Below are positions 1 to 64,000 of a stretch of 64,000 nt of DNA, in pieces; the stretch's first letter is position 1, and each line of letters starts with the position of its first letter. The notes under the pieces were generated by a model. The model was not told where the DNA came from and made no database searches. It saw only the letters and a program-made list of their open reading frames with translations. The position numbers were made by a program, and so were the translations under genes. This stretch comes from Mycosarcoma maydis (lineage: Eukaryota > Basidiomycota > Ustilaginomycetes > Ustilaginales), in the NCBI RefSeq assembly GCF_000328475.2, contig NC_026494.1:124001-188000 (forward strand), written 5' to 3'.

Positions 1-459
1 GAGTTCAGTTTCGTTGCGTGCACCGAGAAGCAGGAAGTTCGGATCGACCTCGGCCGCATGTACCAAAGCGATGATCTCGTCGCTTGTACCTTTGCCTTCG
101 ATCGTAGCAGGCGCAAGGATCGGTGCAGGTTTGACTTGTGCTTCGTCGCCTACGGTGTTCTGAGTGCGCGATCGGTCGAGGAACTCGAGGATGGCTTTCG
201 TATCGTTGATCGCACGGAACTTGGTAGCTACTTCAGCAGAGGTGGTCTCGAGTAAGGGCACAACGAGGGTGGGAACGGTACCCTTGGAGTTGATGCGTAG
301 GTACGAAGGGTCAAAGTTTTCGCCTTTGATGAGGTCGACGATCTTGATATCAACGTCTGTGGAAGAGTAGCCTTTTTCGACCAGTGCTAGACGTGGGGCC
401 GAGGCCCAGACCGAGCCATCAAAGGTGTAGAGTGTCGCTTTAGGAACGTCGGCGGACAT
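1..459 (-). CDS. Glutathione S-transferase-like protein, N-terminal part (partial)
   Basis: Reading the complement from the ATG at 459, 153 codons stay open to the window edge, so the C-terminal part is missing. The N-terminus has the layout of a GST N-terminal thioredoxin fold: a strand and helix (residues about 9-30, ending VEKGY), a second strand (VDIKIVDL, 36-43), and INSKGTVPTL at 56-65. The Val-Pro in that last stretch sits where GSTs carry the cis-proline that contacts glutathione. I cannot identify the catalytic Tyr, Ser or Cys with confidence. The gene is divergent from the methyltransferase at 973, and they share a 0.5-kb gap rich in heptamer motifs. GST family membership is likely; the substrate is unknown, and a non-enzymatic GST-fold protein is possible. 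Confidence 0.7.
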   Translation of the reverse strand, partial: MSADVPKATLYTFDGSVWASAPRLALVEKGYSSTDVDIKIVDLIKGENFDPSYLRINSKGTVPTLVVPLLETTSAEVATKFRAINDTKAILEFLDRSRTQNTVGDEAQVKPAPILAPATIEGKGTSDEIIALVHAAEVDPNFLLLGARNETEL

Positions 460-972
460 TGTGGCTGGTGCTGTATATGATGGTGCAAAGCGTAGCAGGC
501 TGGTGAGGACGTAGAAGCAAACGTAGTTATCTGGAGATGCACCAGTCACGAGTCGCAATGCACGACTGCGGGGGTGGTATGTGCGAGGCGTTTGCCTTTC
601 CGCTTCGTGCTTGTCTCATGTGGCAGCGACACGAGTCTGTTGGCCAAATCCGAGATACTTACGACTTGGGCAAACGCACAGCATTCGTGATTGTTGCCAC
701 GCTTTCGAGACAGTCTGTGAGTCACGGGACTCTCTCTCACTCGTGATTTGCTCGCCGCACTCACGACTGCCGCGTGGCCCGTCGTACATTCGTGATTCAC
801 GGATTTGCAAACTGCAGTTTGACGCATCTGTGCGGTCGCAATTAACTTATTAATATTACATTTTTGATTCACGATTCGTGATTGTCCGACCTTGAACGAT
901 ACTCCACAAGACAGACTCTGTGGTGATTCGAGCTCTGACGGGAGAACATGTTGTCATCTGTTGATTCACAGG
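460..972. other. Divergent promoter gap with heptamer motifs
   Basis: This gap lies between two divergent genes. No coding or RNA gene is visible. It contains exact ANT-CGTG-ANT decamers at 683-692, 788-797, 867-876 (reverse) and 874-883; the last two share an ATT. An AT-rich stretch (840-865) precedes the compound site. Confidence 0.7.
867..883. repeat. Compound heptamer site ATT-CACG-ATT-CGTG-ATT
   Basis: Two decamers of opposite orientation share the middle ATT. The trinucleotide is the same three times while the tetramer flips from CACG to CGTG. It lies about 90 bp upstream of the methyltransferase ATG. Confidence 0.8.
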
Positions 973-1956
973 ATGGCAATCACACTTGGCTCGATAGTCG
1001 GGCGCATATTCGAGACGCTATGTACGCTCCGATTGGTACCGTCGATACCTACACCGTTCGCGGATCGTCTAGCTTGTCTGGATGCAGCCGAGAGCTCGAT
1101 AGACAATGAGATGTACAGCACGCAATCCTTCGACTGGTCGCGTTCGGGGCTCGAGCTGCTCAACCCGGCGCGCGTAGGCTACTTTATGGACAAGCTTGAT
1201 CGTCTCGTCTCGTCTCTGGATCGATCACGAAACCATACGATTACGATCGTCGATCTGGGCTGTGGAGCTGGACTTGCCACTGAAGCGATCCACGCTGCTA
1301 TCATCCGGTCGGCGCGTGACAAGTGTTTGATCAAACACACAGACTCTGCGCTCTTCGACGCCAATGCAACCTACAAGCTGGTTGGGATTGATCGGTCGAC
1401 ACGCTCCATCGAGACGGCTCGAGAGCGTGCGCGGTCGAAATCGATGCAGATCGAATACGTCGTAGGAGACATCTACTCGTTGCCTTTCGCAGACGCTTCG
1501 ATCGATGCCGTTATCTGCTCGGACGTGCTCGAACACCTGTTCGATCTGCCAGCAGCATTCTCGTCCATCTCTCGCGTCTTGAAGCCCGACGGTATCATGT
1601 GCTTCGACACCATCAACCGCACAGCTACATCGTACTACCTCACGATTTGGATACTGCAAGACGTGCTGCGCGCCATGCAAGGCGATGCTCACGACCACAG
1701 GATGTACGTTACACCACACGAAGTACACACCGCCATGCAGCGCAACCGCCTGAAACCTGGCCCAGCCACAGATCTGGTCGGCATGAGACCCGGCATCAAT
1801 CTGCCACCTGTCGCCATCTACCGGCTCATAACCGGTGCAGGCTTCATCAACAGCGTGCTGGCCCAATTCCACTTGACCAATGACCTGAGCATTTCGTATC
1901 TGCATTGGTGTCGCAAGCTTCACCCGAACCACCAGCCGTTAGATCCTGTACACTAG
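973..1956 (+). CDS. SAM-dependent methyltransferase, UbiG/COQ3 type
   Basis: This is a class I methyltransferase of 327 residues. The frame is open upstream, but the first in-frame ATG is at 973. Motif I is DLGCGAG at residues 94-100. GIDRST follows as the acidic end of strand 2 that binds SAM ribose, then VVGDIYSLPF and an ICSDVLEHL core. The stretch FDTINRTATSYY and the following helix resemble the UbiG/COQ3 O-methyltransferases, which methylate polyprenyl hydroxybenzoate intermediates of ubiquinone. No clear mitochondrial presequence is visible on this start, so it may be a paralogue rather than the biosynthetic COQ3. It converges on ILV5. Confidence 0.75.
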   Translation: MAITLGSIVGRIFETLCTLRLVPSIPTPFADRLACLDAAESSIDNEMYSTQSFDWSRSGLELLNPARVGYFMDKLDRLVSSLDRSRNHTITIVDLGCGAGLATEAIHAAIIRSARDKCLIKHTDSALFDANATYKLVGIDRSTRSIETARERARSKSMQIEYVVGDIYSLPFADASIDAVICSDVLEHLFDLPAAFSSISRVLKPDGIMCFDTINRTATSYYLTIWILQDVLRAMQGDAHDHRMYVTPHEVHTAMQRNRLKPGPATDLVGMRPGINLPPVAIYRLITGAGFINSVLAQFHLTNDLSISYLHWCRKLHPNHQPLDPVH

Positions 1957-2220
1957 ACCCCCGTGCCAAACGCATGCACTGTCGCTCGCTTACCACGCAG
2001 ATCCTTCACAGTCAAGCCATAGAAAGATGCATTTCTAGCGCAACAGAGGACGCAACAGAACAGGAGGTATGGGGAAAGACGAAGAAGCGGAAAAATCATA
2101 AATGTACATTCGGATTGTCACCCCAATCAGAAGCGACGAACCGCGTTTTTGCTTTTTGTGATGGCCAAGCTCGGATCAACCCAAACCGAGCTTCGAGATA
2201 GAGCGGCGTGCAAATTTGGT

Positions 2221-3718
2221 TTAGAGACCCTTGGCGGCGTTCTCGGGGCGGAGGGCACGAACCTTGTGGCCGACCTTCCACATCTCCTGGGCGGCGATGG
2301 CATCGGTCTCCTTGTCAAAGTCCTCGCGGTAGGTCTTGCGGTTACCGAACTCGAGTGCCCTCCTGGTCTCGCTGCCGTTGCGCACCGATTCGTAGAGCTT
2401 CTCGAGGACGGGCTTGCAGGCCTTCTCGAATTCAGGAGCCCAGTCCAGGGCACCACGACGCGCAGTGGTGGAGCAGGCCTTGTACATGTAGTCCATGCCA
2501 TTGGCGCCGACAAGCGGGTAGAGCGACTGCAGAGCCTCTTCGCACGTCTCGTTGAAAGCCTCCGAGGGCGAGTGGCCGTTGGCACGCAGCACATCGTACT
2601 GAGCCTTGAAGAGACCCTGGATACCACCCATCAGGCAAGCACGCTCACCGTACAAGTCCGAGTACACCTCGCGCTCAAAGGTAGTCTCGTACAGGTAACC
2701 ACAGCCGACGGCGACACCCATAGCCGAGACCTTCTCGAGAGCCTTGCCGCTGACGTCCTGGAATACGGCGATGGAGCCGTTGATACCTCGCGACTCGAGG
2801 AAGAGCGATCGGACGGTACGGCCGGAACCCTTGGGAGCGCAGAGAATGATGTCCTTGTCCTTGGGAGCCTCGAAGCCAGTTTCCTTCTGGTAGGTGATCT
2901 GGAAACCGTGCGAGAAGTAGAGGGTGTGCGTATTGGGCATCTTGTCCTTGACCGAAGCGTAGACCTGGGCGCAGGCGGCGTCGGAGAGCAGAAGCATGGC
3001 AATCGTGGCCTTCTCGGCAGCCTCTTCGATGGAGAAGAGGTTCTTGCCCGGCTGCCAGCCATCCTCGATGGCCTCCTTCCACGAGGCGCCATCCTTTCGG
3101 ACACCGACGATGACGTTCAGACCGTTGTCACGGAGGCTGTTGCGAGTTAAGGTAGGAGAGGAATGAGAGAAAATCAGTGTCAGCAATCAGACTCGATCGG
3201 CGTTTACCGCTCGGCAAGGCTCTACTTGTCACAATTTTCCAGTCGCAGCACGAAATGAGCTGGAGGAGAATCGCCTTGCTTGAGATGGACGGTCGCGCAA
3301 TAGGGACCGATTCAGTTAGAAAGCACCGCCAAAGTTGAGCTAACGCCGACGGGCCTAAGCACACTGCAGAGGGCAGCCATCAGAAAGCGAGAATGAAGAA
3401 AGACACTTACTTAAGACCCTGACCGTGACCCTGCGAGCCGTAACCGAGAATGGCAAAAGTCTCGTTCTTGAAGTAGTCCTGGAGCTTCTCGAGCGGCCAG
3501 TCCTCACGCTCGTAGACCTTCTCTGGGATACCCTCGGAGAACTCGATGGTCTTGAGGCCACGAGCGAGCGAAGGCTTGGCAGCGGCCGAGACCATCTTGT
3601 TGAGCGAAGGGCGGGCGGTAGCAGCGATCGAGAGCGATCGAGCAGCGCCAGCGACACCACGGCGGGTGTTGGAGCGGGTGGCAGCCCTGAGCGCGGTGCG
3701 TGCGACGTTTGCGTTCAT
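2221..3718 (-). CDS. ILV5: Mitochondrial ketol-acid reductoisomerase, two exons
   Basis: This is the second enzyme of valine, leucine and isoleucine synthesis: it isomerises and reduces acetolactate and acetohydroxybutyrate with NADPH in mitochondria. Exon 1 is 3411-3718 and exon 2 is 2221-3136. Joined, they encode 407 residues, and the joint restores the family sequence GQGL-N-LRDNGLN. The first 60 or so residues are rich in Arg, Ala and Ser and poor in acids, as in a mitochondrial presequence. The Rossmann motif GYGSQGHGQ, the metal-site region CAPKGSGRTVRS, and the C-terminal YGERACLMGG and STTARRGALDW are all present. It is the only gene here that clearly needs a spliceosomal intron. Confidence 0.97.
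3137..3410 (-). other. ILV5 spliceosomal intron (274 nt)
   Basis: On the complement the intron starts GTAAGT and ends CAACAG, with a plausible branch sequence CTTAAC about 11 nt before the acceptor. Removing it keeps phase (2 nt + 1 nt) and restores the conserved Asn-Leu-Arg-Asp of the family. Confidence 0.92.
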
Positions 3719-5819
3719 TGTGATTTTTGTGTTGGTGCGGAAAAGGAGCTTGAGAGGTGGGTTGGTGTGTCTGGATGACGGTGATATAGTAGAAAGGAAA
3801 GGAAAGAAAAGGAAAGGAAAGGAAACGGTACGTGTGGGTTGGAAGAATCGAGTCTTTACGGACAAGCGAACGAGCGGACAGGCAAATAGGCGGAAAGACT
3901 CAGCGAAATCGACGGGGCAGAAGCCGAGGCCATAAAGGAGTGGCAGCTGCTCGTGAGAAAGCGGCGAGGCGCGCCAAGCGGAGACAAGAAGAAATGCTCG
4001 CCTCTGCTCGCTGTCTAAAGCGGAGCGGGCAATTCAGGACGACGCAAAACCTACAGCAGAGCGTTGACGGTTCTTGCTTTGGCTTTGCCCTCCCGACTTG
4101 GCTGCGAGTGAGTGCGAAGCTGCAGGCGTCGAGCTTGCGAGTGACTCTTTCGTGCGCCCTGTCATTCGTCCAAAAATCTTCACTCTGTTTGCCCCACTTG
4201 GTCTCTGGGCTCTGCTTTGCGTTCATGTGTGTGTTAGCCAGACCCTACGCGGAGCAGTCAATCAATCAATCAATCAAAAAAAGGCTCACTTAAGTTACTT
4301 GATTCAACCAGTTCTTCTCGAACTACAAAATTTCTTTTTCCTTTGTATTAACAGCTACAAACCACCAGTTGAGCTTGCTTACAATTTTCTTCACCACCTT
4401 TGATTTTTTTTTTGAATTTTTTTTCGTGTCTTCCAGCCAACCTGCAGACGAGTCATACACTTTGCTTTGCTCTGCGCTGGCGTGTGGTGTGCGTTTGGAT
4501 AATACATGATGTGATGATCTTCTGCTCTGTGATTGGATCGTTGGCGATGCCCGTTCAAGACACGCACCCGAGGTCGTACTGTATTTGCTGTGCTTGATAC
4601 TGTGTGATCAAAGAAGAGCAGCTACGGCCAGCTCTAGCTCGTTGAGTAAGTAGTGCTTACCTGTCTGGCAGTGTGGATAAATGCTCGGTTGGAGTAGCCT
4701 GCTCGTCGGCGTGTGTTGTGTCGTGACCAAGTTTGAGAAATCAGAAGATTCAGCACAAGATGGATCCACCCGGTAAAGGTCCGAGGTCTCGCCATCGTTC
4801 TCGTGACTTGTCTGGCTGCAGTCATGTTGAGATCTAATCTCCTCGTCGACGAATGAAATTTCGCGCATTCTTTCGAGTAACTTAGCATCACGAGTACAGT
4901 GTACTGTGGTGTGCCCTTTCACTCGCAACTGTCGGCTCTCGTGTTGCCTTTGTCTGTGTCGCCTCCTTGTGATTCGTGATTGGGCTAGCTTATCCCCGAT
5001 CAAAGGTGGCTTGTTGGTTGTTTCGAGATCGGAGGCCCCCCAGCTGCTTGCTGATCTCGTGCTCATCTACACTTGCCATTGGCGAGAGGGAAACAGCGAC
5101 GCGACACTCGTGACTGTTTGCGCAGAGCTGTAACCGCTCCGTGCAACGTCGACATTGTGATTGTTGACGCACTCTCACGATTAGCAACGAAGGGAACGAA
5201 CAGGAACAAACTGTATCAAGATTCACGCAGAAATAATCACGATCCAACAACCAAAAAACAGGCAAAGAGACCTGTCGATTGAGTGGGAAGAGGAAGATCG
5301 AGACAAAAAAAGAACTGCAGCACCTAGGATTCCCGCGTGGTCCCCCACCGCAGTACTGACTAGGCGACGACTTGCTTGACTGCGCAGATCGGACGGGATG
5401 CGGTATTTTCAAGTCTCTATGGCCGCAGATGATTCACACACGAATGAAGTAGGTTTATGTACTCCATTACAATCTAGTTCAGTGACATAGCAAGTCATGT
5501 TCTACTCAGAGACTACTGCTTTTACACGGAAAGGGAGTTGATATCATTCGTTCGCATATTGGGTATGTTGAAAGCGTCACTGTGTACAGAGGAGGCCAAG
5601 CTAGGCGCCAAGCAGAAAGATACATGCTGGTTGTCGCTCGCCACGGTTCAAAGCGCCTCCAGTCACGAGTCACGCGTTGGTTGAAAGGGAAAAACAGCAG
5701 AAAAAGAAACATGCCAAAACGTGTAGAGCCGGCGTGCTGGGCACCCTTTCTTTCCTAGTCTGGTTGGTTTGCAAGTCGAGTCTCTCCGGGAAAATAGTTG
5801 CTGCTTATGTGCAAACCGA
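3719..5819. other. 2.1-kb gap upstream of ILV5
   Basis: I see no convincing gene here. Near ILV5 there is a purine-rich (GGAAA) run at about 3791-3826, which would lie in the ILV5 leader or promoter, and a (TCAA) run at about 4258-4276. Heptamer-family decamers occur at 4972-4981, 5106-5115 and 5661-5670. The open frames are short, lack recognisable domains and run through the repeat motifs. Confidence 0.6.
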
Positions 5820-6899
5820 CTACATATCAGCAAGCTGAGAAAGAGCGGCAGTAGGGATCATGTGGCCGCTTCTCGAGCCAGAGCCAGAACCCGAAGCGAC
5901 AGGTGCATCACTGGCACCAGGTCTAGTGCCTCCAGCAGGAAGGCTGTCGTCGCCAGAGAGGTCGTTGAGGTTCATGGGCACAAAGATAACCTTGCTGTTG
6001 GCCGTCTTGGCCATGGCCTGCAAACTCTCAAGCGCACGGATCTGCATAGCGCTCTTAGAAGCCAAGATGTCGGCGGCCTGTCGCATGAGTCGAGCAGCGT
6101 CCACCTCGGCTTGAGCAGCAATAACCTTGCTCTCACCGATTCGCCTCTGTTTGGCGGCAGAGCTGAGTGACTCCTGTAGCTCCTCGGAGAAGACAATATC
6201 CTTGATGAGGATGCTTTCCACCTGCACACCCCAGCGATCAGCGACGTCGCCGACTATCTCCTGCACCTCGAGCGCCACTTGCTCTCGCTCCGTGACGAGC
6301 GACTGCAGCACACGACCGCCGATCACGTTTCGCAGAGTGGTCTGCGCTCGCTCGATAAGCGCCATTCGCACGTCGTTGATACCGTAGCTGGCCCGATACG
6401 GGTTTGAAACGTGCCAAAACAGCACAGAATCCACTGTCACGGATACGCCGTCCCGCGTGATAGCCGACTGCGAGCCTATTTTTGTAGTAGACACTCGAAC
6501 GTCGACTCGTTGTAAAGACTCCGAGCAAGCGTTGATTTTGGTAAGTCCCGGGTCTTCACTTCTATAGAACATCCCGAATCTTGAGACGAGACCGACACTG
6601 CCTTGTTCAATTTCCTGGAATGGATTGGGACAGCAGATGCAGCATGGGATCTGGCCGAAGAAGCCTGCGACCGCACCGATTCCGTTGATAAGTGAGCCGT
6701 AGAAGCCGTGCTCAATGTTTTCGAGTCCGAGGTTCTGCTTGTACGAGGGCTGCATCTCGGATCGTCGAAGAGGTTGGACGGTCACGAGACCGCCTCCGTT
6801 GGTGACAGGGGCAGCAGAGCTAGTCATGGCGGGCATTTTGGTGGCGACACCATCATTGTTCAAGCCTGGACCGAGGGTGACCTGTTCAACGCTGGACAT
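5820..6899 (-). CDS. Stomatin-like SPFH/band 7 membrane protein
   Basis: The protein has 359 residues from the ATG at 6899. A variable N-terminal tail is followed by a short hydrophobic hairpin (GAVAGFFGQIPCCICCPNPF), whose Cys cluster is a likely palmitoylation site as in stomatins. The SPFH core follows: QGSVGLVSRFG, the VSTTKIGSQSAITRDGVSVTVDSVLFW strand region, and the long RAQTTLRNVIGG to EVQEIVGDVADRWGV helix. A helical tail (KVIAAQAEVDAARLMRQAADIL) matches the stomatin oligomerisation segment. Family members scaffold cholesterol- or ergosterol-rich membrane domains and tune channels or proteases. The last 40 residues are Ser/Gly-rich. The plasma-membrane slipin type seems likelier than mitochondrial SLP-2, since no presequence is visible. 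Confidence 0.9.
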   Translation of the reverse strand: MSSVEQVTLGPGLNNDGVATKMPAMTSSAAPVTNGGGLVTVQPLRRSEMQPSYKQNLGLENIEHGFYGSLINGIGAVAGFFGQIPCCICCPNPFQEIEQGSVGLVSRFGMFYRSEDPGLTKINACSESLQRVDVRVSTTKIGSQSAITRDGVSVTVDSVLFWHVSNPYRASYGINDVRMALIERAQTTLRNVIGGRVLQSLVTEREQVALEVQEIVGDVADRWGVQVESILIKDIVFSEELQESLSSAAKQRRIGESKVIAAQAEVDAARLMRQAADILASKSAMQIRALESLQAMAKTANSKVIFVPMNLNDLSGDDSLPAGGTRPGASDAPVASGSGSGSRSGHMIPTAALSQLADM

Positions 6900-8436
6900 C
6901 TTGTCTTTAGGGGTGTTCGAGAGAAGCACTTGGTTACATTTTCCTCGAGTTAGAATGATGAGACGGTATATATGCTTTTTAGACGGAAGGCGGGGTTGAT
7001 AAAGGATCAGCAGTCAGATAGCGCCAGGCGGAATTGAGGACTCGTTGACTGAGCTCAGCTGCAGATATACTGGACACATTTTCCTGCATTCGTGATTACT
7101 TTTCGGCAGGGACTTGGGTTCTGCTGGGCTGTGGTCTCGTGCCCGGCCTTGGCTCGCTTAATGTGCACTTTGTCGCGTTTTTCTCGGAAACGGCGAGGAT
7201 CGTCACAGGACAGGCAGAAGAGCACTCACAAGTGCCTCTCTCTCTCTCTCTCTCTCTCTCATATTGAACATCGCGGTGGACTAGCTAGTCTCAGTTAGCC
7301 GAACCAAAGCATCGTCGCTGCCGTTCACACGCGTTTGGCTTGGCTTTGATCTGGTATTGATCTCTGTTCAACAGCGAGATCAGTTAGGTGCGGTGAGCGT
7401 AGGAATGCTTCGCCAAGGCTTTTTTGTTGCCGGACTGGTGCAATGCGATTCCGAGAGCAACAAAAGGTGCGATTCGATGGAAGCGATAGGAGAGTCGGCT
7501 GTGCACTTTTCGGCAATTCCCCGCATTGTGAAACCGGGGCGCGATTCTCATCCAACATCCATCCATCAGCCAAGGGCCAGGCACTCGGCTCTTGGTTGCC
7601 AGCTGTGCCGCTTTCTCATCCTCAGCATGCCTGTTAGAGCACGATCACAACGATACCAATATCGGTCACCTTCCAAGTTGAACATCATACGTCTTCAGTG
7701 GTCGTGCAAGAGGGCGAGAGATCGCCGAGACGCCATTTTCTGGAACACTGACAAAGCATAAAGCGTGGGCTGCATCTCATTACGTCAGTTGTACATGGTC
7801 GATGGCCTCGGTTGGCGGAAATTGGAGAAATCACGAATGGAAACACTGTCTTGCTTTTCCATGCAGGGAATCACAGAATAGGTCAACACCATGGCATAGC
7901 CCTAGTCGCTAGCGTGGCTGATCACAGCTCACATCGGGTTCCACCGGAAGCGGCTTCCTCTCTCTCCCGCTCCCAACTTTACAACAAAATGCAAAGTCCG
8001 GCAGGACTAGTAGGCGCCAAGACCAAGACCGTCATGCTGCACAGCAGAGACGCAGCCAAGGCTTTCCCCACCCGTAGCCACACCACACCACGCCACACTC
8101 CCAGTCGTGAAACAACGCTCATTCTGCCAACCATACACGTGTGCACTTCACGCCTTGGAGCTTACCGCGTTATAACTAGCGAACAGAGTCGGCTTTACAC
8201 GCTCTTTTCGGCCCACCAGCCGGCGGTAGACGATCGCACATGTCGCCGTTGCCTCGTGACCCGTTCGCGCCCTCGTTATCGTATTCGAAAGTGAGCCGTG
8301 ATTTTGGAGAGCCGTAATTTTGGATTCGAGTTTCGCCTAGATACGCACTCGACACAGCCTCAAAGACATAGATAGGCTCGGTTGCGTTGATGCGTTGATC
8401 TATCACACAACCTTGCATCATTCGTGATTGATTGTC
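6900..8436. other. 1.5-kb gap between two minus-strand genes
   Basis: No supported gene is visible. The gap holds a CT dinucleotide run (7236-7260) and exact heptamer-family decamers at 7088-7097, 7829-7838 and 8420-8429. The longest open frames (up to 160 codons near 7812-8294) show no domain or credible composition. Confidence 0.6.
7236..7260. repeat. (CT)n dinucleotide run
   Basis: About 12 uninterrupted CT units lie roughly 340 bp upstream of the SPFH gene on its promoter side. Confidence 0.9.
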
Positions 8437-10320
8437 CTACAACTTCTTCACAGCTGCCTTGAGGATCGTCGTCACAGCGGGCAACACGATCTTACGGTTA
8501 GCTCTCGTGTTGGCCTGCTTGTACACTTTGGCCCATCTCGGCTGGTCCTGTGTACTAGCGTGTTCGCGTTTGCCGTCGCTGTCGACACCCTTGACACGTT
8601 CCTTTTTCCCACCGGCGCTCTCGGGCAACCGTTGGCCTTTCCACGGCTCTTCGAGCATGAGCCTTCGCTCCACTTGGTCGGACGCTACATGGGCATCTGT
8701 TTCGAGTCCCTTTCTCAGTTCTTCCCATAGGATCGAGGCTTTGCTGGGTGACATGGTGCGCGGTGCAAAGGCCAGCACGAGCTCTCGCTTGTGCTTGCCC
8801 GCATCGACTTGGCCATCGGGCACACGGAAGGAACCCGTCATGACGGCAATATCGATCTTGCGTTCAGACATAAAGTCATCCAACGTCTTCCACCATGCTG
8901 CCCATGCTTGTTTGACTTCCAATTTGGGGTCTGCTGCATCAGCCAATTGGCGTGCGGGCCGGTCCTTGTGCAGCCATTCGACGATGCTGATGGGCACAGA
9001 GGCGAAGCCGAGCTTGAGCGTCACATCGGCCTGGGCCGGATCGGAAGCTTCCGGGCTGGTAAAATCGAGTTCCTTGTAATCGCGACGCAGCAGATCTCGA
9101 CCGCTGAGATGAGATACAGCCTGTTTTGAGCCAGAGAGGATTTGCCAAAACGGCGCGAGGATGATCTTGGCGCTGTGCGTTGCCGAGTCGATCTCGGTCG
9201 ACGGGCTGATAGACTCAATCGGCTGCACCGACGCCACTTGCCAGGTGCTGTTGAGCGGCGAATACGACAAAGCAGTTTCGCGAATCTTGTCTGCAGAGTG
9301 TGGATTGCCAAACGACGAGGCGGGCAAGAGCGTCTTGATGGCGTCAAAGTCGGTTTCAGTCGCCTTACCACGTGGTGCGCCACGGAGGTTGTCTGTGTCA
9401 ATGATGATTGCGCTGATCAAGAGATCAGCCACCTCGCGCAAGCCTAGATCGGGCGTCGAGGCGGTTGCAAATCGGTCGGCGAACAACTCAGCCACCAAGC
9501 TGCTGCAGCTTCCTACAGGATCCTTTGATGGCGACTTGATAATCCTCAATGCCGCATCGGGGTGATCGCCGACGTCTTCGTGGTGGTCGATCACGATGGA
9601 GACTTGCCTGTTGGCTGCCCTAGCTCCTCCCCATGGCCCGGTGAGGGACGGGTGATCGACCAGCCCGATAGCTACGTTTGCTGATGGTGCAAATACATCC
9701 GAATCGAGTTCGAGTGCTAGCGTCTTTTGCAGATCATCAAGGCAGAAGACGTGGTCGGGCATTATTCCTGCTGCGCGGAAAGCAGCTGTGTTCTCGGGAC
9801 GAAGCACATCGTCGGTGTGCATGCTCTGTATCAAGGGTACATAAGTTGATGGTGGCAGGTCGTAGCCAGAAGGAGATCCGAATCGCGACAGAAGGTAACT
9901 CAAGCCAATAGCGCAAGCGGCCGAATCCAGATCGCCTGCCTCGTTGCCCATGATAATGGTGAGTGTGGCTTGCGAGCTGGAGCCTGGCTTGAGATGGGTG
10001 AACGTATCTTGCTTAGCTTGCAGTAGGAAAGCGTCCAAGCTTTGCCCGGGCCTGCTATCGCTGGCAGAACTCGAGGTCGCATCCATCGTGGTGGAAGAGG
10101 CGTGTGACGTAGCAGCCTGTGCAGAATTTGAAATTGACTCGAGGACGTGGATTTGAGATCGACTCTGGCTCCAGTAGACGAAGTCGGTCAGGGAGAACAA
10201 GATAACCGACGAGACAGCGACGAACGATAGAAGAGCGATAAGACGAACGATGGCCTGGTTGCGTCCAGTTGCAGCTCTTGTAGTTTGATACGAGTAGATG
10301 CGTTCGTACTGCCCAGGCAT
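8437..10320 (-). CDS. PPX1: Exopolyphosphatase PPX1-like, DHH family, with N-terminal membrane anchor
   Basis: The protein has 627 residues. DHH-family motifs are in order: IIMGNEAGDLDSAA (122-135, motif I with the metal Asp pair), GLVDHPSL (motif II), VIDHHEDVGDH (the DHH motif, near residue 245), and SAIIIDTDNLRG (motif IV). A C-terminal DHHA2-like half follows. The family removes terminal phosphates from inorganic polyphosphate or related phosphodiesters and uses Mn or Mg. Unlike yeast PPX1, which is about 400 residues and soluble, this one starts with a basic tail and a hydrophobic stretch (residues about 24-46, RLIALLSFVAVSSVILFSL), which predicts a type II membrane protein with the catalytic part outside the cytosol. 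PPX1 is the best match; a related DHH phosphodiesterase is possible. Confidence 0.85.
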   Translation of the reverse strand: MPGQYERIYSYQTTRAATGRNQAIVRLIALLSFVAVSSVILFSLTDFVYWSQSRSQIHVLESISNSAQAATSHASSTTMDATSSSASDSRPGQSLDAFLLQAKQDTFTHLKPGSSSQATLTIIMGNEAGDLDSAACAIGLSYLLSRFGSPSGYDLPPSTYVPLIQSMHTDDVLRPENTAAFRAAGIMPDHVFCLDDLQKTLALELDSDVFAPSANVAIGLVDHPSLTGPWGGARAANRQVSIVIDHHEDVGDHPDAALRIIKSPSKDPVGSCSSLVAELFADRFATASTPDLGLREVADLLISAIIIDTDNLRGAPRGKATETDFDAIKTLLPASSFGNPHSADKIRETALSYSPLNSTWQVASVQPIESISPSTEIDSATHSAKIILAPFWQILSGSKQAVSHLSGRDLLRRDYKELDFTSPEASDPAQADVTLKLGFASVPISIVEWLHKDRPARQLADAADPKLEVKQAWAAWWKTLDDFMSERKIDIAVMTGSFRVPDGQVDAGKHKRELVLAFAPRTMSPSKASILWEELRKGLETDAHVASDQVERRLMLEEPWKGQRLPESAGGKKERVKGVDSDGKREHASTQDQPRWAKVYKQANTRANRKIVLPAVTTILKAAVKKL

Positions 10321-10419
10321 GTGGAGAGCTAGCTTGCAGAAACGTCGCCCCTATGCGGTCGAGAACGGAGAGAAACGAGATGAAGAGGAACGCTTCGGTT
10401 TGGCGAGACCAACACTTAG

Positions 10420-10436
10420 AATCACGAATCGTGAAT
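10420..10436. repeat. Compound heptamer site AAT-CACG-AAT-CGTG-AAT
   Basis: Two oppositely oriented decamers (10420-10429 and 10427-10436) share the middle AAT. It lies 100 bp upstream of the PPX1-like gene on its promoter side. Confidence 0.8.
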
Positions 10437-10565
10437 TGCCGGCGGGGCGCTTGAAAACCCTACTATGACCGTCAAGCCTCATGCTCAAATTTACGATTTG
10501 ATCGACCTCCGTATTCCGAAAATATTTCGCGAGTGAAGAAACGTGGTCGTAGTTCAATCACAATT

Positions 10566-10575
10566 AAGTTAACTT
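10566..10575. repeat. Palindrome AAGTTAACTT
   Basis: A perfect 10-nt palindrome, seen again at 21690-21699 and 40077-40086. All three lie close to heptamer clusters. Confidence 0.6.
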
Positions 10576-10959
10576 GACTTGGATTAATTTGATTTTGTTG
10601 ATAAGAGGAAGAAGTACAGTATTATATACAGTCACGAGTTACTTGACATGAAGTGACTCCGTGACTGGTTCTATGAGTGTGTGTCAATGCGTGAGTGTAC
10701 AGTATAATAAATCACAAAACGAGCGTCACCATCACCTTCTGTGTTGAAAGATTTGTAACTACTTGCACAGACAACTTTCCAGCGGAGCAGAGAGACTTTG
10801 TACCACGCCTCAGTCTTGTACAACTATGTTTAGAAGCCGAAAGCTTGACAGAAAGCAGAGGCGCTGCTCAACCAGAAGAGGGACCAAAATGCGATTGGCT
10901 AGTTTGGCAAGTCCGACATGAAGTTTCAATAGCGGCTGATTATGAATGAACAGCTAGCT

Positions 10960-10960
<1 letters not shown>

Positions 10961-10990
<30 letters not shown>
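10961..10990. repeat. (GCCA)7.5 microsatellite
   Basis: A perfect tetranucleotide tandem preceded by CTAGCTA, in non-coding DNA. Confidence 0.95.
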
Positions 10991-11382
10991 TGTGCTCGCC
11001 GGATAATCAGCTTTACCCAGCATTCAACCAGCTGCAGCTGCATAATTGGCTGCACAGATCCTGAAAGGCTCTTGGCCTCATTCTGTTCATCTTGTGATTG
11101 GCTTGGCAAGATTCAGTCTGTGAGTTGCACACGCCGAGGCTTCGAGGACATGCCCCGGCATTATGTTCGCGCATAAAAGTTAATCCTTTTAGGATATGGT
11201 GCCACCTTGTAGTTATTCAACGCGACAGCGTGTTGATCAGGCACGATTGGCTCCCCTAATTATTAATCATAGTAACACGATCGCGTCATGTTTGTCGCTA
11301 ACTTCAATCAACTCACGACTCGGTGGCGATTCACGATTCAACTCTAACTCTGCTGACCCACAGAGACAAAATCACGCGAAAC

Positions 11383-11437
11383 AATCGTGAATCGTGAATC
11401 GAATCGGAATCGTGAATCATGAATCTGAATCGTGAAT
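11383..11437. repeat. Decaying AATCGTG heptamer cluster
   Basis: Four exact AATCGTGAAT decamers (11383, 11390, 11408, 11428) are interleaved with one-step variants such as AATCATGAAT (11415-11424) and AATCTGAAT. It looks like an older tandem array breaking down. Confidence 0.75.
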
Positions 11438-11792
11438 CTGAACTGTGAATGTCCGTCCACTCTTGACACTGCATCCTATACTGTACACCTGTGACAGCCC
11501 CGAGTTTTGTGTTCTGGCTCCGGCTATCAGGAACGCGATGTGTTCCGACATTCGTGATTTGACAATTGCACCATACCTCACTCACTTGACTGGCCGCTGC
11601 TAACCATACTCGTGACTCGTTCAGCTCCGCCCCATCTTTCCATTAGATACCTCCTATATCGGCAGCCGTCGTGGCTTCCCATCTTTTCTATTTACCGCAT
11701 CATTGCTGTCCAAATTTGCTTTCGGCTGGCCTCGATCCTGTTTTCTGTTCTTCACCAAATTTTTCGGACTACAAGCAGGATCCACTGCAACA

Positions 11793-12869
11793 ATGGCTGC
11801 CAACTTTGTCGAGCTCGTGCGTCTGCGCGCCACCTCGGCGCCAAACGTCTTCATCTCTTGTTCGGATCCGGAAAAGATGGGCAACCCTGCCGATATTGCG
11901 TACGGTGGATGCGTCCAAGCCTTCGCTGTGATCGCGGCGTTCAAAACCATCGAAGCACACAAAGAGATGCTCAACTTTGAAATTCACTCGCTTCTCGGCA
12001 CCTATCTCGGACCAACGCTGGCCGATCGCAAAGTCAAGCTCACCGTCTCGGACATTCGCACCACTCGCTCATTTGCTACTCGATTTGTCGTCGCTAGCCA
12101 ACTCTTCAACGACGGCAGCGAGCGAAACACTTTCTGCGCCACCATCGACTTTACGGCTCCTAACAAGGTCGATAACAACAAAGCCGGTCTTCCATTTACC
12201 AGGTACAGCCGCAAACCAAAGATGCAGTATGCGCTTCCTGAGCAGCTACCGTCCATGAGGGATATCGTGTTGCGCAAAGTGCAGGAGCACAAAGTGGATC
12301 GAGACGCAGCCGACTTTTTGGAACATAGCGTGTTTGCACTCAATGTCAAGACTCTCACAAATGTATTCCCACCTCAGGGACTGCACGCACAGAATGCCAT
12401 GGGCCTCGACCCGCTCGCCGAATCCGAGCAGCATTCAGCCGCGCTCACCGACAGGTTTACCGTTGACTGGGCCAAATCGCTACAGGATCTTTCTTCTCCT
12501 CCACCACCGCCTTCCATTTCGGATTTGCAACCGACCAACTACGAGGACGTGGGTGCCCCACTACCTGTCACACCTGTATCGGCAAACGCGGCTCTTGTGG
12601 CCTTCCTGATGGATGGTGCTTTGTCGTTTATCCCACTCACCTTTTCAAGGATGTCGTTGACCGATGCAAGTGCCGTCTCGTCGTTGGACTGCGCACTGCG
12701 CTACTTTTCCGTTCCCAATATGAACGACTTCCACTTGAGGGAGATGCAGACCATCCAGGGCAACGAGTGCAGGACGTATTCCGAGTCGTTCCTATGGGAC
12801 AGGAACCAGAATATGGTGGCGAGCATGACACAGGCTTGCATTTTGAGGCCACACGCCCACAATTTGTGA
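11793..12869 (+). CDS. Acyl-CoA thioesterase, TesB/ACOT8-like double hotdog
   Basis: The protein has 358 residues from the ATG at 11793 (MAANFVELVRL); the frame is open upstream but without a better ATG. The N-terminal hotdog shows IAYGGCVQAFAVIAAFKT, then LLGTYLGPTLADRKVKLTVSDIRTTRSFATRFV, which matches the acyl-CoA thioesterase II pattern of a substrate-pocket helix and the R-[ST]-F-x-T strand. The second hotdog contains LVAFLMDGALSFIPL and a C-terminal ECRTYSESFLWDRNQNMVASMTQACIL, the strand that carries the family's Gln-Thr/Asp network. Such enzymes hydrolyse acyl-CoA to CoA and fatty acid, often in peroxisomes. The C-terminus (HNL) resembles a weak peroxisomal PTS1. Substrate length cannot be read from sequence. 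Confidence 0.88.
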   Translation: MAANFVELVRLRATSAPNVFISCSDPEKMGNPADIAYGGCVQAFAVIAAFKTIEAHKEMLNFEIHSLLGTYLGPTLADRKVKLTVSDIRTTRSFATRFVVASQLFNDGSERNTFCATIDFTAPNKVDNNKAGLPFTRYSRKPKMQYALPEQLPSMRDIVLRKVQEHKVDRDAADFLEHSVFALNVKTLTNVFPPQGLHAQNAMGLDPLAESEQHSAALTDRFTVDWAKSLQDLSSPPPPPSISDLQPTNYEDVGAPLPVTPVSANAALVAFLMDGALSFIPLTFSRMSLTDASAVSSLDCALRYFSVPNMNDFHLREMQTIQGNECRTYSESFLWDRNQNMVASMTQACILRPHAHNL

Positions 12870-13229
12870 GCGCAAACTCATGTCATTCTGTATAGCATGC
12901 TGAGCGTATGATTAGATACATAGATATACATTCAAGTGTGCCTCCTTCAAGAGTGTTGCAAGGTCCAGGAATGTGGGATACAATGAGTAGACGACAGGCT
13001 GAGGGATGAAGGAGGCCAAGAAATCGTCTGTGCGCGCAAATTCGTGATTTGTCGGCGATGAATGGACCCTGAACGTCGGCATACGATTAATTCGTGATTC
13101 GCTGGTTGGCTCACGCGGTCAGCAAGGTGTTGCGCTTTCGTCACGCCACCATCTGTTCGCCTTGTGTGGGGCACCAGCTGTTTCGACCTTGTTTCGGATT
13201 GTGCGAGATCCTTGTGTCGGCAAGCGACG
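12870..13229. other. Gap with two heptamer motifs
   Basis: A 360-bp spacer between two plus-strand genes. Exact ATTCGTGATT decamers at 13040-13049 and 13090-13099 lie 130-190 bp upstream of the next ATG. Nothing else is visible. Confidence 0.7.
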
Positions 13230-15017
13230 ATGTGCGAAATGTCGTCCTCGGACCTATACGATGTGACGCTGGCTTCGCATCGCATTGTGGAGCAGTTTCT
13301 CGTTTCGCAAGGCTACGTGTCGACCGCAGCGCAACTGCGCATCGATGCGGCTTCGTGCGGACTTGGCATGTCGGCGCGTGCATCTGATGGTGCGCATCCA
13401 GCGCCGGATCTAAGACAGATTGTCGAATCGTACTATTCGAGCATCCGCGCAGATGAGCGTAGACGCAAAGCCGAACAGTTGGCTGCTACGCATGCTACTC
13501 GTTCCATCGCCGACCCGCTTACACTTACTCTTGACGGCCCACCCACTCTTCCGTTCCGACTAGAGCACACTCATTCCACATTGCATGCCTCCAACATCCT
13601 CTCCATCTGCCAGCTCAAGCTGCCCCGAAGAAGCTTCGACACGAACATCGCACGATACCTCAACTCGATCCACGACTGTCTGGTCACTACTGCAGCAGAC
13701 AAACGTATAGTTTTTTCCAATGCACAGACAGGACGAGTGGAAGAGATCCTGGAGAGCCCAGAAGCACATCAAGCGGCAGTGTTGAGTGTAGCCCAAGACG
13801 CTCTGGATCCAAGGTGCTTGATCAGCTGTGGTATGGATGCTAGAGTGGTAGTGTGGGATCTGTTGACAAGGAAACCGGTGCAGGTGTTGAAAGACCACAG
13901 CAAGTTTGTGGTCAAGGTGGCTCTCAGTCCGACGGGAGAGTATCTGGCTAGTATCGGGTACGATAAGAAGGTGATCGTGTATCGCAGGACAAAGCGGACC
14001 ACATTCGCTGCTTCTCATGTTGCTCTACGATCCGCCCAAGGGGAAATACACGAGGAGGAGGAGGAAAATGAAAAAGAAGAAGAAGATGATGATGGTGTGG
14101 AAGATCTGAAAGGACCCAGGTACGAAAAGGTGCACGAGATAGAGACGCAGACGAATCCAGAGGCGATTCTGTTCGTTCGAGCCGGATTGGCTCCAGAGGA
14201 AGCTGACGGAGCAGCGCAACTGGCGGTGGCTCCCGGTGCTGGCGGCAGTGCGAGTGGCAATGTTGGAGCAGCAGGCGAGCTGTTGATCCATGAAGCGCGC
14301 CAGAAGCGCACTTGGCTGTGTTTCACGGTACGTAACGACAGCTTTATCCATTACATTGCGCTGCCTACCTCTGCCGATTCGTCGACGCTGGAATCGGTTT
14401 CCAACGAACTCTCGCGTGTCACGCTGGACGACGATGCTCAGGCAAAGCGGACGACCGCTGCCACTTGTACCACTCAAGTGGCTGCCGACTGGTCGCTGCA
14501 CAGTTTCAATACGAATCCGGATAGGCACGACGTGCACGTCTCGTACTCACTCCTGTCGCTCTCGCTCCACCCATCCTCGCTCTACATTTGCGTTCAAACG
14601 GGCGACCATACATCGCCGGCGCTCGCTTCCTCTTCGTCCTCGACGCAACCTGGCTCGCTCTCGCGTCTGCTGCTGCTCGATCCGCTCTCGTCACGTCGAG
14701 CAGCGACCATCTGGACGGGCGTCTCGACGAGCTCGTATGCGGTACCACGCCATTCGTGGCTTCCCTCCGGACGTGGATGCTGGCTGAACGCCGAAGACGG
14801 CGTGCTACGCCTCGTGGATCTGAAAGGTAGGACCAGAGCGTCGATTCTAGCACACGGTGTGTCATCCGCAGCCGCTAACGACGCCCGAGACGGCCAAGCA
14901 GCAGCAGCGAGTTGGAGTCGAGGTGGAAATACCATCGTCAAGGACGTCGTGGTGTTAAGCGAACAACGTGTGGCTAGTTGTGGCTTCGATCGCACGGTGC
15001 GCATCGTCAGCCTGTAG
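13230..15017 (+). CDS. LisH-WD40 repeat protein of unknown function
   Basis: The protein has 595 residues from the first in-frame ATG at 13230; a second ATG at 13239 is equally plausible. Residues about 14-40 (ASHRIVEQFLVSQGYVSTAA) fit a LisH dimerisation motif. WD40-type repeats follow: SIHDCLVTTAADKRIVFSN, CLISCGMDARVVVWDLLT, and KFVVKVALSPTGEYLASIGYD. An acidic low-complexity insert (Glu/Asp run, about residues 273-292) separates these from later blades, and the protein ends with VASCGFDRTVRIVSL, a typical last blade. WD40 proteins act as scaffolds, so partners and process cannot be inferred. The neighbours (thioesterase, lactate dehydrogenase) give no clear link. Confidence 0.8.
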   Translation: MCEMSSSDLYDVTLASHRIVEQFLVSQGYVSTAAQLRIDAASCGLGMSARASDGAHPAPDLRQIVESYYSSIRADERRRKAEQLAATHATRSIADPLTLTLDGPPTLPFRLEHTHSTLHASNILSICQLKLPRRSFDTNIARYLNSIHDCLVTTAADKRIVFSNAQTGRVEEILESPEAHQAAVLSVAQDALDPRCLISCGMDARVVVWDLLTRKPVQVLKDHSKFVVKVALSPTGEYLASIGYDKKVIVYRRTKRTTFAASHVALRSAQGEIHEEEEENEKEEEDDDGVEDLKGPRYEKVHEIETQTNPEAILFVRAGLAPEEADGAAQLAVAPGAGGSASGNVGAAGELLIHEARQKRTWLCFTVRNDSFIHYIALPTSADSSTLESVSNELSRVTLDDDAQAKRTTAATCTTQVAADWSLHSFNTNPDRHDVHVSYSLLSLSLHPSSLYICVQTGDHTSPALASSSSSTQPGSLSRLLLLDPLSSRRAATIWTGVSTSSYAVPRHSWLPSGRGCWLNAEDGVLRLVDLKGRTRASILAHGVSSAAANDARDGQAAAASWSRGGNTIVKDVVVLSEQRVASCGFDRTVRIVSL

Positions 15018-15304
15018 CTAGCCGTCTACTCAGCCTTCGCCTATGCTGAAGCTCATCATCTGCCGTTTGCGACCGAAAGTACAACGTTAGGCGAATGCAA
15101 GCAGAAGTCTCACTTTGTGAAAACCTCGAGTGACACTTGTGATGTGCAAGGTAATTTAGATAGGGCATGGGGATGGCAATCTAATGTTAGCCACTTCTGA
15201 AGATCTGAAATCCATCCTGAATTCACGCGAGAAATACAGAACAACAAGATGGAGAAAACCAGGGTAGAACACTGGGCCGTGCAGATGGTCGTGCAGATAA
15301 AACG

Positions 15305-16807
15305 TTAGAGCTTGTTGGTAGGCTCATTTGGCATGCCTACGGCGGTGGAGAGCTTCTCGTAGATCTGATGACCGTGACTGATGGGAGTAAAGTTGACGTG
15401 GGTGCCCAGCGCTCTAGCGTCAACCATCTCTGGAACGACGTCCTTCAAGGTTGGTGCGCCCAACAATCGCATGTTCATCTCCATCTCTGCTTTCAAGAGC
15501 TGAATGGCGTGGACAACACCGTCGCTTCCGTAGGCCGAGTAGGCGTAGAGGAAAGGACGACCGATACCGACAGCTGTAGCACCCATGGCTACGGCTTTGA
15601 GCACATCCGAGGCACGACGGATGCCGCCGTCGACAAAGATCTGGAACATGGGGTTGGGAAACAGTGAACGTGCCTTGAGCGCTTCGACGACTTCGCCGAG
15701 CACTTCGATTCCGGAACGAGCAAAGTCGAGCTGTCTACCACCGTGGTTGGAGAGCACGACACCACTCAGACCGAGCTCGGCGGCGCGTACAGCATCTTCC
15801 CATGTCTGAACACCTTTGAGCACGATGGGCATCTTGGTGACCGATCGCAACCAGGTCAAGTCGTCCCAACTGAGCGAAGGGTCGATGAAGGACGAGATGG
15901 CACGTGCGGCACCTTGACTTCGATCGACGTTGTCCTTGTTCTTGTTCTGGTGATCCGATCCGACATCGTCAAACTTCATCCTCATGTCCTTCTCACGTCG
16001 CCCGAGCTGCGGTGCATCGACAGTGACAAAGAGACCTTTGACGCCAGCAGCTTCGGCTTTTTGGATGATGTTTTCGGTGACCTTGCGGTTCGAGTTGACG
16101 TAGAGCTGCAGGAACTGGACTTGGGAGTCGTTGATGCGTGCGCCGACGATCTCGTCAAAGGAGCAAGAGGCGAGCGTGGGGATCATTTGGATGATGCCCT
16201 CCTTGCCAGCGGCGACGGTGAGGTTCTTCTCTCCCTCGGGATGGCCGAGTTTTCCGAGAGCAGTGGCGGTGATGTAGATGGGTAAGGTGGATTTCTGACC
16301 GAGCAAAGAGGTCGAGTAGTCGACCTTGCTCACGTCGCGCAGGATGCGCGGTCGGAACCAGATTCGACCAAATGCCGACGTGTTTTCTCGCATCGTTACC
16401 TCGTCATCGGCACCGGAAGAGTAGTAAGCCCAAGCGGTGGGTTTGAGTACGCGCTTGGCGATCACCTCAAAGTCGTACAGATTGAGACATTGCGAAAGCG
16501 GTGGTACGCCTGCATCGTCTTGACGAGCGATCTGCTTGGATTCGGCCTTGGGGGTGTCTTGCTTCTGGATTGTGGACGGGTCGACGGGACCAAGGCACTT
16601 GTCTTTGGGCAAATTCTCCTCGAGCGTTCCGGGCGGATGGATGGGATCGTATTCCTCTGTAGCATCCTTGCCGGCGTACTTGAGAATGATGCCGGCTCCA
16701 CCGGGGTGTTCGGGAAGGAACTCGGTCACGTCGTACGCATTGCCGTGGACGATGACCCAGCAAGAATCCCTGTTGTTGTGTTTCTGAACCTCGTCGAATT
16801 TGAGCAT
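15305..16807 (-). CDS. CYB2: Cytochrome b2-type L-lactate dehydrogenase (FMN)
   Basis: The protein has 500 residues from the ATG at 16807. It opens with a cytochrome b5 domain whose heme ligand motif HPGG is at 34-37, then a flexible linker, then an FMN-dependent alpha-hydroxyacid dehydrogenase barrel. The active-site residues are visible: YYSSGADDE (Tyr), LYVNSN (Tyr), FVTVDAPQLGRREKDMR (Asp), MPIVLKGVQTW (Lys), SNHGGRQLD (base His and substrate Arg, near residue 354), and VDGGIRRASDVLKA for phosphate binding. The yeast enzyme oxidises lactate to pyruvate and passes electrons to cytochrome c in the intermembrane space. The roughly 80-residue bipartite presequence of yeast Cyb2 is absent on this start, so location is uncertain. 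Confidence 0.93.
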   Translation of the reverse strand: MLKFDEVQKHNNRDSCWVIVHGNAYDVTEFLPEHPGGAGIILKYAGKDATEEYDPIHPPGTLEENLPKDKCLGPVDPSTIQKQDTPKAESKQIARQDDAGVPPLSQCLNLYDFEVIAKRVLKPTAWAYYSSGADDEVTMRENTSAFGRIWFRPRILRDVSKVDYSTSLLGQKSTLPIYITATALGKLGHPEGEKNLTVAAGKEGIIQMIPTLASCSFDEIVGARINDSQVQFLQLYVNSNRKVTENIIQKAEAAGVKGLFVTVDAPQLGRREKDMRMKFDDVGSDHQNKNKDNVDRSQGAARAISSFIDPSLSWDDLTWLRSVTKMPIVLKGVQTWEDAVRAAELGLSGVVLSNHGGRQLDFARSGIEVLGEVVEALKARSLFPNPMFQIFVDGGIRRASDVLKAVAMGATAVGIGRPFLYAYSAYGSDGVVHAIQLLKAEMEMNMRLLGAPTLKDVVPEMVDARALGTHVNFTPISHGHQIYEKLSTAVGMPNEPTNKL

Positions 16808-17849
16808 TGTTGGGTTGAAAATGGCCAAGGGCGCGCAGTCTAAGGATATGTTTGTAGAAAGATGGAGTTTCGGTTGGTACCGTATCACTTATAGCGTTGC
16901 AGCTATAGAAAGGGTGAATGCGGGGACCAAGGAATCCTGAATCCTGAATCCTGAATCCTGAATCCTGAATCCTGAATCCTGAATCACGAATCACGGAATC
17001 TTGGATGAGAAATCGAAATTCGCGAGACTGGAGCAGCGTGGGGTAATAAATAATATCAGCCTCAAAGCCCGTCAGCCAATCCGATTTCGACGGTTTGTAC
17101 ATTATATATAAAAAAAGTCGGGGGTTATTTCGCCTCCACTCACGACTAAGCGTTGCGGAAGCGCATCAGCGGAAGTACGCCGCGTCAGTCAAGAGTCACG
17201 AGTGTCGTCTCTGGCTGTAGCGCTTCTCTCATGTGCCACTCGCGAAGGTGACTATCGGTGTCATCTGGTCAATCTCATCGCCTGGACGGTACTCGTGGGC
17301 TCAGCGTGCATGAGTAATTATGTTGGCTACAGGCGCTGAGCAAACACAACACGATCCAGACCGCAACAGCGGACGAGCACGGACAGACACGCCACTGCCA
17401 ACGCACTTTGTTCCGCTTGACTCCACATGTGCGCCGAACCGAGCCAAACCACATCCAGGCCAAGGATTAGCACGTTCGGCCACCTCATTTCAAATGCTAT
17501 GGTAAGTGGTATCTCAGCGAAGACCGGCTGAATCGCCAAATTCACGAATTGTCTGCGGGGAATCGTTCATCGGCTATCCAATCACCACACCGTCGTGAGT
17601 GTGAATTAGTCGCTCTGTCCACGTCGGCCGCTGACGGAGAAGGAGTCGTCGGGCGAAGCCTTTTCGCCGCTTGTGTTCCTTTTGCGCCTTTCAGATATTG
17701 TAACAAGACTCGAGATCTTACACTCGTGCTGATCCGGCGTGTGAACAACACAGGTGTGGCAAATTCATGGATAGGACCCAGAGACTTGCGGTTAATTCTG
17801 ACTATAGGCATAGATTATAATCACGATCCTGTTATTAATGATCATACAA
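16808..17849. other. Gap upstream of the cytochrome b2 gene, with heptamer repeats
   Basis: No protein gene is visible. The gap holds the GAATCCT tandem (16932-16980), heptamer decamers at 16982-16991, 17138-17147 and 17194-17203, and an AT-rich TATATATA-like stretch at about 17101-17116 that could serve as a promoter element. The tRNA gene begins at 17850. Confidence 0.6.
16932..16980. repeat. (GAATCCT)7 heptamer tandem
   Basis: Seven perfect copies are followed in the same register by GAATCAC twice (16981-16994). The second unit belongs to the window-wide ANT-CACG-ANT family, so the array changes unit sequence without changing period. Confidence 0.9.
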
Positions 17850-17959
17850 GCTTCGTTAGCGTAGTTGGATTATCGCATCCGTCTAATACACGGTGCCTCA
17901 GTTCTGCTGAGTCTAATATTAACAACGGAAGGTCACTGGTTCGAGCCCAGTACGGAGCA
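17850..17959 (+). tRNA. tRNA-Ile (anticodon AAT) with a 35-nt intron
   Basis: The acceptor stem GCTTCGT (17850-17856) pairs with ACGGAGC (17952-17958) with one G-T pair, followed by discriminator A. T8-A9, a 3-bp D stem (GCG/CGC) and a D loop with GG are present. The anticodon stem TCCGT (17878-17882) pairs with ACGGA (17925-17929), and the loop CT-AAT-A-A has the anticodon at 17885-17887. The intron 17889-17923 sits one base 3' of the anticodon, the canonical nuclear position. The T arm is ACTGG-TTCGAGC-CCAGT, with an internal B box GGTTCGAGCCC at 17938-17948 and an A box-like stretch at 17857-17868. A T6 Pol III terminator follows. The AAT anticodon, read as inosine, decodes Ile codons. Confidence 0.75.
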
Positions 17960-17963
17960 TACA

Positions 17964-17969
17964 TTTTTT
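17964..17969 (+). terminator. RNA polymerase III terminator (T6)
   Basis: A run of six T begins 5 nt after the tRNA discriminator base, where Pol III normally stops. Confidence 0.7.
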
Positions 17970-19256
17970 GTCCATTCTCTGCTTCAGGGTCGCTTCGGCG
18001 TTGGGGGTGAGTTTTTTTTGGGGGGGGGGGGGGGGTAAACGCCATTCGTGATTGAATCACAGATGCTCGTGGCAATGATTACGCGCGGCTTACTGGATAA
18101 TATTATTATATATTGTGCATACAGTACATGCAGTTCTCTGCAACCAGTGCATTAGATAAGGTCGACTCGCTCGCGCGCACCAAAATCACGAATCGTGAAT
18201 GCCTCATCACGATTCAAGATAAGTTAAGTAAGCTCTTCGGAAAACACTACCAACACTGCCATCTCTTGCTTGCGTAGACGAGGATGACAGGGATCGAATA
18301 CGTCGAGAGACTGACCGAGTGCTATGATGGCAAACGCCAACAAATGAAGGCCAAGGCGAACGATGCAATCTCACCAAGTCTGCCTGTGCAAGGAGCTGTG
18401 CTTTGCTCACACGAGCAAGCTCGCTCGCCATTCGTCATTCGTGATTCATACCGGCGATTTGTGATTTGTGATTCCTGATTGTTTGGATTGTTGGTGATGG
18501 CGGGTACCGTGGGCTGACGATTTGCTAACTTAATTTGAATCGACTCGTGACTATCTAGGTGAATCGCGAATCGTGAGAGACTAACTCACAGTTGTGAGTC
18601 ACACAGTGTGGGTATGGGCTGTACTCGTGACTGCCAACGATCAGGTGCGTGATTTGTGATTGAATCAACTCATGACTGATTACAGAGGCAGTTCTGGTAT
18701 CGGACCCTTTATCGGTTTCTGTTTTTTTTTGGTGGGACAACGCAGCTGACCAGTGTACTGTACGCCGTGCTGTCACAAGGCGGACACCTGCCTCTACTGC
18801 TGCTTGGCCCACCCACGCGTCCTCTGATCATAGAACCCTTAACCTGCGGCGCTCACTCAGCTATGCTCTGCCACCATCTCCATCATCGATCTCTAACACC
18901 ATCTCTCGCTGGTCCATTGTCCCACCTTGATCCCCACTGCCTCTGCAAAGCCCTTCTCCTTCACCCTCAGCTACCCGTCACTCCTCTTCTTCTGTACATT
19001 CGAGACAGAGGCGATTGGTCGATCGGTTCTTATTGCTTACCTCCACAGCCATCGAGTTCTTCAAGCAACCACACCTACAATCACCTGTTCACATTCGATT
19101 CACTGATCTCGATCGAGCAACACCGGCTGTTTCTTCATTCAAAGCCTTTGCATCTCGGCACACCTTTGACTTTTGCCACCCTTTGCTCACTTGCATACAA
19201 GCCATTGCGTCGCCACCACATCTCACATCCCATCTAGCATCGCCTTTCTATGGAAC
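17970..19256. other. 1.3-kb gap downstream of the tRNA
   Basis: The gap contains a T8-G16 run at 18012-18035 and heptamer decamers at 18044-18053, 18184-18200 (compound), 18437-18446, 18543-18552 and 18623-18632. The last 400 bp are C-rich and CT-rich, like a leader for the next plus-strand gene. No gene is recognised. Confidence 0.6.
18020..18035. repeat. Poly-G run (16 G)
   Basis: An uninterrupted G16 directly follows T8. Length in such runs is often uncertain in assemblies. Confidence 0.85.
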
Positions 19257-21296
19257 ATGGCCTTTGTTCATCATCAGCCACGCCAGCAGCGTCGTGATCG
19301 ACAGGATCATGTCGCAGACTCGACACCTGCATCTTATGCTACCACACAGCACAGAGCTGAGCGTGAAGCGGCGCAAGACTGGAGCATTGTCTTTCCTGGT
19401 CGATCGCGTGAGGCGCCAGCCTCACCAGCACCTTTTCAAACACCTTCCCTTCACAACGTCACATACCCATCCACCGACCACAGCGATGATTCGGATCCAC
19501 TCACCCTCACTTTGCCTCCGCTTCACGATGGAACCGGTCGGTTTCTGGCTTCCCCGCTCAGTCCTTCGACAACCGACACTGCTTCTGTCGATGCAGCACT
19601 CCAGTACAGTGGAGCAGACGACGACCGCCTCTCCGACGCTCGACACTCGGTAGACGTCTTTCCAGAGTCTGTATTCAGTGGCACCGACTCGCAGCTCGAC
19701 GCAGACGAAGAGCTTGGCTTTGGCTCTGGCTCCGATTTCGATTTCGAGAGCGATGCCGTAGCTTCGTCTCATCCCAGTCGCAGCTCGGCGAATCGAGGCG
19801 CTGTTCGCACTGCATCTCGTCCACGCTCCTCCAGGCTAAGCCACATCAGCATCGGAAGCGACGACGATGCCGACCCAGCCGGCCCTTTCCAGTCCCAAAG
19901 CCACCTGCTCGGAAGCAAGGCTTGGTCTCTACTCGGACGAAGCAACGCCTTGGAACGTGTTCTCGAAAGTCCTTCGTCCTCCACACATCTCTACTCAAGC
20001 GCTCGTTCCAGTCGTCACTTGTCTCGTCCTCGTCGCACTGTCAACGATCTTCCCGCCGTCTTTACGAGCGGTTCCGAACCTGAAGACGATGTCTCTCAAG
20101 TCATCGACCACTCACGCTCCACGGCACGTCACGCTGCCGATGCAGCCTACGATGCAGATCTCGCCGTGAGCAACCTCGCTCAGAGTGCCGGCCTTTCCCA
20201 TCTCGACCACAGCGATCTGCTGCGACGGCCCAAACGAAGGCATCGCCGCTCGGCAGCCGGTCGATCGAGCAAACGCAGCAACACGTCCCAGTCTCTGCTC
20301 AGCATTGATTACGAGTCACGCCTTCTCACCGCCCATCACCAACATCATCCCCACAGTCGTCGCCATGTCGATGGCGCAGAGACGCCACGGTCATCTACGC
20401 AGGCATCAAGGTTGGCACACGAGCACCCATCCAAGACCTCGCGCATGATCGGAACCATCTTGCGCAAGGTATTCGACCTGGAACCCGAAGTGCTGGATGC
20501 GTTTCTCCAGGAGGACGCCGAGAGACAGCAGCGATCGGGAGTGCACAGCAGCGACGCAAGGACTAGGTCTCGTCCCGGCTTTGCGTTCGAGGCAGCAGAG
20601 GCGCCATTGGCGTGTGTTCCGCTGTGTGACACAACGGCAGCATCATTGTCGTCGCTGTCGTCATCTACGATGATGCTCGATGGCAGAGGCGAGCATGAGC
20701 GGCTGTCACCCTCTCTTGGTGAAGAGACGCAAGTGGAGGACCAACTGGCCTCGGTCGTGGACCCTTCCACTTCTCCACTTTTTGCCAATACAAAGCCCGT
20801 CGAGGGCGAAGAGACGGGCGAAACGCTACGACTTACCGAAGCGGCACTGCTGCAGCGTGGCTCGGCATCTATGCGTCATGCAAGCGGCTCACAATCGCTC
20901 ATGGAGCCTACCACGATGGAAGCGCTGTCAGCGTTGATGAACACCATGGTGATGCCCGTACCCATGCCGTTGCGCCTGCTGGGAGCATTGTTCGGATGGT
21001 CCAGCATCTGGTCTTCTCCCTCTGCGTCTTCATCCAAGAAACACGCCAATGCGCAGCCTGATCAGGAGGCGCAGGCAGCGGCAGAGCAAGAAGACCAACA
21101 CACTTGGAGGGATGTGGAAGAAGAGCACAAATATCGATACGAACGTCTGCTCAGCGCGCAGCAGGCTAAAGCGTGGAGTCGGCGGTATCGAGGCATCCTC
21201 TTTGCCAATGTCGACGACGAGGAACCGAGCCCAGACCTACCGGAAGTGTGGAGGGGCGAAGAGCATCCTGCCATTGCTGGCCATCAGGATGTGTAG
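19257..21296 (+). CDS. Low-complexity protein of unknown function with C-terminal hydrophobic segment
   Basis: The protein has 679 residues from the ATG at 19257 (MAFVHHQPRQQ); the frame is open further upstream without a better start. Most of it is Ser/Asp/His-rich and probably disordered. Three parts look ordered: DWSIVFPGRSRE near the N-terminus; SRMIGTILRKVFDLEPEVLDAFL in the middle; and a C-terminal part with a hydrophobic stretch (MVMPVPMPLRLLGALFGW) followed by a charged helix (EEEHKYRYERLLSAQQAKAW). The hydrophobic stretch could be a membrane hairpin. I do not recognise a family. A (GCA)10 repeat starts 4 bp after the stop codon. Confidence 0.7.
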   Translation: MAFVHHQPRQQRRDRQDHVADSTPASYATTQHRAEREAAQDWSIVFPGRSREAPASPAPFQTPSLHNVTYPSTDHSDDSDPLTLTLPPLHDGTGRFLASPLSPSTTDTASVDAALQYSGADDDRLSDARHSVDVFPESVFSGTDSQLDADEELGFGSGSDFDFESDAVASSHPSRSSANRGAVRTASRPRSSRLSHISIGSDDDADPAGPFQSQSHLLGSKAWSLLGRSNALERVLESPSSSTHLYSSARSSRHLSRPRRTVNDLPAVFTSGSEPEDDVSQVIDHSRSTARHAADAAYDADLAVSNLAQSAGLSHLDHSDLLRRPKRRHRRSAAGRSSKRSNTSQSLLSIDYESRLLTAHHQHHPHSRRHVDGAETPRSSTQASRLAHEHPSKTSRMIGTILRKVFDLEPEVLDAFLQEDAERQQRSGVHSSDARTRSRPGFAFEAAEAPLACVPLCDTTAASLSSLSSSTMMLDGRGEHERLSPSLGEETQVEDQLASVVDPSTSPLFANTKPVEGEETGETLRLTEAALLQRGSASMRHASGSQSLMEPTTMEALSALMNTMVMPVPMPLRLLGALFGWSSIWSSPSASSSKKHANAQPDQEAQAAAEQEDQHTWRDVEEEHKYRYERLLSAQQAKAWSRRYRGILFANVDDEEPSPDLPEVWRGEEHPAIAGHQDV

Positions 21297-21298
21297 AC

Positions 21299-21331
<33 letters not shown>

Positions 21332-22142
21332 CATCATCATCCTTCCGCGTGTCCATTCTGTATCAGCATTTGCGATCGATATTTTCAAGCTTGCTCATCA
21401 TCATCATTCGTGATTTGTTTTCTTTGTTTTCTCTTTTTGTTTTTTTTTTTTAAAAATCTGTTTTTGGTGTTTTGTTGTGTTGCCTCCACTCTGTGACTCG
21501 TGGTTCAAATAAGTTTTCGCATGTTGGTATCTTTGACGTCTACATCTTGCGTACCGCCGTGTCGAGTGGGTCCCGAGGAAGGTATTCGTGGTTGGGCGAT
21601 GCACTATTGTGTAAGCTGCAGGCAGCGCGTGGAAATCGGCTGCAGCAGACCCTGTCAGCCACAAACCGATCCAATCGTGAATCGTGAATAAGTTAACTTA
21701 CTGTATAGTTATTCGTGATTGTAAATTATTATTAAATAATGTTGATATTCACGATTAGGATCTCACTCACACTCGTGACTTTCGTGTCTTGTGTTTGGCT
21801 TGCACGTTGTGGGGAGTTCTTCCTTCAAACAGAATGCAAATGAACATCAAAATTAAAATCAAAAGAAAGACAATTCTCGAGGCGGCAATTGGCAGTCAAG
21901 CGTGAAGCCCAAGCCAAGATGCGTGAATGTGCATATGTCGATGGGCAACGAGTGCAATTGCACAAGCGCACGAGCCTGGTTGCGAACACACGGACAATGG
22001 TAGACACCATCGCTCACTCTTTCTTCGTTCTCGGTGTTTGATGAGCGTCCAGTTCATCTGTCCGATTTGGTAGGGGACATCGCTTTGCCGACCGACGATT
22101 GCGTCTTGTGCTGGTGTCGTTGCAGCTTTGTACACGTACAAG
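21297..22142. other. Gap with CAG repeat and heptamer motifs
   Basis: After the (GCA)10 run there is T-rich DNA (21416-21452), heptamer decamers at 21406-21415, 21673-21689 (two in tandem), 21711-21720, 21747-21756 and 21771-21780, and the palindrome AAGTTAACTT at 21690-21699, which abuts the tandem pair. No gene is visible. Confidence 0.65.
21301..21330. repeat. (GCA)10 trinucleotide repeat
   Basis: Ten perfect units are followed by four TCA/ATC units, just 3' of a stop codon. Confidence 0.95.
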
Positions 22143-23855
22143 ATGAAGATCGCCGTAGTAGGAGGTGGCGTTTCCGGGCTGTCCTCCGTGTGGGCATTGA
22201 ACGAATACTCGTCTCATCAAGTGCACCTTTTCGAGCCGCTGCCATGGATTGGCGGTCACGCGAATACGGTCTCGTTTGCCTCGCCAACCTCTGCCTCGCC
22301 CGCTTCTGCCGCTACGACACCCGTGGATACCGGTTTCATCGTGTTCAATCGTGTGACGTACCCTAACTTTCTACGTTTCCTCCAACTCACCGGTGTCGAG
22401 ATTCTCAACAGCGACATGTCGTTCTCGGTGACGCGCTTCATCTCCTCGCTCGGAGGTTACGGTGGATTCGAATGGGCTGGTGGATCTCCAGCCGCGCTGT
22501 TCTGCCAAGCTAGTAACTTGGTTAATCCGGCTCACTGGAGGATGGTCTGGGACATTGTGCGATTCAACCAGCAATCGGTAGATTACCTGCGCGAGTGCCG
22601 ACAAAAGTCGAACAAAGACGCCCAGATCAGCATCGGAGAATGGCTCGATCAACGAGACTACTCGACCAACTTTCGACGAAACTATCTGATCCCCATGACG
22701 GCTAGCATTTGGTCGACACCCCCGGATACTGCTCTCTCGTCGTTCCCGGCGCTCACGTTGCTCAGGTTCATGCACAACCACCACCTGCTGCAGATCCTCG
22801 ATCGACCACAGTGGCTGACGATCAAAAATGGCTCTCGAAGCTACGTCGATCGCATTCTCTCTCGCTTACCCGAAGAAAGGATTCACCAAGGTAACCAACA
22901 TGGCCACGTTGTAGCAGCCTGGATCGACGGACGCAACGCCAAGTGGACGCTCAAAACCGCCGACGGTCACAAACACTCCGGTTGGGACCGGATCATCTTT
23001 GCAAGTCATGCGGACGACACGTTGAAAATGCTGCTCGAAGGCGAGGCGGAAGGGTTGGGTGTGGGCAAAGACGTGATCGACACGCTGGCCACGTTTCGGT
23101 TTAGCGAGAACACGGCGGTGCTACACGCGGATACGAGGCTGATGCCGACGAGAAGGCAGGCTTGGAGCGCGTGGAATTTCCTAGCTGAAACCATCGGTTC
23201 ATCTGACTCGACAAATGCCAAGGTGAATGCAAAGCAAGTTGGCGATTCAAATCGAGCCGATGTGGACAGGGTTTCGCTCACATACTGGATGAACCTGCTC
23301 CAGTCGTTACCCGAAACCACCTATGGTCCCGTTTTCGTGACGCTCAATCCGACCACCGACCCTTCCTCCCCCTACACCCCTCGCCCGGACCTCGTGCTTC
23401 GACGTCAGACCTACACCCACCCGCTCTACACCCCCGATACCGTCCTCGCCCAAGCTCATCTGCGAACACTCCAAGGCACTCGAGGCGCATTCTTCGTCGG
23501 TGCATGGACCAACTACGGCTTTCACGAAGACGGCTTCTCCTCCGGCCTCCGCGCTGCAGACGCTATCGACGCTGTCTACCTGCCCTTTGACATCAAACAC
23601 GCCGAAAGGGACGTCCCCAACACCAAATTGCTCGCCTGCAAGCTCGTTGAGTCTGTGCATGGTTGCGCCAAATCGTGGATGGTGACTTGGTCGGCCAACA
23701 TTACGTTGATGGTGCTGGTGCATCTCTTGGCTCTCGTCGAGCTGGCATTCGTTTTGCTCGGGGGCAGAAAGCAATGGACTGACGGGCTGGCGACCATCAA
23801 AACCCATTTCAAAGACTCGCTTCGCAACGATACTAAGAACATCAAATCGACCTGA
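22143..23855 (+). CDS. COG2907-type FAD/NAD(P)-binding oxidoreductase with C-terminal membrane segment
   Basis: The protein has 570 residues from the ATG at 22143. The N-terminal dinucleotide fold is clear: IAVVGGGVSGLSSVWAL, then an acidic strand end (LFEP) and GGHANTV, as in amine oxidase/phytoene desaturase flavoproteins. DTGFIVFNRVTYPNFLRFL, the RNYLIPMTASIWSTP region and WLTIKNGSRSYVDRI are hallmarks of the COG2907 group. A C-terminal FAD-binding piece contains FFVGAWTNYGFHEDGFSSGLRAADAI. In bacteria these genes sit beside cyclopropane-fatty-acid synthase-like methyltransferases and DUF1365, which suggests lipid modification; no such partner is adjacent here. A hydrophobic stretch near residues 515-540 (ITLMVLVHLLALVELAFVLL) predicts a membrane tether. 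Confidence 0.85.
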   Translation: MKIAVVGGGVSGLSSVWALNEYSSHQVHLFEPLPWIGGHANTVSFASPTSASPASAATTPVDTGFIVFNRVTYPNFLRFLQLTGVEILNSDMSFSVTRFISSLGGYGGFEWAGGSPAALFCQASNLVNPAHWRMVWDIVRFNQQSVDYLRECRQKSNKDAQISIGEWLDQRDYSTNFRRNYLIPMTASIWSTPPDTALSSFPALTLLRFMHNHHLLQILDRPQWLTIKNGSRSYVDRILSRLPEERIHQGNQHGHVVAAWIDGRNAKWTLKTADGHKHSGWDRIIFASHADDTLKMLLEGEAEGLGVGKDVIDTLATFRFSENTAVLHADTRLMPTRRQAWSAWNFLAETIGSSDSTNAKVNAKQVGDSNRADVDRVSLTYWMNLLQSLPETTYGPVFVTLNPTTDPSSPYTPRPDLVLRRQTYTHPLYTPDTVLAQAHLRTLQGTRGAFFVGAWTNYGFHEDGFSSGLRAADAIDAVYLPFDIKHAERDVPNTKLLACKLVESVHGCAKSWMVTWSANITLMVLVHLLALVELAFVLLGGRKQWTDGLATIKTHFKDSLRNDTKNIKST

Positions 23856-24920
23856 TCCCATACACACCCAAGCTCACTCTAGCTGCTTACTAGATGCAAA
23901 ACGCCTGCGATGCTAATAGAAATTTGTTCGGTTCGTCGACACGCCTGACTACCTTGACGTCGAAGCGTCTTGCCAAACCTTCTGACCTTGCCACTACCCG
24001 CTTCAGCCCGATCCAGCTTGCTTTCCTGCTTGCTCTTGCACCACCGGACAAATGTACCGTTCAACACCTACTTGGCTGCTGGAACAGCACAGCTGATCAC
24101 AGTCAACGCTTTATTCATCGCGGTACAGAACCACCGTAAGGACGACTTGAATCCCTCGTCTGCCCTTGATGGTGACACCGGTCTGTTTTCTTCTAACGGA
24201 ACAGCTTCAGCTTTAAACATCGCGGATCATGAGTATGTCTCAGAGAGGTGGTACCGAGTGCCCATACACGATCGCCTTCTCAGGCATATCCGGGATGACA
24301 CATTGAGGTTCCCACCCACGTTAGAGAGGTCCGTCTGTCCGAACTCGATTGGTTCCTGGTGCCCTTCGGAAGCATCAAAACTAGTCTTAATGGGTGTCGA
24401 AGCGAACTGTTCGAATGGAAGCATTCTCATCGACTAGCTCGAAAGGTCTCATTGTCATCACTGGTGGGTGAACTGGAATTGTCAAGAAGTTGTCCTTCGA
24501 ACAAGGCACTAAGAAGACCAAACAGTGTTTTCCACGCTGATCGGATGCGCTGCTAGACTATGAATCACACCATGCCTCATCTCGCAGACTGATTCGCAAT
24601 CACCAATGTTGCATCAGGTAGCACATGAAGCGTTTTTTGCTGCATTTTGAATCCCTTACTCAAGAGCACTTGATGCGAAAGATGGCGTGGACGATGAGTC
24701 GAGCATCGCATATAGTAACAGATCGCCTCCGAGAGCGGGGAGCGCTCCAAACCCTGCATCGCCCAAAACTCTCAAAATCGCGTGAATCAGGCTGGTTTCG
24801 TGCTGAGTGCAACTTTTACCAAAAATCACGAATCTGTGAATGTAAGCACCCAAACCCTGTTTCGTACAATCTATCAGCACTTGCAACGGTTCCAGCTGGC
24901 ATCTGGCATCTTGAGCAACC
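23856..24920. other. 1.1-kb gap
   Basis: One 155-codon frame (23970-24437) lacks an ATG at its start and any recognisable domain. A single heptamer decamer lies at 24824-24833, about 90 bp before the next ATG. A decayed gene cannot be excluded, but I cannot support one. Confidence 0.5.
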
Positions 24921-26864
24921 ATGCTAGACCGGTTCCGCCCATGGGCATCGACGGTAATCTATGCGATCATAGCGGCTGTGTTGTTGCACTTTGCCCGCTT
25001 CTATCCTTGGCACAGGCTCTATCTCTCGCGATCCAACGCTTCGCTGTTCGAGCACCTGCCGCCGGCGTCGGACTTTGACAATGTCAGTTGCTTCTTACCT
25101 CGTAAAGCAGCCCTGAGCAGTGCTCAAGTCAATCACTTGTTTGCGATTGGATCTGTTGACAAAGCCGGGCTCGACCGAGAGCACTGCGTTCATTATGCCT
25201 CGCGCTTCACACCTTATCTTGCAGCCGCATGGGGAAACACATACATTGCAGAGGCTCGACAGCGACTGGGTCTACCATCCAGCACACACATCACGAATGA
25301 CCTCATCTGGTACGCAAACGTGCTAGCAGAGAACGATGCAAAGCGGTATCCGCATATTGATTGGTCCAAAACTACGCTACCACAGACATGTGCAGCCCTG
25401 AGGCCCGCAGCCGTCAAGCGGATCTCGACTCAAGCGCGCAACAAGAGACCTCGAGTCGCATTTGTTCTTCGCCTATATCAAGACTATGTCTGGACTGAGG
25501 ATGCCATCCTCCATCTTCGTGCTCTTGTCTGGGAATTACGCACCGCCGATCTGTCTTTCGATGTGGATGTGCATCTCCTCGTCGAGGTCAAGGATGCAGC
25601 CTTGTACATTTCCATGTTCAGCTCATCTGGGCGAAACCAATTCCTTCGAGGTAACGTTCCGATTGAGTTCTGGTCCATGGTTACCTTATGGAGTGAACAT
25701 GAAATGACCTTGCGCTATCCTCTGTACGGCGACTTTCGATCCGGAATCAAAGCAGCAGGGTCTTATCGGGCATGTCTGCTTGCCATACAGCGCTTCGCTG
25801 TTCAGCATCCAGAGTACAGTGACTTTGTCAATTGGGAGATGGACACACGTTTTACTCATACATACGATCATCTACTGGAAACTGTGTATGCCTACGCTTT
25901 TCACGCGCAAGCAAACACCTATACCCAGTGGCCTGTAGATGGCAAGGTCTCGGACGACACGCTCGACGACCACGAGGGCTGCCGCAACAAATCCGCGGAT
26001 GTGATTGTCTTCTCGCCTCTTCGCAATCCTCAGAATTCAGGATGGTATTGGGAGTATGATGTTCAAGGCTTCGATTCCTCGCAGTCTACCGCGCGCTCCG
26101 CCTCCGTAACTACTAACATGTGGATAAGCAGGCGCGCAATATTGGCCTTGGAAGACATGACGGCGGATCGCCACCAGTCCATGTTCTGCGAGGCGATGGC
26201 GCCCAGTCTTGCGTTTCAGTCGCCGCTTCGATCTGTGCCGCAGGATGCTGTCCAATGTGCTGCACGATTCAAGGTGGTCCACTTTCCGCATCCTGTCGCT
26301 TTCAAGTACCAAGCGTCACCAAGTCAGCTGAATCGACTGCTCAATCCGTCTCGAGCGATCTTGTCTAAACAAAACGAAGAGCCACTCAAAGACACGTCAT
26401 ACTACTACGCATCCAGCATTGCTCGTCCTATCTACGAACAGTGGAAGTTGCAGACCGACGCGTGCATCCCCCCACTCGTGCTGCATCCCATCAAAAGTGT
26501 CTCGCAACAGACAGAACTGCATCGCTCGACTTGGCTACGTGCTTGGTTCTTTGCATCCGATTCGCTCTCCCTCTGCGACCAAAGCACGCACAATGAATGT
26601 GTAGAGCATCTTGACTCGGACATCAAGAGGTACTTGCGCCGGTCTTTGAGCTCTCCAGCGCCACGATCGTTGCACCGGTGGGACCTTGAACATCCTCGGT
26701 ACATCAGCAAGAAACCCTGGATAATGAACTCGAGCACGAAAAGTCTGGTAACCACCCTATCTCTCCTCGTTACCGCCAGCGTCGTACTTCGGTTCGTATG
26801 GAACTGGATCGCCAGACCTGTCGATTCGCTCCATAGTGACTACCTCCCGTTAGCTACACGCTGA
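24921..26864 (+). CDS. DUF3405 family membrane protein
   Basis: The protein has 647 residues. A short basic N-tail and a hydrophobic segment (residues about 11-28, STVIYAIIAAVLLHFARF) suggest a signal anchor, and a second hydrophobic segment lies near the C-terminus (LVTTLSLLVTASVVLRFVW). Between them is a soluble domain whose landmarks agree with fungal DUF3405 proteins: RVAFVLRLYQDYVWTEDAI, then LRALVWELR, then FDVDVHLLVEVKD, and a conserved YSDFVNWEMDTRFT segment. The family is poorly characterised. Its Rossmann-like order and acidic motif (EMD) resemble glycosyltransferases, so a secretory-pathway role is possible but unproven. It lies on the same strand as the FAD oxidoreductase, 1.1 kb away, so co-regulation is not evident. 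Confidence 0.8.
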   Translation: MLDRFRPWASTVIYAIIAAVLLHFARFYPWHRLYLSRSNASLFEHLPPASDFDNVSCFLPRKAALSSAQVNHLFAIGSVDKAGLDREHCVHYASRFTPYLAAAWGNTYIAEARQRLGLPSSTHITNDLIWYANVLAENDAKRYPHIDWSKTTLPQTCAALRPAAVKRISTQARNKRPRVAFVLRLYQDYVWTEDAILHLRALVWELRTADLSFDVDVHLLVEVKDAALYISMFSSSGRNQFLRGNVPIEFWSMVTLWSEHEMTLRYPLYGDFRSGIKAAGSYRACLLAIQRFAVQHPEYSDFVNWEMDTRFTHTYDHLLETVYAYAFHAQANTYTQWPVDGKVSDDTLDDHEGCRNKSADVIVFSPLRNPQNSGWYWEYDVQGFDSSQSTARSASVTTNMWISRRAILALEDMTADRHQSMFCEAMAPSLAFQSPLRSVPQDAVQCAARFKVVHFPHPVAFKYQASPSQLNRLLNPSRAILSKQNEEPLKDTSYYYASSIARPIYEQWKLQTDACIPPLVLHPIKSVSQQTELHRSTWLRAWFFASDSLSLCDQSTHNECVEHLDSDIKRYLRRSLSSPAPRSLHRWDLEHPRYISKKPWIMNSSTKSLVTTLSLLVTASVVLRFVWNWIARPVDSLHSDYLPLATR

Positions 26865-27865
26865 ACGACTTTCATGTAATTTGGCATACATCTTTGTTCG
26901 GGGAACGCGCGACAAGGCAGCAACGTGTACGGCTGGCCTTACTCATACCAATTCGAGAGGAGTCAACCATTGCGTTTGCCGCCGAGACTACCTGAGCTAA
27001 TCTTATGTGGACACAGCATCAGTTGAAGCGGCACAACGATCACGGCAAAGCATCTTTGTATGGATGTTAGGCTGCACAGGGAGCAACTAGCAAAGCACCA
27101 TGATCACCTAAACGGCTCAGCACAGCACAATTCAAGTGAAGCAGAGTGAACGAATAGTAGTGGAAGTGTTAGTCTTGACCAGACAAAAGGCACCTCGTTC
27201 TTACGCAATCAAGTAACATCTTCTTTTCAACGTCGTGTTGAGACGATCCTTCTCCTTCCCGATCGCAGCTAGAATACGAGCTTGATGCTTCGCTTTGAGG
27301 TACTCACGCTTGGGATCATCGACGAGCGACATGAGCCGAGACCCAGTGAACTCGCCATTCGGATACGTCGACGCTGATTGCGGGCGGAGAAACGGTGTCG
27401 GGACAAGACCGTGCAAGAGCCGAACTGAGGTCAGAGAGATACGACGCGCTCTTTGTGATTCTCAGGGTCCAATCAACCGAGTTAAACAAGATTCTTTTGG
27501 AAAACTCCGACGGCTAAACAAGGAGCGCCGATTTTCAACCAGATCGGGCTGAACATGGATGCATAATCAAGATGAAAATATTGCCGTTTTCTTGCGCGGT
27601 CAAAAAGACCAAACTGAGAATTTACGAACTTTTGGAAATTCGTGATTCGTGATTGTTATTTTCGTGATTCACTCATGATTCACGACTCGTGACTGTGAAC
27701 CATGAATCCTTCCTCAAAAAAAATTAAAAATTTCGCTTTTGACACTCACACACTCGACAGTCACGAGTGCCTGAACCGTTCGTTGGTTGGTTGATCCAGA
27801 CTTGCCTGGCTTGCTCACTACCGGACCACCACCAGATCATCTGCCAACCCAGTGCGATCAAAAAC
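26865..27865. other. 1.0-kb gap with a dense heptamer cluster near its end
   Basis: No supported gene. A short minus-strand frame at 27201-27416 is discussed under rejected items. Heptamer decamers at 27638-27654 (two in tandem), 27684-27693 and 27759-27768 lie 100-230 bp upstream of RRS1. Confidence 0.6.
27638..27693. repeat. Heptamer cluster upstream of RRS1
   Basis: ATT-CGTG-ATT-CGTG-ATT is followed by degenerate copies and then ACT-CGTG-ACT at 27684-27693. The trinucleotide changes from ATT to ACT across a CACG unit. Confidence 0.75.
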
Positions 27866-28891
27866 ATGCCAGAAGTCATCGTATCGAACGCGACAACCTC
27901 TCTGGATGGAACAGCACTCGCCGCTGCTTCCACGTCCAAGTACAAACCCACCACGGTCGATCAAGGTTCTACTCCGTACCAGTTCGACGTGGGTCTGCTC
28001 GCATCCATCAACCCGAACCCTGTCACAGCTTGTTCGGCGGCTCACCTCGCCGATCGCACACGCGATGGCGTCCAGTCTCTGGTCAACAAGATCTTTGCGC
28101 TTCCCATAACGCGAGACCCGGACCATGGCCCTCTCGCCTCTCTGCCTGCGTTTACGTCCAAGCTGCCACGAGAGAAGAGCATGCCCAAGCCCAAACCGTT
28201 GACCAAGTGGGAGAAGTTCGCCAAGCAGAAGGGTATCCAGTCACGCAAGAAGGACAAGATGGTGTTCGATGAGAACACGCAGGAGTGGGTGCCGCGATGG
28301 GGCTTCAAGGGAGCTAACAAGGATTTGGAGGAACAGTGGATTCATGAACTCAAGAACAATGGCAATACCGACATGGACCCCGCCAAGACAGCCAAGAAGG
28401 AACGCTTGGCCAAGAAGCAGAAGAACGAAAAGCAAAGATTGGGAAATCTGGCTCGTGCCGCGGCGAGCACGGCTGCTTCGTCCGCCGCTTCCTCCAGCAG
28501 CAAAGGCGGCTTGGGCGATGCCAATCCAGCCAAGCTAGCAAGAGCAGCTGCAAGGGAGAAACGCAAAGCAGAGTTGGAAGCCGACGTCTTGCGATCGCGC
28601 GCTTCGACCGCTTCCATGGGCAGATTCGATAAGACGCTACAGGGCGAGCAAAAGCAAAAGGGCCTCAAGAGGAAGTTTGACCCCAACGAGAAGGACGTCG
28701 GTGCTGAAAGGGCGTCCAACTTGGCGCTCTTGAACAAGCTCGGCACCGCCGCGATGAGGAAAAATGCCAAACTCGCCCAAGGTCAGGGCGATCGGGAGCT
28801 CGTCAACACCAGAAAGGCGGTTCAATTCGCGACGGCTGGACACGGCGTCACTAGCATGAATGCTAAGCGTGGCAAGCGTGCGAGCAAGTGA
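27866..28891 (+). CDS. RRS1: Ribosome biogenesis regulatory protein RRS1
   Basis: The protein has 341 residues from the ATG at 27866 (MPEVIVSNATT). The RRS1 core is clear: YQFDVGLLASINPNPV, then RDGVQSLVNKIFALPITRD, LPREKSMPKPKPLTKWEKFA, and the signature WEKFAKQKGIQSRKKDKMVF followed by EWVPRWGFKGANKD. In yeast Rrs1 works with Rpf2 to load the 5S RNP (5S rRNA, uL18, uL5) onto the pre-60S particle in the nucleolus. The C-terminal third is Lys/Ala/Arg-rich and makes the protein longer than the yeast one of about 200 residues. It lies head-to-tail with PRP17 across a short convergent gap, close to SGD1 and ROK1. Confidence 0.95.
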   Translation: MPEVIVSNATTSLDGTALAAASTSKYKPTTVDQGSTPYQFDVGLLASINPNPVTACSAAHLADRTRDGVQSLVNKIFALPITRDPDHGPLASLPAFTSKLPREKSMPKPKPLTKWEKFAKQKGIQSRKKDKMVFDENTQEWVPRWGFKGANKDLEEQWIHELKNNGNTDMDPAKTAKKERLAKKQKNEKQRLGNLARAAASTAASSAASSSSKGGLGDANPAKLARAAAREKRKAELEADVLRSRASTASMGRFDKTLQGEQKQKGLKRKFDPNEKDVGAERASNLALLNKLGTAAMRKNAKLAQGQGDRELVNTRKAVQFATAGHGVTSMNAKRGKRASK

Positions 28892-29206
28892 GTGTCTCTT
28901 GCTGCTAGTTTCTCTTGCAATCTCAGCGTTATTATCGAGACCATCGAGAAGCATGCGCTTGTGATCGAGTTGGACAGCTTCTGAGTACGCACAGTTGCGA
29001 TGCACCGTTGCGATGCTTGATCTGATTCGAGAGTCGACGCAGTCCGTCTTGACAGTCACCAATCTCGCTTCTGATCGCAGGCTGACCGACAAATCTGCAC
29101 ACGCCAGCCACATGCATTCGTGATTCGTGATTCAGACACGGCAACACGAGTCATCCTTGAAACGGGCGTCCTGTGTATGCATTGATAAACGCCAACTGGT
29201 TCTCGA
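28892..29206. other. Convergent gap between RRS1 and PRP17
   Basis: It holds two overlapping ATTCGTGATT decamers at 29116-29132 and is the only one of the seven convergent gaps with exact sites. No gene is visible. Confidence 0.6.
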
Positions 29207-31216
29207 TCAATCCCACAACTTGATCTCACCGTCCCAACTTGCCGTCACCACCTTGCTCGTCTCGTGCGGCAACCAAGCGTGACTCACCACCGCCTCTTTA
29301 TGAGCGCCTCTGAGCCTCTTTAACAAGCGCGTCGATTTCCAATCCCAAAAGCAGACGTTGCCTTCTCCGTCGCCGCTGCTCAAAAACTTGCCGTCTGGAC
29401 TGAACCCGACCTGGCACCCAAAACCTGCCACGTTGTGACCTTTGAACACCTTTTTGCGGTTCTGCTTGAATCCGTCGGATGCAAACGTCAATATCTGGTT
29501 GTCCATGCTCTGCGCCGCCAGCCACTTGCCAGAAGGCGACAGCGTCACTGCAGGCATCGAGTGCATCGTCGGATCCGCAATGTACTTGATCACCACCGGA
29601 ATATCGTAATCCCATCCACGCATCGTCTTGTCGTCCGAGGTTGTGACGAAGCGACGGTTCTGATCGACAAACGTGATCGTGTTGACAGCTCCGAGGTGTG
29701 AAGTGTACTCTTGCGTGACTGTGTGCGTGTTGATATCCCACTGAAGCACTTTTTTGTCGCTCATGCCGGCGAGGAAGATATGCTGCTTGTCAGCGTCCGG
29801 ATGGAAGGTAAGGCAATACGCCGTCTTACCGTTGCTGAAGCTGTCCAGACAGGCACCAGTCTCGGTATCCCACAGTTTCACATGTCGGTCGTAGCCGGAC
29901 GAGAGGAACCGTCGACCGTCGTTCGAAAAAGCGATATCCCGTACCGCTTTCGAATGCCCCATAAACGTGCGAAGGCATTGACCGTCGTGGTAGACGTCCC
30001 ACAATTTGACCGTGGTATCCAGCGATGCGGACAGCAAAAGATGGCCCGATCGCGGTAGAAGCTTGAGCGTCGAGATCCCCTTGGTATGCCCGCGAAATGT
30101 GTGGATACACGACTTGGGCAGGAAACACTCTTGCTCGCCTGCCTCGCCCGACAGATTGACGTCGACATCCGTAGGAACATGCATATATGTACGTCCTTGG
30201 TAATCGTACAGGCTTTTGCCGTGGAAGATGCTCTTTTCCATCACCGATTCTTTGGCTTGCTCGGCCGCCTTCTTTCTCGCCACTTGCGCTTCCGCTTTCT
30301 CCCTTTCTCTCGCATCAGACTTTGCTTGAGCAGCGCTCAGCTCTGACTGCGTCGGCCCAACGCTCGCATCCCCACCCAGCAATTGCGTCGCCACATTCTC
30401 ATCGTCTTGCCATTTTGCCCACGGACCCACATATGCTCCATCCCCGTCCAACACACCCGGGTCGCCCGCGCTTCCATTCCGCTTCTTCTTGACCGACTTG
30501 GTTGCAGGTCGAAAGCTGGCGCTGTGTGCACGAATTTCGGCGGCGGAAGCGCCTCCCATGCGTGCTGCTGCACTCTGATCGCCGATGTAGTGCAATGAGC
30601 CCTCGCCCGATGCACTGTGCAGAAGCGAAGGATCTCTTGCGTATCCGTACACGTGGAACGTACGCTGCTGGTTGCGAAAATCAAAGTCAGAGACCGCAGC
30701 TGACTCGACATGGCCGGTGAGTGTGTTCTGCTGTGCTCCGGCGGTGCGAGTGGCGAAAGGATTTTCCGGCCCGAGTTGAGGTGCTGTCATGTCGGCGTAG
30801 GGAATGTTGACATGCATCGTACTATCACCTGGTCGAATGAGAAGCGCTTCGGAAGCAGAAGAGTTGTAGATCACTTTTGGAGCAAGTGTAACCGCATCAG
30901 AGGCCGATACGGATGCATGTGAAGAGCTTGATGAGGTCAGAGTTGAGCTGGAAACTGGCGCGGTTGCAGTCGCCTCGCCTCGCCTATCTTTCTTCGAAGC
31001 TCGACCTGTGCTGGAAGACGAGTCAGCTTGTCGATTATGTACAGTCTGTGACGATGCAGATGACTGGGATTTGAGGCTTTCCAGCCCAAAAGCGTCGGAT
31101 GGATCATAGTCTAGCGTCTCGGAGGTTGTGGTTGTTGCTCGCGTGTGGACAATCTTGGGAGCCGAGTGCTCAGCGGCATCGCTATCATCCGAGCCGTATC
31201 CTGCAAGCGCGTCCAT
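29207..31216 (-). CDS. PRP17: Pre-mRNA splicing factor PRP17/CDC40 (WD40)
   Basis: The protein has 669 residues from the ATG at 31216 (MDALAGYGSDDSD). The N-terminal half is low-complexity and contains family landmarks: DYDPSDAFGLESL, NIPYADMTAPQLGPENPF, and FDFRNQQRTFHVYGYA, the segment typical of Prp17/CDC40. The C-terminal half carries seven WD40 blades, e.g. HTFRGHTKGISTLKLLP, LLSASLDTTVKLWDVY, and a final VTASWDGEIKLWD. Prp17 joins the spliceosome for the second catalytic step and helps dock the 3' splice site. It diverges from SGD1 across a 321-bp gap. Confidence 0.95.
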   Translation of the reverse strand: MDALAGYGSDDSDAAEHSAPKIVHTRATTTTSETLDYDPSDAFGLESLKSQSSASSQTVHNRQADSSSSTGRASKKDRRGEATATAPVSSSTLTSSSSSHASVSASDAVTLAPKVIYNSSASEALLIRPGDSTMHVNIPYADMTAPQLGPENPFATRTAGAQQNTLTGHVESAAVSDFDFRNQQRTFHVYGYARDPSLLHSASGEGSLHYIGDQSAAARMGGASAAEIRAHSASFRPATKSVKKKRNGSAGDPGVLDGDGAYVGPWAKWQDDENVATQLLGGDASVGPTQSELSAAQAKSDAREREKAEAQVARKKAAEQAKESVMEKSIFHGKSLYDYQGRTYMHVPTDVDVNLSGEAGEQECFLPKSCIHTFRGHTKGISTLKLLPRSGHLLLSASLDTTVKLWDVYHDGQCLRTFMGHSKAVRDIAFSNDGRRFLSSGYDRHVKLWDTETGACLDSFSNGKTAYCLTFHPDADKQHIFLAGMSDKKVLQWDINTHTVTQEYTSHLGAVNTITFVDQNRRFVTTSDDKTMRGWDYDIPVVIKYIADPTMHSMPAVTLSPSGKWLAAQSMDNQILTFASDGFKQNRKKVFKGHNVAGFGCQVGFSPDGKFLSSGDGEGNVCFWDWKSTRLLKRLRGAHKEAVVSHAWLPHETSKVVTASWDGEIKLWD

Positions 31217-31537
31217 GTTCGTATCTCTCCCTCGCGCAGTTGCAAATGAGAGCACGTCGTTGTTGTACTATTGCGGATGCACAAACAGAGAATACCTGGT
31301 CGATGGAAGATCTGTTGGCGTGAAACTTAGCACCATTCACGATTCACGATTTGAGCTGCACCTTGGTGCTTTCTACTTGAAGGCTGTTTTTGTGGTTCCG
31401 AGTTCCGAGCCGTGAAACAAAATTTGAGAAAGGCTACCGCCACTCACCACTCACTACTCGTGACTCACACTTGCTCTTCTTTTTCCACAATCTACTCAGC
31501 CTGAGCTGTATCAAGGCAGTCGATTTCTGTTGCAAAC
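31217..31537. other. Divergent promoter gap PRP17/SGD1
   Basis: A 321-bp shared promoter region with heptamer decamers at 31335-31351 (ATT-CACG-ATT-CACG-ATT) and 31456-31465 (ACT-CGTG-ACT). Confidence 0.7.
31335..31351. repeat. Tandem heptamer ATT-CACG-ATT-CACG-ATT
   Basis: Two same-orientation units sharing one ATT, roughly midway between two divergent start codons. Confidence 0.8.
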
Positions 31538-34500
31538 ATGCCTTTTGATCCTCGCACAAAGTCGCGCAACACAACGACCCTTCCTGCAGCTCTCCGCGAT
31601 GAGCTCGGCCTGCCAGCTCCCTCTGCACGCAAGCGTCACGACCGCGCCAACCGGTTCAATCCACGTAATGGTCCCGGAAAGCCTCAACTCAGAGCGATAG
31701 GTACACCACAGAGTGCACTTCATGGTGCACCAAAGGGTGCCACGAGGGGCCCGATTAAGTCTCTGCGCAATCAAGAGAAGGAGCAGCAGCAGCAGCAGCA
31801 GCAACAACATTCACATCAAGGTTCTGCTCCTCAACCAAACAAGCATCGTCATTCCAACACGAGAGACGGTGCTTCCTCACACTTCTCTCCATCAAGTCAG
31901 CTGCAAACCTCTCCTACAAAGCCTCAACAGAAGAGAAAGTCAGAGAAACAGCCGGAAGAAATGCTGAAAGCGATCAAGAGAACCAAAAACTCTCGAAAAC
32001 AGCCCGTTGAACAAGCCGAACCCATCGAACAAAAGACACGACTCAACCCCTTCACCGGCGAGATTGAGGTGGTTAAGCCAGCAAAGAGAAAGAGCTCATC
32101 TGAAAAGCCAACTGCTCTCGAAAAGATGCTCAGACGCGCAGAGGAAGGTCCATCGTTCTCGTCAAAGGGCAAAGCAAACACAACAGATGCTCTTGCTGGA
32201 GGCAAGAAGAAGAGCAGACGACAAATGAGTCAGCAGGAGAAGGAAGAGGAGGATGAGATCCGTTGGCTCGAATACAGCCTTGGAAAGAGCAGGGAGGGCA
32301 AGGACGTGGTAAGAGATGATTTGGATGATTTCTTGGATGACTTGGATCGCTTCCAGGTTGGCATGTATGATGAAAGCAATAGTGAGGATGAAGAGGATAC
32401 CGATGAGGGGAGCAGCGATGACTCTGGACTGCAAGAGGCGACTGCTAGCCAGGATGAAGAGGAAGATAGTAGTGCGAGCGAGGAGAGTGAGAGTGACGCA
32501 GAAGATGCGAGCGAAGACGGACAAGATCAGGAGTCTAGTTCGAACGAAGTTGAAGGAATGTATGATTTCGATTCCAACGACGAGGACGACTTCAGCAACT
32601 GGGATGCTGCGATGGCGACCACGGACGAGGAGGGTGACCAGGACGATGACCAAGTAGAGGAAGATGCCAGTAGCGGAAACGAGAACACTGAAAGTGGTGA
32701 CGGTGATTCAGACGATTCAGAGGCTGAAGAGGCACGCGCCCTCATCTCTGGCGATGCACCGGCATCCGTAGGCTCATCAAAGCCTATCACTGCCTTGACC
32801 ACCACTGCTGTTGCCACCACCACAACAACGAAATACATCCCACCAGCTTTACGCGCCAAGCTCGCTGCTGAATCCTCCTCCGCTGCTTCCCCCTCGAAAC
32901 CCTCCTCGGGACCTGGCGTTACAGACGTTGAAATGGACCCTATCACCACCCAAAAGCTGCGACGTCAAGTTCAAGGCCTACTCAACCGTCTCGGTGACGC
33001 CAACATCGATACAATCCTCACCGAGTACGAAACAATCTACCGAACCCACCCGCGCGCGCACGTCACTTCGACCGTCACCCAGCTTATTCTCGACACGATC
33101 ACCTCTCGCTCCAACCTCGTCGACACGTTTGTCATCTTGCATGCTGCGCTCGTCGCTGCGCTGCACAAAGTGGTTGGGGTAGAGTTTGCTGCTTTCTTCA
33201 TCACGCGTCTCGTCGAGGAGCTCACCAAGCACTACAACGCGCTGAACGAGGATGGCGATGCAGGAAAGCAACAGGATGCGGAAGAGGACGTCAAGGGGAA
33301 AGAATGCCTCAACCTGACAGTCTTGGCTTGCGAATTGTACAACTTGCACGTAGTGGCGTGCCCGCTCATCTACGACCTCATTCGCATGTTTCTCGGTCAA
33401 CAGCCCGGTACCGCACCCGACGATGATGCAACGCGCGCAGCAAAGGATCGACGAGGTGTAACGGAGGTGGACATAGAACTGTTGCTGAAAACCATCCGTT
33501 CTTGCGGATTTCAGCTTCGATCTGACGACCCCAGCTCTTTGAAATCGATCATTTCGCTCACTCAATCGCGCGTTGCGTCGACCACCGCGTCGACCCGTAC
33601 CAAGTTCATGCTGGAGCGTATGACGGATTTGCAGAAAAAGACGTCCAGCAAATCGGGGGCGAATGACGCGTCGAATCCCAACAGTGCAACCGGCCAACTT
33701 TTGACACGAATGAAAAAGTTCCTGGGTGGGATGGGGAAGAAGCGCACAGTGCGGTCGTACGAAGCTCTGCGGATCGGGTTGAAGGATCTCGAGGACGCGG
33801 ATAAGAAAGGAAAGTGGTGGCTGGTGGGTGCTGCATGGACGGGTCAAGTGGATCAGTCAGATGCAGCGGGGCTGACCAAGTTGCTACCGATGAATGCGCG
33901 CGCATCCGCGATCCAATCCTCTTCCGAGGCGACGTGTTCGACTCAGCAAGACACGCAGCAAGCACAGTTGTTGGAATTAGCCCGATCGCAAGGGATGAAC
34001 ACCGACGCGCGCCGCACCGTCTTCATCACGCTCCTCACCGCCGAAGACTACCGCCAAGCTGCCGAGAACGTGTTGATGCTCAAGCTGAACGACGTGCAAC
34101 GACGCGAAGTTATCCGCGTGCTCGTGCACTGTGTAGGGTCTGAATCCACCTACAACCCGTACTATACGCTGATCGGCCAGGAGATCTGTCGCAACCAACA
34201 CAGCATGCGCATTACATTGCAATACTGCCTCTGGGATTTCCTACGCGACATCGGTCAAACCCAGGTGGGAGGCGAGAAGTTTGCGGCGGCCTTGTTCGAC
34301 ACCACCGCCACCGCCACCGCCGAGGACGAGCAGAACAAGGTCGATCCTCGTCGAATCGGCAACCTGGCGCAAGCATATGCATGGTGGATCTCGAAAGACT
34401 GCCTGTCGCTCCAAGCGTTGAAACCGGTCGATTTCACACTCCTCCAACCGCGCCCCGCCCAATTCCTCGGTCTGCTGCTCATCCACCTCGTCCTTTCGGT

Positions 34501-34858
34501 CCAGTCCAAATCCGCTGCCAAGACGCTCCACCTTGCCACCGTGACAGCCGAGCTCAAGCAGGATAAGCTCGCCAAGTTGGTCCAGGGTAATCTGGTTGGT
34601 GGCAGTGTGGATTTGTGTCGAGGATTGCTGTTGTTTTTGAACACAAAGTTGGATGCTAGGGCACAGAGCAAGCTGATCTTGGGCGAGGAAAGGGGGCTCA
34701 AGCATAAGATGGCGCCATTGCTCGAGGTAGTGAAGGAAGGCTTGCAGGTGGTCAGGAGGACGGTGCAGATGATTGTTCAGCAAATGGACGGACTCGCAGA
34801 CGGTGCCGAGGACGAGATGGATATGGACAGCGACGGCGACGGCGACGATGACTACTGA
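31538..34858 (+). CDS. SGD1: SGD1/NOM1 nucleolar MIF4G-MA3 protein
   Basis: The protein has 1106 residues. It begins with the conserved basic N-tail (ALRDELGLP, then a KRHDRANRF patch) and a Gln run encoded by a CAG repeat (31783-31809). A long acidic Asp/Glu/Ser region (about residues 270-400) precedes the folded half. The motif TKYIPPALRAKL introduces a MIF4G domain (about 470-690: LRRQVQGLLNRLGDANI, then FAAFFITRLVEELTKHY). An MA3 domain follows (about 825-945: DARRTVFITLLTAEDYRQAAENVLMLKL). The yeast and human relatives act in 18S rRNA maturation in the small-subunit processome, and NOM1 also binds PP1. It converges on ROK1, another small-subunit assembly factor. Confidence 0.93.
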   Translation: MPFDPRTKSRNTTTLPAALRDELGLPAPSARKRHDRANRFNPRNGPGKPQLRAIGTPQSALHGAPKGATRGPIKSLRNQEKEQQQQQQQQHSHQGSAPQPNKHRHSNTRDGASSHFSPSSQLQTSPTKPQQKRKSEKQPEEMLKAIKRTKNSRKQPVEQAEPIEQKTRLNPFTGEIEVVKPAKRKSSSEKPTALEKMLRRAEEGPSFSSKGKANTTDALAGGKKKSRRQMSQQEKEEEDEIRWLEYSLGKSREGKDVVRDDLDDFLDDLDRFQVGMYDESNSEDEEDTDEGSSDDSGLQEATASQDEEEDSSASEESESDAEDASEDGQDQESSSNEVEGMYDFDSNDEDDFSNWDAAMATTDEEGDQDDDQVEEDASSGNENTESGDGDSDDSEAEEARALISGDAPASVGSSKPITALTTTAVATTTTTKYIPPALRAKLAAESSSAASPSKPSSGPGVTDVEMDPITTQKLRRQVQGLLNRLGDANIDTILTEYETIYRTHPRAHVTSTVTQLILDTITSRSNLVDTFVILHAALVAALHKVVGVEFAAFFITRLVEELTKHYNALNEDGDAGKQQDAEEDVKGKECLNLTVLACELYNLHVVACPLIYDLIRMFLGQQPGTAPDDDATRAAKDRRGVTEVDIELLLKTIRSCGFQLRSDDPSSLKSIISLTQSRVASTTASTRTKFMLERMTDLQKKTSSKSGANDASNPNSATGQLLTRMKKFLGGMGKKRTVRSYEALRIGLKDLEDADKKGKWWLVGAAWTGQVDQSDAAGLTKLLPMNARASAIQSSSEATCSTQQDTQQAQLLELARSQGMNTDARRTVFITLLTAEDYRQAAENVLMLKLNDVQRREVIRVLVHCVGSESTYNPYYTLIGQEICRNQHSMRITLQYCLWDFLRDIGQTQVGGEKFAAALFDTTATATAEDEQNKVDPRRIGNLAQAYAWWISKDCLSLQALKPVDFTLLQPRPAQFLGLLLIHLVLSVQSKSAAKTLHLATVTAELKQDKLAKLVQGNLVGGSVDLCRGLLLFLNTKLDARAQSKLILGEERGLKHKMAPLLEVVKEGLQVVRRTVQMIVQQMDGLADGAEDEMDMDSDGDGDDDY
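31783..31809. repeat. Coding CAG repeat (poly-Gln) in SGD1
   Basis: CAG units passing into CAA units encode nine consecutive Gln in the N-terminal tail. Repeat length may vary between strains. Confidence 0.85.
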
Positions 34859-35078
34859 AACCGAGGCGGCCATTAAAGTTAGCACAGTTCCTCACACGAG
34901 TTCTTTGCAACCGCTTTGACACAAATCTGGAATCGCACAGGTATGTGGTACATTCATCGTCTCTAGCTTGTAGTCACCCCGAATCGAGCGGTCTAGGACG
35001 ATTCGATTGTATCGCCCCTCTAAGAACAAAGCTAACTAACGTTAACTTATGTGGAGAATTGTTCCATTCAAGCGCTTC

Positions 35079-36935
35079 TCACGCCTCATGCTGCTCCTTT
35101 GACTTGACCTTCTCCTTGGCTTTGCCCTTGTCGTTGTCCTCTCGCTCTGCCAACTTTCTCCTCTTGCTAGCAGCGATCATCTCCTTGCGCTTATTCGCCT
35201 GTCTCCTGCCCACACTGCTCGCTGCGCTTGTCCTGATGTGCTTTCTCTCTGGCGCGTTGTTCTTCAAGCTCTTCCTGTCCTTTTTGCCTGGGTTCTTCAA
35301 GGCGAGCATCCACTCTGGCACCTCGCATCCGCTTTGCCTCATCACATTGACGACCGTCTTCAGATGGGGAGCGTCCTCTTTTGTAAAGTATGTGATGGCT
35401 CGGCCTTGCTTGCCCGCCCTTCCTGTTCGGCCGATTCGATGGATGTACGACTGCACCGATTGCGGGAAGTCGTAATTGATGACGAGTTGAACACCCTTGA
35501 AATCGATACCGCGAGCCATAAGTTCTGTGCAGATCAATACCCATATGTCGCCACGCTTGAAGGCGCTGATGACGCGCTCGCGCTGCAGTTTGGGTCGCTC
35601 CGAGTGGATCACGTCGACGTGTAGACCGTCGTAGACGAGCTCGTGGAACAGATCTTTCGCTCGTTCGATCGACTGTACAAAGAGCAGCACAGGAGGTTTG
35701 AGACCTCCCTGCAGGATCAATGATCGCAAAGCGTGGAGCTTGCCATCTTCGGAACCGACGAATTGCAGTTCCTGTTGGATGGTTTCGGTGGCCGAATCTT
35801 TGGTGCCGACGATGACACGACATTCGTCGATCATAAAAGTCTTGGCCATCTCTTCGACGCCCGCTGGCAGTGTTGCTGAGAACAACGCTTTGCGTAATTG
35901 TGGATGCGAACATGCCGCCAAGATGGAATCTGTCTGCTGCAAGAATCCATCTTCCAACAACCGATCTGCTTCATCCAGCACCAAGTGCCGCACGTTGCTC
36001 AGCTCGACTTGCTCCTTTTCGATCGCATGAACCAGTCGCAGAGGCGTCGTGATGAGCACATCGTACTTTTTGCGTTTGCTTGCATCCGCCGAGGACGAGT
36101 TGGCCACAGCGGTGGCGTCAGACGTCGAGGTGAGTACGCAGATGCGGAAATTTTGTCCTTCGCTGAGGCGACGAAGCTGGTCGTAGATCTGTTGTGCGAG
36201 TTCGCGCGTGGGCGAGACGATCACAGCTCGGAAATGCTCCTTCCTGCAAGGCGTACGAAGGTGGTGGATGAGTGGCAGGAGAAAGGCGAGTGTTTTACCG
36301 GATCCTGTTGGTGCTCCGGCCAGAAGATCGCGATTGGCGAGTAGCACAGGCATGGTACCCTTCTGAATTGCTGTAGGAACCGCCCATCCGCACTTTTCCA
36401 GGTTGGTGCGTAGCCAAGACGCGACGTTGAAGCGTGCTTCTAGCTCTGACCACGACGCCATCGGCAGTGGCACATCGGTTCCTTTGAGTTTGATCTTGTT
36501 TAGCTTGAGGAATCCGCTCAACGATGCTTTCGTCACAGGTGCTTCATCCGTATGCCTTTCTTCTTCGTCATCATCATCCATATCCGAACCGAGCTTTTCG
36601 TCCGCTTTGCGCTTCCCATCCTTCCTGCTCTGCCTTTCCTCGCGCTCAGCCGCCGACGTAGTAGATTTAGTCTTCGCCGCCGAGCCAAAAAAGTCCAATC
36701 CGTCCGGCACAATCACCTTAGCCCCACTCGCGCCCTTTCCATCATTTCCAGCTACAGCAGACCCATCTGTCCGCTTCCTCTTACTACCAGATACGTTGCT
36801 CGATGAAGCGGCGCTGCTCGGCGTCAAAGTGGAAGCTTGCTCGTCAGCGGCGCCTCCGAAGATCTTGAGATCGTTTTGAAAACGTTTCTTGTCGAAGCGA
36901 GCGCCTCCGCCAGCTAGCTTTCGAAAAATGTCCAT
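35079..36935 (-). CDS. ROK1: DEAD-box RNA helicase ROK1 (DDX52)
   Basis: The protein has 618 residues with the helicase motifs in order: Q-motif region (AVPTAIQKGTMPVLL), motif I GAPTGSGKT, Ia SPTRELAQQIY, II LVLDEADRLLED, III FSATLP, IV-like LLFVQSIERAKDLF, V ELMARGIDFKGV, and VI HRIGRTGRAG. The N-terminal start MDIFRKLAGGGARFD and the KLNKIKLKGTDVPLPMASW segment are typical of ROK1/DDX52. In yeast Rok1 releases the snR30 snoRNA-associated steps of 18S processing and works with Rrp5. The C-tail is Lys-rich, a likely nucleolar signal. It is convergent with SGD1 (220 bp). Confidence 0.95.
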   Translation of the reverse strand: MDIFRKLAGGGARFDKKRFQNDLKIFGGAADEQASTLTPSSAASSSNVSGSKRKRTDGSAVAGNDGKGASGAKVIVPDGLDFFGSAAKTKSTTSAAEREERQSRKDGKRKADEKLGSDMDDDDEEERHTDEAPVTKASLSGFLKLNKIKLKGTDVPLPMASWSELEARFNVASWLRTNLEKCGWAVPTAIQKGTMPVLLANRDLLAGAPTGSGKTLAFLLPLIHHLRTPCRKEHFRAVIVSPTRELAQQIYDQLRRLSEGQNFRICVLTSTSDATAVANSSSADASKRKKYDVLITTPLRLVHAIEKEQVELSNVRHLVLDEADRLLEDGFLQQTDSILAACSHPQLRKALFSATLPAGVEEMAKTFMIDECRVIVGTKDSATETIQQELQFVGSEDGKLHALRSLILQGGLKPPVLLFVQSIERAKDLFHELVYDGLHVDVIHSERPKLQRERVISAFKRGDIWVLICTELMARGIDFKGVQLVINYDFPQSVQSYIHRIGRTGRAGKQGRAITYFTKEDAPHLKTVVNVMRQSGCEVPEWMLALKNPGKKDRKSLKNNAPERKHIRTSAASSVGRRQANKRKEMIAASKRRKLAEREDNDKGKAKEKVKSKEQHEA

Positions 36936-37349
36936 CTTATGTGCCTCGGATCTTGGATAGAATACAGTGCAGCGTGGACGTAAGTGTAGAGAGGGTGTGG
37001 TGTCATTGACGAAAACAAGTTAGCTGAACACGCAAGTCACCTCATGACCTTTTTGCGCGAACCTTCGAAAAATTTGGCACAGAGTGGAGCAACTCCCGAC
37101 TCTTCCTTTCCGACTTCCGCGAATTCGTCCAGATTTAACATCTACCACTTTTGAACATGTGCCACACTCACGACTCCTGGCATCTGTGACTCACGACTCG
37201 TGACTGGGTGACTCTAATCTCAGATGCCAACGCTGCAAGTGGCGAGATGATCACGAGGCAATCAAGTTCTGGGGGGCGAGATCGATGAGTATGCTACATT
37301 GCAGATACAACTAGTGCGATACAAATACAAATCGTAACGCCAGCCCGGC
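36936..37349. other. Gap upstream of ROK1 with a heptamer cluster
   Basis: A 414-bp spacer between two minus-strand genes. ACTCACGACT sites at 37166-37175 and 37189-37198, the latter fused to ACTCGTGACT at 37196-37205, lie 230-270 bp upstream of the ROK1 start. No gene is visible. Confidence 0.7.
37166..37205. repeat. Heptamer cluster with ACT trinucleotide
   Basis: ACT-CACG-ACT, then ACT-CACG-ACT-CGTG-ACT. The trinucleotide is ACT five times, while the tetramer is CACG, CACG, CGTG. Confidence 0.8.
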
Positions 37350-39746
37350 TCAACTAAAGCTCCACACCTGCACCCTTTCAAGAGGACGCTGTGCGCCCGC
37401 GAAATCGTCTGCAGCAGCAGAGCTTGACGTCGCGTCTGTATACGCGACGATGCTGACGATCTTGTCGAATGCAGTCGAGACCCAACGGACCACGCTCCGA
37501 GCTTGTCGATCGAGGAGGCGGCTTCTAACAATGTGACCAAGGGAAGTACCGAAAGGGCGAGCATTGACAGCTTCAGCATGGCCTGCCTCCGCGTCCAAGC
37601 CAAGCGCGACCAGCTCCTCCACGGCGGTCGGCGATCGCAAGGTGAGTACATGCGATATGTCAGTAGCGGTCTCCTCCTCCTCCTCCTCCTCCTCCTCCTC
37701 CTCCTCCCCCTCATCGTTAAAGGCAGAGTTGGCCGATCTTGCTATAAAGTCGTTGGCGTGATTCTGGCGCTCAAAGCCACGCGCCTCGGCCCGAACATGA
37801 CGCATCGCGCTAGCAATCGAGTCGGTTTCATTGGACCGGTCACCGAGGTTCCAAACCATAACGCTGCCATCTGCTCCGCCGCTAACACAACGTCCGTCTT
37901 CGAGCGCCACGCTATGTACGCTGCCCGTATGCCCGTGCAGACTGTGGCGATGCACGAGTCGAAGGGTTTGCCTCGGCGAAGACGAGGTGGCCGTCGCCGA
38001 GCGAGACGCAGGTGTCTGTGCATGCAAATCATCAACACCTCGTCGAAATATAGTTGTCGCACCCAGCAGCTCATATACTTCGACAAGATTGTCGCTGGCT
38101 CCGAGGACCACGAAAGGATCATCGTAGGTCAGGCTCGTAGATCTGCTGGCTGACGGCCCAGATAGCGATTGCGCGGTCAGGCTTTGCATCCAAGCTTCGC
38201 AGGATGCATGTGGTGACGAGCTGTGGTGCCTTCCGAGCATAAAACGCCCCCTCGGATCGATCGGAGTGGGTCGAAAGGGGCGCTTTGCTGTGGCGTGTCG
38301 CCTGGTGATTTGTGATGTAGACGTCGCTGCTGGATCGAGGTTGAGGCGAACGACGAGTTCCTGTACTGAAACACTCCAAGACGAGGGATAGCTGGGCGTC
38401 GAGTAGGCGAGAGTCACTCGAAAGGCTGCATCGTCAGCGTGATCATCGGAAGTTTGACGGTCGGCCGAACAAACTGAGGAAGGCCTTTCAGGGCGTTTAG
38501 ATGCATGATGAAGTGGAAGCTTTCTCAGGCATAAAGACGCCGGCGAGGAGCATCGGTAGCTCGAAAGGCTATGGACAAGACTAAGCCGTGTAGCCGAAGC
38601 GTTGCTGATCTGGTAGAAAGCTAGGTCAAACTTGGATGAGCACAGCACGAGAGCAGGAGTGTGAAGGGCTGCCATGGTGATATAACCTTCTGATGCAGTT
38701 GACTTGGGTTTATAGAACACATCCTCGATGAAAGAGATTGAGCCGCCCAAGGGGTACAAAGAGAAGAGGCTGATGTGGCCGGTCGAGTAGGCAACCACAA
38801 TTCTGGAGACCGAATTTGAGAGCGTCTGCTCGGATGGTGTGAGCTTGCGCTTTCGGTGTCCCGATGTAATGGGAGGCGTATTATCTGCAGCGGTGGCGGT
38901 GTCAACAGCAATCTCGGTGATCAGAGCCTGTGCATGGGACGAGCTTGATGCCAGGAAGCTTTGCAAGCCTGGCGAGGTGAAGCGCAAGGCTGGGGGGTTT
39001 CTATGCAAATCACTAGAAATATGGCTGAGAGCGTGTGGGGGTGAAGTCTGAGAGGCTAGATCCGGATCTGACGAATAGATGGAGATGGTCGGCAAAGCGA
39101 TGTGATGTTCGTCTTGAATGGAGGTTGCGGTCAAGATGAAGCGATTCGATACCCTGACGATCGTATGTGGAAATGAACGCGGCAAGTGTGGCTCCAATCC
39201 AGATGTGGTTCGTGGATCAGAGGTGAGCAGTTCGGAGACGGTGAACTTGCCTCGTTGCCAGTTGGTGGAGACACGGAAGATTTGCTCCCAATCCAGCAAA
39301 TGGTGATCCGAGAACTCCTTCAAACCAAGTCTATCAAAAAGAAGTGACGACAAGGTCCGACTGACATCTTCACCCGCTTCGAAGGATGGCATTAAGTGCG
39401 ACGATGGGCTGTAGTAGCGGCTGGGTAGGCGGTGTATTGGTCGGCTGCCGTCACCAGTGACATGCTTGCCCGACAGAAGGTTCTGATGCAAAAGAAGCGA
39501 TCTGAGTTCTCGGAGAGTAGGTAGGATTGAGACATGAGAGCTGCTCGAGGCGCCGTTGAGTGGCTGCACGAAGGTGAAGTAGAACAAGCGTTTCCAGAGA
39601 TGACGATCCTGAGCCAAGGTACGAAGATGCTTGCTGACCAGCTGCATGCGAGCGAGATCGGCTGCAGCGAGGAAGCTGAAGATTCGCAATATGGTCTCGT
39701 CGGCGAGTAGACGGTCCATGATTGAAAGCGATACAACAGAGGCCAT
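37350..39746 (-). CDS. F-box and WD40-like repeat protein
   Basis: The protein has 798 residues from the ATG at 39746; the ATG at 39719 (MDRLLADETI) is an alternative that places the F-box at the very N-terminus. The F-box reads LADETILRIFSFLAAADLARMQLVSKHLRTLAQDRHLWKR in shape: hydrophobic spacing, the LARMQLVSK helix, and terminal W-K. The middle is Ser/His-rich. Clear WD40 blades occur late (HSLHGHTGSVHSVAL, RCVSGGADGSVMVWNLG). A Glu-run of ten or more follows, encoded by a GAG repeat. F-box/WD40 proteins recruit phosphorylated substrates to SCF ubiquitin ligases through Skp1; the substrate here is unknown. Confidence 0.85.
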   Translation of the reverse strand: MASVVSLSIMDRLLADETILRIFSFLAAADLARMQLVSKHLRTLAQDRHLWKRLFYFTFVQPLNGASSSSHVSILPTLRELRSLLLHQNLLSGKHVTGDGSRPIHRLPSRYYSPSSHLMPSFEAGEDVSRTLSSLLFDRLGLKEFSDHHLLDWEQIFRVSTNWQRGKFTVSELLTSDPRTTSGLEPHLPRSFPHTIVRVSNRFILTATSIQDEHHIALPTISIYSSDPDLASQTSPPHALSHISSDLHRNPPALRFTSPGLQSFLASSSSHAQALITEIAVDTATAADNTPPITSGHRKRKLTPSEQTLSNSVSRIVVAYSTGHISLFSLYPLGGSISFIEDVFYKPKSTASEGYITMAALHTPALVLCSSKFDLAFYQISNASATRLSLVHSLSSYRCSSPASLCLRKLPLHHASKRPERPSSVCSADRQTSDDHADDAAFRVTLAYSTPSYPSSWSVSVQELVVRLNLDPAATSTSQITRRHATAKRPFRPTPIDPRGRFMLGRHHSSSPHASCEAWMQSLTAQSLSGPSASRSTSLTYDDPFVVLGASDNLVEVYELLGATTIFRRGVDDLHAQTPASRSATATSSSPRQTLRLVHRHSLHGHTGSVHSVALEDGRCVSGGADGSVMVWNLGDRSNETDSIASAMRHVRAEARGFERQNHANDFIARSANSAFNDEGEEEEEEEEEEEETATDISHVLTLRSPTAVEELVALGLDAEAGHAEAVNARPFGTSLGHIVRSRLLDRQARSVVRWVSTAFDKIVSIVAYTDATSSSAAADDFAGAQRPLERVQVWSFS
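37671..37708. repeat. Coding (CTC/GAG) repeat, poly-Glu in the F-box protein
   Basis: About twelve CTC units on the plus strand encode a Glu run on the minus strand, near the C-terminal part of the F-box protein. Confidence 0.9.
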
Positions 39747-41219
39747 AAAGTCGGTTCTCGAATCGAAGCTAGGTCTCACCGCCTGCCACCGAGACGACGC
39801 TGCGGCTTTTTACATGTGGCCTTGCGTCGAAGTTAGCCGCCATAATGGTCGCTTGAAGGAGCGCGTGAAAGTCGCACGAACAGACACGCGCAGACGTCGG
39901 AGATGGAGCCTGGGCGGTCAACCGGTTCGTTGTAGGAAGATCGGATGGACGAAGGAGTGGAAGTAGAGCCATGCTCAGTTTGGTGGCGGCTCGCTGGTGG
40001 AGAATCGTGGATTCTTGATTGTGAATCCGAAACACGCGTGACTGTACACGGTACGAAGCGAGAAGCACGAAGGCCTAAGTTAACTTAACACTTATCACGA
40101 ATTACGCGTGACACTCACAGACTCACGACTGACTCTGCTGCTCTCACATCTATTATATTACTAATCGTGAATAAGATACTCAGGGTGAGTCTGTGCCGTC
40201 AAGATGGGCCTGGAACTAGGTCGTGCATGCATGAGCGAACCCTGTCAGAGCCGAAGAAGCAGAGATCGCCATCAGATGCTACCGTTCAGATTCGAATTGA
40301 ATCGACCATGACGATGATCATGGCCCTGACTTTGAGCTGTCGTCCACCTATGCTTGTTGTTTGGCTCTGCTGCCGTCAAGAAAAGCTCTGATAGGTCCAT
40401 CAGGCAGAACCTGGAAGAGCGCGAGACCACTGAAGGTGCCATTGGAGCTGCCAGCTACGGTGTGCAAAATGAAGGACTCCGATTCACGTGGATAGATGTA
40501 GGATCGCAGCCAAAGTAGTCTTGATGATTTACTCACGCCTTACGCCCGATTCACAATTCACGATTTCACCTTGTGCACGTAGTGCACGTTTCAGTGCCCT
40601 TTACATAGTTATTCTGTGATTCACGATTGCTAACATTCACGATTCACGATTAGGCTGAGATTTATTGTGTTGATGCGGCTTCGGGAAATCACGATTGCAT
40701 GGCCCGAACCCACTCGCAGCCGATGCAGCTTGCTGCAGCTAAGTTGACTTAACCTTAGTTGAGCATCTTGGTATCAACCCCGACGCACCTAAGCTGCTGT
40801 GCTGCGGACGTGTCACGACTGTGCCTGTGCAGAAATCTCTTTCACCATCACCAATCGTGAATCACGGATCGCAAGCGTTGGCCGTTTCGACCAGGCTACC
40901 GCTTCTCAGCTGCGGACATTCGTGACTGCTTCTCGCCTGTTTACTCTCGACTACAATTCATCGCACTTTCCCCTCGAGGTGGTAATCGTGATTATCATTC
41001 CAGACACGGGCGTCGTCATCTCTTCCTTTCACCTCCAGCACGCTCACATTTGTGACGCCTGGTCGACACGTCTGGTTCAATATCTTGAAGGTATACAGGT
41101 GCACGCATTTGTGGTGAATCGCATCGTTCCTGGCGTTGCTTCCACCGGGTTGATCCGCGATTGAAACACACGCTCACTCCGTCGCAATCGCTCTTGGCCA
41201 TAAAGCTCAGCACTGCAAA
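39747..41219. other. 1.5-kb divergent gap with heptamer motifs
   Basis: The gap contains the palindrome AAGTTAACTT (40077-40086) and heptamer decamers at 40121-40130, 40163-40172, 40556-40565, 40619-40651 (three) and 40853-40862, between the F-box and kinase genes. No gene is supported; the open frames are short. Confidence 0.65.
40619..40651. repeat. Heptamer cluster, three ATT-CACG-ATT units
   Basis: Decamers at 40619, 40635 and 40642. The last two share an ATT. Confidence 0.8.
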
Positions 41220-43775
41220 ATGTCACAATTTCTATCCGGCTCGCCCGAAGCCGACGACCAGCTGCCATCGTTCATGGAGCAGAGACTCAAGGCCAAGGCA
41301 TCAGCATCTCGAACTACCCATCAAGCTTCGGCTGACCCGAGTGAGTCAACACCGCACCGCAAAGATACGCTTTCAGCGTCCTCGGACACCTCCGCACAAT
41401 CTAGCTTGCACTCACATCATCACAGTCACTCGCATAGTGGTCACCATCATTCCCATCCTCACGCGAGCGCAAATTCCTCGCTGGGAGTATCGGGAGCTCC
41501 GCACGAACGCACATTATCTCGGTCCATGACCCGATCGTCTTCCCACGACTATCGCGAAACCCTCGATGCGAAGAGCAAAGATCTCGAAGATGGATCCACC
41601 GTAATCAACCAGTACACCATCACCGATACCATCGGAAGGGGCGCCTATGGTATCGTGCGTAAAGCTGTGCTTACCGAAGAGCCCGACGTCAAGTTTGCCG
41701 TCAAAGAGTTCGGCAAGACTCGCCTACGCAAGACACACCGTGCCGAACGTTTGCGCAAATCTGCCCGAAGTAATGCACGACCACATCCTGCCAATCGTAC
41801 CGATCCCACCAAGGGAGGGCCGGGTCCTGATCAGGACGATCAAAACGAGGCCAACGATCCACTCAGCCTTATCCGTCACGAGATCGCCATCCTCAAAAAG
41901 CTCCATCATCCGCATGTGGTTCAGCTCTTTGAGGTCCTTGACGATCCCGCCAAGGACAACCTCTACATGGTCTTCGAATACTGCCCCGACGGCACCGTCA
42001 TCGATGTCAAGCCCAACGAGAAAACCGAGCCTCTACCCGAAGACGTCGCAAGGCTCTACTTTGTTCAAATCCTCATGGGCATAGAGTACCTGCACGAGAA
42101 CGAGATTGTCCATCGCGACATCAAGCCCGACAACATCCTCTTGAGCGACAATCGCAAGACATGCAAGATCGTCGACTTTGGCGTATCCGAGATGTTTCTG
42201 AAACCGGGCGACGATACCATGCAAAAGTCGGCGGGCAGTCCTGCGTTCATGAGTCCCGAGCTCTGCACTGCTGGCCATGCCGAATACCACGGCAAGTCGG
42301 ACGACGTTTGGTCGTTCGGTGTCACGCTCTACTGCATGGTCGTCGGTCACCTCCCCTTCAACAAGGACAACTTCTACGAGATGTACGAGTCGATCAAGAA
42401 CGACGAGCCCGAATATCCGGATCACCTCTCGAATGATCTCAAGGACTTGCTGCAGAGGATGTTCACCAAGGATCCCGCAAAGCGAATCACCGTCCCCGAG
42501 ATGCGTCAGCATCCTTGGACACGCGCTGTCGAGGAGGGCATCTTGTTGTCCAAGGAAGATAACCTCCAGGCTGTGGTCTCAGAGATTACCGACGAGGACC
42601 TCGACTGCGCCATTTGCAAGATCACCAACATCTTCACCTTTGCGCGCGCCATTTCTCGTTTCAGGAAAGGTGGATCTTTGCAACGTGCTCGCAAAGAGAC
42701 ACTGCGATCCACCTCCGGTGGCAGCAGTAACAATGACAGCAGCGGAAACGACCGCAGTTGGTTCCCCAGTTCTAGTTGCAGCCCTGCCAAGACTAGCCGA
42801 TCCAACACCAAGGACAGCTCACTTGGTGGTGATACCGCCGCAAAGAGCTTGGTGAGTGATGTTGCCACCATCAAGGAGGAGACACCTACGCCCGCCTCGC
42901 AAGACACGCAACTGAGCGATGCACACGGCGCAAACGAGAACAAGCAAGCGGACGAAGCACAGGCGCTCCAGAAAGCAGCGGCCGTCATGTTTGAATCGCC
43001 CCAGCTGCAGACTTTCGAGCTGCCGCCAGAAGAGCCTGACAGCAATGGACCTTTGAAACGCAATCGATCCGGACCCGTCTCGACGTTGCACAAGCTCGAT
43101 ACGCAACAACAGAGCACAAGTCTGCCGGTGATCACCATGGAATCGCCACACAGCGCCAACGTTGAGGTGGTTGCTTCGCGCACTTCCGAGGGCGGCTTTT
43201 GTTTTGGCGAGTGCGAGATGGACACGCAGACGACATCAAGGCCTTGTTGGAGCGTGAGCGTCCATGCGAGCGATCGAGGTACGGACGGTCATGGCACGTA
43301 TACTGCGGACACGGTGCGGCCTGACGATGCCATCGCATGCCAGCTCTCGGATATGATGCTGGAGCATCGGCAGGAACGGTGTTCGGGCTTGGCGCCGGCT
43401 CCCGGCGCAGCAGCTCACAAGGATGCGACTTGCAAGCAACACACCGACGAGGGTGACTCGCTGCGACGTCGAATCAAGACTCTGCAAGAACGAGCGGCGT
43501 CGTTGGGCGAGAAGAAATCGAAAGCTCATCCGAAACTGTTGCCCGATCAACCGACGTTCGAGAGTCCGCGCCACGAGATCAACGAAACGCCGTGCGCGGC
43601 TGCCGACGTGTGCGCACGGCGCACACGGTCGGCTGGCGAGGATGAAAATCCATATTTCCGAGCGGGAGGGTGTGGGGATGAGCGACAAGACGCGGCGGCG
43701 AGTGTTTCACATGATGCTATGCCGGGTTTGGATGGCAAGGTGCAAAGCGTCTCAGGCACGAATTCAAGGTCGTAG
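41220..43775 (+). CDS. CaMKK-like serine/threonine kinase (Ssp1/Sak1/Elm1 group)
   Basis: The protein has 851 residues. The N-tail holds a His-rich stretch (about residues 63-80). The kinase domain spans about 130-435: glycine loop IGRGAYGIVRKA, catalytic Lys in FAVKEF, HRDIKPDN near residue 297, VDFGVSE near 319, and activation loop SAGSPAFMSPEL. Between strand 3 and helix C there is a basic insert rich in Arg and Pro (RLRKTHRAERLRKS and following), the RP insert typical of CaM-kinase kinases. Such kinases activate AMPK/Snf1 and CaMK by phosphorylating their activation loop. A conserved post-kinase segment (EEGILLSKEDNLQAVVSEIT) follows; the last 350 residues are low-complexity. Confidence 0.9.
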   Translation: MSQFLSGSPEADDQLPSFMEQRLKAKASASRTTHQASADPSESTPHRKDTLSASSDTSAQSSLHSHHHSHSHSGHHHSHPHASANSSLGVSGAPHERTLSRSMTRSSSHDYRETLDAKSKDLEDGSTVINQYTITDTIGRGAYGIVRKAVLTEEPDVKFAVKEFGKTRLRKTHRAERLRKSARSNARPHPANRTDPTKGGPGPDQDDQNEANDPLSLIRHEIAILKKLHHPHVVQLFEVLDDPAKDNLYMVFEYCPDGTVIDVKPNEKTEPLPEDVARLYFVQILMGIEYLHENEIVHRDIKPDNILLSDNRKTCKIVDFGVSEMFLKPGDDTMQKSAGSPAFMSPELCTAGHAEYHGKSDDVWSFGVTLYCMVVGHLPFNKDNFYEMYESIKNDEPEYPDHLSNDLKDLLQRMFTKDPAKRITVPEMRQHPWTRAVEEGILLSKEDNLQAVVSEITDEDLDCAICKITNIFTFARAISRFRKGGSLQRARKETLRSTSGGSSNNDSSGNDRSWFPSSSCSPAKTSRSNTKDSSLGGDTAAKSLVSDVATIKEETPTPASQDTQLSDAHGANENKQADEAQALQKAAAVMFESPQLQTFELPPEEPDSNGPLKRNRSGPVSTLHKLDTQQQSTSLPVITMESPHSANVEVVASRTSEGGFCFGECEMDTQTTSRPCWSVSVHASDRGTDGHGTYTADTVRPDDAIACQLSDMMLEHRQERCSGLAPAPGAAAHKDATCKQHTDEGDSLRRRIKTLQERAASLGEKKSKAHPKLLPDQPTFESPRHEINETPCAAADVCARRTRSAGEDENPYFRAGGCGDERQDAAASVSHDAMPGLDGKVQSVSGTNSRS

Positions 43776-43973
43776 TTGTGAGTCTGTGAGTGATGTGATT
43801 CTGGCAATGGGAACGTGCGCGATTGGATTTGCAGGGGTTGTGTCAGACTGTGTACGTGAGATTCAGGGACTGTGGTGGGCGAGATATGGGATTGCGAGCA
43901 TCAGCGCGGGCGAATGCGTATGCTGTACAAGCGTACTGTTTGGGAGGGGTGTAGACTTTGACGTTTGGAATGG

Positions 43974-44432
43974 TTACTTCTTCTTTGGGCCAGCTAGGGG
44001 GGAGCCTATGTCCTTTCCTCTCAATTTGACGGCGAGGGCTCGTTCGAGTTTGGCGAGGATTTGCGGGTTGGGGATGGCCTTTCCGGACTCGTAGTCTTGG
44101 ACGACTTGGGGTTTCTCGTTGATTTTGGTGGCGAGGTCTTTTTGGGTGAGCGCTTTTTCCTGGCGTTTCTGTGCGATGGTCTTGCCTACGGTGGGCGCGA
44201 CTTTGGGTGGTGGCGCCACTTCGTTTTCGCGGTCGAGTTTGGCGATCCGTTGATGATCTGTGCCTAGATGTGCTTTGTTCGTGCCAGCAGTCACTTTGCG
44301 ATCGTTTTCAGTGATTGCACCCACCTGTTTGGCGCGATCGTAGGCGGACGGTGCGTTGGAGCCAGTTCCAGTGCCGCCCGCTCGTACTCCGCGCCCAATC
44401 ACTGTCTTTGAATCCCAATCCGTGTTAGACAT
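43974..44432 (-). CDS. MBF1: Multiprotein-bridging factor 1
   Basis: The protein has 152 residues, the usual family length. It has the N-terminal MSNTDWDSKTVIG and the linker KAHLGTDHQRIAKLDRENEVAPP. A C-terminal helix-turn-helix of the HTH_3/Cro type follows (GKTIAQKRQEKALTQKDLATKINEKPQVVQDYESGKA), with the closing LAKLERALAVKLRGKDIG. MBF1 bridges TBP and activators of the bZIP type in the nucleus, and also protects against frameshifting at collided ribosomes. It converges on the CaMKK-like gene (about 200 bp). Confidence 0.97.
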   Translation of the reverse strand: MSNTDWDSKTVIGRGVRAGGTGTGSNAPSAYDRAKQVGAITENDRKVTAGTNKAHLGTDHQRIAKLDRENEVAPPPKVAPTVGKTIAQKRQEKALTQKDLATKINEKPQVVQDYESGKAIPNPQILAKLERALAVKLRGKDIGSPLAGPKKK

Positions 44433-45183
44433 GTTGCTCTTGTTCCTCTTGCTCGTTATCGTTACTTGCGTTCAATCACACCGATCCAAAGATTCCGCTA
44501 CGTGTTGGTAGTCATCCGCAATCCGCCGTCGCCTGTCTTGCCCGTGTCATCTCTCAACCCTGCCTCTCTCGCCTTGGCCCAACACACTCTCCCTCCAAAT
44601 TCCCTCCACCGCGCTAATCAGCTTACGTCATTCGCTTCTCACTTCCACGCCTTTCTTTCGCTTTCCAACTCGTCACTCACGACTGCGAACACGCGAATCC
44701 GCATTTTCGAAAATCATCCCATTCTACGCTCTAACACTTTGAGTGTTTCCGCTGGCCATCACGCATGTTTCTACGTTGCCACGTTGCTCGGCCTTAAAAA
44801 ACACAACCATGAATCCACATCAACACGAACCGGAACGTACAATGTGCATGTGACCAAGGCACATGAGTCCACTCACGACTGTGGCATTGGCAAAACAGAA
44901 ATACCGGTGACATATGAAACCCCGAGCAAGAGATAGAGCAATAAAAAAGGGAGCGCATCGCAACTGAGCGGACGAGGCGAACGAATGCGAGTATGCGAGC
45001 ATGTACCTGGACGCCAGAGGAGCCAGAGGAGCGAAGAAAGCGTACCAAAACAGCGCGGTCGGTCAAAGACGCGAGACAGACACGCTTGACGAACGCAACA
45101 TGTGCCACCACGCGTGAAGCGACCAAAGTGAGAGAAGCGTGAAGTACAACAAGCGTCCGAGCCAAGCTTGCGCGTGCGTGCGT
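44433..45183. other. Gap upstream of MBF1
   Basis: A 750-bp spacer between minus-strand genes, with ACTCACGACT decamers at 44675-44684 and 44871-44880. Pyrimidine-rich DNA near 44520-44660 may be MBF1 promoter or leader. No gene is visible. Confidence 0.6.
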
Positions 45184-48100
45184 TCAGAAGCGGTTTATCG
45201 CGAGTGCATCCGGAGTCGTGCGGAGCGCGTTTGCTGCCTGAAAGTTGCCCCTCCACGCCTCCAGATCGCCCTTCAACTGGCGCGGTGAGACCGGCTTGGT
45301 CATCCAAGCGTCCATGCCGCAAGATTCGATTCCGCGCATCTTGTCCTCGTCGGAACTCAACGCTGTGACTGCGACAATAAACGACGAATGCCCATGCGCA
45401 CGCATCTGTGCACACGCTTCAAATCCATCCTGAATCGGAAGCGAGATGTCCAGCAAAACCACCGACGGACGGAACGAGATGAATTTCGCCACAGCCTCGG
45501 CACCATCGTGCGCCTCCTCGTACCGGATGTCGAGCCGCTTGCAGAGCGTGGTGAGCAGTCGCATATTGATCGGATTGTCTTCTACGACGAGCACGCGGAA
45601 CTCGTTCTTGTCAAGCGCAGACGCCGATGTGTTGATCGGTGCCGGAGTCCTACTAGCTGGCTTTACCGTGATTTGCGGCTGAGCAGCACCAGCCGTACCA
45701 GCAGCACCGTCGCTGTGAATTGCGACTCCGTTTACCCTCTTCGCGTCCGTCGACACCGACGAGGCGGAGACGCTGTGACGATGTCCGGAGATACGACGCG
45801 CGCTAGCAGGGATGCCGAGCTCAGTGACACTGACGCGCTGTTGATTGTGGGTACGCACAGGGTTGGCTGTGCGGATCATCGGTGGCTCCTCGTCCGACAG
45901 AAACGTCTCGACGAGTCGCAGCGCACTGGGGCCATGCGGCATGGGCAGAGGCATCACCGAACGTCCATCCAACTTCTCAATGCCCTTCTCGACAACAATG
46001 TGCGACGAGCTGATGACGACAAATCGAGCTGTCGGCTTGACTTGCGACAGGAGAGGCTTGTCACCCTCATCCAGCGATGCGGTCGCACGCTCTGGCAACA
46101 CGATGCAGTCAGCCTCGCTGAGGTCGTGCGTGAGCTGGATGCCACCCGTGAAAGCAAAGTGCTCGCACATGGCGTTGGCCAGGCGACGCAATCCCCTTGT
46201 TTCAAGTCCATAGTAGGCCAGTTTTGAAACCGCAAATCTGGATCCGGAGGCACTGGATGTCGAGCCATTGCGACCGTGCTGTGACGGACCACGCTGGAGA
46301 GGCATCCACATGGTGACGCGCGTCCCCAAGTTGATCTCGGAGGCGACCAAGAGCTTTCCGCCATGCTTTTGCAGAGTGGACGAGACGATCGTCATACCGA
46401 GACCAATGCCATCACGGAACGAATCGCCCTTGCTGAATGGTCGCGTGAGCTGATTCGTGCAGAATTCTTTGGTCATGCCGACGCCTGTATCAGATACCTC
46501 GATCTCTACTGCAACAAAGTCGTCAGCAATGTCAAAGTCGACGTCGTCCAAAGCACCCGGAGCTGCGAGACGAATTGAAATTTCGACGTAGCCCTGTCTT
46601 GTGAACCGGATTGCATTCGACACCACTTTGCGCACCACGTCTTGAAGCGATTTCACATCGACGACCCACTCGCAATCGCGCACTTCGGGAGATGCCTTGA
46701 TAATGAGCTCCATACCGTAGAGCGGGCCATGAGCGAGTTTGCCTGCGTCAGTTTCGAGATGACGCGACTGCAAGTCGAGACGCTGCGCAAATTCCCATTC
46801 CTCATCCGCAACCGACTCGACGATTTTGACGAGATCAACTGCAACGCGTCTAGGAGGATGCGCGCCGGCCGTTTTGACGCCGGACAGATTCTGGAAGCTG
46901 AGCAGGTCGTCGATGTAGGAATTGAGTGTGAGGCCCGACAGCGAGATTGACTCGAGTAGGGTGGCAAGGACACCGTCTGCCGACAAGTCGATTTTGATGG
47001 CATCGTCGTCGTTGTCGTTGCTGATAGCGGCTCGAAGGTACTCGACCGCACCGAGAGCACCGTGAAGGGGTGTACGGAGGTTGTGCTGAACGTGTCTGAG
47101 AAACTCGGCTTGGAAGAAGTCGACCTCGGAAAGCTTTTGACGCAATAGGCTGCCGAGCGAGATCTGCATCGCGCTCTCGACGAAATAGCGCTCCTGCTGG
47201 TCGAAGCAGGCCTCGTCGGTGAAAGCGATGAAAAACATGATGCACGGACGCGCCTTGGCACGGTTGTAGCAAGCGCAGACAGCATACGAACGGATTTGAG
47301 CGTCGGGAGGGAGCAAAGCGGCCCAAGGATCNNNNNNNNNNNNNNNNNNNNNNNNNNNNNNNNNNNNNNNNNNNNNNNNNNNNNNNNNNNNNNNNNNNNN
47401 NNNNNNNNNNNNNNNNNNNNNNNNNNNNNNNGGCGGTGGCGAGCCCTCGCGTAGATCGATGGCGTGAAGCATTGCACCTGCTTGGTTGGAGGAAAAGTTG
47501 CGACTTATCCTGGGTGAGATGATGGGCGAGTCCGGGTCGATGTAGGTAGGCGTAGATACAGATTCGTCGGGCGGGGTGAGCGGTTCGGTGGTGTGGTGAC
47601 CGTCGAGCAAGTGCCATGCTGGCAACGAGGCTTTCGAAAAGGCGCTCGAGGAGCGTGGAGAGACGGTGTTGGCGGGTTGACGTCGGAAGCGGAAATTGCT
47701 GATATCGAAAGCGGCGACACCAGCTGCTCCGAGGCATTCTCGCAACTCTCTGCAGGCTCGATCGATGACGACGAGCGAGTAGCGTGAGAAATCATCGCCA
47801 GATTCGGTGCTCGAGTTGCTCGAGGAGTTGAAATGGCGGAGCTGTGCATTTAAAGCCGTGTCCTCCGAGGCGCGGATGAGCGAGCTGGTGCGTTGTTGCA
47901 TTTCGGCGGCTCGGGCGTTCTTAAGGCTTTGGTACTCCTTCTCGAGGGCGTCGCCGGCCATCTTGCCAATCGAATAGAGAAGGTCGGCATCGGCTTGGTT
48001 AAAGTCGGGACGAGGGAGCTCGTCCATGATGCAGAGACGACCCACCTGGATGCAGCCTTCGGTGCCGTAGAGATTGTACGAGAGGATGAGGGGCGCAGAG

Positions 48101-48927
48101 GCGTAGAAGCTCATGGGGTTGCCGTTGGCATTGGTGATGGTGCCGGCGAGGGTCGAGGGACACGCACGGAATCGCCAGTCCTTTTTTGCGTCGTTGACGA
48201 CGAGCACCTCGCTGTCGGGCAAGAGCATGGCGTGTGAGCACAGGGTGAGCGTCCTGGGGACCATATGAACCTGAGCGTTACCGCCATCTTGGGCCAAGAT
48301 GAGCATAGAGGCCTCATCGGTGCTTTCGACCATGAAGGAGGCATATGCACACTTGAAGACGGCCTTGGCATGTTTGATGTAGAGGAGGAGTGCCTCGCGG
48401 TCCTGGGCTACTGTGAGACCGTGGCGACGGAGCGCCTCGAGAACTCGTCGATATTGTCGACGGGGCAAGGGAGGGGCAGCAAGCCAGCCATTTTGACGGA
48501 AAAACTCGATGGAATCGATGGATGATCCGGCGTCGACTTTGACGTGTCGATGAGCGTTGGGAACTCGGAAAGGCTGGCAGAGTTTGGCGGAGGTGGTAGG
48601 TGGATGAGAAGATGTCGGTGCGATTGGGGTGGGCGCGTCGGAAGCATGTGTTGCAGAGGCAGACTCTGCGATTGAGGCGGCATGATGGGGATGCAAGTCA
48701 GAAAGCGAGTCTTTGGGATCGATTGCAGACTGAGGAGAAACCCTTTCGCACCAATTGCCCAGCTGGTATTTGCGAAGCCAGGCGCCCCAAGCGATGGGGC
48801 ACTTGGGTGCTTCGACAGCATTTGCAGCAATCTTGCATGCAGCGGCGTCGGAAGAGAGGCTGGAGGTGGCAGGAGAGACGGGTCTGGCCTGTGACTGTGA
48901 AAGCGGATCAGAAGCGGGATCAGCCAT
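45184..48927 (-). CDS. Hybrid histidine kinase (GAF-HisKA-HATPase-REC), interrupted by an assembly gap
   Basis: The product is about 1247 residues, 34 of them unresolved, from the first in-frame ATG at 48927; the frame is open for at least 86 more codons upstream without an ATG. A GAF-like region lies at about 175-340 (FKCAYASFMVESTDEASML; SFYASAPLILSYNLYGTEGC). HisKA carries the phospho-acceptor His in LRHVQHNLRTPLHGA (near 617). HATPase_c shows the N box (KVVSNAIRFTRQG), G1 (DTGVGM) and G2 (GIGLGMTIV). A receiver domain at about 1105-1225 has VVEDNPIN, the acceptor Asp in VVLLDISLP, VTALSS and MTKPVS. Such proteins feed the HPt-Skn7/Ssk1 phosphorelay. The input signal is unknown. Confidence 0.93.
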   Translation of the reverse strand: MADPASDPLSQSQARPVSPATSSLSSDAAACKIAANAVEAPKCPIAWGAWLRKYQLGNWCERVSPQSAIDPKDSLSDLHPHHAASIAESASATHASDAPTPIAPTSSHPPTTSAKLCQPFRVPNAHRHVKVDAGSSIDSIEFFRQNGWLAAPPLPRRQYRRVLEALRRHGLTVAQDREALLLYIKHAKAVFKCAYASFMVESTDEASMLILAQDGGNAQVHMVPRTLTLCSHAMLLPDSEVLVVNDAKKDWRFRACPSTLAGTITNANGNPMSFYASAPLILSYNLYGTEGCIQVGRLCIMDELPRPDFNQADADLLYSIGKMAGDALEKEYQSLKNARAAEMQQRTSSLIRASEDTALNAQLRHFNSSSNSSTESGDDFSRYSLVVIDRACRELRECLGAAGVAAFDISNFRFRRQPANTVSPRSSSAFSKASLPAWHLLDGHHTTEPLTPPDESVSTPTYIDPDSPIISPRISRNFSSNQAGAMLHAIDLREGSPPXXXXXXXXXXXXXXXXXXXXXXXXXXXXXXXXXXDPWAALLPPDAQIRSYAVCACYNRAKARPCIMFFIAFTDEACFDQQERYFVESAMQISLGSLLRQKLSEVDFFQAEFLRHVQHNLRTPLHGALGAVEYLRAAISNDNDDDAIKIDLSADGVLATLLESISLSGLTLNSYIDDLLSFQNLSGVKTAGAHPPRRVAVDLVKIVESVADEEWEFAQRLDLQSRHLETDAGKLAHGPLYGMELIIKASPEVRDCEWVVDVKSLQDVVRKVVSNAIRFTRQGYVEISIRLAAPGALDDVDFDIADDFVAVEIEVSDTGVGMTKEFCTNQLTRPFSKGDSFRDGIGLGMTIVSSTLQKHGGKLLVASEINLGTRVTMWMPLQRGPSQHGRNGSTSSASGSRFAVSKLAYYGLETRGLRRLANAMCEHFAFTGGIQLTHDLSEADCIVLPERATASLDEGDKPLLSQVKPTARFVVISSSHIVVEKGIEKLDGRSVMPLPMPHGPSALRLVETFLSDEEPPMIRTANPVRTHNQQRVSVTELGIPASARRISGHRHSVSASSVSTDAKRVNGVAIHSDGAAGTAGAAQPQITVKPASRTPAPINTSASALDKNEFRVLVVEDNPINMRLLTTLCKRLDIRYEEAHDGAEAVAKFISFRPSVVLLDISLPIQDGFEACAQMRAHGHSSFIVAVTALSSDEDKMRGIESCGMDAWMTKPVSPRQLKGDLEAWRGNFQAANALRTTPDALAINRF
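47332..47431. other. Assembly gap (100 N) inside the histidine kinase
   Basis: Exactly 100 N, the usual placeholder for a gap of unknown size. The reading frame is the same on both sides if the gap is taken literally. It falls in the linker between the GAF-like and HisKA regions. Confidence 0.98.
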
Positions 48928-51261
48928 GGTGAAAAGGGTGTGACGAGCGCGGAACGACGAACTGATGAGCGGGTCTGCGATCTTGGCGTCAAGAGGTAGG
49001 ACGGAAGAAAGCAGAACTGACGAAAGGCTGTTTGCTAGCAGCTGAAGGTCTTCATTTGGGAGGTACGACTGCGCGGTGCTGTGAAGCGTTGACGAGAATA
49101 GTCCAACGGAGCGAGTATCCGAGTCGAGTTGGGGGATGATGGATGCAGAAGTGGTGTCGCTGAAGGGACGTGGCGAGAAAGCCAAGCAGCGTGCGACGTT
49201 GGCAAACAGCTATCGGTGAGTGCAAGACGCTAAAGAGCGGCAGCCAAAGCGAAAGTGAAGCCAATGCCAAAGAGAGATTGGGTTTGCAGAGGAGTGAAAG
49301 AGTGCCAAGGGGAGAGAGAGGTGTGGTTGGTTGGAATGCTGCTAGAGTGCAGGCGATGTATGAGGTTGAGTTGTATATCGTACCTGGTCGGATGTGATCA
49401 TGGTGAGTCGTCAGATAGCGAGCAAGAGGAGAAAGGTGCGAGCGAGTCACGAGGCAGACCAACACGATCAACGACGATCGAGACGAGACACCGACCAAAA
49501 CCCAAAGTCACTCAGTTGTGAGCGCACTCGTGACTGAGTCGTGAGTCCGCCGGCTGAGCTGAGCCTTGTCAGCAAATACCAAAGAGAGCGCGAGCGCGAG
49601 CGCGGGCGGCGAGCTCAAAGCCTGAAATTGTAAATCGTAATTCAATTTTTAAGAAAAAAAAATATTTCTCCAAGAGACGACGGATGATTGCGTTTGCGGC
49701 TCTTGACTGGAAGCGAGCCGACACAAGAAATATCACGAGGAATTTAGGTTGTACTGCCGTGCCTAAGCCGTTTTTCCGAAGTTGCAAAAGTGACGAGTGC
49801 AACATTCACGATTCCAAAAATTCATAATTCACGATTGGCTTGCACGATCAGCACAAACACTTCATCTGCGATCGTGATGCAGCACGTCGCATACATCCGC
49901 ACCGCCGTCGCCAACTCCGCGTTTTCTGCCAAGCACCAGACCACCCAATTGTGAAGCGTGAATCGTGAAGCGTGAATCGTACATCGTCAAAAGCGTGAGT
50001 CTCTAGCTCCACCATCATCACGCTTACAGAAGCGCGCGTGGACGTTACATCGCTACCGTTCTAGACTTGACGTGCTCAGCCAATCAAGAATCCAGACGAG
50101 GCGGGCAGATATAGAACGCGCTCTCGGTGTGCCACTGTTTCCGTTTCCAAACTTGATAATCGCACAGCGCCGCGTTATTCCTGACTCACGACTCACTCGT
50201 GGCTGTGCAAGCCGTCGTACTAGATTTCACTGAATTTGTGACATCGACCGTGGACTCGTGACTGTGTCGGTCGGACGTGACGACAAGCGAATTCAAACAA
50301 GTTACCTCTCCACTGTACGAGCTACTAGTTAGTGCGGCGACAATGCACTAATTCAAATTACAATCACGAATCGTAAACGAACACGATTTTCGCGCCATCA
50401 AATCTGTGACTGGTTTCGGACCGAAAAGCGTCGGAAGACGACGTCGGAAAGCTGCTGAATAACAACCCATCTCGTTCTCGTTGCCAAGCAAGCGCTTGCC
50501 AAGGTATAAGCTTCAGATGCGACGACCCACTTGAGGCGCCTTTTTCCATCTCTGCTCTTGCTTTGTGAGGAGTAGACTCGGATCATGTCGACCGCAAAGC
50601 GTGAAACGTCGAAGCGCGTGAGACGCGTGAGACGGGTGAAACTCTTCAGGTCACAGATCATGCCCGTTCGAGTAATTCATGATTGTGAATGTCAATCGTG
50701 AACTGGTGACCTCCTGATCATTGAATCGCGAATGGGCTCGAGCCATCGTGAGTCGCCCGCAGCCGTCAAATCGAGCTGATGCTGTAGCGATCACTTCAAG
50801 TCTTTAAGTAATGCACTTGCACTCGGTGCAGCTGCGCCAACTCTGCGTCTCACTGGGTGATGAGACCTCAAGCGCTGTTGGTTTCCCACGCTTGCCCGAG
50901 CTTCAGTCACGAGAGTTGGGAGCGGTTGTCAAGAGTTGCTTGCATATATTGCACCGTGACACCAAAATACAAATCGTGAATCATGAATGCGCCAGCTAGA
51001 AAAGTCAATTGACTCTGACCCTGTTCCGTGTCTAGATTTGTAACCCAGTTGCAGCAACGCCGCAAGCCAAGCGTTTCTAAAGCTGTATAGCAGTACTTTG
51101 CGTCGAAATCAAGCAGGAATCAGTCCGGCCCGCGTGAAGCAGTTTCCGAGACCGACAGCCAAAGATGAATGCCAAGGCCGTCAGCGTCTGGCTTCGCCTC
51201 AACTGGTTTGGTCGCACGACTCACATACTGCGACAGTCACAATCGCGTAAATGACGCGGCC

Positions 51262-51356
51262 AATCGTGAATCGTGAATCGTGAATCGTGAATCGTGAATC
51301 GTGAATCGTGAATCGTGAATCGTGAATCGTGAATCGTGAATCGTGAATCGTGAATC
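51262..51356. repeat. (AATCGTG)13.6 tandem array
   Basis: Perfect heptamer tandem of 95 bp. It is the expanded form of the AAT-CGTG-AAT unit dispersed through the window. There are no unique spacers, so it is a microsatellite-like array and not a CRISPR. Confidence 0.97.
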
Positions 51357-52248
51357 TATGCAGTCGAGTAAGCAGGCCAACTCGACAAACCGTCGTGAAC
51401 CCCTCTGGTGCTGATGCGCAGCCTGGTCAATTATTCAAGCCACGTTCCATCGAACGTACAACGTGGCGCGTGCTTTGTGGTTTCCCCTGCTAAACATTTC
51501 CGCCTTTCATCTCGAACATTCCATGTGGTTCACTGACGACGTTGCCAGTCGAGTAGATCTACAACGCCCACGAGAGTTGATTGTGTAGGCGAGATCAGTG
51601 AATCAATGCCAACAAGCGGACGGAATCGGGGCACGGATTCGCTCGCGCCCAAATCACAGCTCACAGATCACGGATGGAGCGCGCTGACAGTCGCACTTCT
51701 GTGGTACACATCGGAGTGACGCGGTGCTATGTCACTTCGGCTGCGCATCCCAATCGTGAATCATGAATGGCAAATGGACTTTGTTCGAGGCCGGATTCCG
51801 GCCGCCCTGGAATAGGCAACTCCGTAACTTGTTGTGGAACTCACGGCGAACGAGTAGGCACGTGGCGCGTAAAAGTACTTTGTGATGATGACAACAAATC
51901 ACAAATCCCAAATTCGAAATTCGAAAATTCGTGATTGAAACACAGTGAATCGTGAATGATACAAAGTTGCCATGTTACGCCCTAGAATCAAAACTTTGGG
52001 AGCTGCGATTGGATTCAACTCACGTGGCACGAATCGTGAATTATTCACGATTTCTAAGCTGAGGCGCTTCACGCTCAGCTCTGTGCTTTGGGCTACATCA
52101 CGCAGCAAAAATTCCAGTGTTAAGCCGTCAAGTTTGGCGTTGGTTGAGCGACCACGGACAAGAAGCTGCTGGAAGGTGCCACGTCTTGAATTTTGGTGTT
52201 TCGTGATTCACGATTTGGTCAACCTCTAGGACAAGTGCGCTTGTCGAT

Positions 52249-52254
<6 letters not shown>

Positions 52255-52279
<25 letters not shown>
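52255..52279. repeat. Poly-A run (25 A)
   Basis: An uninterrupted A25 about 220 bp upstream of ZPR1. It could be slippage or the tail of a retroposed fragment, but the DNA before it is only heptamer-type repeat. Confidence 0.85.
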
Positions 52280-52498
52280 CTCCACACATCAACGCAAAGA
52301 TTCCGTGTGTGGAGCGAGTGGCGTGCAACACTCACGACTCAGTCACTCTTTTTTTTTCTACAACTGTTTTTACTTGGATTGATAATGGGATCGCCCGACA
52401 TCAGCAGCAGTTGCCAACTCTCTTGCGCCCCGTCACCCGTCACCACTAATCACTAAGCAGTCGCAAACGAGTCGACGTCGGTGCAACTCGCAACTCAT

Positions 52499-54187
52499 AT
52501 GAAACGTACAACAGACCCAGTTGGAGGACCGCAGCAGAAGAGACCCAACACGGAATTCACCATCCACGACGTTGAGATCGCCGACGCTACCACAATGTCT
52601 TTGGCACCACAGCAGACCGCAGAGGATTCCAAGCACTTTTTCAAGCCGATTGGAGAATACGTTGCCGACCATGATCAGGCTGCTCCATCTGCTTCGCTAG
52701 CCGATGCGGCTACTGCCGACGCGGGCGAGCAAAAGATGGTCGAAGAGATCAGCTCGCTCTGCATGGAATGCCACAAAGAAGGCACCACGCGCATGCTGCT
52801 CACCTACATCCCTTACTTCCGCGAGGTCATCGTTGTCTCGTTCTTCTGTCCTCACTGCGGCAATCGCAATAGCGAGATTCAGTCCGCTGGTCAGATTCAG
52901 CAAAAAGGCTGTCTCTACACTGTTCACGTCACCAACACCGCTGACCTTAACCGCCAGGTGGTCAAGTCCGAATTCTGCACCGTCAACATTCCCGAGCTCC
53001 AGATCGAGATTCCGCCCAAGAAAGGTCAGCTCACCACCATCGAAGGTGTCATCTCGGACACGCTTCGTGATTTGGAACTGGACCAGCCGTTGCGCAAGCA
53101 CATGCAGCCGGACGCATATGCCAAGATCGAGCAGATCTGCGACAAGCTCCGAGACATTTTGGGCGAGGACAAAGCGTCAGAACAAGATCAAGTCAATGCC
53201 GATGATGAAAATGTCTCGTCAGGCTTGCGCAGTCTCGGTCCCGTGGGAGCTAGCTCGTCGTCGATGAGTGCCGAAGAAAAGGACAAGCGCAAAGTGCCTG
53301 CTTTCTCGATCCGCCTCGACGATCCATCTGGCAACTCGTTTGTTGAATTCATGGGCGATGTTCAGGGGCGCGGCATGTCGGACGCAAAGTGGAGCAAGCG
53401 CGACTACCCACGTTCCAAAGAGCAGAACGAGCTTCTCGGTCTTTCCGGTCCGGCGGCTCTCGGCAACCAGGATGACAACGACGAGCAAGTGCACACCACC
53501 GGTTTCGACAAGAACGCCGGCGAGACCGAGTTTGACAATGAAGAAGTCTATACGTTTGCCGGTACATGCTCGTCCTGTAACGCGCCTCTGGAAACACGCA
53601 TGAAAAAGGTCAACATTCCCTACTTCAAGGACATTCTCATCATGTCGACCAACTGCGAAAACTGCGGGTACAAGGACAACGAAGTCAAGTCCGGTGCTGC
53701 GATTTCCGAACAGGGTCGAAAGCTCACGCTCAAAGTTCAAGACAAGGAGGATCTCTCGAGAGACGTGCTCAAATCCGAAACTGCCGGTTTTGCAATTCCC
53801 GAGATCGACCTGCATCTGTCACCGGGAACGCTCGGTGGACGATTCACGACACTGGAAGGTCTGTTGCAACAGGTGTACGACGAGCTGTCCGAACGCGTCC
53901 TGATGCGCGGCGATTCGTCATCTCAGGCGGCTACGTTTGAAGGCTTCTTGGGCAAGCTCAAGAGCGTCATCAGCTGTGAGACGTTGCCGTATACCGTCAT
54001 CCTGGACGATCCGTTGGCCAACTCGTACATTCAAAATCCCTATGCTCCCGATCCGGACGAGCAGATCGTCGAGCAGAGATACACCAGGACGTACGACCAG
54101 AACGAGGATTTGGGTCTCAACGATATCAATGTCGATAACTACCAGCACGACGTTCCGGCCCAGACTGCTCCTAACACGCTTGTCTGA
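52499..54187 (+). CDS. ZPR1: Zinc finger protein ZPR1
   Basis: The protein has 562 residues from the ATG at 52499. It has the duplicated ZPR1 architecture: first C4 finger CMECHKEGT...FFCPHCGNRNSE (about 87-125) and second C4 finger CSSCNAPLE...NCENCGYKDNE (about 357-395). Each is followed by the beta-sandwich segment with the repeated pattern LTTIEGVISD / FTTLEGLLQQ and DDP.GNSFVE / DDPLANSYIQ. The acidic C-tail contains YDQNEDLGLNDINVDNY. ZPR1 is a chaperone for folding of translation factor eEF1A and is essential in yeast. It converges on the cyclophilin gene. Confidence 0.97.
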   Translation: MKRTTDPVGGPQQKRPNTEFTIHDVEIADATTMSLAPQQTAEDSKHFFKPIGEYVADHDQAAPSASLADAATADAGEQKMVEEISSLCMECHKEGTTRMLLTYIPYFREVIVVSFFCPHCGNRNSEIQSAGQIQQKGCLYTVHVTNTADLNRQVVKSEFCTVNIPELQIEIPPKKGQLTTIEGVISDTLRDLELDQPLRKHMQPDAYAKIEQICDKLRDILGEDKASEQDQVNADDENVSSGLRSLGPVGASSSSMSAEEKDKRKVPAFSIRLDDPSGNSFVEFMGDVQGRGMSDAKWSKRDYPRSKEQNELLGLSGPAALGNQDDNDEQVHTTGFDKNAGETEFDNEEVYTFAGTCSSCNAPLETRMKKVNIPYFKDILIMSTNCENCGYKDNEVKSGAAISEQGRKLTLKVQDKEDLSRDVLKSETAGFAIPEIDLHLSPGTLGGRFTTLEGLLQQVYDELSERVLMRGDSSSQAATFEGFLGKLKSVISCETLPYTVILDDPLANSYIQNPYAPDPDEQIVEQRYTRTYDQNEDLGLNDINVDNYQHDVPAQTAPNTLV

Positions 54188-54356
54188 TTACCATCTTGTT
54201 GGATAGATTTTGTTTGGCAATAACTAGTTAACGTACTCTTCATTATCGCTGCTGCACTCTGTGATGTTTGCTGCTCGTAACGTGTGTAGTCTATGACAAG
54301 CGTGGATTGTTGAAACGTGTTGATGCCTTTTGGTGTTACAGTTGATGCTGTACGTC

Positions 54357-56105
54357 TTACCATGCAGAGAAATCGCCAAATCCGGCGTTGGCGTTGGCGT
54401 TGGCGTTGGCGATGGCGATGGCGTTGGTGTTGGTCTTTGTCTTCTTGGCCGCGCTCTCGTCATGCTCTTTGCGAGCCGGATGCGCTTGTATCGTCTTTGT
54501 CCTCGGTCGACCCGTCGAATTGAGATACTTTCCGACGCTCCAAGACCCGACCAGTAGATTGTCGATCTTGGTTTCGCTTTGTTTTTGTTGAGCCTCTGGA
54601 TGGTTGGTTGGCAATTCGGTGCCCAGCCAAGTGGTCCTATCGTTTTGCCTCCGCTTTCTTTTTTCCATCCTCCTCTGGTACTCGGGATCGGTGGGATCGT
54701 TGGCTTTCGCACTCTGCTTCTGTCTCAACTGATACTGTTCAAACGGATCCTCGGTAACCAACACGTCCTGTATTTGTATCTTTTTCAACGGACGATCTGT
54801 ACCTTGTTCACTTGGAACCTGCTCCATCTTTGTCAACGTCGCATCCTTGTCGCCGTCCACGAGTCGACCAAAGACGGTATGCTTGCCATCCAGATGCGGT
54901 ACGCCTCTATACGTGATGAAAAATTGACTGGCATTCGTATCCTTCCCCTTGTTTGCCATGCTCAGTACTCCGCGCGTGTCGTGTTTGAAAGCGCCCGGCT
55001 CGTTGAATTCGTCTCTGAAGTTGGAATTCCAAATGCTGGATCCGCCACGACCGGTTCCTGTGGGATCACCACCTTGGATCATGAAGCCGGGAATGTTGCG
55101 ATGGAATAGCGTGTCGTCGTATTTGCCGTGTTTGCAAAGCTGGAGAAAGTTGAAGCATGTTTTGGGCGCTTTGCCGCAGTGAAGTTCGAGATTCAGCGCT
55201 CCAAAGTTGGTCGAGAGGCGGACGTAGGCCTTGGAAGAGGGGCGCGATTTGATATGTGAGAACATGACTTCTTCGTCGTCTAGGATAACGCGTTCGATCG
55301 CGGTGCGCGGGGTGAGCGACGACGAGGTGAAACTGGCCGCCGTCATACCGGTCGAGCTGCCGGAAGCTTTGTTGCGCGAGTAGGCAGTGGTGGTGTGCTT
55401 GGATGCGGACGTCGAGGATGATGCCGATGCGGTGTGCATATCGGGTTGTGTGGTTTCTCGAAGCGTACTGAGCAGCTTGTGTGTGCTTCCGATTGCACCC
55501 ATGTTGATCTGTTGCGAGCTATCGATGCCCTTGTCCGCCTGCGTCAGCTTTAATGCATTCTTGACATGATGCATCTCACTCGGATTGCGGTGCTCTGGAT
55601 GCTCCGGATCCTGCACCGTGATGATGTCGCTTTTTGTAAAAGCTTGATCTGTGACCAAGTCCTTCATGTACTTTGGCTTGAGATTGAGCCTCTGTACAGT
55701 GTCCCATAGAAACACGTTGCCACTCTGCCGAATAGCAACGAGATGTGAGTGCTGACCGAATTCCTTGAACGAGACAGGATCGTGGAACCTGCCATGTTGA
55801 TTCTTGTGCAGGTTCAAGCGAACAACATTGTCCAAATCAAACCGTTTACCCGTGACTGGGTGGACCGAAGAAAATTTGCGCAGAAAGGGGATGAGGTTGG
55901 TGAGCTCGAATGCGATACCGCAGTCTGGCGAGCAGACGGGGACAGACCATGGTTGGAACGAGATGGCGCAGCAGTCATATGAAACAGGATGGAAGCTGGC
56001 TTGTTCCAGTGCGCCAGCTTTACCAGACGAGGCCGAGTGGGCGCCGTAGACGCCAGAGTGCTCGGCGGCGCTAAGGAAGGGTCGATCCGATTTGCCGTGG
56101 CCCAT
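54357..56105 (-). CDS. CYP8: U-box cyclophilin, PPIL2/CYP8 type
   Basis: The protein has 582 residues from the ATG at 56105 ([10 protein letters not shown]). The N-terminal part is a U-box pair typical of PPIL2: [28 protein letters not shown] and a second block [23 protein letters not shown]. The cyclophilin domain (about 290-450) contains [38 protein letters not shown] in outline, with the catalytic Arg in [14 protein letters not shown], then [27 protein letters not shown]2 joins the catalytic spliceosome and has ubiquitin-ligase potential. The C-tail is Lys-rich and ends with an Asn-Ala repeat encoded by a hexamer (54384-54433). Given PRP17 in the same window, two splicing factors are present. 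Confidence 0.95.
54384..54433. repeat. Coding GTTGGC hexamer repeat (Asn-Ala) in the cyclophilin tail
   Basis: About eight hexamer units, some with GATGGC, encode alternating Asn/Ile and Ala near the C-terminus. Confidence 0.85.
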
Positions 56106-56832
56106 CACGATCGAACAATCTCATCTGACAGACTCGGATTGCTTTCTGATACTGCTGCTAGCTACTCCGGTGAGTGGAGATGCGTAGCTGCCATTCGTGA
56201 TTGTTGTTAGGCAGCGAATGGTGGTGGCGATCGTGGTGAAGCGGAATCGTCGATGAGTGTAATTCGTGATTGGTGATTGTGGACCGTACAAAATTCACGA
56301 TTTCTGGACCCTTTTTTTTTCCCCCCGATTTACCCCTTCTTTTTCTTGGCCAAACATAATCACGAATGTACGATTGTACAGTAAGTCGCAGCTCGACGCT
56401 CGACTTGTCTCCTGCGGATGTGTCCCGCTCACCGCATTCTCTGCCGCTGTTGCTTGGCTGAAAGCGAACGCCAATTCAGAATAGTTGTTGATCAAGAAGA
56501 GAATCGTGAATGTTTCCGTCTTCGCACGAACACGGATGTGGGCGGTATCATCGTGCATGGCACCCACGAAATGATCCGAATCAAAATAAAGAAAAAGAAG
56601 AGAAAAAAAAAAGGGAAGAAAAAAAAACTGTAGTTGCACAGCGGTTCTCTGGTGTTTGGGCAGCGATAAAAGCACTTGAGAATTCGTGATTGGTGATTGC
56701 TTCAAGCTGATCAGTCACAGAGTGATGAGTTTGTAGTGAGTTGTTAGTTGCTTTGTACTTGGAGAGCACTATCGTGTATCACTAGTCACGAGTCGTGAGA
56801 GACTCTCACTGTGAGTGTTGTGCACGTTCACC

Positions 56833-56887
56833 ATTCACGATTGTGATTCACGATTCGTGATTCGACTCACCGACGCCAATCACGAAT
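56833..56887. repeat. Heptamer cluster with a flipped compound site
   Basis: ATT-CACG-ATT at 56833, ATT-CACG-ATT-CGTG-ATT at 56846-56862, and AAT-CACG-AAT at 56878-56887. Confidence 0.8.
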
Positions 56888-57035
56888 TCGTAATCACAGA
56901 ATCGCGAATGTTCTGACAATCCATCCCAATCGACCGTCATCATCCTTGCTCGAGTCTCTCCGGTACATAAGCAAAGTCTATCTGTCACTCGACAGAGTGC
57001 CTCGAACATCCTCACCCTTCCATTCACCGCTCTTG

Positions 57036-57160
57036 CTTTGCTTTGCTTTGCTTTGCTTTGCTTTGCTTTGCTTTGCTTTGCTTTGCTTTGCTTTGCTTTG
57101 CTTTGCTTTGCTTTGCTTTGCTTTGCTTTGCTTTGCTTTGCTTTGCTTTGCTTTGCTTTG
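57036..57160. repeat. (CTTTG)25 pentanucleotide array
   Basis: Twenty-five perfect copies, ending 81 bp before the transporter ATG at 57242. It is probably in its promoter or 5' leader. Confidence 0.97.
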
Positions 57161-57241
57161 CCTTGTTGCACGCTAGCTCGTTGGTTGTAACCCACCTTCC
57201 GATTCTTTGCCTCTCGTTTCGACCTCTTGTCGTTCCGTTGC

Positions 57242-60200
57242 ATGGATCCCCCCAACCAGCAAACCACCGGTACACATCAGATCGTCTCTTCCGCACAAGA
57301 CGGCGCTGCTCAGGGCATTTCTCTCGCTTTCTCTTCTCGGCAGTCCACGCGTTCGGAGAACCGCAAATCTCACGGCAGCGACCAGGGCGAGCTGATCGCG
57401 CTCCAGTCCTTCGCTCCGTCAGATACAGGTGCACACAGACTAGATCTCCCTCCTACGCTTTCCAAACTACAACAACGTATACAGTCCCATCTCGAGCAAC
57501 GCGGCACCATGAAGTTCTCGCATAGCCTCCAGTTCAACGCGGTACCCGACTGGGCCGACAAGTACATCGCCTACTCGAATCTCAAAAAGGCCATCTACAT
57601 GATGGAAAAGGAGCTTCCATCGGTCCCCAACGCTCCTTATTCTGACGTCGAGAATGAATCCTCGGGTCTGCTACAGAACGCCGATACCAGCGAAACTGAC
57701 CGTGCATTTGTACCGCTTCTCGACAAGGAGCTCAACAAGATTGTCGAATTCTACCTCGAAAAAGACACCGAATTGCGAGCCGACCTTCAACAGCTCAAAG
57801 ATGATCTCGAAAGGACCGAGAACGAGGACTTTGAGGACAATTCCGACTATGGCATGAGCGACGATGACGACGATGACGACGCCCTGGATACCGTCCGAAC
57901 CGCCAAGGCCAGCACCACTCGACGCCCCAGCATCGACGATGTTTTCACACATCCGAGCAAGTACAACGAAGCTTCTCGTCAGGAGCAACGCATGCGCGAA
58001 GGCTCGGCTCCTTCGCGCTCGCGCAAGGACAGCCGTGCTACCACCGACGACGGCCATCCACCCACTCGACCGTCCAACAACAGGAACCGGTCCAGTCAGC
58101 TCCTCGACCAATCCACTGACTCGGTTGAAATCGGCGCTGACACTTGTGACTTGGCAAAAAGAGCGCGCAGCAGCTCTAACGCCAGTCAGACCGGCTCCAA
58201 GGCTCGCTGGGGAAGCATCTTTGGCAAAAAACCCGTCCGACGTCGCTCCCTTGGCCTCGCGCGAGCTGGCGATGACTCGGCTAGCAACGCTCAAGACCGC
58301 CTCGCTCCTGGCTCTAGCGATGCAGGCGATAGTAGCTACGCCGGCGGCGATGCCAAATCCATGTCCATCTGGACCGCCGATAACGACTATGCGATCGACA
58401 TGCGCATCACCTTTAAAAAGCGCATCACGGACCTTTTTGTCGCCATGTCCGAACTCAAGCAATTCGTCCAGCTCAACGAGACGGGCATGCGCAAGATTCT
58501 CAAAAAGTACGACAAGATTACCAAATCCGACCTCAAGGATCGTTACATGAACGACAGCTTGCGCACCCAACAGCCCTTCACCGCCGAGACCAAACGCAGC
58601 CTAGATGAATGCATCGATACGCTTATCCAGCTGTACGCCAAAGTGGTGACTGGAGGCGATTTTGCGGCAGCTAGCAGCTCTCTGAAAACGCATCTGCGCG
58701 AACAGGTGGTTTGGCAGAGAAACACCGTATGGAGGGAGATGATTGGTATCGAGAGGAGAGCCCAAGGTGCTGCGCTCGAGAGGAGCGTCATGGGCTCCAG
58801 CAAGAGGAACAACTTTCAAGTCAAGAAACCGCTCAGGCTGCGTACGCCGTGCGGAAGCTTGACCGTGCCCAGCTGGTTGAGCGTGAGTACGGTACATCTC
58901 GTCATCGCCTTCACCGCGCTCGTTGCGCTGCTCAAGGCTCCTGGCCTGCGATTCTTCCACCGTGTCGAAGAGCAGAACTGCTTGGCGATGCTCGTGTTCT
59001 GCACCATCCTTTGGGCTACCGAGGTGATCCCGCTGTTTGTGACATCCCTCATGGTGCCTCTGCTCGTTGTGACTCTTCGTGTCGCGCGTACGGATGACGT
59101 CAAGGACCGCCGAATGACGGCGCCCGAAACGACAAAGTGGATCTTCTCGCAGATGTTTGCGCCCAACATGTGTCTCCTGCTCGGTGGATTCACTTTGGCC
59201 GCTGCGCTCTCCAAATACGGAATCGACAAGATCCTCGCCACCAAGATTCTGCGTCTCGCGGGGACACGGCCAAGCGTGGTGCTGCTAGCCCACATGGGTG
59301 TCGCCTGCTTTGCCAGCATGTGGATCAGCAACGTGGCTGCGCCTGTGCTCATGTATTCACTCATCCAGCCCATCCTGCGCACGCTTCCGTCGAAATCGCC
59401 GTACGCTTCGAGCCTGATCATGGGCATTGCGCTCGCCTCAAACATCGGTGGCCAGACGTCGCCCATCGCTTCGCCGCAAAACTTGATTGCGCTGCAGTAC
59501 ATGAAGCAGCCGGTCGGATGGTTGCAGTGGTTTGCGGTCACGATCCCCGTGTCTGGTCTCTCGCTCGTTGTGATCTGGTTGATCCTGCTCTGGTCGTACG
59601 GTGCTGGAAACGGTACGGTGATCAAGAAGTTGGGCGAATCGCGAGACTCGTTCACCAAGATCCAGTGGTTCATCTCGGCGGTTGCCATGTCGACGATCGC
59701 GCTGTGGTGTTTGGAGAAGAACTTTGAATCGATCGTTGGAGACATGGGCATTATCGCTATCATCCCCATGGTTCTGTTCTTTGGGACGGGCATTCTCACC
59801 AAGGAGGACTTTAACACGTTTCTGTGGACCGTCGTCTTCCTGGCGATGGGCGGCATAGCACTCGGCAAAGCCGTCACGTCGTCTGGACTGCTGGAATCAC
59901 TCGACGATCTAATTCAGGAGATCGTCAAAGAGCTGCCCCTGTGGCAGATCCTTGTGGCGCTGCTCTCGATCGGGCTCGTGGTGGCCACGTTTATCAGCCA
60001 CACGATCGCAGCCGTCTTGCTCGTGCCCATTGCAGCACAGGTCGGAGAGAGCCTCGAACATCCGCATCCGAGACTGTTGATCATGGCCACCACACTTGTT
60101 GCCAGTGCCGCCATGGGCTTGCCCGTTAGTGGCTATCCGAACCAGATCGCCGTTTCCATGGAAGACGACCTCGGCGACCGATACGTCTCGGTCAAGGACT

Positions 60201-60289
60201 TTTTAAAGGTCGGCATTTTTGCTAGCGTCGTCGCTACCCTCATCGTCGGTACGATCGGCGTCGTGATCATGTATGCGCTCCAGTTTTGA
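57242..60289 (+). CDS. SPX-domain low-affinity phosphate transporter (Pho87/Pho90/Pho91 family)
   Basis: The protein has 1015 residues from the ATG at 57242. An SPX domain begins with MKFSHSLQFNAVPDWADKYI at residues 90-109, and its Lys-rich inositol-polyphosphate site is suggested by YSNLKKAIYMMEKE and the later MRKILKKYDKITKS. A Ser-rich, acidic insert splits the SPX domain. The C-terminal half (about 550-1010) has roughly 12 hydrophobic segments of the Na+/sulfate-carboxylate (DASS) fold, with the repeat signature NIGGQTSPIASPQN and the later HTIAAVLLVPIAAQVG. The family imports phosphate at the plasma membrane or exports it from the vacuole. SPX normally starts at residue 1, so the ATG at 57509 (926 residues) is a real alternative start. 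Confidence 0.93.
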   Translation: MDPPNQQTTGTHQIVSSAQDGAAQGISLAFSSRQSTRSENRKSHGSDQGELIALQSFAPSDTGAHRLDLPPTLSKLQQRIQSHLEQRGTMKFSHSLQFNAVPDWADKYIAYSNLKKAIYMMEKELPSVPNAPYSDVENESSGLLQNADTSETDRAFVPLLDKELNKIVEFYLEKDTELRADLQQLKDDLERTENEDFEDNSDYGMSDDDDDDDALDTVRTAKASTTRRPSIDDVFTHPSKYNEASRQEQRMREGSAPSRSRKDSRATTDDGHPPTRPSNNRNRSSQLLDQSTDSVEIGADTCDLAKRARSSSNASQTGSKARWGSIFGKKPVRRRSLGLARAGDDSASNAQDRLAPGSSDAGDSSYAGGDAKSMSIWTADNDYAIDMRITFKKRITDLFVAMSELKQFVQLNETGMRKILKKYDKITKSDLKDRYMNDSLRTQQPFTAETKRSLDECIDTLIQLYAKVVTGGDFAAASSSLKTHLREQVVWQRNTVWREMIGIERRAQGAALERSVMGSSKRNNFQVKKPLRLRTPCGSLTVPSWLSVSTVHLVIAFTALVALLKAPGLRFFHRVEEQNCLAMLVFCTILWATEVIPLFVTSLMVPLLVVTLRVARTDDVKDRRMTAPETTKWIFSQMFAPNMCLLLGGFTLAAALSKYGIDKILATKILRLAGTRPSVVLLAHMGVACFASMWISNVAAPVLMYSLIQPILRTLPSKSPYASSLIMGIALASNIGGQTSPIASPQNLIALQYMKQPVGWLQWFAVTIPVSGLSLVVIWLILLWSYGAGNGTVIKKLGESRDSFTKIQWFISAVAMSTIALWCLEKNFESIVGDMGIIAIIPMVLFFGTGILTKEDFNTFLWTVVFLAMGGIALGKAVTSSGLLESLDDLIQEIVKELPLWQILVALLSIGLVVATFISHTIAAVLLVPIAAQVGESLEHPHPRLLIMATTLVASAAMGLPVSGYPNQIAVSMEDDLGDRYVSVKDFLKVGIFASVVATLIVGTIGVVIMYALQF

Positions 60290-60481
60290 GCTCCGTCAAG
60301 TGCTACTGGTTTCCAACAAGAGTTTCCACTTTGATCCTGAAATCTCAGCCTGGACAAGTTACACATGAGCGCATGAGCGCATGAGCGTTAGCGGACAAAA
60401 GCACCGAGACACACACAGAGATGAATGGAAGAAAAATGCATTCGTGATGGTGCGATGGAGGATTTCGGGACGTGTGGCGTG

Positions 60482-61783
60482 TTACTCGAGATCGTCGGGG
60501 GTGAGCTCCTCGTTGCCGGTATCAATGACGGCCTTACTGGGTCTCCAGACCATGACGATGTTGTCCTCGGCAGCGCTGGTGAGCGCCCACTCCATGTGCG
60601 GGCTCCAAGCGAGATCGGTGGGGCGGCTGGTGTGACCGCCGTGTACAAAGATGAGTTCCGGCGGACCGTCTTCTGCGTCGTCGGGGGTCTGTTCTTGACC
60701 AATCTTGCTGAGGTCCCAAAGGTTGACTCTTCGGTCGGCGGATGCGCTCGCTAAGACAGTGGCGTGGTGGGGCGACCAGCAGACCGACAGGATCTCGTCC
60801 GTGTGCGATTCGAGCGAGTGCAGTTTCACTTTGAGGTTGCGCAGATCCCATACGCCCACACTCTTGTCAGACGATCCGGTGACCAGGATGTTTTCGTTCT
60901 CAGGACTGAATGCTAGTGCGTTGACTTCACCCGTGTGCGCTTCGACGCGGTACTTGGGTGCAGACGCTGGCTCTCGGATGTCCCAGATGAGCAGCTGGCG
61001 ATCATCGCCCACCGAACCGAAGAGCGACTCGTGGTGATTGTGCCACGCAACATCTTCCACAATCGCAGTGTGCCCAGTGTAGGTCGCGCTAGGCTGAAGC
61101 GTGTTGTTGGGCTTTGTGTAGTTGTTAATGTCCCAGTGACAAACTGTCGTATCTTCGCTTGCAGCGAGAATATGGCCTTGTTTCAACGGCGACCAAGACA
61201 GACCGTATCCTTCCTTGTGCTGCCCTTCCAGGATGATATCCGGTCGACAGACGCCATCGGCACTCGGCGTGTTGCTGTGCTTGGTACGGTCAAAGATGTA
61301 CGTCTTTCCCGTCACACTTCGAGTGGCGATCAAATCGCAATTCTGAGGACAATATCTTGCCCTGTTGATCTCTCCGTCGTGGTTGATTTTCTGTACAATC
61401 GACAAACGGGCCGTGGTGGCCGAATAGCTTCCGATCTCGCCCTTGTCCTCGTCGTACTGTTTGAGATCTAGACGAGACTCGGCTGAATTCGATGCTCCAT
61501 CAGCCCCCGTAGTAGGCAGTTGCACTTGGGCGAACTGAAGATAGTTCTGGTCCTGACCCGATGTGTGCGTGCCGAGCAGTAGACGGTGCTGCGTGTACGA
61601 TTGACCGGCAGGCGACTCTTTGTCGGGTAACCACTGGCACGTGAGCGACGGCCATTCCAGCGCATGTGTGACGACGAGGTCGTACAGAAACGGAGAATTC
61701 TTCTTCCAGATCTTGTACTCTTCGTTTGAAAGCTTCTGCTGAGCAATAGCTGCTTCGTCCTCGACAAAATCCGATGCGTCCAT
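60482..61783 (-). CDS. HAT2: Histone-binding WD40 protein HAT2/RbAp48/Msi1 type
   Basis: The protein has 433 residues from the ATG at 61783. It has the N-terminal helix that binds histone H4 (LSNEEYKIWKKNSPFLYDLVVTHALEWPSL in outline) and the family strand LLLGTHTSGQDQNYL. Seven WD40 blades follow, e.g. YGLSWSPLKQGHILAASED, HTAIVEDVAWHNHHESLFGSV, ILVTGSSDKSVGVWDLRNL, and the last DLAWSPHMEWALTSAAEDN with a short acidic tail. Members serve in the type B histone acetyltransferase (with Hat1), in CAF-1, and in Rpd3-like deacetylase complexes; the sequence alone does not decide which. It diverges from a SET/NAP histone chaperone gene. Confidence 0.93.
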   Translation of the reverse strand: MDASDFVEDEAAIAQQKLSNEEYKIWKKNSPFLYDLVVTHALEWPSLTCQWLPDKESPAGQSYTQHRLLLGTHTSGQDQNYLQFAQVQLPTTGADGASNSAESRLDLKQYDEDKGEIGSYSATTARLSIVQKINHDGEINRARYCPQNCDLIATRSVTGKTYIFDRTKHSNTPSADGVCRPDIILEGQHKEGYGLSWSPLKQGHILAASEDTTVCHWDINNYTKPNNTLQPSATYTGHTAIVEDVAWHNHHESLFGSVGDDRQLLIWDIREPASAPKYRVEAHTGEVNALAFSPENENILVTGSSDKSVGVWDLRNLKVKLHSLESHTDEILSVCWSPHHATVLASASADRRVNLWDLSKIGQEQTPDDAEDGPPELIFVHGGHTSRPTDLAWSPHMEWALTSAAEDNIVMVWRPSKAVIDTGNEELTPDDLE

Positions 61784-63397
61784 CTTTGCAGTTGCAGTTG
61801 CAGTTGCGCTTCGCCTTGACCGGAGCGGTTCGAGAGCGCAGCCGAGTGAAGCGTAGAGCGCTTGCTGCTTGTGCGCGTTGTTGGTATCCAAAGTGCAAGC
61901 CAATGGCGAAAAGGGCAAGCAGAGTTGCTAGTGGAAAGCAGGCAGAACGAGATGTTGGCAACCACAGAGAGACAAGCCGAGCGTGTGTGGTGGAGGCGAG
62001 CGTGCAATTCGCAATTCGCGATTCACGATTGTGAATGTAGAGAGCTCCGCCAGCTCCGCCAGCTCCAGCTTGACCTGCTTGGCCTGCTTTGCTCGTCTGC
62101 GCGTGGCTCGACCTCGAACTTTAGAAACAATCACGAGTGCCTCGAACGCGCAACACGCTTAAGAAGAACCACGGAAAGCGCAAAGGTCCGCAGCAGCCGC
62201 CGCCGCCCAAAAAAATGTAATAGTCGACGACAGCAGCCACAAGCCAAAATCCACAAGCAGCCGTCAACGCGCTGGAATCGTGAATCCATTCGTGATTCAC
62301 TCGGAGTTGCAGATGCAGTGTATTTCTCGCACGAATGGATGCGAGATCGACGGCTCCGCGTCGCGTTCAGTGGGTCCGTCACCGCTCACCACTGCACGAC
62401 TCGTGACGCCTACGCACGACTGTCTCGCAGCATGACCTAACACTTTGCAGTTTCCTTTGTGCTTCGTGCTTCGTGTCGGTGCTTGGTCCTCATGCCTCCA
62501 CACGCTCGCGAGTTGCTTCGCTCTACCTGCTCTTTAGCATGTACTTAGCTTCTGCGTCTCCTTCGTTTCCTCGTATCACGTGTTACCTTTTTAGCCATTT
62601 CGTGCTCTTGAGCGTACGAGTGACGAGTGTGGCTTTAGTAGCTTCTGTCAGCCTCGGCTGCAGAAAGTTTTGTTGGCTGATGTCTTACGTCTTGCTGCTC
62701 TTTCATGGATCGGCTGCTCCAGCTGTTGTTGCGCAGCAGATTCAGGACCAAGGTGCTGGAAGATCAGGCTTCCTCCACCACTACCTTCTCTTCTCCCTCT
62801 CAGCCCTCTTAGCTGTGTTCCTTCTCATCCCGGTGTTACTTGTCGTGGCTCTCACTACATATGGCAATTTATTTTTTTTGGCGAGAGCGAAAGGTGATAT
62901 GCAAGCACGAAGACCACGGATCACGGCTTACGGATGCGTCCGTGCGGTGTTGGATTTCAGCGTTCGTCGCTTGCCACCCTAGAAATTTTCATCGGCGCAC
63001 AGACGTGCAGGTAGAATAGCACTTGACTGTGACTTTTTCACTGAGCTCCACACCGCATGTTTCGAGTTTTTCTTTTTTTGTTTTTCTCTTTTTTTTTTTT
63101 GGGTCTCTAAACGCACAATTATTTTTTTGCGAGTCGTGTGTGCACCGAATCACCAACGCTCAAGGAAAAGAAAAACGCGGTATTCGTGATTTGCTGCCAA
63201 CTTGGAAGAAACGTTTTATTCGAGATTCACGAATCTGAGATTTTTTTCTCTTCCAATTTTGAGCTGAAACGGATGGATATCAAGGCGAAAGCTGTGATAG
63301 CTTTGATCTGACCCATCATCTCATCAAGCTCGTACTGGTTGCTCGTGCTTCTCCCGTCCACCATATCACTCGTGCTTCTAAGAACATCTGCCTCAAT
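61784..63397. other. 1.6-kb divergent gap between two histone chaperone genes
   Basis: Heptamer-type sites lie at 62014-62030 (ATT-CGCG-ATT-CACG-ATT), 62276-62285, 62288-62297 and 63182-63191. A T-rich block (63070-63110) and a hydrophobic but ATG-less frame (62473-62982) are also present. No gene is supported. Confidence 0.6.
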
Positions 63398-64000
63398 ATG
63401 ACAGACGCTTACCGCCAGCCCGAGGCCAAGACGTTCTCGGATTCTCTGCAGCAAAAAGTGGATGCTCTCGTCAAGGACTTCCGCAAGGCGGATGTTGAGC
63501 TCATCAAGCACGAGCTCAAGCTGAATGCTCCTCTGTACAAGAAGCGTGCCGAGATCGTTTCTTCGGTCAAGGACTTTTGGTTCCAGGCTTTGATCAACTG
63601 CATGGCTACCAACGTTTACATCGATGATGCTGACCACGAAGCTCTTTCGTACCTGTCCAACGTGCAAGTGGAGCGTGATGTCGAGGACCCACGAGCTGCG
63701 AGCATCACGTTCAGTTTCCGCGAGAACCCGTTCTTCTCGAACGAGAAGCTCGTCAAGAAGTTTTCGCTCGTCGAGGGCGCCAAGTCGTTGGAGGAGGAGT
63801 TCAATTTTTTGCAAGAGACCAAGCCCGAGAAGACGCAGATTGACTGGAAGTCGGACGACAAGAACTTGTCCAAGCTCAAGCCCACCATTGGCGGTCCCGA
63901 GAGCGACGACTTTGAGCCTGGCTCTTTCTTCTCGACGTTTTTCGAAAACACCGACCAGGAGGTCGCCGGTGGCATCGGACACGCTCTGATCATGGACTTC
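63398..64000 (+). CDS. SET/NAP-family histone chaperone (partial)
   Basis: 201 codons are open from the ATG at 63398 to the window edge. The N-terminal long dimerisation helix (SLQQKVDALVKDFRKADVEL, then IKHELKLNAPLYKKRAEIV) leads into the NAP earmuff domain: VKDFWFQALINC, then SYLSNVQVERD, ITFSFRENPFFSNEKLVKKFSL, and DWKSDDKNLS. A short segment FEPGSFFSTFFENTDQ follows, as in SET and Vps75. The order and short spacing favour the SET/Vps75 branch over Nap1 itself. These proteins bind H3-H4 or H2A-H2B; SET inhibits PP2A in animals. The expected acidic tail lies beyond the window. Confidence 0.88.
   Translation, partial: MTDAYRQPEAKTFSDSLQQKVDALVKDFRKADVELIKHELKLNAPLYKKRAEIVSSVKDFWFQALINCMATNVYIDDADHEALSYLSNVQVERDVEDPRAASITFSFRENPFFSNEKLVKKFSLVEGAKSLEEEFNFLQETKPEKTQIDWKSDDKNLSKLKPTIGGPESDDFEPGSFFSTFFENTDQEVAGGIGHALIMDF

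Follow-up and report, generated by a model that had tools for sequence, protein, structure and literature searches.

The window, by which we mean the whole 64-kb stretch of DNA that was analysed, is strewn in its non-coding parts with decamers of the form ANT-CGTG-ANT, in which the base N is free on one side and copied on the other. The question raised by this locus is what wrote these units and why their flanks agree.

Decamers with matched flanks in the window and in the genome

Counting of ANT-CGTG-AMT on both strands of the window revealed 105 matched decamers (N = M) versus 8 unmatched. The matched units comprised 46 with N = A (13 of them within a single array at position 51262), 16 with N = C, 11 with N = G, and 32 with N = T, so that the hand counts of the preliminary description (33 outside the array, 15, 10, and 32) were almost exact, as was its estimate of fewer than ten near-misses. 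In a 200-kb stretch of another contig (C1:500001-700000), 257 diagonal and 23 off-diagonal decamers were detected. Off-diagonal combinations were therefore rare in both samples (8/113 and 23/280), as claimed for the window, and nowhere approached parity with matched ones. In the combined 264 kb, 362 matched triplets were found versus 31 unmatched, and the same decamers read backwards occurred only twice. The complete genome (19.66 Mb) contained 27,565 matches to ANTCGTGANT, with N and M free, versus 262 for the reversed control. Since the local diagonal share is 92%, the number of matched units across the genome can be estimated at approximately 25,400. An assembly artefact or chance, in favour of which nothing was found, has a negligible probability and is refuted by these counts, which exceed the reversed control about 100-fold genome-wide and follow the same rules in the window (contig C17) and on C1. 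The main features of the window are as follows.

544..63191, both orientations: whole field of 105 matched units, none within the 21 open reading frames (ORFs) of at least 200 aa
683..692, plus strand: single unit ATT-CGTG-ATT
867..883, opposite cores: two-unit chain ATT-CACG-ATT-CGTG-ATT, one triplet
5106..5115, plus strand: single unit ACT-CGTG-ACT
7829..7838, minus strand: single unit, N = T
10420..10436, opposite cores: two-unit chain AAT-CACG-AAT-CGTG-AAT
11383..11399, plus strand: two-unit chain AAT-CGTG-AAT-CGTG-AAT, opening an imperfect period-7 stretch (11383-11450)
17540..17549, minus strand: unmatched decamer, N = T, M = A
18184..18200, opposite cores: two-unit chain AAT-CACG-AAT-CGTG-AAT
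21673..21689, plus strand: two-unit chain AAT-CGTG-AAT-CGTG-AAT
24824..24833, minus strand: single unit, N = T
27638..27654, plus strand: two-unit chain ATT-CGTG-ATT-CGTG-ATT
29116..29132, plus strand: two-unit chain ATT-CGTG-ATT-CGTG-ATT
31335..31351, minus strand: two-unit chain ATT-CACG-ATT-CACG-ATT
37189..37205, opposite cores: two-unit chain ACT-CACG-ACT-CGTG-ACT
40635..40651, minus strand: two-unit chain ATT-CACG-ATT-CACG-ATT
40918..40927, plus strand: unmatched decamer ATTCGTGACT, presumably a unit with one triplet copy mutated
44675..44684, minus strand: single unit, N = G
49526..49535, plus strand: single unit, N = C, followed by an N = G unit at 49537-49546
51262..51355, plus strand: array (AATCGTG)13 AAT, 13 units in one orientation, probably expanded by slippage upon an insertion-born seed
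56846..56862, opposite cores: two-unit chain ATT-CACG-ATT-CGTG-ATT
63182..63191, plus strand: final matched unit of the window, N = T

Insertion with duplication of a three-base target

Alignment of LTR copies of one element provided filled and empty versions of the same sites, the duplicated triplet being AAT, ACT, or AGA. Filled sites were present in copies L052 and L053 (AAT-CGTG-AAT in both), L054 (ACT-CACG-ACT), and L055 (AGA-CACG-AGA); L059, in which the match lies inside the element and not in an LTR, was left out. At the L053 site, 11 of 13 other sequences matched the empty site, and the empty pattern was found in 18 LTR copies, with AAT in 4 and AAC in 14. Empty sites contained no repeat unit, and the scars were private to single copies among those compared. 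Among all 4-bp cores flanked by a 3-bp duplication, CACG was by far the strongest (460 versus 64.6 expected), followed by its shifted registers and decay products. These results indicate, with a probability of about 0.95, that each unit is a 7-bp insertion made up of a constant 4-bp core (CGTG or CACG) and a 3-bp target duplication. A very short selfish repeat, as initially proposed, comes closest to this conclusion among the earlier readings, except that the unit arises by insertion with target duplication and not by self-copying of the decamer.

The alternative that the units form a heptamer microsatellite, (ANTCGTG)n, arising and decaying through replication slippage is in keeping with the perfect arrays, such as that of 13 units at 51262-51355, and with the 4,617 same-orientation junction matches detected genome-wide, a number in which every step of an array is counted. 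Slippage cannot create neighbours with opposite cores, and mixed chains are therefore evidence for insertion. In the 264 kb, 236 of 284 ANT chains contained a single unit, and 96 of 380 chains had a non-ANT triplet, part of these by chance. The 40 two-unit chains were distributed as 11 FF, 11 RR, 7 FR, and 11 RF, i.e. 18 had opposite cores together with the same triplet. Where three ANT triplets were joined by two cores, one triplet was kept throughout in 78 of 85 stretches, including 21 of the 23 with opposite cores. Genome-wide, 1,787 opposite-core junctions were detected (971 CACG/CGTG and 816 CGTG/CACG; none in the controls), and a single triplet was found throughout in 161 of the 185 listed places (82/92 and 79/93). 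The orientation of the core was independent of the triplet, as single units were divided 76 versus 81 and 42 versus 37. Since the core occurs both ways round within one chain, the unit is not merely a heptamer repeated 1.4 times, as had been thought. Slippage is thus improbable as an explanation of the field; as the origin of the units it is refuted by the mixed chains and by the filled and repeat-free empty sites, and it accounts for the growth of arrays only.

Occupancy of potential targets, chance matches included, was 8.5% for SAWTS, 4.3% for SASTS, 3.2% for other ANT, and 0.07% for non-ANT triplets. The preferred target, (C/G)-ANT-(C/G), is symmetric, as would be expected of DNA-transposon excision footprints. 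Long ORFs, called mechanically and ignoring introns, were far sparser in units than the remaining DNA: none of the 105 units of the window and 7 of the 257 units of the C1 stretch were located inside them, and four of these seven span at most 140 bp. The equal density in coding sequence that would have spoken against the preliminary description was therefore not observed. Upstream from ORFs (100-800 bp), 144 chains were present in 39.5 kb versus 49 in 24.7 kb downstream, and past 800 bp the two densities differed little.

This upstream bias and the non-coding placement are what a lineage-specific transcription-factor site or a chromatin signal under selection would show, although insertion into open chromatin would also give an upstream bias. 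At such a site, some positions are expected to be clearly more conserved than others. Counted by instance, one-mismatch variants numbered between 15.5 and 33 at each of the eight positions outside the CpG, versus 59 and 53 at the two within it (the CATG core, which is its own reverse complement, had 29 instances). The ten positions thus decay about evenly, with the exception of the CpG, which decays faster. A point on the other side is that, relative to a fourth-order Markov background, the excess of one-mismatch words was smaller at the outer positions; this background is inflated by the units because it was trained on the same DNA. A binding protein has no evident reason to require that two copies of a free base agree, and the scars are private to single LTR copies among those compared. 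The proposal of a transcription-factor site or chromatin signal is accordingly very improbable. Of the initial account, the window-wide extent, the non-coding placement, and a base free in one triplet and copied in the other are borne out; the binding site and the simple heptamer repeat are not supported. Other cores enriched between equal ANT triplets (GTG/CAC, CTGTG/CACAG, CG, GC, and CAG/CTG) may be variant scars or short repeats. For two-mismatch neighbours, considered as a basis for dating, control words spread from 461 to 1369.

A candidate source of the scars

We favour, with some reservation, a cut-and-paste DNA transposon whose excision left the scars as footprints. Such an element would enter at ANT by a 3-bp staggered cut, leading to duplication of the triplet. 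On exit, the transposase would cut four bases within element ends of the form 5'-CACG...CGTG-3', each broken donor end retaining a 4-nt tail reading CACG. Two such tails would pair at their outer C:G pairs only, and repair of the mismatched central positions to either strand would give CACG or CGTG with equal chance. Since the core provides a flanking C and G, every scar would yield two new targets, and repeated hits would generate chains of mixed orientation, some of them extended by slippage. The ratio of double to single chains was 0.235 (19 to 81), compared with approximately 0.19 if each scar offers two new targets filled at the 8.5% rate, as calculated by hand ignoring decay. Scars would be mostly lost from exons because a 7-bp insertion shifts the frame, and the remaining ones would decay without visible constraint. 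Independent repair of the two central mismatches was rejected, as it would also give CATG and CGCG: the CATG excess (27) did not exceed the prediction from CpG decay (TGTG plus CACA excess of 35), and CGCG was found between identical ANT triplets in 5 cases versus different ones in 7. Repair would therefore need to follow one strand.

A scan of approximately 288 kb for terminal inverted repeats did not reveal an element with CACG...CGTG ends and equal flanking ANT. Among the 16 pairs obtained, three had equal flanking triplets: one was flanked by CGA, and the other two shared a single heptamer-rich stretch (C1:519269). A further pair provided the best structural lead, C1:673298-676863, which is 3.57 kb long with 300-bp inverted ends beginning with CACG; it is flanked by ATT and AAT, with no direct 3-bp duplication, and is devoid of a long frame. 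In a profile search of the genome, Plavaka and Transposase_21 had no match, the controls being likewise silent, whereas DDE_Tnp_4 and DDE_1 had 3 and 13 matches, respectively, those of DDE_Tnp_4 (including genes at C2:1202128 and C7:3319) having no shown link to the scars. Three paralogous pairs in the examined DNA and the direct repeats near one copia copy yielded nothing further on the question. So many excisions without stranded copies of the element would be surprising, and this counts against a transposon source.

Insertion with target duplication might instead have a cause other than the excision of a transposon. An endonuclease could leave 3-nt 5' overhangs at ANT, followed by repair adding a constant CGTG, or very short pieces of transposon ends could integrate abortively. 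This alternative, unlikely but to be taken seriously, is compatible with the demonstrated insertion and duplication, with the very uniform core, and with the negative outcome of the scan for a source element in approximately 288 kb. However, we know of no case in which ordinary end joining adds the same four bases each time, and a core that is constant and occurs both ways round points to a fixed inverted-repeat end. Also unlikely is a process by which one and the same tetramer is written at ANT sites and the target duplicated, without a conventional transposon ever moving through the site; it would amount to the shortest insertion element known to us, would have hit roughly a tenth of the best targets, and may be active today.

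Significance and comparison with known systems

No description of these units was found in the titles and abstract openings of the papers listed in the literature searches. One smut paper (PMC2219887) carries the motif within a primer, and the primer as given there has no exact match in this genome. PMC9001825 deals with a different repair assay and was left aside. Ten stretches of viral contigs were observed to contain (AATCGTG)3, with 3/3, 4/4, 4/7, 3/4, 3/4, 3/3, 9/16, 9/16, 4/7, and 4/7 matched over total decamers per contig; because these units are few, with mostly one array per contig, they are not taken for the same phenomenon.

In a genome that we take to be nearly repeat-free, some 25,000 intact 7-bp insertions would make up approximately 1% of the length, with a higher density upstream of genes, in the form of scars probably too short to be detected by repeat maskers. 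An apparent motif easily taken for a promoter element becomes a mutational signature, which records insertions to the exact base and from which target choice, loss from exons, and the outcome of repair can be read directly. The missing enzyme is a concrete target to test.

Footprints of Tc1/mariner transposons of the Sleeping Beauty type read TA-CAG-TA or TA-CTG-TA. The scars resemble them in having the duplication on both sides and, on the favoured reading, a few bases of the element end in between and either strand retained after mismatch repair; they differ by the duplicated sequence, which is not TA but a 3-bp ANT with a free N, and by the 4-bp core. CACTA (EnSpm) transposons generate a 3-bp duplication, and their ends, which start with CAC, would suit the scar core. 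In contrast, their footprints are usually variable, and the genome has no match to Transposase_21, a result qualified by its silent control. PIF/Harbinger elements share the length of the duplication, and the three DDE_Tnp_4 matches correspond to this group, but their target is usually TWA, unlike the ANT of the scars, and their excision is mostly precise. Heptamer microsatellites have the same period of 7, and some of the arrays are long; their units run head to tail in one orientation, whereas the scars show mixed cores, mostly single units, and empty sites free of any repeat.

Abundance and location of the units

The window (C17:124001-188000) contains 113 ANT-CGTG-AMT decamers on the two strands, of which 105 have N=M and 8 do not. 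The matched decamers, or units, in which a CGTG or CACG core lies between two equal triplets, comprise 46 with A, 16 with C, 11 with G and 32 with T as the free base. This two-strand recount bears out, almost exactly, the tallies made by hand in the preliminary description. The window also includes 100 undetermined bases. A 200-kb stretch of contig C1 (C1:500001-700000) contains 257 matched versus 23 unmatched decamers. In the 264 kb formed by the two stretches, 362 exact diagonal decamers were found, compared to 2 for the same decamers reversed, used as a control. In the whole genome (19,664,356 bases, 27 contigs), the decamer with unconstrained N and M occurs 27,565 times (reversed control, 262), corresponding to about 25,400 units on the basis of the local diagonal share of 92%. 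No exact match to a published Ustilago maydis primer was found in this genome.

Open reading frames were called mechanically, without introns. Frames of at least 200 codons contained 0 of the 105 units of the window and 7 of the 257 units of the 200-kb stretch, four of the latter lying within 140 bp; outside these frames, unit density was 4.3 and 2.7 per kb, respectively. Between 100 and 800 bp from ORFs, chains, defined as one triplet joined by at least one core, were commoner on the upstream side (144 in 39.5 kb) than on the downstream side (49 in 24.7 kb); few lay within 50 bp of an ORF start (3 in 3.8 kb). At distances above 800 bp, their upstream and downstream densities were alike (1.7 and 1.6 per kb). 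A near-perfect pentamer array, (TTGCT) in about 27 copies, occupies window positions 57033-57165, just ahead of a 1015-aa ORF (57242).

Insertion with duplication of a target triplet

A 4-kb fragment (L051) that adjoins a copia-like element contains an LTR, which is present, whole or partial, at more than 20 places. Fourteen whole or partial sequences were compared: a reference, seven diverged copies (L052-L058) and six ends of 91 bases (L070-L075). L053 is filled (GCCAAG-AAT-CGTG-AAT-CATCACGG) and L052, L071 and L073 are empty (GCCAAG-AAT-CATCACGG), with 1 difference in 19. An empty form within 5 of 19 bases was found at this site in 11 of the 13 other sequences (AAT once in six, AAC in four, GAT in one), and 18 LTR copies genome-wide fit an empty pattern (AAT in 4, AAC in 14). 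L054 harbors ACT-CACG-ACT; the corresponding site holds a lone ACT in five others, with 4 differences in 19, and CCT in L052. One or two bases from that site, L055 harbors AGA-CACG-AGA, as against a single AGA in L057 (2 differences in 19) and AAA in four others. L052 harbors AAT-CGTG-AAT at a site where AAT is single in the reference, L053 and L057 (4-5 differences, left flank altered). Two filled sites are tentative, TAT-CGTG-TAT beside other differences in L055 and, in L054, ATT-TGTG-ATT, apparently a decayed scar. The ends L070-L075 showed no scar within the 91 bases compared per copy. Filled versus empty LTR copies thus show three features directly: a gain of 7 bp, duplication of the resident triplet, and both orientations of the core. 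The units are insertions with target duplication.

The 264 kb were decomposed into runs of one triplet linked by CGTG (F) or CACG (R), yielding 380 chains. ANT was the triplet in 284 of these (236 single, 40 double and 8 longer chains), and the core order of double chains was FF in 11, RR in 11, FR in 7 and RF in 11. Where three ANT triplets flank two cores, a single triplet is used throughout in 78 of 85 cases; for the subset in which the two cores are opposite, the figure is 21 of 23. Genome-wide, 971 CACG/CGTG and 816 CGTG/CACG junctions were detected (controls, 0); among the matches listed, all on C1, three copies of one triplet stand at 82 of 92 places for the first junction type and at 79 of 93 for the second, each place being counted once. 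Tandem slippage was rejected as the origin of mixed chains since it cannot invert the core and keep the triplet. Triplet and core are therefore independent, the former being a property of the target and the latter of the insert.

Several other repeats were observed. A perfect (GAATCCT) heptamer array of about 7.7 copies (window 16932-17000) adjoins a CACG unit at 16982 and looks like a scar with an altered core (CCTG), later expanded by slippage. Further cores enriched between equal ANT triplets in the 264 kb (GTG/CAC, CTGTG/CACAG, CG, GC and CAG/CTG) might be variant scars or belong to other elements. Near the end of C1, two identical 856-bp copies (8503-9358 and 9459-10314, spacing 956 bp) have scars in common. 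Ten IMG/VR viral contigs carry (AATCGTG)3, some of which may be iteron-like, with few other matched decamers.

Target preference, chain growth and decay

Among non-ORF sites, (C/G)A(A/T)T(C/G) was filled in 8.5% of cases and (C/G)A(C/G)T(C/G) in 4.3%; the fraction fell to 3.2% at other ANT and to 0.07% at all remaining triplets. The target is symmetric, as with a dimeric enzyme. Each scar offers two ANT copies flanked by C or G, at which more hits are to be expected. If both are filled at the 8.5% rate, the ratio of double to single chains should be about 0.19; the observed value was 0.235 (19 to 81). Repeated hits therefore nearly suffice for chains, with slippage added for long arrays such as the 13 units at 51262-51355.

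Counted by instance, the 362 exact units were accompanied by 296 with one mismatch (2 and 39 in the reversed control). Mismatches at positions 1 to 10 numbered 33, 15.5, 24, 59, 53, 18, 29, 19, 15.5 and 30 (0.5 to 7 per position in the control), the two highest values being at the CpG. The free base was kept no worse than other positions, and no protected position was evident. A fourth-order Markov model, trained on the same DNA and counting positions 2, 5 and 9 twice in its observed column, gave higher expectations, hence smaller excesses, and again no protected position. Ratios against the reversed control suggest, as rough figures, that each non-CpG position has undergone about 5% substitution since insertion and that some 50,000 insertions originally occurred genome-wide.

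Putative origin and comparison with known transposons

The 3-bp duplication indicates a 3-nt staggered cut at ANT, and we infer that transposon excision is the most likely source of the units. Two identical 4-nt CACG tails would anneal imperfectly, with the outer C:G paired and the two middle positions mismatched, and correction toward one or the other strand would leave a constant core in both orientations, in equal numbers. The two orientations were equally frequent in the 264 kb (76 versus 81 in one triplet class, 42 versus 37 in the other). Mixed repair products were not observed, CGCG lying between same triplets in 5 cases versus different triplets in 7, and a CATG core being no more frequent than CpG decay predicts. 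Repair would therefore need to follow one strand.

No source element with equal flanking ANT was found in the approximately 288 kb searched. A 3.57-kb stretch, C1:673298-676863, is bounded by inverted repeats about 300 bp long (86% identity) beginning 5'-CACG and is a possible relative of the source element. A third partial copy lies at C1:675623. ATT precedes CACG in both ends and in the third copy, sequence farther out differs, and this ATT may belong to the repeat itself. The stretch has no 3-bp direct duplication (outer triplets ATT and AAT on one strand), no open stretch above 249 codons, and contains copia fragments (C1:675071-675506). Searches of the genome for transposase domains gave 13 matches for DDE_1, none for Plavaka and Transposase_21, for which the controls were silent as well, and three for DDE_Tnp_4, which may be relics of transposases or a domesticated gene.

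DDE_Tnp_4 matches in the genome.
C2:1202128-1202598, within a 311-aa open frame
C7:3319-3738
C20:144343-144525

No description of the units was found among the matches listed in open-licence literature. The units behave like cut-and-paste excision footprints and are not assigned here to a named superfamily. Their ANT triplet differs from the TA duplication of Tc1/mariner elements and from the target duplication of Harbinger, which is usually TWA. The CACTA superfamily, marked by a Transposase_21 gene, may fit. Sleeping Beauty excision leaves CAG or CTG between TA copies, and the logic of this footprint, imperfect annealing of tails and repair to either strand, is that of the model proposed for the units. 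Sleeping Beauty footprints are reported to be mostly canonical in some cells and non-canonical in others (PMC3770610).
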